Below, in pieces: positions 1 to 34,880 of a stretch of 34,880 bases of DNA (positions are counted from its first letter, which is position 1; every line of letters begins with the position of its first letter). Under the pieces are notes generated by a model. It was not told where the DNA came from. It saw nothing but the letters and a program-made list of their open reading frames with translations, and did not search any database. Location: the IMG/VR virus record IMGVR_UViG_3300025093_000066, positions 1 to 34,880 of that record. The stretch is one strand, 5' to 3'. The position numbers and the translations under genes are program-made. The stretch is from a virus.

Positions 1-28
1 TGCCGTTCCGCTCTCTTATACTGGCCAA

Positions 29-47
29 AGTGCGTCCTCAGTGCGTC
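29..47. repeat. Tandem AGTGCGTC repeats, third copy at 212-219
   Basis: AGTGCGTC starts at 29 and again at 40 (11-bp phase, about one helical turn). A third copy starts at 212. The copies at 40 and 212 share the longer AGTGCGTCAA. They straddle the tRNA-like core, so arm-type integrase binding sites are the natural reading. The third copy also sits in a TGCGTC-AAA-GACGCA dyad (214-228) just past the stop of the last late gene, so a role in RNA structure is possible. Confidence 0.5.
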
Positions 48-221
48 AAGCCACTGATACTTACTAAATCGGCCAGTTAAATCAAGCGTTTACAACATGG
101 CGGAGAGGGAGGGATTCTCTCCGTAAACCTTCTCGTTTTTAATAGAATCAACGAGTTAGTACTATTCTGTCGTGTAGTAAATACGCTTTATTTCTAGGTA
201 TTTCTACTTCGAGTGCGTCAA
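29..221. other. attP: Candidate attP: tRNA-Ser 3' end core with flanking arm-type repeats
   Basis: On the minus strand, 98-117 reads GAATCCCTCCCTCTCCGCCA. That is the form of a tRNA-Ser 3' end: second half of the T loop, T-stem 3' strand, acceptor 3' strand, discriminator G and CCA. The rest of a tRNA is missing upstream: there is no 5' T-stem, anticodon arm or 5' acceptor strand. It is therefore not a tRNA gene but fits the identity core of an attP for integration into a host tRNA-Ser. AGTGCGTC occurs at 29-36, 40-47 and 212-219 (two of these extend to AGTGCGTCAA). These lie on both sides of the core, as arm-type integrase sites do. No integrase gene is inside the window. The core match rests on knowledge of tRNA-Ser sequences; the attP role is inferred. 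Confidence 0.66.
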
Positions 222-229
222 AGACGCAG

Positions 230-472
230 TTACTTTTTCTTTACCCGAAGTGCGCCCCGGTTCTTTCTACGGCTCGTAATAGACAAGTTGCTACGCTTGT
301 TGTTCTTGGTGTTGCGGTCCTTATGGTGGACGTCTTTGCCGTCGCCTTTGGCAACCTTACCCGCTGCCGCCATCTTACGGCGAGCCGCATTTCTGCCTGC
401 TCGACGTTTCTTCTCCGCAGTCTTGCTATGAAACGTAGCGTATTCTTTTTTGTAGTCCCTTGGCTTAGCCAT
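230..472 (-). CDS. Small basic HNH-like protein (degenerate HNH motif)
   Basis: An 80-aa, Lys/Arg-rich protein. The central block VHHKDRNTKNNKRSNL (about residues 48-63) matches the first two thirds of an HNH nuclease motif: the His-His pair, then the Asn-rich turn and NL. The last catalytic or zinc-binding His is missing; Asn stands in that place in RRKNRG. It is either a stripped-down nuclease or a nucleic-acid-binding derivative. Similar short basic HNH-like proteins occur in many tailed phages. The start is supported by AAGGA seven bases upstream. It is the last gene of the late block, 9 bp after the preceding stop, and the attP-like region follows it. The similarity is clear but the activity is uncertain. 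Confidence 0.7.
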   Translation of the reverse strand: MAKPRDYKKEYATFHSKTAEKKRRAGRNAARRKMAAAGKVAKGDGKDVHHKDRNTKNNKRSNLSITSRRKNRGALRVKKK

Positions 473-481
473 GACTAATCC

Positions 482-808
482 TTAGTTCTCAGGTTTAGGA
501 TGCGCGTCTTTGACGCCTTTGATAAAGGTATAAAACTGTCCTGTTTTATCCAAAACGCCGTTGTCTATGTCGTGAAATAGCTTATCTAGCTGCTCTTCAA
601 GTGCCCCATACTCACGAAGCACATCATAGGTCGGCTCTACGTTTTCAATGCTAGTTACTACAAGCCAACCTTCATGTAAGACAGTCCGCACTGTGTCCCT
701 GGTCGAGGTCTTTTCGCCGACCGTTATGTATGGGTACCACCCATCACCGTCACCTTGCTCACTCTGCGGGCCAAGGACTATCTGATCGTTTTCCCATTTG
801 ACGTACAT
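482..808 (-). CDS. Small protein after the J-type fibre; possible fibre-assembly chaperone
   Basis: A 108-aa acidic protein that I cannot assign with certainty. The N-terminus (MYVKWENDQIVLGP, then WYPYI after an acidic loop) resembles the short N-terminal beta module of tail-fibre assembly proteins. The C-terminal half is helical and charged. The position immediately after a large fibre gene is typical for such chaperones. Its ATG shares a base with the upstream TGA (TGATG), and GGGAG lies seven bases before that ATG, so translation is probably coupled to the fibre gene. A GTG one codon earlier (811) is possible but sits too close to the ribosome site. Gene reality is well supported; function is inferred from position. 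Confidence 0.72.
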   Translation of the reverse strand: MYVKWENDQIVLGPQSEQGDGDGWYPYITVGEKTSTRDTVRTVLHEGWLVVTSIENVEPTYDVLREYGALEEQLDKLFHDIDNGVLDKTGQFYTFIKGVKDAHPKPEN

Positions 809-3507
809 CACCTAACTCCCATTATTACGCCAGCTAATTCGCCAAGGTAATCTAATGCAGTACCCGAGTCTGGCGAAGAACCACCAGACGCATACCTTTG
901 TATAGTTACCCTCACGTAAACAGAGGACGTTGTTGGGATAGCCATGCCACCCGAAATAGAAAAGGCAGCTGCAATATTCGTACGGGCTTTAAATCTTGAC
1001 TCACCAACCAATTGGTACGAGGTGCCAAACCCGGTACTTAACGAGTCTGAGGTAGTAAACGCAGAGCCTGTCCCTATAGTATAAAAAGCGGTAGTTGTAT
1101 TTGAGCTATAGAGAACGAGCGAAACGGTATGCGATTTACCCGTAGCCGTTAAAGTTGTTCCTACGCTTATGGTGTCAGTTAAGTCGCCGCTATACGTAAC
1201 AGACGGCGGTATGGTAACGAACCCTGTAGAACCTGGGCTAGCTGAAGTAGGAGTTCCTAAAGTTGTACCCGACTGGGTAGTTGTGTTCCGCATGTACATA
1301 CGTACCCGGTACACCCTGTCAGCACGGCAGTCATACCAGCCTGTAACAGAACAAAATACTTTATGCCCGTCTGTTAAGTGTGAAGTTGCGCCTAGCTCCG
1401 CCTCGTATAGCTGAGTTTCAGTGCCAGCAAACGAAGTGCTCTCGGTAGTCCGAAACGTAAGGAACTTGTTTACGTCGCCAGTTAGTCTATTAGCGTAAAC
1501 AGTTGTGCCGGACATAACTGTTGCACTGATACTACCGGCTGTAATCTGGTTAGCGTTAATTGCGTCTACCGCAAGAGCACCATCTTCGTTAGCGGTAAGC
1601 GTTACGTTATCGATATCGAGGCGAGAGGTGCTTAGTGTTCCAGCATTAACCTTACTTGCGTCTAAGTTTGCGATCTTCGCGTTATCAACCGCAGCGTTAC
1701 CAATCTTAGCGTTGGTAATGCTCGCGTCTTGTATCATCGCAGACCGCAAATACGTATTACCGCTGTCGATAATAAAAGGAACGATGTCAGTAGACGGTGA
1801 GTTCGTAAGATTGTTGCCCGTATCGGCTGGATCGATAACAGCAAACTTATCGGCTCTGACGATAAACGCGCTGGTTGGTGTTCCACTAACTGTGGTGTTC
1901 GCTAAACCAAAGCCTGAGACATGCCCGTTAGTATCGATTTTGACCGTGTACTGTCCGTGCAACCCGTTAATCGACGTCGCGTTAGTTTGAATCGATGTGC
2001 TGTTATTTCCGACCGTCGTGTTTAACGTAGTGATGTCACTTACTGCGGCAGTAATCTCATTACCCTGATTAGTTACCGTAGTTGTTAAGCTCGACAAGGC
2101 ACTAGCTGTTGCATTAACACCAGTCGAACTGTCGTTAACGGTGTTTTCAAGAGCAGTGATATCCGAGCTGTTTGCGGTCGTAGCGTTTTCAGTGTTTGTG
2201 ACGCGAGTTGTTAATGAACTTAAAGCCGTCGCTGTCGCCGTAACACCGGTCGAACTGTCGTTAACGGTGTTTTCAAGAGCGGTGATATCCGCGCTATTTG
2301 CAGTCGTGGCGTTTTCAGTAGCCGTAACCCGTGTGGTCAGCCCACTTACTGCTGTTGCAGTAGCATTAACACCCGTGGCTCCATCATTTACCGTATTTTC
2401 TAGCGACGTTATGTCTGAGCTATTTGTGGTCGTAGCGTTTTCAGTATTTGTAACCCGCGTGGTTAAGCCGCTTATCGCCGATGCGTTGGCACTAACACCC
2501 GTAGATGGATCGTTTACCGTTGAATCTAGATCAGCGATCTTCTGTGCAGCGGCTGATCCACTACTCGCAGACAGATAATTGATATCTGTAATATCAGACG
2601 TATTCCCTGCAACAGCAGCAGCAAGCGAAGTGTATGCCCCAACGTATGTCCAATAGCTGTTACTGCTCGTGGTGCCGCTAGGTTGGTTCGAACTTGATGC
2701 CGTGTGTGCTTGCAGGGCTTCATACAAATTTCCGTTAAACGTCACCAAGTCGTTTGTCGAGTAGCTAGTACCAGATGCCCAGGTAGCAACAGTAGACAGC
2801 GTGTTTATCTGACTTTGCAAATTAGCTATTGAAGCGGATGTATCAGCAGGCAGATTTCCGATTGGCGTCGCCAAAGACGTAGCCAACTCACTGCTGGTTA
2901 TAGCCCCTGCTAGTATGTCTAGCATTAGAGTTACGTTTTCCGCAGTCTCTGCGAGCGTGCCATTCGCGGAGTTATAGTTACCTGCAACGCCATTAACATT
3001 AACGTGGCGAATCCAGTAGTAGTAACTAGCGTCCTCTCCAACCGGGTCGACAAACGAGCGTCCTGACGAAACGCCAATAAGAATAGCGTCACCGATAATG
3101 TCAGAGTCGTATCGCCATATTTCTGTTAAAGAATGCCCACGGTAACTCGGCACGGTCCAGAACAAGCTTATGAGTTCGTACCCACCAGTCGCACTAAACC
3201 CAGTAGGTTGGGTAGGCCTTTCTATTGTTCTGTTGCCTCCGCTCCCGCTATTTGGGTTGCCGATGCCACCACTAGGATTGTTTGGATCGAACGGAACATC
3301 TTCAAGATCTACGGCGAGGCCCGTCTCAATAAGCTCACGCAAGGTAACCGCCCGATCGCGTACATCTCCTCGACGCCCGAGCCTTATCTCTAAAGCTTCA
3401 GATAACGCTTCAAGGTACCTACGAAAACCGGGGGACGCGTCCGCTGGTATCGCCGGTAGGCCGGGTACCTTTGTAGGTTTGACGGTGCGAACTGTCCTGC
3501 CGCTCAT
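808..3507 (-). CDS. J-type tail fibre / host-specificity protein with 42-aa repeats
   Basis: An 899-aa tail-tip protein likely to contact the host surface. Order of parts: a short N-terminal attachment region; a Gly/Asn/Ser linker (about 78-93); a fibronectin-III-like domain (about 95-185); an aromatic carbohydrate-binding-like module (about 240-290, TWASGTSYSTNDLVTFNGNL); at least four tandem 42-aa repeats of the form LENTVNDssTGV...SLTTRVTnTENATT (about 328-495); then a segment matching the C-terminal module of lambda J-like proteins (about 515-600, YTVKIDTNGHVSGFGL, ADKFAV, DASITNAKIGN); and a Ser/Thr/Gly-rich distal domain. It overlaps the upstream gene by ATGA. The repeats are 126 bp at DNA level and nearly identical over long runs, so they may expand or contract by recombination. 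Family placement is confident; the receptor is unknown. Confidence 0.85.
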   Translation of the reverse strand: MSGRTVRTVKPTKVPGLPAIPADASPGFRRYLEALSEALEIRLGRRGDVRDRAVTLRELIETGLAVDLEDVPFDPNNPSGGIGNPNSGSGGNRTIERPTQPTGFSATGGYELISLFWTVPSYRGHSLTEIWRYDSDIIGDAILIGVSSGRSFVDPVGEDASYYYWIRHVNVNGVAGNYNSANGTLAETAENVTLMLDILAGAITSSELATSLATPIGNLPADTSASIANLQSQINTLSTVATWASGTSYSTNDLVTFNGNLYEALQAHTASSSNQPSGTTSSNSYWTYVGAYTSLAAAVAGNTSDITDINYLSASSGSAAAQKIADLDSTVNDPSTGVSANASAISGLTTRVTNTENATTTNSSDITSLENTVNDGATGVNATATAVSGLTTRVTATENATTANSADITALENTVNDSSTGVTATATALSSLTTRVTNTENATTANSSDITALENTVNDSSTGVNATASALSSLTTTVTNQGNEITAAVSDITTLNTTVGNNSTSIQTNATSINGLHGQYTVKIDTNGHVSGFGLANTTVSGTPTSAFIVRADKFAVIDPADTGNNLTNSPSTDIVPFIIDSGNTYLRSAMIQDASITNAKIGNAAVDNAKIANLDASKVNAGTLSTSRLDIDNVTLTANEDGALAVDAINANQITAGSISATVMSGTTVYANRLTGDVNKFLTFRTTESTSFAGTETQLYEAELGATSHLTDGHKVFCSVTGWYDCRADRVYRVRMYMRNTTTQSGTTLGTPTSASPGSTGFVTIPPSVTYSGDLTDTISVGTTLTATGKSHTVSLVLYSSNTTTAFYTIGTGSAFTTSDSLSTGFGTSYQLVGESRFKARTNIAAAFSISGGMAIPTTSSVYVRVTIQRYASGGSSPDSGTALDYLGELAGVIMGVR
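2025..2535. repeat. 126-bp tandem coding repeat in the fibre gene
   Basis: The DNA repeats with a 126-bp period. For example GTCGAACTGTCGTTAACGG starts at 2123 and again at 2249, followed in both by a nearly identical tail. Each unit encodes 42 residues of a Thr/Asn-rich segment, probably a trimeric coiled coil or beta-helical stalk. At least four units are recognisable in protein; the central two are closest at DNA level. Confidence 0.85.
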
Positions 3508-5210
3508 GTAGCCTGAATCTCATCCATGCTTTGAGCGAGACAAACTTCGTCAATTTCGACAGCGCCAGAGACTTGCACCTCCCACACCTGGGCGATTGCT
3601 GATGGAAGACGCATAATCGGCTCACGCAAAGTGCCTGTAGAAGCACCGCTGGGAGTTGTAACAGTCTGCGTATAAACACCAGAAGACTCTGACAAGCTGT
3701 ACTCAGCGATTAATGTGCCGTCAGCCCAGACGCTTACTGTGATCGGGTAAGCTTGAGCGTGAACAGAAACCCACCCCATACTAATAGGGGCTGGCGCAAC
3801 GAACTGTTTTGACTTCCACGTAAGCGTACGATTCGTTGTGCCGCCTCGGTACTTCATAATGGCATTACCGATAATGACGTAAAGCTCGCCATCTTTCGGG
3901 TTCATGTAGCCGCCGCGTACTTCCCCGGTGTACGAAATATTAGACAGCGTGGCTGCTCCGCCTCGCGGATCGTAGACAAACCCGCCGCCGCTCCAAAAAG
4001 CGACGTACGTGTTTTCGTGCCTAAACGCCCGGTAGGTCGTCGGGTTAAAATCGTCGTTCCATTGCTTGGTGGAAACGAGCCCTTCTGTTACGACTCGACC
4101 TTCGCTGCCACTAACAGCGCACAGCCCGTCCGGCCCTGCGTATAAAAGGTACTCGCCCATATCGACGACGCTGTGCTTGTTGACGCAGGCTTGCGCCAGA
4201 TCAACACGAATCGCGGTCATCGCACTAGGGTCCACGCCCGTTACGAAGTAAGGCGTGCCGTCTGTTAAGCAGATAACGCCATTTGAAATCGCGCCGATGG
4301 CGACAATGTCTTCTTCAAGCGTTATACGATATGAGATAGGCCACGCATGAGGTAGAAAAGGCTCGCTAAGACAGAAACGTTTACCAGTAAAACCAGCGAA
4401 AACGCCGTTAGCAACAGCAATAAGGCCAGCAAGTGGCCCATCAGGGTATGTCGATGAGTCATCATCCGGCGGACCAATCCATGTTTCACTAGGAAGCACC
4501 TCTCCCAAGCCAGTAGAGGCCGTCGTGTCAGTGTAAGATGTAGTCGTAAACGCCACTTCTGCTAGAAACTGGAAGGTAGTGTTAGTGCTGCCGGTGTTTG
4601 ATCTGTAAATCCGCTTTAAAGCCCCTGAGCCGAAGTTGTAGTTGCCCGAGGGATGGTCGCTAGACGACAGCGGGACAGTTACCGACTCTGTATCAGTACG
4701 CTCCAGCACGTTACTTGCCGGGCTTGGCGGTCCTTCCTCACCATACGCAGTCACGAATGTATAAACGTACGCTACGTCGTCCGGTGTCTGCGTATCGTCA
4801 GCGGTACCTGATTTTGAAATAGTCGGAGCGTTTGCCGGTGCAGGCACGCCTAGTCGATAAGAAGCCGCTGGGTATCCAGAAGAGCCGCTGACAATCGTAG
4901 AGACAGTGCCCATGCGAGGGTAGTCTTCGCCGGTCCAGTACAGTCGATCAATTGCGTCGCCGGGTATTGGGCCTGAGACTGCTTTAACGTAGTCATCGGC
5001 CCATTCGAGCCAATTGGTGTCGCGGTAGTAAAAAATAGAACGACGAGTTGTGTTCTGTAGGGTATGGGTGCTTTGATTGTCGGTAGTCGGCGTCAAGCGA
5101 CCCGACTCGAAGTCGATGTTTTCTGCTACTTGAGCAAACTCATCTGATACCAGTCGCGGAGAAACTCCAGGGGCAAGGCCGCTAAAAGTTGTACGCTTAA
5201 AATAAGCCAT
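3504..5210 (-). CDS. Large tail/virion structural protein (unassigned podovirus-type)
   Basis: A 568-aa, beta-rich protein with no transmembrane segment or enzymatic motif that I recognise. It starts MAYFKRTTFSGLAPGVSPRL, an N-terminus I associate with phage structural proteins that sit between the adaptor region and the fibres. About residues 125-230 (DVAYVYTFVTAYGEEGPPSPAS, shortened here) look like a fibronectin-type segment with its usual AYGEEGPPS turn. The remainder (FVTGVDPSAM, YLLYAGPDGLCAVSG) resembles a beta-propeller or nozzle-like repeat architecture. It is translated just before the J-type fibre gene (ATGA overlap) and has GAGG upstream. A tail nozzle or fibre-anchoring role is an inference. 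Confidence 0.78.
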   Translation of the reverse strand: MAYFKRTTFSGLAPGVSPRLVSDEFAQVAENIDFESGRLTPTTDNQSTHTLQNTTRRSIFYYRDTNWLEWADDYVKAVSGPIPGDAIDRLYWTGEDYPRMGTVSTIVSGSSGYPAASYRLGVPAPANAPTISKSGTADDTQTPDDVAYVYTFVTAYGEEGPPSPASNVLERTDTESVTVPLSSSDHPSGNYNFGSGALKRIYRSNTGSTNTTFQFLAEVAFTTTSYTDTTASTGLGEVLPSETWIGPPDDDSSTYPDGPLAGLIAVANGVFAGFTGKRFCLSEPFLPHAWPISYRITLEEDIVAIGAISNGVICLTDGTPYFVTGVDPSAMTAIRVDLAQACVNKHSVVDMGEYLLYAGPDGLCAVSGSEGRVVTEGLVSTKQWNDDFNPTTYRAFRHENTYVAFWSGGGFVYDPRGGAATLSNISYTGEVRGGYMNPKDGELYVIIGNAIMKYRGGTTNRTLTWKSKQFVAPAPISMGWVSVHAQAYPITVSVWADGTLIAEYSLSESSGVYTQTVTTPSGASTGTLREPIMRLPSAIAQVWEVQVSGAVEIDEVCLAQSMDEIQAT

Positions 5211-5219
5211 ATGGCCTCA

Positions 5220-5438
5220 CTATTTCATAAGCAAGGTAACTAATAGCCCTGCCATACCGCCTATAAGCATTACGCCGAGGCTGAACATGCGCTTACTTAC
5301 AAGAGCTAAGCTTTCGTCGATCTTATCGAGACGATTAAAAATCGTCTTGGAGCGCTCTTCGCACATAGCTTCGTGGGTCGCAATTCTGTTGATGGCTTCC
5401 CAGTAGCGGTCTTGCGACAAGCCGCTCCTATCAGCCAT
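5220..5438 (-). CDS. Small C-terminally membrane-anchored protein
   Basis: A 72-aa protein with a charged helical N-terminal half (YWEAINRIATHEAMCEERSK, then IFNRLDKIDESLALVSKRM) and one C-terminal membrane helix (LGVMLIGGMAGLLVTLLMK). I chose the ATG at 5438, which overlaps the upstream gene by 8 bp, over the start 16 codons earlier inside the neighbour. The topology (cytoplasmic coiled coil plus C-tail anchor) fits a lysis accessory, holin-like or membrane-associated virion factor, but nothing in the sequence decides. The true holin candidate is elsewhere (13.4-13.8 kb). It sits in a run of three small membrane or coiled-coil genes. Confidence 0.65.
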   Translation of the reverse strand: MADRSGLSQDRYWEAINRIATHEAMCEERSKTIFNRLDKIDESLALVSKRMFSLGVMLIGGMAGLLVTLLMK

Positions 5439-5652
5439 CGGTCTCGTTCGATCTTTCTGACTCTTCTGATTTGACACGGCTCGCAATCATGTTCGCGAGG
5501 TTTGCCACCGCAAGCTCGTGGATAACGGCTTGACGTCTTGCCTCTTGCATCATTTCTTGTGCTTTGGCGTGCAGTGACAACAATTCCTTCACCTCGTTAG
5601 ATAGATCGTCTATCTCATATCCCTGATCGTCGATCGTGAGTTGGTCGCCCAT
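5431..5652 (-). CDS. DUF6447-like small phage protein
   Basis: A 73-aa protein, MGDQLTIDDQGYEIDDLS..., followed by one long amphipathic helix (NEVKELLSLHAKAQEMMQEA). The N-terminal 'L-I-D-G/Q-x-x-Y-x-I-D-D-L-S' beta hairpin followed by a helix matches a short phage family I know as DUF6447, of unknown function. The ATG at 5652 is preferred because AAAGGA lies seven bases upstream; a longer reading to 5757 would run through the 17-bp palindrome and into the neighbouring gene. This is the first gene after the palindrome at 5691-5707, so it may begin a transcription unit. Confidence 0.68.
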   Translation of the reverse strand: MGDQLTIDDQGYEIDDLSNEVKELLSLHAKAQEMMQEARRQAVIHELAVANLANMIASRVKSEESERSNETDG

Positions 5653-5690
5653 GCTAAGTCCTTTAGGAGATACTAACGTCCCTGATATTT

Positions 5691-5707
5691 TATTAGTTGT
5701 GCTAATT
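5691..5707. promoter_or_regulatory. 17-bp palindrome, copy e
   Basis: The plus strand reads TATTAGT-TGT-GCTAATT; in gene direction AATTAGC-ACA-ACTAATA. It lies in the 65-bp gap before the DUF6447-like gene, 38 bases upstream of its ATG, and is followed in gene direction by AAAAT, so TAAAAT could serve as a -10 element. It belongs to the five-copy family WATTAGYnnnRCTAATW. Confidence 0.6.
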
Positions 5708-5717
5708 TTTGCAACAT

Positions 5718-6248
5718 CTAGTTGCCCAGCGGGTTGGTGGCGTCTATCGCCATCCACAGGTCATCCATGTCCCGCTCAAAGTTCTTAAGCCGTTGATCTA
5801 ACGTCTTCAGGGACTCTAGTTTTGCCTGTACCTTTAGCTCTGACTCGCTCGACGTTTTCTCTACTGCCGCGATCCGATCACGTATGTCGAGCAGTTCTTT
5901 TTGAGCGTCCATGATCTGTACAAGATTAGCGCCTAATTCCGACAACTTACCTTGCAAATTCTCGACGTCTGCCGCGTTCATGGCCTGCTTCATACCTGCC
6001 AGCTTCTTATCCATCTCCTGTAGGCGAACGGTGTTGGTTTCACGCAGGTCGTCAAAGCGTGCAGCAAGCGCTTCTGCTTGGGATGTGGCCGCAACAACGG
6101 CTTCGCTCTGCTCATTAAGTTGTGCAAAAAACTGAGACGCCGCCCAGATCCCACCGCCGATGGTCGAGCCGAACGTTAGGACGATGGCAATCCAGACGCC
6201 CTTTATGCTCGTACCGCCGACATTTACTTCAATATCTTCAAGGGCCAT
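5718..6248 (-). CDS. Membrane-anchored coiled-coil protein
   Basis: A 176-aa protein. A short hydrophilic start (MALEDIEVNVGGTSIKG) is followed by one membrane helix (WIAIVLTFGSTIGGGIWAAS, about 19-38) and then about 125 residues of heptad-like coiled coil rich in Glu, Lys, Gln and Ala. It ends MDDLWMAIDATNPLGN. I chose the ATG at 6248, inside the last bases of the upstream gene, because the 41 residues that a longer reading would add are an out-of-frame copy of the neighbour. Proteins beginning this way are familiar in marine phages but have no established role. The topology (N-terminal TM, long periplasmic or cytoplasmic coil) also resembles inner-membrane spanins; no partner outer-membrane lipoprotein lies next to it, so I do not call it one. 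Confidence 0.7.
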   Translation of the reverse strand: MALEDIEVNVGGTSIKGVWIAIVLTFGSTIGGGIWAASQFFAQLNEQSEAVVAATSQAEALAARFDDLRETNTVRLQEMDKKLAGMKQAMNAADVENLQGKLSELGANLVQIMDAQKELLDIRDRIAAVEKTSSESELKVQAKLESLKTLDQRLKNFERDMDDLWMAIDATNPLGN

Positions 6249-7080
6249 ACATGCATGCCTCTTTCTCTGTTTGGTCTTCGATAAACCAGCAGCCGCCTTC
6301 GGGGCTAGTGGTAAAAAACAAGCTCTTCGAGCCTTCGTCAATAACGTCAACGTCTGCCTTAAAGTAGCCATCCATATTGAGCATCACGGCTTGGCTTTGG
6401 CCTTCCCATTCAACGGTCAGCACCCCGGTAGAAGCGTCGAAGTACGACGTCTGCGATTCTTGATAGGTCACGCGCATGTCGTACGCAGCGTCGTCCGCTG
6501 AATCAAGCAACGTCGCGTCGTTGGCAACCGCCATATATGCGGCGGCAGTCTGTGCGGCTGCTTCTACCGCTTGTAGCGCGGTGTTGTAGTCTTCTACCTC
6601 AGCGTCATCTAGTAGTACGTCGTTGGCGTCTACATATTCTTGTAGCGCCATCGCTTCGCGACTATCCGGCGCTTGTTGGGCGTCCTGGGCCATTTCATTT
6701 ACGGTTGTAACCGCTATGACGGCTGTAGCAGCATCGACATACGCATCGATCGTGTCACTAAGGGTGTCCATGGCCTGCTGGCTCTGTTCCTCGAAGTACT
6801 GGTCGGCGTTAGGATCGAACGTATAGGTCGCGCTTCTAAAATCTAGAACCGCTTGGTTGTATGCATCCTGTTTAAACTTCTCAATAAGCCCAGGATCGAC
6901 TATGCCTGTGTTGGCGATGCCGCCAAGGCGTGCATAGTTAGCCATGCCGCCGATGGCTTGGATGCCGTATTTAAATGTGTCGCGGATCGCCTGTGAGCTA
7001 TTGACTAGGTTGTCCAGCTCGTTCGCGTTTAGTTGAGCGGAAGCGATCAGAGATAGACTCATCAGTGTCTTGCGCAGCAT
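6238..7080 (-). CDS. Exported protein, Ala/Asp-rich, unknown function
   Basis: A 280-aa protein with a Sec-type signal peptide (MLRKTLMSLSLIASAQLNAN, cleavage likely after ASA or ANA). The mature part is acidic and Ala-rich with long helices (about 80-200) and ends with a small Cys-containing segment (GGCWFIEDQTEKEACMYGP) that could form a disulfide. I recognise no family. Its start lies inside the 3' end of the preceding exported gene (83-bp overlap in another frame) and is supported by GGGGGT eight bases upstream. Two adjacent exported proteins suggest a periplasmic job such as superinfection exclusion, lysis timing or envelope modification; this is speculation. Confidence 0.75.
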   Translation of the reverse strand: MLRKTLMSLSLIASAQLNANELDNLVNSSQAIRDTFKYGIQAIGGMANYARLGGIANTGIVDPGLIEKFKQDAYNQAVLDFRSATYTFDPNADQYFEEQSQQAMDTLSDTIDAYVDAATAVIAVTTVNEMAQDAQQAPDSREAMALQEYVDANDVLLDDAEVEDYNTALQAVEAAAQTAAAYMAVANDATLLDSADDAAYDMRVTYQESQTSYFDASTGVLTVEWEGQSQAVMLNMDGYFKADVDVIDEGSKSLFFTTSPEGGCWFIEDQTEKEACMYGP

Positions 7081-7645
7081 TGTCGTTACCCCCAGCTAAC
7101 AGCTGATTATAAAATTCTTTATCATCTTCAAAGTCGGGTATCCACATTTTGGGATTCGACTTGATCTCTAGCAGGGCGCTCTTGCCCACCATCAACCGTC
7201 CTCCTTTAACGATTGGACATGGCGTAGCAGACATAAACATTGCTCTCCACACCTGGGCGTTCTGGCACATCAGACTGACGCTAGCCACTTTCATACCCAT
7301 GTTCGATAACGTAATCGCGTTAAGCCTTCGATTACATTCTGGGTCTTGCAGGTATTTACCAGATGACAAGCCAAAACCGACCATCTGAAATCCACCTGTT
7401 ACCGACCTTAAACACGACTGCTGGCCTGAGCTAATCAGGCTTGGACTAATCGCGCTATTGGCTGGCAAAGATCGACCGCTGCCAGCCCCGTTGTAGTTGT
7501 TCTCGACATTCCCATTATTGGAGTTGCTCGTATTGAGGTCTCCTTCAATGTCTACTCGCGGGTCTACTCCCGGTTCTATGTCTATTCGCTCCTGCGCCAA
7601 AGCAAGGCTTGGAGTTAGCAGCAGTAAAGCTAATAGTCGTTTCAC
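6998..7645 (-). CDS. Exported protein with Asn/Gly-rich N-terminal segment
   Basis: A 215-aa protein starting with GTG and a clear signal peptide (MKRLLALLLLTPSLALA, then QERIDIEPG). Residues about 35-60 are low-complexity Asn/Ser/Gly (TSNSNNGNVENNYNGAGSG). Four Cys follow in the mature part (SCLRS, PECNRR, LMCQNA, TPCPIV), which could form two disulfides in the periplasm. It has no lipobox Cys. The last 27 codons overlap the signal-peptide region of the next gene in a different frame. The C-terminus is hydrophilic and basic (STKRERAGQPSQ). Family and role unknown; exported status is well supported. Confidence 0.78.
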   Translation of the reverse strand: MKRLLALLLLTPSLALAQERIDIEPGVDPRVDIEGDLNTSNSNNGNVENNYNGAGSGRSLPANSAISPSLISSGQQSCLRSVTGGFQMVGFGLSSGKYLQDPECNRRLNAITLSNMGMKVASVSLMCQNAQVWRAMFMSATPCPIVKGGRLMVGKSALLEIKSNPKMWIPDFEDDKEFYNQLLAGGNDNAAQDTDESISDRFRSTKRERAGQPSQ

Positions 7646-7651
7646 CTTTAC

Positions 7652-7963
7652 CTACCAAGGAACACCATCGCTTTTTGTCGGAGTTTTTTGTTCTGCAATA
7701 TCTGCAGCGAGCGCTGTTTCAAGAGCGTCTTTATCTATACCCTGATGCGCATAGACCCAGTCAAGAACCGTAGCTTCTGTTAAATCATCATAGGGTATAA
7801 AGTCTTCAGCATCGGGATCGGGGGTGAAACTACAGGTTCCATACCTGTAGGAAATATACTCAACGTCACCTACTGTTTCCGATTCTGCAGCATGCCAATG
7901 GGCTGTAGTAACACCACCGTCTGGTAAGCTGCGTTCCATTGTTTGTATAGTCCAAACTGCCAT
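7652..7963 (-). CDS. Small conserved phage protein, DUF7936-like
   Basis: A 103-aa acidic protein. Pattern: MAVWTIQTMER, then a beta strand with TTAHWHAAESE, FTPDPDAEDFIPYDDLTE, VLDWVYAHQGIDKDALETAL and a C-terminal TPTKSDGVPW. The layout 'W..., x-F-x-P-Y-x-x-L-T-E, W-V-x-x...I-x-x-x-L, P...G-x-PW' matches a family common next to tail-fibre genes in marine phages (I believe DUF7936), function unknown. AAGGA precedes the ATG by about nine bases. It lies directly after the fibre-like 299-aa gene, so a virion or fibre-assembly role is plausible. Confidence 0.7.
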   Translation of the reverse strand: MAVWTIQTMERSLPDGGVTTAHWHAAESETVGDVEYISYRYGTCSFTPDPDAEDFIPYDDLTEATVLDWVYAHQGIDKDALETALAADIAEQKTPTKSDGVPW

Positions 7964-7975
7964 TTCATTCCATCC

Positions 7976-8875
7976 TTATGTGTTTTTATACACGCCATAC
8001 ATATCTGATAAAGAAATCTCTCCGCTCGCTGGCACCGATGAGTTCTCTGTAATGTCGGGGACTATTCCCCCACCTCGGTAAAGATCGCCCAAGGCTAGCG
8101 AGCCAGAGTCTGCAAAAAATGTTTGGACGCCTCCGAGGCTAATCTCACCGGAACTTACGGAGTATTGAGTAGTTGTCGCTGCCGCACTTGTTGGAGCAGT
8201 ATCGCCAGCAGAGGCAAAGCCTATCTTCTTAATGTAGTACTCGGCTGTGTTGCCTCGTCCGCCAAACCCCATATAACCGGTGGTGTTGTTGTAGGCGTTT
8301 ATCTCGCTCAGAGTACCTTCATAGCTGCGAGTCCAAGAAGCCGGTTCTGACTCATCCGCCTGCCACAGCTTGTTGTATACATTTACGTTTGACCCGCTAT
8401 CTACTGCCCGTAATCGCATCCATAGATAGTCCAAATGGTCCACGCCAGAAACCTCAGGGTTATTCCAAGTAGTGGAACCGTTGGCATTACTAGTAAGGTT
8501 TCTGTCTTTCTTTATATTTGCCCCTGACGATCCTGATGTCTCCGGTATGGCAAGGTTATAAGCTATAGAACGATTAGCGGAGGAGTCCCACCTTCCAGCG
8601 ATAGCGTTATGCGAAAAAGTGGTGGTTTTTGTGTTGTATGAACTATGTACAGGTTTAATTAAGCAAGCGATTTCAAAGTCGCCAACACTAGAGCCTGCGT
8701 CGTCAAACGAAAAAAAGCACGGTTTAAATGAGGTGTCAGAAGTGCCGTGAAGCACGTGCAAAGTAGTCTGACCATCGTCCGTGACAAGTTCAACAGTGTG
8801 GGCCGTGGAGCGGCGAGACGTAAAGTAGTCTGTCCAGTCTGATACGTCGTCGAAATCTACGAACCACGTAGCCAT
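7976..8875 (-). CDS. Tail appendage protein with lectin-like domain and ISLSD-type tail
   Basis: A 299-aa beta-rich protein. The body (about 1-215) begins FVDFDDVSDWTDYFT and contains segments typical of concanavalin/LamG-like jelly rolls (FEIACLIKP, YLWMRLRAVDSGSNVNVYNK, YYIKKIGFAS), which suggests sugar binding. The C-terminus carries two copies of a short motif, SGEISLGG and SGEISLSDMYG. I know the motif 'P-x-S-G-x-ISL-x-D' from the ends of many phage tail fibre proteins. It shares TAATG with the end of the S74 fibre gene, so the two may be translated together and form one appendage. No enzyme residues are seen. Confidence 0.75.
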   Translation of the reverse strand: MATWFVDFDDVSDWTDYFTSRRSTAHTVELVTDDGQTTLHVLHGTSDTSFKPCFFSFDDAGSSVGDFEIACLIKPVHSSYNTKTTTFSHNAIAGRWDSSANRSIAYNLAIPETSGSSGANIKKDRNLTSNANGSTTWNNPEVSGVDHLDYLWMRLRAVDSGSNVNVYNKLWQADESEPASWTRSYEGTLSEINAYNNTTGYMGFGGRGNTAEYYIKKIGFASAGDTAPTSAAATTTQYSVSSGEISLGGVQTFFADSGSLALGDLYRGGGIVPDITENSSVPASGEISLSDMYGVYKNT

Positions 8876-11247
8876 TACCGTCCCTGTTTAAGCTCATCTA
8901 TTTGAGCTTGCTGATCTTTCACTGCTTCTATTAGGAGAGCGATGATCTGATTGTAATCGACTGCTTTGTGGGTAGAGCCTCCATTCAGGGACTCTACTTC
9001 TTTAACAGCAGAGGGCATTACTTTTTCTACGTCCTGGGCAATCACGCCCGCTGAAGCCTTATCGTCTCTGCGCCATTGGAAAGTTACTCCGTCTAGGGAA
9101 TTAAGCTTATCCAAAGCGTTTTCTACTGGTTCTATGTTGTATTTGAGAGCGGCATCCGAAGCGACAGTCGTAGAGTAAGCAACGATGTCTGCATCGGCAT
9201 GAAACGTGCCTCCTGAAGCAAAACGAAATTCTTCTACGCCCGCTATGTTTACGCTTAGCTCGTCGGTGCTATGGTTGTATCTTAAGCGGCCTGCATCACC
9301 GTCATCGCTGTCTCCGAAATACAGGAAGCTTGAAGCGCTGGTGCCTCCAATTTGGATACGCATTATCGCGTCGTCACTACTCGCGGTACCTGTCGAGGCT
9401 ACCCTTATAGAAGGGTCTGTGGTCCCTTCAACATCTAGTAACTGATTAGGCGCGTTAGTGCCAATGCCGACCCGACCATCGTCGCGCACAATCATCAGCG
9501 CGTTCGTTACGTTTGAAGTTGCGTCTGCATGTGTAGCAGTCGCGTTGCGTGTAATGGCGAAGGCATCAGCCTGGTTGTACGGGTTGCCTGCGAACCATTC
9601 CACGGAATTCACTTGGTTGTGCATGAACGAACCAGCGCCGCGCACAGAGCCGTTAGAATCAAAAATGAGGCGGCTATGTGTGAAGCCGGTGCTGCCGTCG
9701 TTCTGTATGTGGAGGCTGGAAGCTACGTCGAGCGTGTAGGCGGGCGCGGTCGTACCTATTCCAAAGCGACCTGACGAGTCAAACCTCGCCATTTCAGTGC
9801 CACTGCCTCGACCTGTAAACGTAAGATTGTCGCCGTTATGGTAGTAACGAATGCCCCCCGCTGCCGTATTTCCAGTATCCCCAAAGTAGATGTTGTGGGT
9901 CGCAGTCGTGCCTGCCGAATAAAAGTACTGGGACACATCGCTGTCAGCCGTTGATCGAATGCGAGCCAACGTAGCGCCTGAATCGATTACGTCGAGCCTG
10001 TAGGTTGAAGCGGGTGTCCCACCTATACCAACGTCTTGAGCAGAAGTGATGTGTATCGCTTCAGCCCCATTCGTAAAAATCTCTAGGCTGTCGTCGCTGT
10101 GGTCGTATCTGAGCCGTCCTGGGGCAGAGGAGTCAGTGTCTCCAAAGTACAGCAAGCTCCTTGCAGAAGAGCCTCCGATTTGAATTCGTACAATGGCATC
10201 GTCACTGCTTGTAGTGCCAGTGCTCATTACTCTTATAGCCGGATCTGAAGCTCCCTGTACGTCCAGCTGGTAACTAGGTGATGGGGTATTTATTCCTAGC
10301 CTGCCTGTGCCACGGAATCTTGCTATTTCTGCGCCATCGATCTCGAACTCAATGGAGGAACTAGAAGCTCCGTCATTATTCGGGTCCGCAATAAGCCGAA
10401 GGTTTCCGTTGGCGGTATTTTGAATTTGTGCAATACCTTGCCCGCCAGTCCCGTCGCTGTCCTCAAGGCGAATCGTAGGGCTACTGTCCGTGATGTGGAG
10501 GGCGTTGCTCGGGGATGCGTTGCCAATACCGACCCGGCTAGATGAAGCGTCCGCGAAAAAAGCAGATGTGTTTACCGTAATGTCGCCTGAGACCGTCACC
10601 GTGCTACTGCTGGTAATCGCCCCCGTGCTGATGGCGTTTGTGGTCGTAGCGCCGCGATCCGTTACGGAATCAAGGGTATCGGTTTCTGTGTAACTTGTGA
10701 GGTATCCCTCAGACGAATGATCTCCCCAGCTGTAGGCCGTATCCCAGTTACTAGAATTAGCAATAGCAGTCTGTAAACCAGTGACGTTTGCTATGGTGTG
10801 GGCGTGGCTGTTATCAGCTACCGTTGTTGTAATGGTGACATCACCAACATCAGTGAGCGTCCCGGCCCCTGATACATCACCGCTAAGAGTGACCGTAGGA
10901 TCGGGTTTGTTTGCCACATCGGCCCAGTCGGTAGTGCTCGCTTCATCAGAGACGCTGTTCAGCAGCGCAGCAGTCATTCGCAGTTCTACCTTCACGCCTG
11001 CGTCGAACGCAGACGCGGTAGTGTTGTCCTGACCACGAGTCACGGTTAGGTTATTGCCACTGATCGCGGTGACTCTGACCACTTCCCGTGTAGGAGTGCT
11101 GGAGTCAGAATCGATCGTTACAAACGTGTGATCGCCTGAATTTAAAGTTGGAAAACCAGACGCGTCTGCAACGGCAATGGTAGTAGCCGAAGCCGTAATG
11201 GCCGACGACAATGTTGTCGCAGCGTTGTTACTAAACTTAACCGCCAT
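8875..11247 (-). CDS. Tail fibre/spike with C-terminal S74 intramolecular chaperone
   Basis: A 790-aa fibre. The first ~100 residues (MAVKFSNNAATTLSSAITAS..., DHTFVTIDSDS, NNLTVTRGQDNT) are a common virion-attachment head. The middle is a Ser/Thr/Asp-rich beta stalk. A module of about 80 residues is duplicated, near 325-405 and again near 600-680 (SSDDAIVRIQIGG and SSDDAIMRIQIGG, each followed by LYFGDxD, GRLRYxHS). The end is a Peptidase_S74 / endosialidase intramolecular chaperone domain beginning at Ser697 (SDAALKYNIEPV, with the conserved Ser-Asp and Lys) and ending in a coil (EAVKDQQAQIDELKQ). By family knowledge this domain trimerises the fibre and is cut off before that Ser. AGAGGA upstream supports the start. 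Confidence 0.88.
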   Translation of the reverse strand: MAVKFSNNAATTLSSAITASATTIAVADASGFPTLNSGDHTFVTIDSDSSTPTREVVRVTAISGNNLTVTRGQDNTTASAFDAGVKVELRMTAALLNSVSDEASTTDWADVANKPDPTVTLSGDVSGAGTLTDVGDVTITTTVADNSHAHTIANVTGLQTAIANSSNWDTAYSWGDHSSEGYLTSYTETDTLDSVTDRGATTTNAISTGAITSSSTVTVSGDITVNTSAFFADASSSRVGIGNASPSNALHITDSSPTIRLEDSDGTGGQGIAQIQNTANGNLRLIADPNNDGASSSSIEFEIDGAEIARFRGTGRLGINTPSPSYQLDVQGASDPAIRVMSTGTTSSDDAIVRIQIGGSSARSLLYFGDTDSSAPGRLRYDHSDDSLEIFTNGAEAIHITSAQDVGIGGTPASTYRLDVIDSGATLARIRSTADSDVSQYFYSAGTTATHNIYFGDTGNTAAGGIRYYHNGDNLTFTGRGSGTEMARFDSSGRFGIGTTAPAYTLDVASSLHIQNDGSTGFTHSRLIFDSNGSVRGAGSFMHNQVNSVEWFAGNPYNQADAFAITRNATATHADATSNVTNALMIVRDDGRVGIGTNAPNQLLDVEGTTDPSIRVASTGTASSDDAIMRIQIGGTSASSFLYFGDSDDGDAGRLRYNHSTDELSVNIAGVEEFRFASGGTFHADADIVAYSTTVASDAALKYNIEPVENALDKLNSLDGVTFQWRRDDKASAGVIAQDVEKVMPSAVKEVESLNGGSTHKAVDYNQIIALLIEAVKDQQAQIDELKQGR

Positions 11248-11272
11248 TCCAAAGTCCTCTTATGATCGCCTA

Positions 11273-11698
11273 CTAGGAAACAGTTACTGTCCAAGTAATC
11301 GTCATTGTGTCTGAGGCACCTTTGTTTACGACTGAAAAAACGGTTCTGCAAAGCATGGTGCCACTTGATGAAGCGTTGAATAGACCCGCTTCTGTAAGCG
11401 CACCCGTGCCTTCGCCCGCGCCAAACGATGCTACGTAAGCAACTTCGTTATTCGTCACAGTTGACGACGTAAGAGCGTTACGGTCTGCTTCACTACCTAA
11501 CGCAGTGTTGCCTGCAGCAGCGGCAGTAGACGAAGTGCCTATCGCCATGTGGCTCATAACGTTTTCAGAAGTCCCTGCCATACGGCTAGCGACGTAGTCC
11601 TTACCGGCGTCGACCACCAAGTTAGGTACCTCTTGTACTACTTCGCCATTAATAGCGATGGCCAAGTGGCCCTTCATAGTTAAAGCGTCATGTAACAT
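11273..11698 (-). CDS. Small tail-appendage structural protein
   Basis: A 141-aa beta-rich protein (LAIAINGEVVQEVPNLVVDAGKDYVASRMAG, shortened: NGEVVQEVPNLVVD). An ASRM...MAIGTSSTA stretch is followed by a strand-rich C-terminus with AGLFNASSSGTMLCRTVF. I associate the pattern 'N-L-V-x-x-x-G...A-x-G-x-G...E-x-G-L-F' with a family of small phage tail-fibre-region proteins. AGGAG eight bases before the ATG fixes the start. It lies between the repeat-rich 309-aa gene and the large S74 fibre, fitting a baseplate or fibre-connecting piece. No enzymatic residues. Confidence 0.75.
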   Translation of the reverse strand: MLHDALTMKGHLAIAINGEVVQEVPNLVVDAGKDYVASRMAGTSENVMSHMAIGTSSTAAAAGNTALGSEADRNALTSSTVTNNEVAYVASFGAGEGTGALTEAGLFNASSSGTMLCRTVFSVVNKGASDTMTITWTVTVS

Positions 11699-11709
11699 TG
11701 TGGTTACTC

Positions 11710-12639
11710 CTAATTGTTAAACGGCACAGTATTAAGTGCGCCTGCGTTTAGTACCGAGCTAGCGGTAGATACGTTTTGAATTGAGACCGTTTCAGTAAAA
11801 CCAAAACTGTCCGTAAGTGATTTGCCGACGCTACGAGCCGTTACCTCAACAACCGAAAAACTATCGGAGGAGGCCTTGCTAAATGCGTAAGTGTGCTCTT
11901 CAGACATCGCCACGATGTTTGTCTTAACACCTTGGGTTTCTTTCTCGACGCCGCCGACCGTAGCGTTATCGTCGACGGAGAAAGCGTCGGTAAACGCACG
12001 GCTGTAAGTCACCACTCGTGTGAAAACATCTGAGGCAGTAACTGTTTCCGACTCAGACCGGCCCAGGGCTAAATAGGATGCGTCGCTGACATTGACGGCG
12101 TCAGCGGGTGTGTTCCCAAACTCCTTAGACACCGCATCGCTCGTAGACAAAGTTTCAGTGCGGTTAATGCCTACTTCTATATCCGGTCGTACATCTAGCA
12201 TCGTGACGGAGTGCGAGAAGTTTCTAGCGAAAGAAAGCTGGTGGCTAAGTACTTCTGTTACCGTTGCCGTATCACTAAGCGACTTACCAATTGCGCTATA
12301 CACTTCATCAGACACGGCGAATGAGTCAGTGATTGAACGACCGAGATCGATATAGGCTAGGTCACTAATAATGAACGTATCGCCTCGCAAGTAACGATTA
12401 AGCGCGTTGGGATTAAGAGCAAGGTTGGTTGTAACAACGTTTTGAAAATGAACAGATGACGCTAACTTCTGATAGGCAATTACCGGTTGTAGTCGAGAGT
12501 AGTCTGCGACTAGCTGGTAAACAGCCTTAGCTACAGATACGGCTGGCTTACGAAACTCAGGCGCTACAATACGAAGACCCCTGGTTGAAACAGAGGCCCG
12601 TATATTTGGTGACGCTTGTACGAAAAGCCGAATAGCCAT
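11710..12639 (-). CDS. Repeat-containing virion appendage protein
   Basis: A 309-aa protein. After an N-terminal region without recognisable repeats (about 1-95) it is built from degenerate 20-40-aa repeats with the core GkSlTDsFsvsDevt (examples: GRSITDSFAVSDE, GKSLSDTATVTEV, GRSESETVTASDV, GKSLTDSFGFTET). Such Ser/Thr/Asp repeats form beta solenoids or fibrous stalks in phage appendages. Its ATG shares bases with the stop of the preceding gene (TAATG), implying coupled translation. I find no known enzyme signature. Function beyond structural is not supported. Confidence 0.75.
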   Translation of the reverse strand: MAIRLFVQASPNIRASVSTRGLRIVAPEFRKPAVSVAKAVYQLVADYSRLQPVIAYQKLASSVHFQNVVTTNLALNPNALNRYLRGDTFIISDLAYIDLGRSITDSFAVSDEVYSAIGKSLSDTATVTEVLSHQLSFARNFSHSVTMLDVRPDIEVGINRTETLSTSDAVSKEFGNTPADAVNVSDASYLALGRSESETVTASDVFTRVVTYSRAFTDAFSVDDNATVGGVEKETQGVKTNIVAMSEEHTYAFSKASSDSFSVVEVTARSVGKSLTDSFGFTETVSIQNVSTASSVLNAGALNTVPFNN

Positions 12640-13013
12640 TAGTCGAAGTCGCTTCGAACCTTGAACTTAACCAGATCGTGCACTGTCTGAATTCCGCCGT
12701 TAGAGAACGTAACCTCTAGCTCGCCCTCAAACACGCCTGCCGTATCCAACGTACCGCTAGGGAAGTCCGTAGCAGCTTTTCCATTAGAAGCATCAGTGAC
12801 GGTGCAGGTCAGAGTAGATTTAACTGTCGTACTACCCAGCTCTCGTATACGCAGTCTGACTGACGCACCAGTCAGGTCTATTGCCGCCCACGTGGAGTCG
12901 TCATTTGCGTCTAATGTGCTGCCAGTAGCCGCCGTGTTGCTATCTTTCAGGGTGAAAGTAAGCTCAGGCAGTGTGTCTCCCGTAACGAGATTGAGTGTGT
13001 CTGAATACGCCAT
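12639..13013 (-). CDS. BppU-like N-terminal (baseplate/fibre) beta domain protein
   Basis: A 124-aa single-domain protein. MAYSDTLNLVTGDTLPELTFTLKD leads to a second half with LTGASVRLRIRE and a C-terminal FEGELEVTFSNGGIQTV. This is the Ig-like fold arrangement of the N-terminal domain of phage baseplate upper proteins (BppU/DUF2479 type: 'GDT-L-P...D-L-T-G-A-S-V-x-x-x-I...G-x-Y/F-x-x-x-x-x-V-x-x'). In this phage the domain stands alone, so it may be an adaptor that docks fibres. GGTAGG precedes the ATG. It is the first gene after the palindrome at 13041-13057 and so may head the appendage unit. Confidence 0.72.
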   Translation of the reverse strand: MAYSDTLNLVTGDTLPELTFTLKDSNTAATGSTLDANDDSTWAAIDLTGASVRLRIRELGSTTVKSTLTCTVTDASNGKAATDFPSGTLDTAGVFEGELEVTFSNGGIQTVHDLVKFKVRSDFD

Positions 13014-13040
13014 GTCGAGTACCTACCTAATTCGAAAGTA

Positions 13041-13057
13041 TATTAGTTTGACTAATA
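13041..13057. promoter_or_regulatory. 17-bp palindrome, copy a
   Basis: The plus strand reads TATTAGT-TTG-ACTAATA, a perfect 7+3+7 inverted repeat. It lies in the 56-bp gap between the endolysin stop and the next ATG, 27 bases upstream of that ATG. In gene direction the motif runs straight into TATACT, a good -10 hexamer. Copy b at 26946 is its exact reverse complement over all 17 bases. Confidence 0.65.
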
Positions 13058-13069
13058 ATCCGCTACAGT

Positions 13070-13414
13070 TTAGTAGCACCAAAGCACCGGGGTGGTGCCT
13101 CTAATGTCCACGTGAACAAAGCCCTTCGCCACCCCTATACCTGTAAATCCGAGCTTGAGCGCCTCATGCACTACGGTCATACGCTCAGAGCCATTTGAGA
13201 CAGCGATGTCGCAGGCTATGCCCTCGGTATGCTGCCCCGGTTTCGCCTTTCTAGCTTCAATACTGTGACTAACACTGCGATATCCACTGGTGATCTGGAA
13301 TGGAAATCCGCATTTCTCGCGCAGCTCATCAAGCCTGTGAATGAACTCCTCAGACATTTGGTTCTCACCAGTCTCTTGGCAGTCGAACTCTTCAATACTG
13401 AAATACTTAAACAT
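13070..13414 (-). CDS. Endolysin, peptidase M15 family
   Basis: A 114-aa single-domain peptidoglycan hydrolase of the M15 (M15A/M15_3) type, which cuts peptide stems or cross-links. The signatures are present: SGYRS (43-47), then His62 and Asp69 in GQHTEGIACDI (the HxxxxxxD zinc pair, with Gly65), and His101 with Asp103 in FVHVDIR. The expected zinc ligands are His62, Asp69 and His101. No signal peptide or TM segment is seen, so release depends on the holin encoded immediately upstream (TGATG overlap). I use the ATG at 13414, with AGGA about eight bases upstream, rather than the GTG one codon earlier. Length is normal for the family. Confidence 0.9.
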   Translation of the reverse strand: MFKYFSIEEFDCQETGENQMSEEFIHRLDELREKCGFPFQITSGYRSVSHSIEARKAKPGQHTEGIACDIAVSNGSERMTVVHEALKLGFTGIGVAKGFVHVDIRGTTPVLWCY

Positions 13415-13788
13415 CACTTCTTCCTAAGCTGCATAAGCCTGTCAGCGCCACGGATGCCGAAGCTCGCACTCACGGCCAGGAACAGCAGATATTGGTACCA
13501 CTCGGGTAGGGTATTCAGCGCAGCAAACGCTAGATCAACGCGCTCTATGACCGCTACGTCGTTCATCGTAATTGCGTAGCCAATCATGAAGATGGGCGCG
13601 GCTAGTATGAGAGTCCAGAACTCGTCTTTCCAGCTAGCATCAGAAGCTGACGCCATCTTGGACTCCCAGTCAGCATCGTTCTGGATGACGGACATACGCG
13701 CTTCGTGTTTGGCTTTGGATTGGTCGGCTTTGTTCTTAAGGAAACCGCCAGCCAGTTCGGTGATTGGGCCTAGTAGTAGTTTGAGCAC
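13414..13788 (-). CDS. Holin, GTA-type three-TM family
   Basis: A 124-aa protein. An amphipathic N-terminal helix (LLLGPITELAGGFL) is followed by a hydrophilic linker, the motif SWKDEFWTL (about 52-60) leading into membrane helix 57-75, and a second helix 96-113 (WYQYLLFLAVSASFGIRG), with a basic tail RKK. 'W-K-D-E...L...P-x-W-Y...SFG-I-R' is the recognisable pattern of the holin family found in gene transfer agents and tailed phages (GTA_holin_3TM). It sits directly before the M15 endolysin and overlaps it by TGATG, forming a lysis cassette inside the structural block. Confidence 0.87.
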   Translation of the reverse strand: MLKLLLGPITELAGGFLKNKADQSKAKHEARMSVIQNDADWESKMASASDASWKDEFWTLILAAPIFMIGYAITMNDVAVIERVDLAFAALNTLPEWYQYLLFLAVSASFGIRGADRLMQLRKK

Positions 13789-13796
13789 GGTTTCTC

Positions 13797-16700
13797 CTAT
13801 AGCACTATGCTGTAGCCGGGGATGATTCGCTTAGGCAAGATAGAAAGACCGTCTCCGTCCAGAGCACCCAGCGCTATGTCGTCGACAAGCAAGCCAAAGG
13901 TCGGTCCGAGAAGTGGCGCTAGGCCTGAGCCGCCCCATTCGGCGCTCTTAGACATCATGCCCAAAATCGACAAGGGACCGGCGTAACCGGCTCTATCAAA
14001 CGTTTCGCCGAGATATTCGCCCCAGTCCATGCGGTCTGAGCGGAAGTAACGCGCCGCAGGTTTATCGACGCCCGGTAGGGCTTGCGAAAGCAGATACTTG
14101 GATAACTCTCGTAGCTCAAGAGACATCATTGCGAGTGGCATGAACGCAGCACCCGCAAGCGCCATGGACATACCCGCGCCAGTCAGCTTGTCCATCGTCG
14201 TGTCGCCTTCGGCCAATCGGACTCTAACCTCACGCATAAGACCGCCGACAATGACTTTAGAGAACGAGTACAAGTATGACTTCAACGACCAAATAAGGGC
14301 GAAGCGAGGGTCGTTAGCCCACGCGGGGCGTTCAGCGGCATTAGGCCGTAGCATCGAACTCTCAACAAAACGTACTAGCGCTTTTTTAACTGCAGCGCCG
14401 TCTTCGCCTTCGAACGTGTAGCCTCTGTCACCCTGTGCTTCCTCCCACCGTAGTACCTGCTCTGCCGTGACGCCGAGATCGGACAAGTAGCGGGTCGCTC
14501 GTGGGTTCTTGGCTTCATTCTTGGAGTGCGTTAGTAAAAACTGCACGCCCATATTCGACGCGAATTCCCGTGTAAAACGCGTAAACGCGTTCAGTCCGAT
14601 GCCCTTGAAGAACTTGTCAGACCACTGGCGGACTCTGGGGTCGAGGAACTCGTCGTCTGCTTCAGTAAGTCCCAAGTTTGCCATGGTGGTGCTTACGGTA
14701 ACGCCGAGGTCTCTGGCAAGCTGTACTGCCTCTTCCCGATTCTGAACCGTGTTGACTATCTGCTTCATAGCCTCAGTGACGCCGCCGAACTCCTTGGAGT
14801 TGATGACCGCGCCGCCGAACTCGGGGATAGAACCAATGGTAGCCAGCGGCAGCAGCGTCACCCAGTTGAACAGCTGCATCCAGCTATTGAACTTCTGCAG
14901 CTTCGGGTTGAGCGGATTCTTGGTGTAGCCCAGATACCGCTCAATGATTCGTACTGCTTCCGCTCTCTGCTCGGGTTCCAGCTTGTCGAGCATCAGGCCA
15001 AGTTTGTCTGTGCCGTCAGGGTTGGTTGTCGCCCGCTTAAACTCGACGCGAATAACAACCTGACGAATATATTTGAGCAACGCCAGTTCTGGCGGAAGCA
15101 GGAACTGAGCCAACTCCTGGGGTGGTACGCCGTCTGTAAGCGTTCTGGCCTCAGTAAGGACGGACTGCGGATTCGTCGCATCAAAATCAATGTCGACTGC
15201 ATCGGTAATGATGTCTTGATACCTTGAAACAAGGCCGTCTACCGTCTCCCGTATCTGATCTGCCTGAAGTTTAGGCTTGTACTTTTTGATGACCTCGATG
15301 AAGGCATCAGGATCTTCGTAAATCTTTGGTAGATCTAATGCCACGGGGAAGTAGTCATCACGACGTCCGATACCAGCGCCCGGTACCTTGGAGATATAGT
15401 TGTCGTAAAGACGCTCTAGGAACCGGCGAATCTTCACCGCTGTTTCGTCAGTAAGTTCGCCAGTCGGCGTATCGGTTGCTGCCTCAGAGAACCCGGCCTG
15501 GACCTCTTCGGTATCCCAGTTGTCACCGAGGAGGTCTTCCAGATCGTTTAGAATTTTATTACGCGCATTAGTTTTCGCGTTTAAAAACCCCACCTCGCCA
15601 TCTTTGTTTTCAGATGAGCGACGATAGAACATGTTGGCGATGTTAGGGTTAATGCTCCTTAGGATATTGTCCTCTGGCAAAAGAACCGCCATCAACAGGC
15701 CAATCCCCTTATTCTTCAATAAACGAGAGACAGCGCCCAGGACGCGCTTCGCGGCGGCTTGGGCTTTAGGATCACCCTTAACTGAGTCTTCCATCGCTCG
15801 GATAAGCAGCCTCTGCTGATACGTAGCATCTCTGCCAGACATACGGTTGGTTGCGGCGTGCAAGTTGCGACGGTTTGTGGCGACAAGGTCGTTGAGGTAC
15901 TCGGTCATGTGGAAGCTGCGTGCTTCTTTACCGAACCGTCGCTTCATCTCTGCCGACAGCGCCTGATACATCCTTACTATTCGCTGAGCGATTCTTTTGA
16001 AGATACTTTCCGTAGCGTCCTTCGCCGTACGTTTCTCATCAAGGTAAATGCTCTGCGCCCAGCTGGCCACCTGATCAGCGAACCACTCCTCGAAACCGGT
16101 CGGCCCCTGCCATGCACTCGGCGCGTCCTCCCTGTTGCGGGCGTTCGACCACGATCTAAATAAGCGGAAGTACTGGCCCGGTTTATTCAGCGTGTCACTG
16201 AGTTCTTCTTGGAACAGCGCGTGTCCTAATTCGTGGGAAGCGATAAGAGAGGTCTGGAGTAGGTTGTCATTAATATCTACGACGATCACGTGAGCGTCGT
16301 TAAAGCCGAGGTACCGCCCCAGTGCGGCGGGGCTTCCCTGCACAGCAGCTATCTGTTCTTTGACTGCGTTGGCTATGCGAGGGTCTTTGAACGCCGAGTC
16401 TGGCAGAGTGAAACCTTGCGTTGATCCGACAACAACCACGGGCTTCCTAAGACGGAGCGCCTTTATTGCAGTGTCTATTACCTTTTGGGTTAGGGTGTCT
16501 ACGTCCCCGATATAGTCGGCGGTAGTTCTACGAGTGGTAGGTCCAGAATGCGAGCTGCCGGATCTATTGATCTCAAACCGGGGGTTAGACTCTATGTTGA
16601 GTCTGCTCAGGGGTACCGTGTCATCTCGACCGTCCTCGCTAAATATCTGCTCTGGATCAGCGAAAGGGTCAGACAGCATTTTTGACGGTTCTGCGTCTTC

Positions 16701-19655
16701 GTCAAAACCGAGAATCTCTGTTTCAAAGTATGGACCCTTGTCGGCGACGTTGGGGTTGCCAGCAGTGAAAGCGTCTTTCGCTTGAGCGGCCTCCTCGAAC
16801 GAGTCGTATGTAAAAACATACTCCTTTTGAAATGCGCCTTTTTCACCTTCGGCTTTCCCGTCAAACTGCTTGACGCGCATTCGCACTTGGCCTTGCTTCT
16901 CTGGACGCTTGCCCGAAGGAAACAGCTGCGACAGGGTGACCGGTTTGCCGTTTTGGAAACCAGCCACAATACGCCCGACATCTACCTCATCTGATATCTG
17001 TCCACGCGATAACTGTCCGCTGCGGAGTAAGCCGCCTAGCGGCTGGCCGAACACCTCTACCTGATTACCTTCCAACGAAAGCTCGCCGATAACTTCAAGT
17101 AGCCCCCTGCGGGTGGACTCCATTGGACTTGCGCCCTGGAAAAAGTTTGGATCTCTGCGTCGTACAAGCTCGCGGCCTGCTGAAACGAGATCAACCAGAT
17201 TGACCTTCGTGGACTTACCGCCCTCGGTAACCAGCTTGACGGGTGAGAGACGCGCTTGAACGCTTCGCTTAGCTTTCGATATCGCGCCCAGGAGAAGCTT
17301 GCGCTCTGCAGCTGGGTCTAATGAGTCGCGAGAAAGCCCCTCACGTTTGAGGACGTAGCCGTCAAAAGCCTCCTCAATAACTACTCGTTGGGTCGGGAAC
17401 TCTCGTTGGGTGTCTACTGCCTTTTTCAGCAAAGACTCAGTTACGCCTCCCCAGAAAGGATCGTTCCAGTCTTGCTCACCAAAAGTCTCGTCGTAAGCGT
17501 CGCGAGCTTCCTGAGTGTTTTCGAAGACTTCGTTGGGGTCGCGCTTACGCTTGCCCATGGAGACTATCTCGGTCTCTTCGGAAGTCTCTCCAAAGGCATA
17601 GCCGCGCTCATCTAGCAGGCTGGCTGCGTCCTCGTTGAAGGTGATGCTTTCAGACCCGTAGCCCATGCGATCGGTCTCTGAAGCGACATCCATGTTCCGA
17701 ACGGTGGGACCGGCGTCTTTGAGACGCCACGTGCCTAAGTCGTTCGTCTCAACCAGTCCGCGATCAGCAAGATCCTTCAAGTAGCCTTGGGTCTTGTTGA
17801 AACCGGTGCGAAGGTGACGTTGTAGCTGAGAAACAGTAAACGCCTCGTTCTGAAGGGCGAACTGAGCCGCTTTGCCTAAGTCACCTGTTAACTCTATAGC
17901 CGGTGGGGTCTCGGCTTCAGGCTCCACCTCAGTATCGAACAGCCCCATCTGCTCTGTAGGCGACGGCTCAGAAGCAGGACGGACACTGGGGGCTTTCTCA
18001 GCATCGACGCGTTGCTTCCGCTGGCGGAGCGCTTCGGTCAGGGAAATAGTGCGGAAACTGCCGCCCTCTGGGGCGAGATCCTGCGCGGCTCGCTCTGCGG
18101 CAGCTAGCCCAGCTTCGTTCGTTAGCTCTTCAGATACAGGGTTGCCGTCTCGGTCTAGAGCCTGTACGACCAGACTAGCATCGGGTCGTTTCCCTCCACT
18201 GTAGCCGAGCGCTTTGCCCAGGACAGCGTCTGATGCCTGATTATTGATGACCTCTTCTACGGTGCTCTTCTTCCCGATAATAAGTCCGCGACCGGGAATG
18301 TTGGCGGCGAACGCTCGTTTCTCGCCATTCGGCGTACCAAGGCTAACCTGCGTAGCGATGTTGTCTTCCGGTAAAACGCTACGCCACTCGGGCTTAAGGT
18401 CTCCCGCAACCCACACAGCCTGTTTGGCGCTAGTGCGATCAAACAGCGCTTGGATCTGGGCGTTTATTGTCCTTGTTGATTCTTCGGTAGTGTTGCCGGT
18501 ATCAAGGTCACCAAACTCCTCGCGGTCGGCCTGCTGATTAACCTGTATCCTCTTCCCATCGGAGATCATCTTGGCTGCTTTATCTAAGACCCTAGATGAC
18601 GCTCTGCCAACGCCGCCTACCGCGCCACCAGCCGCGCCGATACCTGTACCAGCGACGCTGCCCTGGAACGTGCCTTGCGCGATACGTAGGAATGCTTGCT
18701 CAGCAGTGAAGTTCGGGTCCATCGATGCGCGGTTTGCAACGCTGATCGCTTCTTGGCCACCTTCGGCAAGACCTTCAACGACTGCGCCTTTGGCCAGCCC
18801 TTTACCGATCTCTTTTGTCAATAGTGCTAAAGGACCGTCTGTACTTGCCCCGGCTCTTGATTTGGCTACCTTCGCAAACGACTTCAGTAACCCGGCCTCT
18901 ACGGCGACGTCCAGGGCAGCTTGAGGAGCCGCGACCAGCATTGAACGGAACGCTAGCTCTGCATCTGGTTCTCTGCCAGCCTCTAAGCCCTCCGAGAAGT
19001 TCTCACCGGTGAGGGGGACGTAGGACGATCCCAACGCGCCTGCATACGCGCCTCTCTTAAACGTCATGCCACGGAATGCTCGGTACGCATTGTTCGCCAG
19101 CATTTTTTCATCTGGGGTGGCGACATCTTTAATTGTGTTCTCGACTGCTTCTTTGAGAACGCGTTTCGCCGTAATTTGAGACGTAGCCGATATAGCGCCT
19201 CGCCCTGCGAGTCCGACTAGCGCAGCCGTGCCACCGCTAGCAAGTGCAGCGACAATGGTAGTAGCAAGCGTGGGAGCGGCCTGTCCGAGAGCCAAGCCAG
19301 ACTGCGTAACAAAGCCTTCCAGAGTAGGCTCCTCCATGAACTCACCAAACTCTTGCATGCCCTCCAGGGCGGCGGCAGCTTCAAGTTCATAGTCAGTCGC
19401 TCGGGAGATATTGTCGGCAACGCCTTCGTCGTCCCCAATTAACGCATTGCCAGCAGCAGCGGCCATCGTGCCCATGGACAGCATGCCCTGTGCGCCCGAC
19501 TCAGCGCCACGCTCAACTATTTCTTGGAACGACGTTGGGGGCGCACGGCGCGATACAGCGACTTCGATATCGTCCCCGACATTCTCGTAGGTGTCGGGGT
19601 TGATGATACTTAAGAAGGCTTGATCGGCTAGGCCCGCATATGGATCGCTAGCCAC
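13797..19655 (-). CDS. Giant internal virion (ejection) protein with zincin and FtsK-gamma-like domains
   Basis: A 1952-aa protein, the largest in the window. The N-terminal ~350 residues hold several Ala/Gly-rich hydrophobic segments (for example ATTIVAALASGGTAALVGLA), as in channel-forming ejection proteins. Residues about 590-645 (AAQFALQNEAF, SQLQRHLRTGFNKTQGYL, LADRGLVE) resemble the FtsK gamma winged helix. Residues 1141-1145 are HELGH, with EEWFAD at 1189-1194, the spacing and shape of a gluzincin-type metallopeptidase (His1141, Glu1142, His1145, and Glu1189 or Glu1190). The C-terminal third again has membrane-like stretches (MSMALAGAAFMPLAMMSLEL). It starts with GTG overlapping the previous stop by 8 bp. 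Likely role: entering the cell wall and membrane with the DNA; the domain calls are by eye. Confidence 0.82.
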   Translation of the reverse strand: MASDPYAGLADQAFLSIINPDTYENVGDDIEVAVSRRAPPTSFQEIVERGAESGAQGMLSMGTMAAAAGNALIGDDEGVADNISRATDYELEAAAALEGMQEFGEFMEEPTLEGFVTQSGLALGQAAPTLATTIVAALASGGTAALVGLAGRGAISATSQITAKRVLKEAVENTIKDVATPDEKMLANNAYRAFRGMTFKRGAYAGALGSSYVPLTGENFSEGLEAGREPDAELAFRSMLVAAPQAALDVAVEAGLLKSFAKVAKSRAGASTDGPLALLTKEIGKGLAKGAVVEGLAEGGQEAISVANRASMDPNFTAEQAFLRIAQGTFQGSVAGTGIGAAGGAVGGVGRASSRVLDKAAKMISDGKRIQVNQQADREEFGDLDTGNTTEESTRTINAQIQALFDRTSAKQAVWVAGDLKPEWRSVLPEDNIATQVSLGTPNGEKRAFAANIPGRGLIIGKKSTVEEVINNQASDAVLGKALGYSGGKRPDASLVVQALDRDGNPVSEELTNEAGLAAAERAAQDLAPEGGSFRTISLTEALRQRKQRVDAEKAPSVRPASEPSPTEQMGLFDTEVEPEAETPPAIELTGDLGKAAQFALQNEAFTVSQLQRHLRTGFNKTQGYLKDLADRGLVETNDLGTWRLKDAGPTVRNMDVASETDRMGYGSESITFNEDAASLLDERGYAFGETSEETEIVSMGKRKRDPNEVFENTQEARDAYDETFGEQDWNDPFWGGVTESLLKKAVDTQREFPTQRVVIEEAFDGYVLKREGLSRDSLDPAAERKLLLGAISKAKRSVQARLSPVKLVTEGGKSTKVNLVDLVSAGRELVRRRDPNFFQGASPMESTRRGLLEVIGELSLEGNQVEVFGQPLGGLLRSGQLSRGQISDEVDVGRIVAGFQNGKPVTLSQLFPSGKRPEKQGQVRMRVKQFDGKAEGEKGAFQKEYVFTYDSFEEAAQAKDAFTAGNPNVADKGPYFETEILGFDEDAEPSKMLSDPFADPEQIFSEDGRDDTVPLSRLNIESNPRFEINRSGSSHSGPTTRRTTADYIGDVDTLTQKVIDTAIKALRLRKPVVVVGSTQGFTLPDSAFKDPRIANAVKEQIAAVQGSPAALGRYLGFNDAHVIVVDINDNLLQTSLIASHELGHALFQEELSDTLNKPGQYFRLFRSWSNARNREDAPSAWQGPTGFEEWFADQVASWAQSIYLDEKRTAKDATESIFKRIAQRIVRMYQALSAEMKRRFGKEARSFHMTEYLNDLVATNRRNLHAATNRMSGRDATYQQRLLIRAMEDSVKGDPKAQAAAKRVLGAVSRLLKNKGIGLLMAVLLPEDNILRSINPNIANMFYRRSSENKDGEVGFLNAKTNARNKILNDLEDLLGDNWDTEEVQAGFSEAATDTPTGELTDETAVKIRRFLERLYDNYISKVPGAGIGRRDDYFPVALDLPKIYEDPDAFIEVIKKYKPKLQADQIRETVDGLVSRYQDIITDAVDIDFDATNPQSVLTEARTLTDGVPPQELAQFLLPPELALLKYIRQVVIRVEFKRATTNPDGTDKLGLMLDKLEPEQRAEAVRIIERYLGYTKNPLNPKLQKFNSWMQLFNWVTLLPLATIGSIPEFGGAVINSKEFGGVTEAMKQIVNTVQNREEAVQLARDLGVTVSTTMANLGLTEADDEFLDPRVRQWSDKFFKGIGLNAFTRFTREFASNMGVQFLLTHSKNEAKNPRATRYLSDLGVTAEQVLRWEEAQGDRGYTFEGEDGAAVKKALVRFVESSMLRPNAAERPAWANDPRFALIWSLKSYLYSFSKVIVGGLMREVRVRLAEGDTTMDKLTGAGMSMALAGAAFMPLAMMSLELRELSKYLLSQALPGVDKPAARYFRSDRMDWGEYLGETFDRAGYAGPLSILGMMSKSAEWGGSGLAPLLGPTFGLLVDDIALGALDGDGLSILPKRIIPGYSIVL

Positions 19656-21717
19656 CGGATTTTTCTCTACTTCGGGCTCGGGCTTCTGCAGCTCTGTTGT
19701 TTCGGCCTATTTCCTTCAGTACTTCTACTGCCTTTGGTCCGTACTGGGTGTTGAGGAAGTCCACGGAAAGCTCAAAGTTAGTTTCACCGACGCCGTCAGG
19801 GTCTCGGAAAGTAATGGCTGTGACATTGCCGCCCCCGTCTGTTTTAACCCGCACTAAACCGGGTAAAGCGTTGACCCCGACCCGAAGCTTGTTTTCGTTG
19901 TTAAACCAGTTTTGAAGGCGCTTTCCAATTTCGAAAAGGCCGGGGGCACCCGAGTTTGCGAGCGCCGCTACGTGGTGGACTAGTGCGTCTACGGCTACTG
20001 CCTTAAACGCTTCGCCCTCCTTACCTCCTATTGCAGCCTTGTTCCAGATATCGGTAAGTAGATTAGTCGCCTCGCCAGTCGGCGCAATGAAATTACCGTC
20101 TTCATCTGTAAGCTCACGGCGTAACGTTCCCAGCGTGTCGAGTGCCTTTGCCTTTTCAGCACTGCTTGCCTCCAAGGTACCTCGGTAGTCGTTTATTACG
20201 TTACGTCTGAATTCCGCTGCTCTAAGCTCTGCGTTGTCTTTGTCGATCTGCAGTTTTGATACGTCATAGGGACTAACTGTGGTGTTGCCGGTCTGCGCGA
20301 AGTTCATAAGCTTATTGGCAATCGTCAGCCTCTCGTCCAATGTCCCAGGATGGCGAGACGCTGCGAGCCAAGCTGCCATGTACACCTTCTTAGGCGGTAG
20401 CTTGCGGAGGTCTTCTTGTTTCGTGACGCCTTCTTTTTGCAGCATCCTCTGTATTACTGCAGCTTGTTCTTCAGTAGGCTCGGCTATCGCACCCATAATA
20501 GCCTGCCGCACCTGATCTTCCGTGTTCAATGAATCACCCGGTACGCTGCCTTGCTCATCTGAAGCAGAAGGAGCACCTTGACGGTCGATCTCAGCCACTG
20601 GAGGCTCGGTATCGCCACCCTCTACGTGGTTTAGGTATGCATTGATCTGGGCAAGATCAGCCTCAGCCTTTTCGCGGCGTTCTTCCTCTCGAAGTTTGCC
20701 ACGGGGGCTAGTGGAGGATGGGGGGACGGCAAGCCGAGTTTCAATTCGCTTTTTTTCCTTCTTTAACTTGGCCACATGATCGACTTCCACCTGTTTTGAG
20801 AAGTAGGGTTGGAAAATGTCAAATTCAGTCTCGGTGGCGTTATTCACAGCATCTGTGATCGCTTCCGTAGAAGATAAACCGGGGGTCAAAGTGCTCAAGT
20901 CAAATGCGCCGCGTGCCGCCGGTGCTGCTGCTTCTGTTTCCGTGGACGTCGTTTCCGTGGACATCGCGTCCGTAACACCTGGGTTCGCGGCTGCTACATT
21001 TTTGCGTACGGCTTCTGGGTCAACATTAAAATCTCTAGCGATCGCGTACAGGTCTTCTCCTGTCGCTCTGTTGATAAGCAGTGCTACCTCAGATATGGCA
21101 GCAGGGTCGTCAGCGAGGGGCGTATTCAAAGCAGCCTCTGTGGTTTCTGCCGCGATTAACTCGTCTGCAAGAAGGTCCATATCGCGAGTAGAAGTCGCCA
21201 CGCCGTCTGCCCCACGGATCGCTGTAATCCGCCGTGACCCGATCAGGTTGAATTCTTCGGGGCTAAGCTTGACGACAACGTCTTTACCCTGAGCCGTTCT
21301 GCCTTTTGTAATCGGGACGCGTCGGCCATCAGGGCGAGTCACCAAAACGCTGTACGACCCGTCTTCGTTCTTCACAAAGCTATCGACCTGAGTCTGGATC
21401 TTGCGGCCTCGCTCGTCCGTAGCGACGTTAAATCGCGGATCGAAATTCAACACGCTTATGGCTAGATCAGGAGCGTCTTCTGCGATGCTTTCGAAGTTAT
21501 AGCGGAACAGCTGCCCCTCGGTGCTAAGGGGGTCAACTCGAAAGTTATCAATACCCTCAATCTCATCCATTAGATCCAGCTGGGCTTTCCGCTCGCGCTG
21601 CGCATAAGCTTCTTCATTGATTAGCTCACGAGCACGTGTCTGCTGCAGCTGCCCAGGAGCAGCGGCAATGCCTCGCATCATGCCGCCGATTGAGTCTAGT
21701 ACTGTTGAACGAACCAT
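19648..21717 (-). CDS. Internal virion protein with LysM-like segment
   Basis: A 689-aa, largely helical, hydrophilic protein. Residues about 218-248 (GEDLYAIARDFNVDPEAVRK followed by NVAAANPG) fit the LysM consensus closely: 'D-x-L-x-x-I-A-x-x-x-x-V-x-x-x-x-V-x-x-x-N-P'. LysM binds peptidoglycan, a sensible property for an ejected core protein. Charged coiled coil follows (KLKKEKKRIETRL, EERREKAEADLAQINAYLNH). The C-terminus is basic (AEARARSREKSGG). AGGGGG precedes the ATG. It lies between the small core proteins and the 1952-aa protein, the same order as the ejection-protein block of other podoviruses. The LysM call is by eye. Confidence 0.75.
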   Translation of the reverse strand: MVRSTVLDSIGGMMRGIAAAPGQLQQTRARELINEEAYAQRERKAQLDLMDEIEGIDNFRVDPLSTEGQLFRYNFESIAEDAPDLAISVLNFDPRFNVATDERGRKIQTQVDSFVKNEDGSYSVLVTRPDGRRVPITKGRTAQGKDVVVKLSPEEFNLIGSRRITAIRGADGVATSTRDMDLLADELIAAETTEAALNTPLADDPAAISEVALLINRATGEDLYAIARDFNVDPEAVRKNVAAANPGVTDAMSTETTSTETEAAAPAARGAFDLSTLTPGLSSTEAITDAVNNATETEFDIFQPYFSKQVEVDHVAKLKKEKKRIETRLAVPPSSTSPRGKLREEERREKAEADLAQINAYLNHVEGGDTEPPVAEIDRQGAPSASDEQGSVPGDSLNTEDQVRQAIMGAIAEPTEEQAAVIQRMLQKEGVTKQEDLRKLPPKKVYMAAWLAASRHPGTLDERLTIANKLMNFAQTGNTTVSPYDVSKLQIDKDNAELRAAEFRRNVINDYRGTLEASSAEKAKALDTLGTLRRELTDEDGNFIAPTGEATNLLTDIWNKAAIGGKEGEAFKAVAVDALVHHVAALANSGAPGLFEIGKRLQNWFNNENKLRVGVNALPGLVRVKTDGGGNVTAITFRDPDGVGETNFELSVDFLNTQYGPKAVEVLKEIGRNNRAAEARARSREKSGG

Positions 21718-21728
21718 TTCGGCCCCCT

Positions 21729-22337
21729 TTAAAATGCGAACGCCATAATTGCCAACGACGCCAACCCGCCTACCGTCTGGTAGGTCTGCGCTTTAGACGC
21801 GGCTTTGGCTTGCTCATATGCGTTTTTGCGAGCCGTAGCATCCGCCGCCGCACTACCTAGCTGGCTTTGTGATGATCGGTTAACGCCTTGCCCAATATTG
21901 ATCAAATCGGAGAGAAGCGCGGTGTTGGCTTCTTTCTGTGCGATGCGAGCATCGTTTACTGACTGTATCCCGCCGAGAGTGTTGGCCCGCTGGAGCATCA
22001 AATCACGCTGCTGCTGTTGAGCAGGCGTGAGGGCCGCGCCGTACCGCTGTGCATTACGCTTAGCCATGTCATCGGCTAGTTGACCGGCGACCGCCGAGTC
22101 CTCTCTAGCCGCGTCGATAAGGCTAGTATCAGTGAGCGCTTTTTGAATTGTCTGATTTTCAAAGTCGCGGTAGTCACGAATATAGTCGTCGTACTCGGCG
22201 CGTGTTATGTCTGCGTAAACTTGATCTGGGTTTTTCACGACAGGGAGGCTACTGCCGCGTCCGCCATACCGGCCATAGAGGTCTATAGCCCCAGCGCCGC
22301 CTAGTTCGCTCAAACCGCCTAAACCACCACCTACCAT
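21729..22337 (-). CDS. Internal virion protein, small core type
   Basis: A 202-aa protein with a Gly-rich start (MVGGGLGGLSELGGAGAIDL), long Gln/Ala/Asp-rich helices (LTPAQQQQRDLMLQRANTLG), and a hydrophobic C-terminal end (TVGGLASLAIMAFAF) that could enter a membrane. This composition and position (second of four genes before the giant core protein) resemble the small T7 gp14-like internal proteins, although I see no direct sequence match. GAGGAGG lies immediately upstream with ideal spacing and the ATG shares TAATG with the previous stop, so expression should be strong and coupled. Confidence 0.75.
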   Translation of the reverse strand: MVGGGLGGLSELGGAGAIDLYGRYGGRGSSLPVVKNPDQVYADITRAEYDDYIRDYRDFENQTIQKALTDTSLIDAAREDSAVAGQLADDMAKRNAQRYGAALTPAQQQQRDLMLQRANTLGGIQSVNDARIAQKEANTALLSDLINIGQGVNRSSQSQLGSAAADATARKNAYEQAKAASKAQTYQTVGGLASLAIMAFAF

Positions 22338-22963
22338 TAGAAACCTCCTCGTGCACGGCTGGCAGCGCGTCGCTCGCTAGCGCTTGAAGCTAACCGGCGA
22401 TCAGCGCCGGGTATGCCTGCATTCACGTTCGGCGTAAAGAAAGTACCGCCGCCTTCTTTGTTCTTCTCACCTTCTTCGACTACCGCAGAGGCTACGTCCA
22501 CAGCTGCGTTTATTTTCGCTTGTCGCACATCTTGGTTAGCCTTCGCCCGTGTCAACGCCTCTGACGTAGCCAGCCTAGATGCTTGTGCCATACCTGTTTG
22601 AGCGTCTGCGGCCTGACCACGTGCGGTACCGAGCACGTTAGTCTGCATCTTGTTCTGAATGTCCTTTCCCGCTTGGTTAGCGATCCCAAGCTGGCCCTGG
22701 TACGCCTGTGCCATGTCCCCAGCCCGCCCCAACTGTTGGGTGTTCTGGTACTGCGGAGTCGACGACAATGCTTGCATCGTGTCTGCGTTAGCTCGACCAC
22801 GGAGAGTAGACGTAGTGTCTTCAGTAAGAGACTGGTCTCGCATCTCGCGGAGAAGCGGGCCGTATTTCTCTTTAAAGTAGGTGTACTCCGCCAAAGCGAC
22901 AGACGCTGACGCTTGCTCCGCTTTAGTCGGCTTATATTTTGATTTTTTCGGCTTACTTCCCAT
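22337..22963 (-). CDS. Internal virion / core-associated protein
   Basis: A 208-aa protein with a basic start (MGSKPKKSKYKPTKAEQASA), a segment with YTYFKEKYGPLLREMRDQSL that is familiar from small podovirus internal proteins, then Gln/Ala-rich helices and a basic Ser/Arg-rich end (ASSASERRAASRARGGF). No transmembrane segment is visible. The 'F-K-x-x-Y-x-P-L' core and the location before the ejection proteins suggest that it belongs to the same DNA-ejection assembly. It overlaps its neighbours by TAATG on both sides, one tightly packed operon. Confidence 0.74.
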   Translation of the reverse strand: MGSKPKKSKYKPTKAEQASASVALAEYTYFKEKYGPLLREMRDQSLTEDTTSTLRGRANADTMQALSSTPQYQNTQQLGRAGDMAQAYQGQLGIANQAGKDIQNKMQTNVLGTARGQAADAQTGMAQASRLATSEALTRAKANQDVRQAKINAAVDVASAVVEEGEKNKEGGGTFFTPNVNAGIPGADRRLASSASERRAASRARGGF

Positions 22964-23418
22964 TACAGCTCCCTAAAATACACGGCTGTATCCAGCCTCC
23001 AGCCCTGTTTAAGGATGTATTCACCCAGTTCAGGGACTGCTGTTCTGACCTCCAGTCGGTCATACCCGGCCTCTGTAGCGGCCTGCTCAAAAAACTCCAT
23101 GTGCTTCACGACTAACTTCGTACCAAGCTCATGGGCGTAGGCGATCCAAATCAAACATGTCTTGTCGCCTGAAAACTGGTCTAACTCGCCGCAGGTAACT
23201 ACAAAGCCTTCCGATGTTGTCCAAAGCTGCGCTTGTTCATTAACACAAGCCGCATACACATCTTCTGGTATGTACGTGTACTGCGGGTTGTCGTTAAGAA
23301 TCTTCTCGACGCCATCCTTGACCCAACACCACTCTTCGCGGATATCGCTTAACCTCGGCTTATCCGCCGCGACCGTACCTATTTCGCCTGCTATTAACTG
23401 TTGAATGGATTCCTCCAT
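22963..23418 (-). CDS. GNAT-like acetyltransferase-fold protein
   Basis: A 151-aa protein whose layout matches the small GNAT-like proteins that many podoviruses carry among their head-tail genes. It has CVNEQAQLWTTSEGFVVTCG (mid strand region), CLIWIAYAHELG, a helix with LVVKHMEFFEQAATEAGYDR, and a C-terminal YILKQGWRLDTAVYFREL. 'GW...YFREL' is the usual GNAT ending. The acetyl-CoA P-loop (Q/R-x-x-G-x-G/A) is not convincing, so it may be a structural derivative rather than an active enzyme. Its ATG has AGGAAGGTG upstream and lies 59 bp inside the preceding gene, in another frame, so the overlap appears real. Confidence 0.72.
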   Translation of the reverse strand: MEESIQQLIAGEIGTVAADKPRLSDIREEWCWVKDGVEKILNDNPQYTYIPEDVYAACVNEQAQLWTTSEGFVVTCGELDQFSGDKTCLIWIAYAHELGTKLVVKHMEFFEQAATEAGYDRLEVRTAVPELGEYILKQGWRLDTAVYFREL

Positions 23419-24046
23419 AGTTCACCTTCCTAGCTATACCTTGATCAGCGCCTCTACCACGGCGCTCCGCATCGGTGATGCCCTGCATAAACAGAGTCCC
23501 ATACACTTGTGCGGCTCCTAGATCTGTCCAGTCCTTGCTAGGAAGCCGAAGCAACCTGAACAAAGCTCCATTGATAATCGCTTCGCGATAGTCCGACATG
23601 ACTTCGTCGTCGCACGCGGTAGACGTATACGTGGGCTTCAGCTGAACGCGTAATACGGTGCTAGAGGACGTCGTAGCCTCGGGCGTCGGCACGAGCCAAA
23701 AAATAGACTGGCTGGGCTTCACGAAGTATTGCGGGGTGCCTGCATGATCTGCGTCGCGCCACTTCGGCAAACGCTGTTCGAGCAAGTTCGTGCTGATCGG
23801 CTCAAGGTCTTTCCCATCGTGCACCGCCCACATAATCTTGTGGACGGCTGTGCCGCTGGGTGGCTCAAGGTCGTACTCGAAAACGTTCGCGACAGTGGTT
23901 ACTGGGTCCAGCTCTAGCTGATACGCGCCTGACTTCTCACAAAACTCAATAGCCGCCGAACGAATGTTCGACTCAATCAGCGTGTCGGGGCACCCCGGCA
24001 CCATTGGGATGACCTCTGGTAGCAAAGACTCATATGCTGTAGCCAT
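23360..24046 (-). CDS. Adaptor / tail-stub protein
   Basis: A 228-aa protein. An N-terminal helix region (MPGCPDTLIESNIRSAAIEF without its first residues: CPDTLIESNIRSAAIEFCEK) leads to a beta region (FEYDLEPPSGTAVHKIMWA, IFWLVPTPEA, VLRVQLKPTY) and a C-terminal helix (YREAIINGALFRLLRLPSKDW). This 'helix bundle, beta sheet, helix' arrangement and the motif 'D...AI-x-x-G-A-L-x-x-L' are those of the phage adaptor proteins that bind under the portal. The second such gene precedes it by three bases. A basic Gly/Arg/Asn tail ends it. Good structural guess, no exact family assignment. Confidence 0.75.
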   Translation of the reverse strand: MATAYESLLPEVIPMVPGCPDTLIESNIRSAAIEFCEKSGAYQLELDPVTTVANVFEYDLEPPSGTAVHKIMWAVHDGKDLEPISTNLLEQRLPKWRDADHAGTPQYFVKPSQSIFWLVPTPEATTSSSTVLRVQLKPTYTSTACDDEVMSDYREAIINGALFRLLRLPSKDWTDLGAAQVYGTLFMQGITDAERRGRGADQGIARKVNYGGIHSTVNSRRNRYGRGG

Positions 24047-24049
24047 TGT

Positions 24050-24748
24050 TTATCCCATCGGTGTCGTTGGCGCGGTGCGGCTCGCTTCTACGTTTGGTGT
24101 CGTTATTGCATCGACCTGACCCTTACCGGTTACTGATGTGGTAAAGATCTGGTAGTGGTTAGCAGCACGCTGTGAGTTACCCGCGTACTCGGCGTCCTTC
24201 ATGTAAGCCATGTAGAGGACGTAGTTCATAACGGCGTTGCCATAAATGTCAGGGATTTCGAGGTCGTCTGATTGAGTAACCGCCGCCGGGTTCGCTGAGT
24301 AAATGATCTCTAGGTACGCGCTGCCGCTGACGCCAGGATACACATAGAAATTACGAGGGTTTTGCTCGTCGTACACATAGTGCTTTACCTCAGTGGTGTG
24401 AGCAGCATCACCAGAAACTGATGGGTCGTGCCAATCAGGGGTTTGAGCGTCAAGTACCTCACGAGACACCAGTCGAACGGCCCGCCTGCCAGAGCCACCT
24501 GAAGCGGCTGACATATTTCGCACAGCACGCAACAACCGGTTACCGCCGCTGGGGATAGACTGCTTAGTGCCTGTGGCGAGAGTAATCGTCTCGTTTGCAG
24601 CCGAAGCGTCTGGTTTTAGCAGAGCAATTTCTCGCTGTGCGTCGTTGATCCACAGCACCAACTCGCCGACAACTGGCCAGCGAACGCCTGTGGTGTCCTG
24701 AAGTGTGGTCTGCACGCGGTCTATTACGCTTTGTACCGTGACTGCCAT
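24050..24748 (-). CDS. Head-tail adaptor protein, DUF6682-like
   Basis: A 232-aa protein beginning MAVTVQSVIDRVQTTLQDTT, then RWPVVGELVLWINDAQREIA, then YVYPGVSGSAYLEIIYSANP and a C-terminal helix with VMNYVLYMAYMKDAEYAGN. The pattern 'I-I-x-x-V-x-x-x-L-x-D-x...R-W-x...E-L-x-x-W-I-N-x-A-Q-R-x-I-x-x-x-x-P-D-A' is that of the phage adaptor family I know as DUF6682, part of the tail connector. GAGGA upstream supports the start. Paired with the following adaptor gene; together they probably form the portal-proximal ring and a gatekeeper. Confidence 0.82.
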   Translation of the reverse strand: MAVTVQSVIDRVQTTLQDTTGVRWPVVGELVLWINDAQREIALLKPDASAANETITLATGTKQSIPSGGNRLLRAVRNMSAASGGSGRRAVRLVSREVLDAQTPDWHDPSVSGDAAHTTEVKHYVYDEQNPRNFYVYPGVSGSAYLEIIYSANPAAVTQSDDLEIPDIYGNAVMNYVLYMAYMKDAEYAGNSQRAANHYQIFTTSVTGKGQVDAITTPNVEASRTAPTTPMG

Positions 24749-24761
24749 AAGTATTTTCCTC

Positions 24762-25157
24762 TTACGAGTTGAGGGCTATTTCCCAAGCCACTTCACGCTC
24801 GTCCGTACGAACCGTACGTCCGGCAGCGCGGTTAACTACTGCGGCTTTCGGTGTGCCGTCAGCTTTAAAATCTTCTGGGTTGCCAAGCTCTATAAGGCGC
24901 TCTAGCACCTCGACAAGCTGTGAATCTGCCCCAGTACTTTGTTCTACAACTTCTAGCTCTTCTGTAACTGCTAGCTCTATGGGTTCTTCGGGCGCTACAG
25001 GCTCTTCGGGAGCCGCCTTGTTACAGTCACGAGCGCCTTGCTGAAGGGCCAATAAGCCAATCGTTTCCGATACCTCCCGTGGTACGCCTGCCGCTAAGCG
25101 AACAGCCGATCCACCTAGCGTGGATATGTACAAGTCGGTATCACTAACAATCTTCAT
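24762..25157 (-). CDS. Small HeH/LEM-like protein
   Basis: A 131-aa protein. An N-terminal small beta domain (MKIVSDTDLYISTLGGSAVR, then LAAGVPREVSETIGLLALQQ) resembles short head-completion proteins. An acidic Pro/Glu linker (about 50-75) follows. The C-terminal half, LVEVLERLIELGNPEDFKAD, GTPKAAVVNRAAGRTVRTDE and REVAWE, fits the helix-extension-helix (HeH/LEM) pattern 'I-x-x-L-x-x-x-D-F-x-x-D-G-x-P-x-x-x-x-V...G-R-x-V-x-x-x-E-R-D-x-x-W' known from Mu gp35-like phage proteins. It sits between capsid and adaptor genes, so a head or DNA-contact role is likely. AGG lies nine bases upstream. Confidence 0.7.
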   Translation of the reverse strand: MKIVSDTDLYISTLGGSAVRLAAGVPREVSETIGLLALQQGARDCNKAAPEEPVAPEEPIELAVTEELEVVEQSTGADSQLVEVLERLIELGNPEDFKADGTPKAAVVNRAAGRTVRTDEREVAWEIALNS

Positions 25158-25166
25158 GATGAGTGC

Positions 25167-25511
25167 CTACTTCGTCTCCGTGGTGTACTTCTTCCCGTTC
25201 CACGTAAAGGTTTTGTAGCCTTTCTTCCTAGCGTTAGCGAAAGCACTTCTAAAGTCTTTTGCAGCCGCAGACTTCTTTTTGTAAGTCTTGTAGGTACCGG
25301 CTTTCGTTTTAACGCCGCCAGTCACATCGTTCTTCAGGCTAGTGGCGATGGCTCGCGGGTTTTTGCGCGTAGTACCGGGCGCGGCATCGTAATTGCGATT
25401 GGTTTTTGTGTTGACGCTTCCGCGCTTACGGTTTGTCCTTGGGTTCGCGGCTTTGCTGGCTACGGGCTTCTTCTTTTTGCCTGCTAGACGCCTTCTCAAT
25501 CGGGATAACAT
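25167..25511 (-). CDS. Small, very basic virion-associated protein
   Basis: A 114-aa protein with many Lys and Arg, especially at the N-terminus (MLSRLRRRLAGKKKKPVASK). The C-terminus holds a compact motif, DFRSAFANARKKGYKTFTWN followed by GKKYTTE. The motif 'F-x-x-A-F-x-x-A-R-K-x-G-x-x-T-F-x-W-x-G-x-x-Y-x-T' recurs in small basic phage proteins near capsid genes. It could bind packaged DNA or the capsid interior; the function is not established. No good ribosome site is visible near the ATG, and it lies directly beyond the strong terminator after the capsid gene, so it may depend on read-through or on an unseen promoter. Confidence 0.7.
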   Translation of the reverse strand: MLSRLRRRLAGKKKKPVASKAANPRTNRKRGSVNTKTNRNYDAAPGTTRKNPRAIATSLKNDVTGGVKTKAGTYKTYKKKSAAAKDFRSAFANARKKGYKTFTWNGKKYTTETK

Positions 25512-25540
25512 GTGCTTACTTACTCTCTCTAGTTATGAAA

Positions 25541-25570
25541 GCGAAAGCCCCCTCCGAAGAGGGGGCCAAA
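25541..25570 (-). terminator. Rho-independent terminator after the major capsid gene
   Basis: In minus-strand RNA, eight perfect GC-rich pairs (GCCCCCUC / GAGGGGGC, 25547-25566) close a UUCG tetraloop, followed by UUUCGCUUUC. It starts nine bases past the capsid stop codon. UUCG loops on C-rich stems are classic stable hairpins. The U-run is interrupted, so it may be partial, allowing read-through to the adaptor genes at a lower level than capsid. Confidence 0.85.
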
Positions 25571-25574
25571 GCTC

Positions 25575-26720
25575 TTACTGGGCAGTGTCGAGAGCGATCA
25601 CGCCGAAGTCTTGGTTAGAGCCGCTTACATCGCTGTTGTAAACGGGCTTACGCAGACCAAAGATCTTTCCGATCGAGATGCCAGACTGGTTGCCGTAGTC
25701 GAAGGTGTCTTCGACAACATCAGGCAGACCGATGTCAGCCATAGCGAGCGCCTGAGCACCGCAGAACAGTGCACGACCGCCAGTTACGTCTGCATCAGCA
25801 CCCCACTTATAGCCAGCTGCGCCAGCGTTAGAAGAGGTACCAGTGGTTGCGCCAGAGGTGTTGAACACGTGTCGGAACTCGTGAACCATGACGCCATCAA
25901 CCATCAGGCTTGAGCTACCTGAGAAGAGGCTGTTGCTAGGACCACGGACGCCTGCGTTACGAACGTTCGCCAGGAAGTCGGAGTCGAGCTTCAGGCTAGC
26001 CATCTGCTGAGGAGTAACGAACATGTGGAACACTTCTTCGTTACCAGCAGCGCGGATTCCACGAATGTAGTTATCCTTCGCGTATGCCTTTATCGCAACA
26101 ATGTGTCGATAAGCCAGCGTATCCGTAGCAACCAGAGCAGTCGTGTCACCAGCTACGATGTCGTTGCCGTCTACTCGACGGTGACGGTCACCGGTAGGTG
26201 CTGATACGTCTGATGCGAACTCCAGATCAACCAACTCGTGGCCAGCAGTAGCTGAAGTGGTACGCAGACCACCGTTGTTCTTGCTGGTGTAAGCAACGCC
26301 TGACAGGGTCAGGAAGGCCAGCTGGTCGATGCGGTCAGCCATGGCATATGCCAGGGCGTCACGGCTCTGCTCACGGAAGTTCACGACCGTCTTCTGGTCA
26401 GCCAGTCGGCCAGCCATACGGTTTGCAAAACGCAGTTGATCCAGTTCGATCGTGATGTCGTAGGCACGCAGTGCTTCTTCGTTACCTTCCAGAGTGTTAT
26501 CACCGGTGATACCGTCGCCAGTCATGTCCGCGAGCAACGTGATGTTGGCCTTGGTACCTTTCTGGTTCTTGGTCAGTTCAGTGATACGCTGAACCATGGC
26601 GTTGGAGCCAGTGCCAGCGAACTGGTTGATGAAGGATTGGTTGCGAGCAACCCGCCAAAAGTCGCGGCTCCACGCCTGCAACTGGTCACCGGTCAGGGTG
26701 CCGAAATTAGTAAGTGCCAT
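25575..26720 (-). CDS. Major capsid protein, N4 gp56/DUF4043-like
   Basis: A 381-aa coat protein with an HK97-type fold expected. It matches the N4 gp56/DUF4043 pattern: QAWSRDFWRVARNQSFINQF near the N-terminus, MVQRITELTKNQKGTKANI (close to residue 45), MTGDGITGDNTLEGNEEAL (about 68-86), LRFANRMAGRLADQKTVVNF, then ADRIDQLAFLTLSG, MFVTPQQMASLKLD, and an end with GVIALDTAQ. I chose the ATG at 26720, thirteen codons inside the longest reading, because TTGGAGG lies just upstream at ideal spacing. It has its own unit: palindrome b, a hairpin-rich leader, and a strong terminator right after the stop. The acidic scaffold gene is upstream. Confidence 0.92.
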   Translation of the reverse strand: MALTNFGTLTGDQLQAWSRDFWRVARNQSFINQFAGTGSNAMVQRITELTKNQKGTKANITLLADMTGDGITGDNTLEGNEEALRAYDITIELDQLRFANRMAGRLADQKTVVNFREQSRDALAYAMADRIDQLAFLTLSGVAYTSKNNGGLRTTSATAGHELVDLEFASDVSAPTGDRHRRVDGNDIVAGDTTALVATDTLAYRHIVAIKAYAKDNYIRGIRAAGNEEVFHMFVTPQQMASLKLDSDFLANVRNAGVRGPSNSLFSGSSSLMVDGVMVHEFRHVFNTSGATTGTSSNAGAAGYKWGADADVTGGRALFCGAQALAMADIGLPDVVEDTFDYGNQSGISIGKIFGLRKPVYNSDVSGSNQDFGVIALDTAQ

Positions 26721-26945
26721 GATGGCCTCCAATAAATTGACAACAAGTTTCAGTGGCACACGCCACTGTCATTAGCCGACTTAATGGAGCGGCTAATCCG
26801 TATTCCCGTATCGTGGGACGACGAACTAGCGCTGATTTACGAGGTGCGACCTCGGCAGGTTTAACGCCTTTGCAGGCGGGGTTTTAACGTTTGTAACGTA
26901 AACGACACGGCCAACTATCGTGCTGACGGACGAACTTACATAGGA
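26721..26945 (-). promoter_or_regulatory. Hairpin-rich 5' leader of the major capsid gene
   Basis: This 225-base gap between palindrome b and the capsid ATG holds no ORF that I trust, but several dyads occur in minus-strand order. CGCCT-GCAA-AGGCG (26865-26878, GNRA loop); GAGGT-CGC-ACCTC (26841-26853); a weak TCCC/GGGA (26802-26816); ATTAGCCG with an 11-base loop and CGGCTAAT (26771-26797, 8 pairs); and CAGTGGC-GTGT-GCCACTG (26751-26768, 7 perfect pairs). The ribosome site GGAGG follows in an unpaired stretch. It could stabilise capsid mRNA, bind a regulator or be processed. Base pairing is visible; function is inferred. Confidence 0.55.
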
Positions 26946-26962
26946 TATTAGTCAAACTAATA
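26946..26962. promoter_or_regulatory. 17-bp palindrome, copy b
   Basis: The plus strand reads TATTAGT-CAA-ACTAATA, a perfect 7+3+7 dyad and the exact reverse complement of copy a. In gene direction it is TATTAGTTTGACTAATA, followed by TATCCT overlap (ACTAATATCCTATG), a fair -10. It lies 17 bases past the stop of the 39-aa gene and begins the intergenic leader of the capsid gene. Confidence 0.65.
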
Positions 26963-26979
26963 CTAAAATGCAATACTTA

Positions 26980-27099
26980 TCAATACCTAGACGCTTTTTT
27001 GCGTCCCGAAGCCTTCATTCTGGCTTTAGACCGAGCTAGGCACTTGCCAGCCTTCCTACACGCGGTTTTAGACTTACAACTGGCGCATGGTTTAAACAT
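26980..27099 (-). CDS. 39-aa basic, Cys-rich mini-protein
   Basis: A short gene that simple length cut-offs miss. It begins MFKPCASCKSKTACRKAGKC and continues basic (LARSKARMKASGRKKASRY). Four Cys in the pattern CxxCx5Cx5C (residues 5, 8, 14, 20) and ten or more Lys/Arg suggest a small zinc-binding, nucleic-acid-binding peptide. AAAGGAAG lies at good distance from the ATG, and the gene begins only two bases after the preceding DUF6321-like stop. I recall similar short 'KPC-x-x-C-K...A-C-K-x-A-G-K-C' peptides in marine phages next to capsid genes. Function unknown; coding status is strongly suggested by the ribosome site and tight packing. Confidence 0.72.
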   Translation of the reverse strand: MFKPCASCKSKTACRKAGKCLARSKARMKASGRKKASRY

Positions 27100-27101
27100 A
27101 G

Positions 27102-27413
27102 CTAACTTCCTTTCTTCCACTTAGTTGATGAAGACTTCGTTTTTGATGGACTCCATTTGACCTTGTCGGCCCAATAAGCCGCTGACATCTTGCCTTTGGC
27201 AATATTCCTAGCGTGCCGTGACTTAAAAGCCTCGCGCTGGCCCACTGTCTGATTAGTTTTCACTCCTTGCTGACCAAAACGTATGGTTTTGATCTTATCG
27301 CCCTCTTTAGCCACAACAATGTGTGACTTTTTAGGGTGATTAGGCGTCCTTTTCGGCTTGTTGTAGCCCGAGACTCCAGCTCGGGCTAGTCGTGGGTCTT
27401 TTTTACGTAGCAT
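27102..27413 (-). CDS. Small basic phage protein, DUF6321-like
   Basis: A 103-aa basic protein: DPRLARAGVSGYNKPKRTPN, then HPKKSHIVVAKEGDKIKTIR, FGQQGVKTNQTVG, FKSRHARNIAKGKMSAAYWA, DKVKW. This is a very characteristic family in marine phages (I know it as DUF6321), typically between portal and capsid genes or near other packaging genes; its function is not established. The strongly basic surface suggests DNA contact. GAGGT eight bases before the ATG supports the start. The C-terminal tail is Ser/Lys-rich and unstructured. Confidence 0.82.
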   Translation of the reverse strand: MLRKKDPRLARAGVSGYNKPKRTPNHPKKSHIVVAKEGDKIKTIRFGQQGVKTNQTVGQREAFKSRHARNIAKGKMSAAYWADKVKWSPSKTKSSSTKWKKGS

Positions 27414-27426
27414 TTTTACAACCTCG

Positions 27427-28476
27427 CTAGAGAATATCGCCGCGTAGGCGCTTTAAGGTCGCCTCAGGAAGGGCATCGAACTCTTCTTCCGACAAACTAT
27501 TCAGGTCAAACGCCGACTCGCCACGACTTGCGGAGCTTTCGCCCGGTAACTCAGGCGGTTGAGCGTCTGCAGCCTTCAGTTTTCGGTTAACTTCGGCCCG
27601 TTTTTTGGCCACCTCGTCCGTTTGCTGGGCTTTTGGCGCTGTGCTACCGGCCAAAGAGGTGGTTTCTTCGGCGGTATCGACCAAGCTGTATTCGTTAATC
27701 ACGTATTTCGCCGCTTTCGACAGTGCCAAGACGGGGTTTTCGCCCTTGACGATGAATGCATCGCGCAGATCGATGACTTCCTGGGTGTACCCTTCGTTGT
27801 ACTGGTCGCTTTTTGCGTCAAAAACGGGGAAATTCGCTTCCAACTCCGCTGCAGCCTGCTGCAAAGCGTTGGCTTGCTGCGACTGATTGACCGTTTGGGT
27901 CATCCGCTGTGTCATTTCGTACTCAATTTGAGCACGTTCCGCACGGCGGATCTCCGATCTAAGCTCTGCAGCCTTCTTAGCGTCGCCATCAAGCAGCAGA
28001 TTCTGGTATTCGACCTCTTTTTCAGCAAAGTCGTACTCTTCAGGCGCATCTTCAGCAGGCGCTTGCGACGCAAGCAGGTCGTCGATCTGCTTTTGCAGCG
28101 CCTTGTTCTTGGTCAACACCTCGTCGAAACGCGCCTTCGGGATCTTTTTGACCACTTTTTGGGCTTCTGGCTCTGCTTCCGCTTCTACTACCGGCGCTTC
28201 GTCTTCTGCGGCTAAGGGGAGTGGCTCTTCGTCGTCAACTTCTGGCTCAGGTTCCTCTTCAGCCTCTTCAACGTCTTCAGCTTCCTCCGCAACCGGCGCT
28301 TCCTGTTCTTCGACAGCTTTCGCCTCCAGTTCTTCAGCGGGTTCTGTCTCATCAGCTGGTTCCTCGCCTAGCCCAAAGTTGAGGTCGAAGCCTTCTTCTG
28401 CTGACTCCTGATCAATATCAGCACCGGGCATCGCTTCAAATTCAACGGTTTCTGCTTTGTCGGCGTTTTCGCTCAT
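27427..28476 (-). CDS. Capsid scaffolding protein
   Basis: A 349-aa, highly acidic, helical protein between portal and capsid genes, the standard place for a scaffold. Residues about 1-112 are almost all Glu, Ala, Asp, Pro and Val (EELEAKAVEEQEAPVAEEAE and similar). Residues 114-250 form coiled coil (VLTKNKALQKQIDDLLASQ; AELRSEIRRAERAQIEYEMT; QQANALQQAAAELEANFPVF). The C-terminus has a short acidic/hydrophobic motif (AFDLNSLSEEEFDALPEATL) that probably docks on coat protein. No protease motif is seen, so maturation by cleavage is not evident. AGGAAA precedes the ATG. Confidence 0.82.
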   Translation of the reverse strand: MSENADKAETVEFEAMPGADIDQESAEEGFDLNFGLGEEPADETEPAEELEAKAVEEQEAPVAEEAEDVEEAEEEPEPEVDDEEPLPLAAEDEAPVVEAEAEPEAQKVVKKIPKARFDEVLTKNKALQKQIDDLLASQAPAEDAPEEYDFAEKEVEYQNLLLDGDAKKAAELRSEIRRAERAQIEYEMTQRMTQTVNQSQQANALQQAAAELEANFPVFDAKSDQYNEGYTQEVIDLRDAFIVKGENPVLALSKAAKYVINEYSLVDTAEETTSLAGSTAPKAQQTDEVAKKRAEVNRKLKAADAQPPELPGESSASRGESAFDLNSLSEEEFDALPEATLKRLRGDIL

Positions 28477-28477
28477 G

Positions 28478-30601
28478 TCAATTTCCTATTGGTTTTGTGT
28501 TTTTAGCCGCCGCCTGCATCGCTGTAGCCGCAATGCGGGTGGCTGACTGATTTTCAGACTGCGTCATCCGCGTCTGGTTGGTGAGATCGGCAAGCTCCCG
28601 ACGCAGTTGCAGTTCCTGCATCTTCATTTCAAGCTTGGCCTGCAGTTCAGCCATACGCAGCTGCGGTTCGACATCAGCGGTGTCCTGTACCTTGGCGATG
28701 TTGACCGCCGCTTCGGACTGTAGCTTCTGTACCTCAGCTTCCAGCTTGGCCATCGCCAGCTGTTCTGCCTGCATCGCTACCTGCTGCTCAATCATTGCGG
28801 CCTGCTGCTGCTCAGGCGACATTTCGACGCCGGTTAGCATGCGGATGCGCTTAGCCAGTTCTTCTTTACGCGCCAAATGCGAGTATTCAATGATGGCGTC
28901 ATCTGGGATGGCCACGCCGACCTGACGTAGGTTGAGCGCTTCAGCGAACTGAATCTCGTCAAATGTGTCTCGCGCCGGGGCAGACGCGACAATGACGTCG
29001 TACTCACCCAGCGTTAGATCGTTGACGATCCGGCCTTCGGGCGTCATTTCGTTGATGACCATCGGCTCGCGAGGCTTCAGCGGATCTTCTTCGTTGGTAA
29101 TCTGAATGACGCGTTGCTCGGTGTAGAAGGTCTGGATCAGATTCAGAACCTTTTCCGCTAAGTACTGCCGCGCTTTGCTCAAGTTCTCCAATGGAACCTG
29201 AATCATGATCGCGCCACGATTCTGCTTAGCTTGGATAGCGACGCCCGATACTTCAGCGCTGTCAGAACCGAGCATTGAGTCGTTGATCCCACTGATGGTC
29301 TTGATGTTCAGCGCCGCTTTTTGAGCGATGCGGTCGAGACCAGTAGGAATCTGGTTCGGCTGAATCTTCGATGGCGGGTTTGACCCTCGGTTATACTCAA
29401 GCACGAGGCCCGTCTCCGCGCCGTGCTCCTCCAAGTCGTCAGCCGTCATGCCAGTCAGCGATCCACTTTCAACCAACCAGCCGCTGTTGGCGGTGGTGTT
29501 GACGATGTGAAGCTCCTGGCTCGCGATCTTGTTCAGCTGCTCCTGGGGGGAAAGCAGGTTACGCACCATGCCGAACGGGCGACCACGCCGGAAGTACGCG
29601 AAATACGGCACAACGGTGAAGTCGTTGTATGGCGACCAGTCATCGTGGAGGACGACCTTGTCGCAGGTAACCGTCCAGCGAACCTTCCGCTTAACCTTAC
29701 TGATTAGCGACAGGCTGTACTGCTTCGCGAACTTCTTGGCCTTGGCCTCGGACCACGCATCGGGAGCCTCGCGAGAGTCCCCTGTGTCGGGGTCAACGAA
29801 GCACAGTACGCGAGACATCCGCTTGTGCTGACGCTCGACAACGCGCAGCGCTTTGACGTTGCGGTACTCACCCTCACCGGGCAGGCCCATGCCAAGGTAG
29901 TCGTCCTCTGCGTCGAGGTCACCGTACCGGTTCTCTTCGTACTCGACGGAGTCGCGTCCGAATGAGTTACCGTTCTCCGCAATGAACCGTAGGTCTTCGG
30001 CCTTCTTCTTGCCGTACAGCTCTTCGATCTCGTCGAGTGTCATCCACTTCGTTTCGAAAATCTCGTTCCAAGACTTCGGATCGTACTCCTTGGCATCTGG
30101 GTCGATGAGGACGTCCAACGGATCTTTGGCCGTGATGCGGATCTCACCTTCAACGTGGTCCGAGAAGTCCATGCGGACATCGAAGTACCCACGGCCATCC
30201 ATAATCAGACCATCACTGAAGACCTGCTGCTCGACCCAGTCCAGCTTGTTGTTCTCAGAGATCTGCATGAACAACTTCGTCAGAGTAGCGGCCACTTCTT
30301 CGTTGCCGCCCCGTCGAGGCTTAAAGCGGATATCTGCACGGCGCGTGGACTGTTCTCCGAGGACCGTGTTCACGGTCGGGAGGATCGTGTTGATGGTCAA
30401 CGCAGGACGGCCCTCTGCTTCTAGGGCATCAGCGTCGAACTCGTCCCACTGGTCGCCGCGATAGAACGCATCGCACTTTTTAGCCATTTCAATGTATTCA
30501 AGGTGACCGTTGTCCCTTGCGCGGATATACCTATCCCATTGGTTGTGCGCGATGACTTGCTCTTCGTCTGGAGATAGCTTCGTTGTCTTCTTCGCCTTCA
30601 T
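28478..30601 (-). CDS. Portal protein, P22-type
   Basis: A 707-aa dodecameric vertex protein through which DNA enters and leaves. The P22-type portal signatures are clear: KKCDAFYRGDQWDEF (about 41-55), RPALTINTILPTVNTVLGEQ (about 65-84), ADIRFKPRRGG, VFSDGLIMDGRGYFDVRMD (about 126-145), KDPLDVLIDPDAKEYDP, and LNKIASQELHIVNTTANSGW in the wing/crown region. The last ~150 residues are Gln/Glu/Ala-rich coiled coil (MSPEQQQAAMIEQQVAMQAE onward), the barrel-like end seen in this group. Length is close to the P22 portal (725 aa). The stop is next to the scaffold ribosome site. The upstream gap (30602-30716) has a possible terminator. Confidence 0.92.
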   Translation of the reverse strand: MKAKKTTKLSPDEEQVIAHNQWDRYIRARDNGHLEYIEMAKKCDAFYRGDQWDEFDADALEAEGRPALTINTILPTVNTVLGEQSTRRADIRFKPRRGGNEEVAATLTKLFMQISENNKLDWVEQQVFSDGLIMDGRGYFDVRMDFSDHVEGEIRITAKDPLDVLIDPDAKEYDPKSWNEIFETKWMTLDEIEELYGKKKAEDLRFIAENGNSFGRDSVEYEENRYGDLDAEDDYLGMGLPGEGEYRNVKALRVVERQHKRMSRVLCFVDPDTGDSREAPDAWSEAKAKKFAKQYSLSLISKVKRKVRWTVTCDKVVLHDDWSPYNDFTVVPYFAYFRRGRPFGMVRNLLSPQEQLNKIASQELHIVNTTANSGWLVESGSLTGMTADDLEEHGAETGLVLEYNRGSNPPSKIQPNQIPTGLDRIAQKAALNIKTISGINDSMLGSDSAEVSGVAIQAKQNRGAIMIQVPLENLSKARQYLAEKVLNLIQTFYTEQRVIQITNEEDPLKPREPMVINEMTPEGRIVNDLTLGEYDVIVASAPARDTFDEIQFAEALNLRQVGVAIPDDAIIEYSHLARKEELAKRIRMLTGVEMSPEQQQAAMIEQQVAMQAEQLAMAKLEAEVQKLQSEAAVNIAKVQDTADVEPQLRMAELQAKLEMKMQELQLRRELADLTNQTRMTQSENQSATRIAATAMQAAAKNTKPIGN

Positions 30602-30680
30602 AGTCTGTTACTCGTTTGTATTGGCATTTACACTTTTGTAGTTGCCCAAACTGCTCCAAGCGGGGCTATCTCGTCTTAGA

Positions 30681-30700
30681 AAAAACTTTGGTACCAAGCT
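30681..30700 (-). terminator. Weak terminator-like dyad before the portal gene
   Basis: In the 115-base gap after the Fn3-like gene, minus-strand RNA has GCUUG-GUAC-CAAAGUUUUUUC: a short dyad around the TTGGTACCAA palindrome (30688-30697) followed by six U. The stem is short and contains a bulge, so it is a weak or accidental terminator. Nothing else was recognised in the gap. Confidence 0.3.
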
Positions 30701-30716
30701 GGTTTCTTACATTCCC

Positions 30717-31145
30717 CTACTGGATCTGGCACGTTTGGCCTGGGTCGCACGCCAGCACCCGTGCCGTCCCCGTCACCGGACCCGGTGTCTGAGGTGCCAG
30801 CGCGTCGACGGAGTTGAAAAAAAAAGCAACCTGATTTGAGAACCCCGATTCATTTTGATCGAAGTCGAGGGCGGTCATGACCACGTATATCTCCGCTTGG
30901 TCCGACAGGCCCGCCAAGTTGAGCGTGTGATTGGTGGCCAGCGGGTCTTCAACCGGCTCGCTCTGCGTATAAATGCCGGTGGGGCTGAACTTCCAGTAAA
31001 CCCGATACCCGGCCAGATCGGTCAGCGGCGTACCGTCGACGTTCTCGGTCGGTGCAAGCCACTCCAAATCAATCGCAATGTCTGCGGCGTTTGCAGCCGC
31101 CCCGTGTAGCAAAAACGCTACAGCGACTAAGAATCTAGCAACCAC
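30717..31145 (-). CDS. Exported fibronectin-III-like protein
   Basis: A 142-aa protein with a signal peptide (VARFLVAVAFLLHGAAANAA) and one fibronectin-type domain: IDLEWLAPTENVDGTPLTDL, AGYRVYWK, then LNLAGLSDQAEIYVVMTALD, FDQNESGFSNQV. 'G-Y-R-V-Y-W...V-T-A-x-D-x-x-x-x-E-S-x-x-S-N' is the usual Fn3 end. The tail (TARVLACDPGQTCQIQ) has two Cys. I prefer GTG at 31145, seven bases after GGAGGT; that ribosome site is itself the Gly-Gly codons of the mini-lipoprotein gene in the other frame. Two Cys and export suggest a periplasmic or surface role, perhaps blocking reinfection; unproven. Confidence 0.72.
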   Translation of the reverse strand: MVARFLVAVAFLLHGAAANAADIAIDLEWLAPTENVDGTPLTDLAGYRVYWKFSPTGIYTQSEPVEDPLATNHTLNLAGLSDQAEIYVVMTALDFDQNESGFSNQVAFFFNSVDALAPQTPGPVTGTARVLACDPGQTCQIQ

Positions 31146-31206
31146 CGCCGCCACCTCCGCAACCTACTAAAACAAGAATCAAAAACGTAATAACCAGCAG
31201 CCTCAT
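31135..31206 (-). CDS. 23-aa minimal lipoprotein
   Basis: A 23-codon gene: MRLLVITFLILVLVGC followed by six Gly and a final Cys. The first 15 residues are a signal helix and LVGC is a lipobox (Leu-Val-Gly-Cys), so the mature product would be a lipidated Cys-Gly6-Cys heptad-plus-one peptide. AGGAGA lies eight bases before the ATG, immediately after the terminase stop, so it is well placed for translation. Its last codons overlap the next gene in a +1 frame and provide that gene's ribosome site. Such poly-Gly after the lipobox usually leads into a full lipoprotein, so a frameshift product with the Fn3-like gene must be considered. Confidence 0.6.
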   Translation of the reverse strand: MRLLVITFLILVLVGCGGGGGGC

Positions 31207-31218
31207 GGGGCGTCTCCT

Positions 31219-32874
31219 TTAGGCACTCATCGCGGACTTAGCGCGTGTTGTATTAAACATATTGGGGAGGCGGTCCCTCCAAGACGGTTCGTGAACCACC
31301 TTCTCTTGGAACGTCGTGAACTCACTCATCATTAAGCCAAGCCACGCCAATGCGTCGACCTGATCGTCATGGACCCCGTTGGGGAAGCGAAGCAGCTCAG
31401 CGACCAGCGGGCCGGTGAACACTTCATCTCTCGGCAGAAACACCATCCCTTGCTGCATACGACCTTGAATGGCCCGAGCACGGGCCTCCTTGTCGCGTCT
31501 GCCTGTCTTCAAGTCTTTGAAGTAAGCCTCGTGTAAGCCACGTTCGCGAACGCGCTTCTCTAGAAACGGACCGAGGGCCATTTCTATGTGTCCTTTTTCG
31601 ATGCCTATGATCGACGGTCGCCAGACCTCGTACAGGTCTAGGATCTGCTCAACCAGTTCGAAACCGTCAAAACGTCCACGGACCACATCTACGATGAACA
31701 GCTGGTCGTACTCATCGATGCCAGCGACCATGCCTACCGTGTAGTCGTTCCTGTCCCGTTTTCCGATGGCCAAGTCCCACGCGCAGTAGAAGCGCATACG
31801 GTCTGTGTCAACCTCGTCGCGGTCGTAGTAACGAATCATTTCGCGACTGAAGTAGTCGCCATCATCTGCTACGGGGTTTTGCTGATATAGCGCTGACCAA
31901 TCGCGAGGGCCAACGGCTTTTTGGATACGTGTGAGCGACTCGACGTCATAGCGCTCTGGGTGGAGTGCCTCGCCAGCGTCCCTGAACGACTCATCTTCCT
32001 CCGCGATCGCTGGGTAACGGACCACTTCCCACGCATCACCGCCCTCGGTCGACGCTTTGAGGAGACGGCCAGCGAGGTCGTCGTCGTGCCAGCGCGTCAA
32101 AATGACGAGCACACCGCCGCCTGGAGCTAGGCGAGTATAAGCAGTACTAGTATACCAATCCCAGTTGCTGTCTCTATTGTTCTGGCTCTCAGCATCTTCG
32201 CGGTTTTTGACAGGGTCGTCGATAACCAAGACATGAGCGCCCTTCCCAGTAATGCCGCCCCCAACGCCAGCAGCAACGAAACCGCCACCATGAGTAGTAA
32301 GCCAAGCTTCAGCAGATTGCGAATCTGGGTCCAGACGGGTTTTAAACGCTGTTTTGTAGGACGTTTCGCGGAGGAGTTGGCGGACTTTACGGCTGAAGCC
32401 CATAGCGAGCGACCCCGAGTAAGAGCAACTGATGAACTCATGGTCAGGGTTTCTACCGAGATGCCAGGCAGGGAACGCAATCGACGCCAGGGTCGACTTT
32501 CCGTGACGGGGCGGCATAAAGAGCATAAGTCTTGGAGACTTTTTCTCCACCACATCTTTACTGAATTGCTCAAGTCGCCGACAAATGTCTTTGTGGACCC
32601 AACCAGCCGAGTAGTCTGGATTGAATCGTTCAACGAAAGGAAGAAGTCTTTTACGCGTGAGGAAGCGGAGTGCCAACTCTGCTCTAGCTTTGTCTTCAAC
32701 GGTTTGCTCCTCTGGAGGTAGCGCCTCGCTAGAAGCATCAGCAGGATTGGGCAAGGCTTCAGCGTCATCGGCGGCGCAGTAAACACACAGACCGCTCGTT
32801 TCGCTGGCGTAAAGAGTCTCAGGGTGCTTGTTCCCGCACCTGTCACACTCCCGCAATGCGATATCGTCGATCAA
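31219..32874 (-). CDS. terL: Terminase large subunit with N-terminal zinc ribbon
   Basis: A 551-aa packaging motor. The ATPase has Walker A PPRHGKST (121-128), Walker B VLVIDD (215-220), and coupling motif LTRWHDDD (259-266). The nuclease has CAWDLAIG (Asp367) and the later IIGIEKG and HDDQVDALAW acidic clusters. The N-terminus has Cys10, Cys13, Cys30 and Cys33 (CDRC...CVYC), a zinc ribbon that most large terminases lack. The start is TTG at 32874, which overlaps the small-subunit stop (TTGA); no ATG lies between it and the zinc ribbon, and the GGAG is 11 bases away, so coupling by overlap is likely. Family is certain. Confidence 0.95.
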   Translation of the reverse strand: MIDDIALRECDRCGNKHPETLYASETSGLCVYCAADDAEALPNPADASSEALPPEEQTVEDKARAELALRFLTRKRLLPFVERFNPDYSAGWVHKDICRRLEQFSKDVVEKKSPRLMLFMPPRHGKSTLASIAFPAWHLGRNPDHEFISCSYSGSLAMGFSRKVRQLLRETSYKTAFKTRLDPDSQSAEAWLTTHGGGFVAAGVGGGITGKGAHVLVIDDPVKNREDAESQNNRDSNWDWYTSTAYTRLAPGGGVLVILTRWHDDDLAGRLLKASTEGGDAWEVVRYPAIAEEDESFRDAGEALHPERYDVESLTRIQKAVGPRDWSALYQQNPVADDGDYFSREMIRYYDRDEVDTDRMRFYCAWDLAIGKRDRNDYTVGMVAGIDEYDQLFIVDVVRGRFDGFELVEQILDLYEVWRPSIIGIEKGHIEMALGPFLEKRVRERGLHEAYFKDLKTGRRDKEARARAIQGRMQQGMVFLPRDEVFTGPLVAELLRFPNGVHDDQVDALAWLGLMMSEFTTFQEKVVHEPSWRDRLPNMFNTTRAKSAMSA

Positions 32875-33413
32875 GTGTTGTCTGGCTCCAAATAGTCCGT
32901 TTGCTTACCGGCAATCTCTAACAACTCTTCATCTGAGAGGCGTTCTAGCTGCTTGGCGGTGGAATTAAGATTGATGTTTATCTGCGTCGCGTTGTCTGGC
33001 GTGCTTAAGCCATGCAACTTCACCAGCGAATCGACTGTATTCTTCATCTCCGTCGCGTTCGCTGCTGATGAATAGGCTTCCATGTACATCAGATGCGCGT
33101 TTTGACGCTCGAATTTGACTTCCTCGCGCATCTGCTCACGAAAATACTGGAGTGCTTTCTGCACAGCTGGTCGCTTGGACGCTTCACGTGCCGTTGCGTA
33201 GCTCGAATAACCGGCACCACGACCTGCAGCGGCGATAGTCATCCCGCTGGCCATGAGCATCACAAGCTTCTCCTGCTGCACGGTTAGGTCATTGAGCGTC
33301 AGACCCATGAAAGGCATGTGGGACTGGAACTCTATATGGTCGCTGACCAGTTCAGTGGAGGAGTCTGAGTGATCCTGTTCTCGACTCGTCAAGGTCGTCG
33401 CTGATTCCTTCAT
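32871..33413 (-). CDS. terS: Terminase small subunit
   Basis: A 180-aa DNA-recognition subunit. Helix-turn-helix region about 43-75 (LTVQQEKLVMLMASGMTIAA, AGRGAGYSSYATAREASKRP), oligomerisation helices about 78-130 (VQKALQYFREQMREEVKFER...), and a C-terminal acidic segment (RLSDEELLEIAGKQTDY) that probably binds the large subunit. No ribosome site is visible before the ATG at 33413, which lies 62 bp inside the preceding gene; in-frame ATGs at codons 33 and 36 are alternatives but also lack one. Next to the large subunit in overlapping frame (TTGA). Confidence 0.88.
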   Translation of the reverse strand: MKESATTLTSREQDHSDSSTELVSDHIEFQSHMPFMGLTLNDLTVQQEKLVMLMASGMTIAAAGRGAGYSSYATAREASKRPAVQKALQYFREQMREEVKFERQNAHLMYMEAYSSAANATEMKNTVDSLVKLHGLSTPDNATQININLNSTAKQLERLSDEELLEIAGKQTDYLEPDNT

Positions 33414-33630
33414 CTAAAAACACAAAGATTGGTGCGTTGTCTCCGAGTTCATGGAGGCCCAGGCTGAACAAATAGTCCGCAAGGTCTTGGACGTCCATCC
33501 CGCCATGGGTGACTAACTCCAAAACCTTGTACGCGTCGTAGACCAAGACTTCTTTGCCCTCGCCACGAAGCCCCGTGCCGATAGCCGCTTCGTTTAAACC
33601 TTCTATCGCAACCATTTCGACTTGGCTCAT
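33352..33630 (-). CDS. Small conserved phage protein upstream of terminase
   Basis: A 92-aa acidic protein: MSQVEMVAIEGLNEAAIGTG, LRGEGKEVLVYDAYKVLEL, MDVQDLADYLFSLGLHELGD, then APIFVFLDEG. The pattern 'V-x-x-x-G-L-x-x-A-I-x-G...V-x-V-Y-D-x-x-K-x-x-x-x-L...M-x-x-x-x-x-x-x-Y-F...G-x-x-x-P-I-F-V' is a family I have seen before terminases in marine phages and cyanophages; function unknown. The ATG has no ribosome site and only seven bases separate it from palindrome c. If that motif holds a promoter, the mRNA could be leaderless. It overlaps the terminase small-subunit gene by 62 bp. Confidence 0.78.
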   Translation of the reverse strand: MSQVEMVAIEGLNEAAIGTGLRGEGKEVLVYDAYKVLELVTHGGMDVQDLADYLFSLGLHELGDNAPIFVFLDEGISDDLDESRTGSLRLLH

Positions 33631-33637
33631 GGGGCGA

Positions 33638-33654
33638 TATTAGCGGAACTAATA
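33638..33654. promoter_or_regulatory. 17-bp palindrome, copy c
   Basis: The plus strand reads TATTAGC-GGA-ACTAATA; in gene direction TATTAGT-TCC-GCTAATA (one mismatch in the dyad). It fills the 25-bp gap between the HNH stop and the next ATG, seven bases upstream of that ATG, with no ribosome site between. In gene direction it continues as TATCGCCCC before ATG. Confidence 0.6.
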
Positions 33655-33655
33655 C

Positions 33656-34129
33656 TTAGTCGCAAGACTGATCGTATATGCACTTGATCCACCAGTAGAA
33701 CATGTCCATTGAGAGGGTATGACGCATTGTGTTGGCACGGTCGCACACCAGTTGGACATTGCCTGCGATATAGCCACGTTCCGGTACGACGCGGTCCAAA
33801 CTAGCATTAAAGTCTTTGCGACCCTGGCCGTCCTTGTGGTGGGTCATTGGTACGTTCGACAGTGCGCACCTACCGTTTTGGGCTTCCCACAGCGCGATGA
33901 TTTCGTCGAGAGTGATACTAAAAGTAACGTCCGTTCCGACGCGCTTGCTTTTGGACTGCTGGTACAGCTTAGTTAGGTACGACTGATAGGTTGCACCTAC
34001 GCGTTTTTCGTAGAGAGTACTCTCGCACGCCAGACACGTGTTCTTACGCTTGGTCTTGCCGTATTTCTGAAAGGCGTCTATCGGTTTTGCTTCCCTGCAG
34101 CGGATACACACCTTTGTATCCTTTTCCAT
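33656..34129 (-). CDS. HNH-type zinc protein / putative HNH endonuclease
   Basis: A 157-aa protein with an N-terminal zinc ribbon (Cys8, Cys11, Cys32, Cys35; CIRC...CLAC) and a C-terminal HNH-like half: CALSNVPMTHHKDGQGRKD, NASLDRVVPERGYIAGNVQL, CDRANTMRHTLSMDMFYWWI. 'N-A-S-L-D-R-x-x-x-x-x-G-Y-x-x-G-N-V-Q-x-V-C-x-x-x-N-x-M-x' is the hallmark of HNH-like phage proteins often found next to terminases, where HNH nucleases assist packaging. No ribosome site precedes the ATG; TATAAC lies just upstream, so a short-leader or leaderless mRNA is possible. First gene of the late block. Function partly inferred. Confidence 0.8.
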   Translation of the reverse strand: MEKDTKVCIRCREAKPIDAFQKYGKTKRKNTCLACESTLYEKRVGATYQSYLTKLYQQSKSKRVGTDVTFSITLDEIIALWEAQNGRCALSNVPMTHHKDGQGRKDFNASLDRVVPERGYIAGNVQLVCDRANTMRHTLSMDMFYWWIKCIYDQSCD

Positions 34130-34153
34130 ACGAGCGTTATACAGGGGAACGCG

Positions 34154-34170
34154 AATTAGTCCAGCTAATT
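34154..34170. promoter_or_regulatory. 17-bp palindrome, copy d
   Basis: The plus strand reads AATTAGT-CCA-GCTAATT; in gene direction AATTAGC-TGG-ACTAATT (one mismatch in the dyad). It is 24 bases upstream of the HNH gene ATG and next to an A/T-rich tract. TATAAC (minus strand, within the last 13 bases before the ATG) is a possible -10. Confidence 0.55.
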
Positions 34171-34263
34171 TTTAGAAAAATTTTTTTAAAAACGTGTTCT
34201 GAATCGCTGAGCCATCATCTCCCCATCCTGCTAGATCGTCACCCGTTCCCCCGGATCGCGGAA

Positions 34264-34304
34264 TTGGAACCTTGTTTCACATCAACGTTTTGGAACCTTG
34301 TTTC
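34264..34304 (+). repeat. 15-bp direct repeat in the divergent region
   Basis: TTGGAACCTTGTTTC occurs at 34264-34278 and exactly again at 34290-34304 (26-bp period). Degenerate follow-ons such as TTTCGTGGTACC and GGTTCGTGGTCC continue to about 34345. Exact 15-mers in a short non-coding region suggest tandem operator or iteron-like binding sites. Confidence 0.65.
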
Positions 34305-34359
34305 GTGGTACCCCTTTGCCTTTTGGTTCGTGGTCCGTGGTTCACGTTTGGAGGTCCGC

Positions 34360-34380
34360 GATCATCGCTTCACGATGATC
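34360..34380. promoter_or_regulatory. Perfect 8+5+8 palindrome, possible operator
   Basis: The arms GATCATCG (34360-34367) and CGATGATC (34373-34380) are exact reverse complements with CTTCA between. It ends 27 bases before the first ATG of the rightward gene. No T-run follows, so it is not a terminator; a dimeric regulator site is the likelier reading. Confidence 0.55.
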
Positions 34381-34419
34381 GGTGAGTGTCCGTTGTGTCT
34401 TTAACTAATGAGAATAGAT

Positions 34420-34737
34420 ATGGCTTTATGTTACTACTGCGACGAACCCATGACGGATAATGCTCCTGCACACTTGGTCAGTAGCGATCCTATTGAGGTA
34501 GCGCACCCGGTATGCGTACCATTCATCGAACGATACATCGATGTCGCACAAGTGAAGCCCGGCAAGGTACGAAGCGGTACGTTGTATGTGGAAGACATGA
34601 ACGGCGACATATATAAGTGCAACGCTTATATAGCAGGCGACGACATGGCCAGCATGGTAGAACGTATACGCTGGCGCACTTCCGTCCTGCGGGAAGAGTG
34701 GACGCTGGTGAGGGAGGCGGAACTGTCGACGAGCTAG
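34420..34737 (+). CDS. Small zinc-binding-like protein, rightward transcribed
   Basis: A 105-aa protein, the only convincing plus-strand gene. It starts MALCYYCDEPMTDNAPAHLV and has CxxC plus His and a later HPVC, so Cys4, Cys7, His and Cys could bind zinc, like small C4/C2HC phage regulators. The rest is a compact alpha/beta segment (GTLYVEDMNGDIYKCNAYIA, then MASMVERIRWRTSVLREEW). I prefer ATG 34420 because GAGA lies six bases upstream; the ATG at 34408 has no ribosome site. It faces away from the late block, suggesting the start of an early or middle operon that continues beyond the window. Function unknown. Confidence 0.62.
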   Translation: MALCYYCDEPMTDNAPAHLVSSDPIEVAHPVCVPFIERYIDVAQVKPGKVRSGTLYVEDMNGDIYKCNAYIAGDDMASMVERIRWRTSVLREEWTLVREAELSTS

Positions 34738-34880
34738 CGCTCGCCGCCAGGGAAGCATAAACACCTGAACAGAGTAGCCCCCAGCGTAGCAATCGCTATG
34801 ACAACGGACCTTGGACCATGAACACTGGTTATTTATCCATGACTCGTTGCCCACGATCCACGCACCCCGGCCAGCACCCG

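Follow-up and report, generated by a model that had tools for sequence, protein, structure and literature searches.

Described attachment sites and the locus in the window

The attachment site (attP) of phage lambda is used by a tyrosine integrase and carries arm sites on both sides of the core together with IHF sites. It does not target a tRNA, and the number and order of its arms differ from those of the attP described here. In the Cluster K1 mycobacteriophages CrimD, Anaya, Adephagia and Angelica, according to the accessible part of the report (PMC3203893), the integrase gene adjoins the core, and two pairs of 11-bp arm repeats, one inverted with respect to the other, flank it, both as in our locus. 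The core identity lies in a T-arm region in either case, but it is that of tmRNA in Cluster K1, where the hosts are also different and covariation was seen on four phages. At the intS/attL region of KplE1 a tRNA gene, argW, is followed by the integrase gene in the same direction, and this order makes the integrase gene self-repressed (PMC2951348, as far as its available text describes). The layout is like that of our locus, and the KplE1 arm sites overlap the integrase control region as the repeats here abut the start codon; autoregulation was measured there and is inferred here.

By its internal virion protein the phage resembles the Bcep22-like podoviruses BcepIL02, BcepMigl, DC1 and JC1 and Vibrio phage 1.205.O, whose internal virion proteins are homologous over most of their length. 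The comparison with the Bcep22-like group (Lessievirus) concerns this protein only, at about 31–34% and with no DNA similarity, and membership of the genus is not claimed. The integrases of BcepIL02, BcepMigl and DC1 match that of a near relative of our phage (L206) at 32–34%. JC1 integrates at rimO and not at a tRNA, as stated in the accessible portion of PMC9144972.

The DNA analysed here, referred to as the window, is the 34,880-base viral record IMGVR_UViG_3300025093_000066 (class linear, not a complete genome); large related contigs reach up to 54–61 kb. Its main genes, for terminase, portal, major head protein, internal virion protein and tail fibre, lie on the minus strand, and the virion block includes a 1952-aa ORF at 13797–19655. 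Beyond the tail fibre gene, the left end holds a 109-aa ORF and a small HNH_3-type ORF, followed by a stretch without listed ORFs (29–229). A blastn search of window 1–8000 against 50,697 phage records gave no match, and hence no named phage relative by DNA. The features of the left end are as follows.

1–28, minus strand: 5′ end of a tyrosine integrase gene, TTG start at 28–26, (M)ASIRERNG, cut by the contig end
30–47, minus strand: two tandem arm-type sites GACGCAC, 11 bp apart, directly upstream of the integrase start; tandem common to relatives
80–92, plus strand: predicted IHF-consensus site AATCAAGCGTTTA, between arms and core, one of two matches in the window
98–117, minus strand: attP identity block, tRNA-Ser 3′ end GAATCCCTCCCTCTCCGCCA including CCA, a unique 20-mer that ends complete tRNA-Ser genes elsewhere
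101–123, no strand: putative core-type integrase sites CGGAGA (101–106) and TCTCCG (118–123), a perfect 6-bp inverted repeat around 11 bp
146–158, plus strand: predicted IHF-consensus site AATCAACGAGTTA, distal side of the core, the other of the two matches in the window
214–228, no strand: distal inverted pair of arm-type sites TGCGTC-AAA-GACGCA, with a counterpart in relatives
230–472, minus strand: small HNH_3-type ORF, 80 aa, reaching to the distal arm pair and bounding the att module

Positions 1–228 very probably hold, in phage DNA that is not integrated, the first nine codons of a lambda-type tyrosine integrase and the attP on which this enzyme acts. An attP of such an integrase had been proposed for 29–221 in a sequence-only reading, from a tRNA-Ser 3′ end and arm-like repeats. 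That reading is right, and it is strengthened by the integrase start, which had not been seen. The site is of the classic kind; the arm alphabet across the family is the part that deserves specialist attention.

The tRNA-Ser end, the arm sites and the integrase start

The 20-mer at 98–117 reads TGGCGGAGAGGGAGGGATTC on the plus strand and GAATCCCTCCCTCTCCGCCA on the minus strand, and comprises the 3′ half of the T-arm, the acceptor and the CCA of tRNA-Ser, which we take to be nucleotides 57–76 in the usual numbering. It was the sole match in the window at up to 3 mismatches, and none of 100 shuffles contained one. ARAGORN found no tRNA in the window, which rules out a phage-encoded tRNA and, with the unique match, bears out the earlier description of a tRNA-Ser end with CCA and without the rest of the tRNA. 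Among 120 stretches of viral contigs with the 20-mer, 80 showed it at the end of a complete tRNA-Ser gene (anticodons GCT in 31, TGA in 28, CGA in 16 and GGA in 5); the other 40 were not complete tRNAs. The search of bacterial genomes that had been suggested found it in 84 of 185 sampled genomes from a gammaproteobacterial class (to which a Marinobacterium genome belongs) and in 17 of 190 from an alphaproteobacterial class (to which a Rhodobacteraceae genome belongs). Since it is present in both classes, the host cannot be named from the 20-mer.

The inverted repeat that overlaps this block, CGGAGA-N11-TCTCCG, is identical in the near att relatives L204, L205, L206 and L209 and absent from L202, and matches at at least 5 of 6 bases occur in 11 of 33 cores across the family. 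Its halves are putative core-type integrase sites. The IHF sites, both missed in the sequence-only reading, are predicted from matches to the IHF consensus. Only two matches occur in 34.9 kb against 0.74 expected, and 18 of 100 shuffles reach two anywhere; the telling point is the place of the predicted sites, one on either side of the core. Matches were found in 26 of 50 related attP regions, 36 in total against 1.0 expected and mostly at fixed offsets from the core.

Copies of AGTGCGTC lie at 29–36, 40–47 and 212–219, so that the three copies reported around the core, two of them in 11-bp phase, were recovered; a fourth lies far off at 19982. The copy at 212 forms one half of the inverted pair at 214–228, which had gone unnoticed. 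Predicted arm-type sites are thus present on both sides of the core. Over the window as a whole the number of copies has no significance (4 where 1.87 are expected; 11 of 100 shuffles reach 4), whereas three copies inside 191 bp compare with about 0.01 expected by arithmetic from that count. The left pair, GACGCAC-TGAG-GACGCAC in minus-strand orientation (47–30), is the sole match in the window even at 2 mismatches, a loose match that was reached in 34 of 100 shuffles. An exact 6-mer occurring both as an 11-bp tandem beside the integrase start and inverted distally was seen in none of 20,000 dinucleotide shuffles. A terminator-like pattern at 214–228 was rejected as an intrinsic terminator, as it matches on the plus strand and the neighbouring gene reads the opposite way. 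No sigma-70-type promoter match was found in window 1–480.

A search for an integrase gene to the left of the window had been suggested; the gene already starts inside it. The minus-strand frame at 28–1 (TTG-GCC-AGT-ATA-AGA-GAG-CGG-AAC-GGC) is open and runs off the contig. Its motif, the N-terminus of a tyrosine-integrase family, and its distances to the arms and the core match those of the relatives, whose integrases begin MASIRNRNG, MAYIRERNG, MATVRKRGK and similar; the nearest of them also begin with TTG. Both an integrase start and bacterial copies of the 20-mer, the absence of which had been named as telling against the attP reading, are therefore present. The integrase of the window is known from nine codons only, and a search of viral contigs with a degenerate 27-base pattern found none that continues it past base 1. 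In the AlphaFold2 model of relative L269 (mean pLDDT 82, 86–89 in the first 40 residues), strands span 2–7, 10–15 and 23–27 and a helix spans 30–46. This order of strands and then a helix is the arm-binding-domain pattern given for this enzyme class in the available text of PMC8138268. The best sequence matches among solved structures were to lambda Int, with which the fold of the model aligns from residue 1. As residues 1–54 are barely tested by the rows of the structure search, the fold call for the N-terminal domain rests on the model strands and on the 1z1b and 1z1g rows, the only ones that start at residue 1.

In the proposed mechanism, the three-stranded N-terminal sheet of the integrase would bind the arm repeats, its other domains would contact the CGGAGA/TCTCCG half-sites, and IHF would bend the DNA. 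Strand exchange would take place inside the 20-bp block common to the phage and the host tRNA-Ser. Since the phage would bring nucleotides 57–76 with the CCA, integration would leave the host with an intact tRNA gene, immediately followed by the integrase gene in the same orientation. The arm repeats at 30–47 end one base from the start codon, and because they abut it the integrase probably also represses its own gene, by analogy with IntS of KplE1.

The same plan in related podoviruses

With the internal virion protein (3504–5210) as query, 116 relatives were found in IMG/VR, of which 80 were kept. A PF00589 integrase was present in 35 of 50 records (29 of the 44 to which the virion protein had led and all 6 found through the 20-mer), and in related podoviruses the same att site lies directly 5′ of its gene. 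Upstream of most relatives' integrases the plan recurs: integrase start, 11-bp arm tandem, tRNA-Ser end, IHF site and inverted arm pair. Dozens of podovirus attPs share it. An exact 6-mer common to the tandem and the distal inverted pair was found at 37 of 99 loci (the window and 98 unique integrase loci, a good many of which are distant or lack a certain start), against 256 of 9,702 mismatched pairings of different phages. A fixed pattern for the tRNA-Ser end was found in 39 of 50 attP regions; in 9 of these the tRNA piece points the opposite way to the integrase. None of 43 scanned loci held a full tRNA, as expected of an attP. The virion block of the window can thus be assigned to an integration-competent phage lineage with tRNA-Ser as its target class, and the combination of tandem, tRNA end, IHF site and inverted pair provides a search pattern for attP in metagenomic phages.

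Variations of the plan were also observed. The tRNA-Ser end upstream of the integrase gene is reversed in L213, L216, L218, L219, L270, L278 and L280–L283, so that the rebuilt tRNA would sit at the other end of the prophage. The far-side arm repeats are direct and not inverted in L214, L223, L293, L294, L296 and L310; L214 and L223 have a different core containing CTGATTCCGACCCGAGCCTCCA, perhaps from another tRNA. Upstream of its integrase, Pseudomonas phage PAJU2 (L455) has an 11-bp tandem, CTGGGGGAATC, as well as a 3′ end resembling that of tRNA-Ser, a plan similar to that of the window with a different arm motif. Some bacterial genomes have a family integrase shortly downstream of a complete tRNA (Met, Arg, Val or Pro). 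One such bacterial locus is attL-like: in a Mariprofundus MAG (L407) a family integrase follows closely on two complete tRNA-Met genes, and GTCACA repeats occur there in pairs.

Arm motifs, integrase residue 14 and alternative readings

Arm motifs vary between phages and agree within each (GACGCA, GACGGA, GTCACA, GGCACA, GACACC, GGCACC, GGGACA, GGTACA and others). The motif tracks integrase residue 14 in strand 2: E or D goes with CG, Q with CACA, and R or K with G at the third base. In a curated table of 65 integrases, CG accompanied an acid in 20 of 20 cases (2 of 45 without the acid), CACA accompanied Q in 23 of 23 (1 of 42 without) and third-base G accompanied R or K in 10 of 10 (1 of 55 without). 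With a tree built from the remainder of the protein, the acid/CG association gave 7 independent pairs (a mean of 6.4 concordant and none opposed, median p 0.03) and Q/CACA also 7 (a mean of 6.7 concordant and none opposed, median p 0.016); R/K-G gave only 2. The rule was found by inspection and the motif register of the table was read by eye. The motifs entered for L202 and L205 have copies that differ by a base. Rows without an exact repeat were left out, as were 17 with an 11-bp repeat of unclear register (L299, L309, L319, L320, L321, L328, L330, L332, L368, L380, L381, L383, L395, L416, L420, L421 and L452). An uncurated count, in which the rows are related and the Fisher value is descriptive only, gave CG in 20 of 20 acid rows and 5 of 60 others; it used 80 of 159 rows, and 79 were set aside because of a missing repeat, a gap or a short upstream region.

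The exceptions are L280 (G), L301 (T), L209, L299 and L380, with CG and no acid, and the RAQ rows L319, L320 and L368, which depart from Q/CACA. In a pre-registered held-out test of the acid part (60 loci, 59 unique, 33 usable), the rule failed in the sole acid row (L470), where a chance-looking repeat had no CG; 29 of 32 non-acid rows lacked CG. Two later K rows (L465 and L520), outside the plan set beforehand, agree with R/K-G, and two extra scans for fresh rows gave almost nothing new. Integrases L223 and L214 are 95% identical, yet the former has YVE with GACGCA and the latter RAV with GGTACA. The att backbone of the window aligns best with L205, L202 and L204, which have arms of the GGGACA type, but the window itself carries GACGCAC; by this alignment the window is apparently a natural arm swap.

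A tentative proposal, falling somewhat short of probable, is that a simple code, mainly of strand-2 residues 12 and 14, reads the arm sites, and that phages swap the arm alphabet (the domain and all four sites) but retain their catalytic domain and tRNA-Ser core, the window being one such swap. Residues 12 and 14 would face the same side of the strand. If the code is true, an acid is predicted at residue 14 of the missing integrase of the window, and private arm alphabets could stop cross-reaction of prophages at one shared tRNA. In this family many integrase N-domains come naturally paired with their arm motifs, which makes a DNA-reading rule for arm binding directly testable. A search of open-access literature (most subscription journals lie outside this scope) returned a single precedent for such covariation, PMC3203893, whose accessible text connects N-terminal residues 17 and 19 of the integrase with a difference in arm sites between four phages of Cluster K; the idea is thus not wholly new.

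These results bear on what the repeats are. A chance match or a decayed tRNA remnant unrelated to integration would fit the 40 of 120 viral stretches in which the 20-mer belongs to no complete tRNA, so that the 20-mer alone proves little; the conservation of the layout beside integrase genes in the relatives and the 20,000 shuffles without a single instance make this reading negligible. The 11-bp tandem could instead be bound by an excisionase (RDF) or a repressor, with the tRNA end still an attP, and RDF sites are indeed described as direct repeats one helical turn apart in the available part of PMC7498355. Such a role is improbable, since the motif changes in step with the strand-2 residue of the integrase on the rest-of-protein tree (acid/CG and Q/CACA) and the inverted copies beyond the core suit arm sites.

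For the integrase attP, the further question is how the phage uses it. A working site through which the phage integrates only transiently, with no stable lysogenic cycle, is possible but rather doubtful. Integration need not mean stable lysogeny: as far as the accessible texts go, T7-like cyanophages with an integrase and an att site integrate and form no stable lysogens (PMC8776855), and earlier Bcep22-like phages were obligately lytic or unstable as lysogens (PMC9144972). Three large relatives (G018, G028 and G032) have neither an integrase nor an HTH_3 gene, which also fits. Against this, 12 of 15 large relatives have a repressor-type HTH_3 gene, and these comprise all 11 that have an integrase (G040 has HTH_3 only), and the Bcep22-like JC1 forms stable lysogens according to the same portion of PMC9144972. 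The suggestion of a temperate phage is well supported for the family (integrase in 29 of 44, HTH_3 in 12 of 15 large relatives) and may hold for the phage of the window itself, whose genome is incomplete in this record and for which a search of bacterial genomes with the virion protein gave no close lysogen, only 12 distant or fragmentary hits. Twelve plasmid records also had the virion protein, all under 60% identity, and none of the bacterial or plasmid hits was used as attL/attR. From its genes the family looks temperate, with some members apparently lytic.

G018, G028 and G032, possibly lytic members of the family, are contigs of L045, L059 and L066, 50–57 kb long and without a PF00589, resolvase or HTH_3 match; a serine recombinase in place of the tyrosine integrase was sought in 6 integrase-less relatives and found in none. 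The nearest bacterial hit of the internal virion protein (57% identity) lies on a 9.2-kb MAG contig (L243), which is binned as Acidimicrobiaceae and is possibly a misbinned viral contig.

Follow-up and report, generated by a model that had tools for sequence, protein, structure and literature searches.

A palindrome repeated in late promoters of an uncultured podovirus as candidate operator of a lambda-CI-like repressor

Phage lambda has six operators arranged in two clusters, and its late genes are controlled by antitermination. Phage P1 carries many dispersed 17-bp C1 operators, several of them lying over sigma70-type promoters; these operators are asymmetric, the P1 late promoters need an activator, and we know of no kinship between C1 and lambda CI. 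The actinophage phiC31 has a different repressor, the sites of which are inverted repeats of about 17 bp present in many copies at promoters and known mainly from the early region. Mycobacteriophage L5 and other cluster A phages have 20-30 dispersed repressor sites, the stoperators, with a consensus differing between heteroimmune phages; they mostly lie away from promoters, point in the direction of transcription and act by blocking elongation (PMC6550527), and a cluster A repressor was described as a monomer on an asymmetric site (PMC9283540).

Here, we analysed a stretch of 34,880 nucleotides of marine viral DNA (IMG/VR record IMGVR_UViG_3300025093_000066; the window in the following), a late-region fragment encoding terminase, portal, capsid, internal virion and tail-fibre proteins. 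The window's phage is distantly related to Pseudomonas phage KPP25, Aeromonas phage phiA008 and Acidovorax phage AP1; a near DNA match to the window was not found among isolate phage genomes, nor was a published account of an operator system for this phage group found in a search leaving most subscription journals outside. We suggest that a palindrome recurring in this window is the operator of the phage's own lambda-CI-like (XRE, HTH_3) repressor, dispersed over the genome of a temperate podovirus, and we assign this reading, which is drawn from comparative sequence analysis, a probability of roughly 0.88. A repressor gene is absent from the window and the early region lies outside the contig; we infer that the window's own phage has such a repressor, which would bind the palindrome directly and repress.

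Five palindrome copies in the late region

The sequence-only reading had reported five copies of the palindrome WATTAGYnnnRCTAATW, and our search for exact matches recovered all of them at the same positions and none elsewhere in the window, with an expectation of 0 exact copies by chance (100 dinucleotide shuffles of the window). Allowing up to two mismatches adds just two places (823 and 32136) versus 0.76 expected. With a scoring matrix derived from the relatives' sites, the five copies reach 19-26 bits and the next-best window site 7.4. The copies and the predicted promoter elements around them are as follows:

5691..5707, minus strand: candidate operator copy, exact match, reading AATTAGCACAACTAATA in gene direction; precedes the small gene 5431-5652
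5714-5709 and 5692-5687, minus strand: promoter of the 5691 copy, -35-like TTGCAA, 16-bp spacer, -10-like TAAAAT
13041..13057, minus strand: candidate operator copy, exact match, perfect 7+3+7 dyad; precedes the gene 12639-13013
13068-13063 and 13045-13040, minus strand: promoter of the 13041 copy, weak -35 CTGTAG, 17 bp, -10 TAATAT
26946..26962, minus strand: candidate operator copy, exact match, perfect 7+3+7 dyad; in the promoter of a leader RNA and the major capsid gene
26973-26968 and 26950-26945, minus strand: promoter of the 26946 copy, -35 TTGCAT, 17 bp, -10 TAATAT
33638..33654, minus strand: candidate operator copy, exact match; in the promoter of 33352-33630, upstream of the terminase genes
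33665-33660 and 33642-33637, minus strand: promoter of the 33638 copy, -35 TTGCGA, 17 bp, -10 TAATAT
34154..34170, minus strand: candidate operator copy, exact match; upstream of the endonuclease VII/HNH-like gene 33656-34129
34141-34136, minus strand: separate -10 TATAAC of the 34154 copy, the site lying over its -35 region

ORFs cover all but about 4% of the window, and all five copies fall into gaps before minus-strand genes, bearing out what had been proposed. The placement is clear for four copies; the 5691 copy overlaps only the GTG-extended form of the ORF 5431-5757, and with the in-frame ATG at 5652, which has a good ribosome site, it comes to lie outside the small gene. Two perfect dyads in opposite orientation had also been described; this holds for the pair at 13041 and 26946, which are exact reverse complements, and for no other copy, those at 5691, 33638 and 34154 being imperfect, with T.G or C.A as the inner pair or A.A as the outer pair. 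The proposal that -10-like hexamers directly abut the palindrome needs revision: at 13041, 26946 and 33638, the hexamer TAATAT, composed of the right arm plus AT, fits better and sits 17 bp from a -35-like hexamer, and at 34154 the arm does not run on into a -10, the site being upstream of the separate TATAAC.

Conservation and promoter anatomy

A terminase search of viral contigs returned at least 599 related stretches, and the exact motif is present in 33 of the best 80 terminase-bearing contigs among these. The three places that it commonly shares precede the HNH gene, the small gene upstream of terS and the capsid leader. The place equivalent to the 26946 copy is occupied in many relatives, and a site equivalent to the 34154 copy lies at a distance of about 500 bp from that of the 33638 type. 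Both arms are fixed in the relatives and the core nnn is freely variable. In three contigs of 54-61 kb, G001, G005 and G006, there are 14, 9 and 7 exact copies distributed over early and late regions, the 14 of G001 including one site counted twice via the terminal repeat. As expected for dispersed operators, the relatives carry many copies of one site genome-wide and mostly in intergenic positions, with 32 of 226 unique sites deep within a called ORF. The motif is absent from the distant relatives KPP25, phiA008 and AP1. Similar copy numbers inside genes or in shuffled sequence, and relatives that keep the gaps but lack the motif, had been named by the sequence-only reading as capable of overturning its idea; these comparisons turned out in its favour.

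When the sites are aligned by gene direction alone, TTG appears at -12 to -10 before ATTAG, and AT follows CTAAT. The palindrome is embedded in a predicted sigma70-type promoter, in which 17 bp separate a -35 element (TTG...) from a -10 element, TAATAT, that overlaps the right arm. We counted -35-like hexamers (4 or more of 6 matches) at 17-bp spacing in 128 non-redundant sites outside the deep interior of genes and found 36 on the gene side versus 7 on the other side; other offsets typically give about 5. TTG at the -35 place occurs 40 versus 5 times. Good -35/-10 examples in the window are the copies at 26946 and 33638; in the majority of sites, a good -35 is missing from the exact 17-bp distance, and the 34154 copy differs in its promoter layout. 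At 65 relatives' loci of the 33638-type promoter, the -35 (CTTGTGA or CTTGCGA) is mostly kept and the class of the spacer differs: the motif is carried by 27 loci and the dyad TAGTACn5GTACTA by 5, whereas 13 have a near variant (for example ATTAGn4GGTAAT) and 20 another sequence.

This anatomy bears on the type of regulator. A dimer placed between the -35 and -10 elements and over the -10 should exclude the polymerase, which makes repression the natural reading. The alternative of a phage activator, already considered before, or of a dual regulator, turning on the late units would account for the sites at late promoters and for the -35 hexamers often being poor, as they are at activated promoters; it is weakened by the position of the site, which lies within a normal 17-bp spacer and covers the -10, so that a dimer there would obstruct the polymerase, and by sites being present also at early operons and beside the repressor and the integrase, both in G001 and in the prophage of Motiliproteus described below. 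We therefore regard activation as unlikely.

The same set of 128 sites speaks against a function of the palindrome in RNA. The inner pair is complementary in just 49 sites and mismatched in 79, with the arms invariant, and C.A and T.G inner pairs are over-represented (Fisher p=0.008, against pairing). An RNA hairpin serving as the transcript processing site considered before, or as a terminator, could form from the window copies at 13041 and 26946 with 7-bp stems and 3-nt loops, but it is disfavoured because the inner pair is so often mismatched and non-pairing combinations are over-represented, and the motif moreover lies between -35 and -10 and precedes the inferred start; we judge it extremely unlikely. 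N4 early promoters consist of a stem and a 3-nt loop with a total length of about 17, and the motif resembles them in stem, loop and length. A hairpin promoter of this type for a virion RNA polymerase nevertheless has a probability close to negligible, as a conserved base-paired stem is not found, ordinary -35/-10 hexamers flank the site and the site class changes with the CI-like repressor.

Candidate repressor, prophages and operator classes

The contig G001, apparently complete as judged by its terminal repeat, encodes a tyrosine integrase, an excisionase-like protein and a 215-aa HTH_3 protein. This candidate repressor was found in G001, G002, G003, G005 and G006 and was not found in G004, KPP25 or phiA008. 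The N-terminal HTH_3 domain (PF01381) scores above cut-off in the proteins of G001, G003, G005 and G006, the best PDB match is lambda CI (E 1.9e-7), and the N-terminal domain of the AlphaFold model (pLDDT 87) superposes on lambda repressor bound to its operator (1lmb) with 1.1 Å rmsd over 68 columns. A search of the repressors for an S24/LexA self-cleaving C-terminal domain gave no Pfam S24 match, and whole-length fold matches of the model to 3bdn and 7jvt are weak only; as an S24 domain was not detected, we propose a CI-like DNA-binding domain and do not claim a full lambda CI.

Repressor and motif tend to occur together. Searching with the repressor alone yielded 80 loci, 58 of them with at least one motif copy. 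Among 27 longer records, which were picked mainly for length and are not a blind sample, the motif is present in 12 of the 18 with the repressor, a second dyad in 2 more, and in 1 of the 9 without it, that one being a 27-kb fragment. A site of the same class lies just beyond the repressor gene, as weaker copies in G001, G005 and G006 and as the second dyad (class B) in G002 and G003. In these relatives, a phage-encoded repressor is accompanied by the matching site class. Four repressor-bearing records are without the exact motif: G009, with a partial gene at the contig end and near variants of the motif, and G013, G017 and G024, in which a clear operator was not found, G017, G024 and several shorter loci having also been searched for palindromes.

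A repressor-alignment search of genome contigs returned nothing, and prophages surfaced via the terminase instead. In Motiliproteus coralliicola C34 (4.2 Mb), all 7 exact copies of ATTAGn5CTAAT are located within positions 1,362,365-1,422,530 of one contig, a stretch of about 60 kb in which the sites surround a terminase (terL) 61% identical to that of the window. At up to one mismatch, the 80 kb around terL contain 21 sites, all of them within the same boundaries and mostly near gene starts, and the sole homologue of the repressor in this genome, a protein of 216 aa, is flanked by two sites and adjoined by an integrase. The related prophage of Parendozoicomonas haliclonae likewise encodes a repressor and an integrase of its own. 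The ATTAG site was not found in this prophage; its sites are of the form TATAGGn5CCTATA, with five exact and eight near matches. Of the 13, nine avoid the deep interior of called genes, and two directly precede the repressor. Integration is thereby documented in relatives (terL about 60% identical), by the G001 integrase and the chromosomal prophages of the two cultured bacteria, and the putative operator array is genome-wide, early region included, in a phage family with a predicted temperate lifestyle. That the phage exploits the site of a host-encoded regulator would agree with promoters resembling host sigma70 promoters; it is very unlikely, with no exact copy outside the prophage region in the 4.2-Mb Motiliproteus genome and with the operator type changing with the phage repressor among related phages.

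The change of operator type is also seen in G002 and G003, which carry 12-13 copies of a 17-bp TAGTAn7TACTA dyad (fuller form TAGTACn5GTACTA) and in which the recognition helix of the repressor has diverged (QSNFSHYIA versus Q[SG]A[IF]S[HQ]YLN). The TAGTAC dyad occupies the orthologous promoter of the motif with the -35 unchanged. A one-residue code from helix to operator was rejected, as L180-L184 have QSAFSHYL yet TAGTA-type sites; ATTGCn7GCAAT (16 copies in L140/L141) was rejected as an operator, its 30-bp periodicity inside a gene of 1184 aa marking it as a coding repeat. We lean towards a scenario in which the repressor changed its specificity on several occasions and the roughly twelve operators of each genome were rewritten in concert at orthologous promoters (ATTAG, TAGTAC and TATAGG classes), in a widespread uncultured family of temperate podoviruses that would silence itself promoter by promoter, structural operons included. 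With operators rewritten in concert with the repressor, immunity groups would be readable from metagenomic sequence.

Promoter position, co-occurrence with a CI-like repressor, the switch of site class with the repressor and the prophage in a cultured host all support the repressor-operator interpretation already named as one option by the sequence-only reading. In the proposed mechanism, the repressor would be encoded in the early region of the temperate podovirus family and its dimer, one subunit per arm, would bind in the -35/-10 spacer and over the -10. In the lysogen, the bound dimer would deny RNA polymerase access to every early and late unit; the same block would extend to superinfecting phages of equal operator class, and loss of the repressor would open all transcription units.

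As a separate observation, a conserved structured RNA is located between the 26946 promoter and the major capsid gene:

26772..26932, minus strand: conserved structured leader RNA

Conservation of this leader of about 160 nt extends over 23 relatives that differ in operator class, with 38 predicted pairs, 11 of them showing compensatory changes, and 98.9% of cells pairing. Its covariation score of 0.292 exceeds that of shuffles (0.126) and of slid controls (0.065 at most). An Rfam match was not found. Using a covariance model, the leader was also detected in two marine genome bins, L187 and L191, and was not found in the Motiliproteus and Parendozoicomonas prophages or in the stretches of KPP25, phiA008 and AP1 searched.

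Comparison with known systems

Our analysis assigns anonymous marine contigs to a temperate group whose repressor, class of operator and regulated promoters are predictable from the DNA. Orthologous promoters in which the palindrome varies with the repressor would serve as a natural experiment on joint change in a repressor and its dozen scattered operators, which is a puzzle for every phage with dispersed operators, and Motiliproteus coralliicola C34 as a cultured lysogen candidate makes the idea testable.

Compared to the systems described, the present sites are dispersed like those of L5, and their consensus likewise differs between relatives; in contrast to the asymmetric L5-type stoperators away from promoters, they are palindromic, embedded in promoters and associated with a lambda-CI-like repressor. 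With P1 they have dispersal, 17-bp length and promoter overlap in common, whereas the asymmetry of the P1 operators and C1 itself differ. With phiC31 they share the inverted repeats of about this length at promoters; here, late structural promoters carry sites too, those of phiC31 being known mainly from the early region. The 17-bp operator length, the HTH fold and two conserved glutamines are shared with lambda CI and its OR/OL operators, but the present sites are mostly single and spread over the genome, and an S24 peptidase domain was not detected. Dispersed operators are known in kind; here, they are combined with a lambda-CI-like repressor, with palindromes inside individual promoters and with late structural operons.

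Promoters of the 33638 type

In most of the 65 relatives compared, the -10 element of the promoter of gene 33352-33630 (window 33630-33642 and the orthologous promoter) ends only ~6-8 nt ahead of the ATG, so the mRNA starting here is probably leaderless. Both the ATTAG and the TAGTAC palindrome are absent from this promoter in the related loci L018-L024, L056, L060 and L065-L075, some of which contain other possible dyads (AGTACTn3AGTACT; GGTn6ACC versus GCTn6AGC), and these loci may represent additional operator classes or virulent relatives.

Coding regions

An exact motif copy lies within the giant virion protein gene of the long relatives G005 (3715) and G006 (37335), in similar sequence context and with a TTG hexamer upstream. 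It reflects either conservation of the coding sequence or a promoter/operator inside the gene.

33656-34129, minus strand: endonuclease VII/HNH-like protein

This protein also has a weak match (E 2.5e-5) to a PHROG annotated as "decoy of host sigma70".

A structured leader RNA of the major capsid gene

Window 26772-26932, minus strand: conserved leader RNA, ~160 nt
L086:11899-12056: further instance
L187:8056-8212: further instance
L191:14795-14959: further instance

No Rfam family matches this RNA. Compensatory changes occur at 11 pairs, and the leader is found with any operator class. It is a candidate new RNA family.
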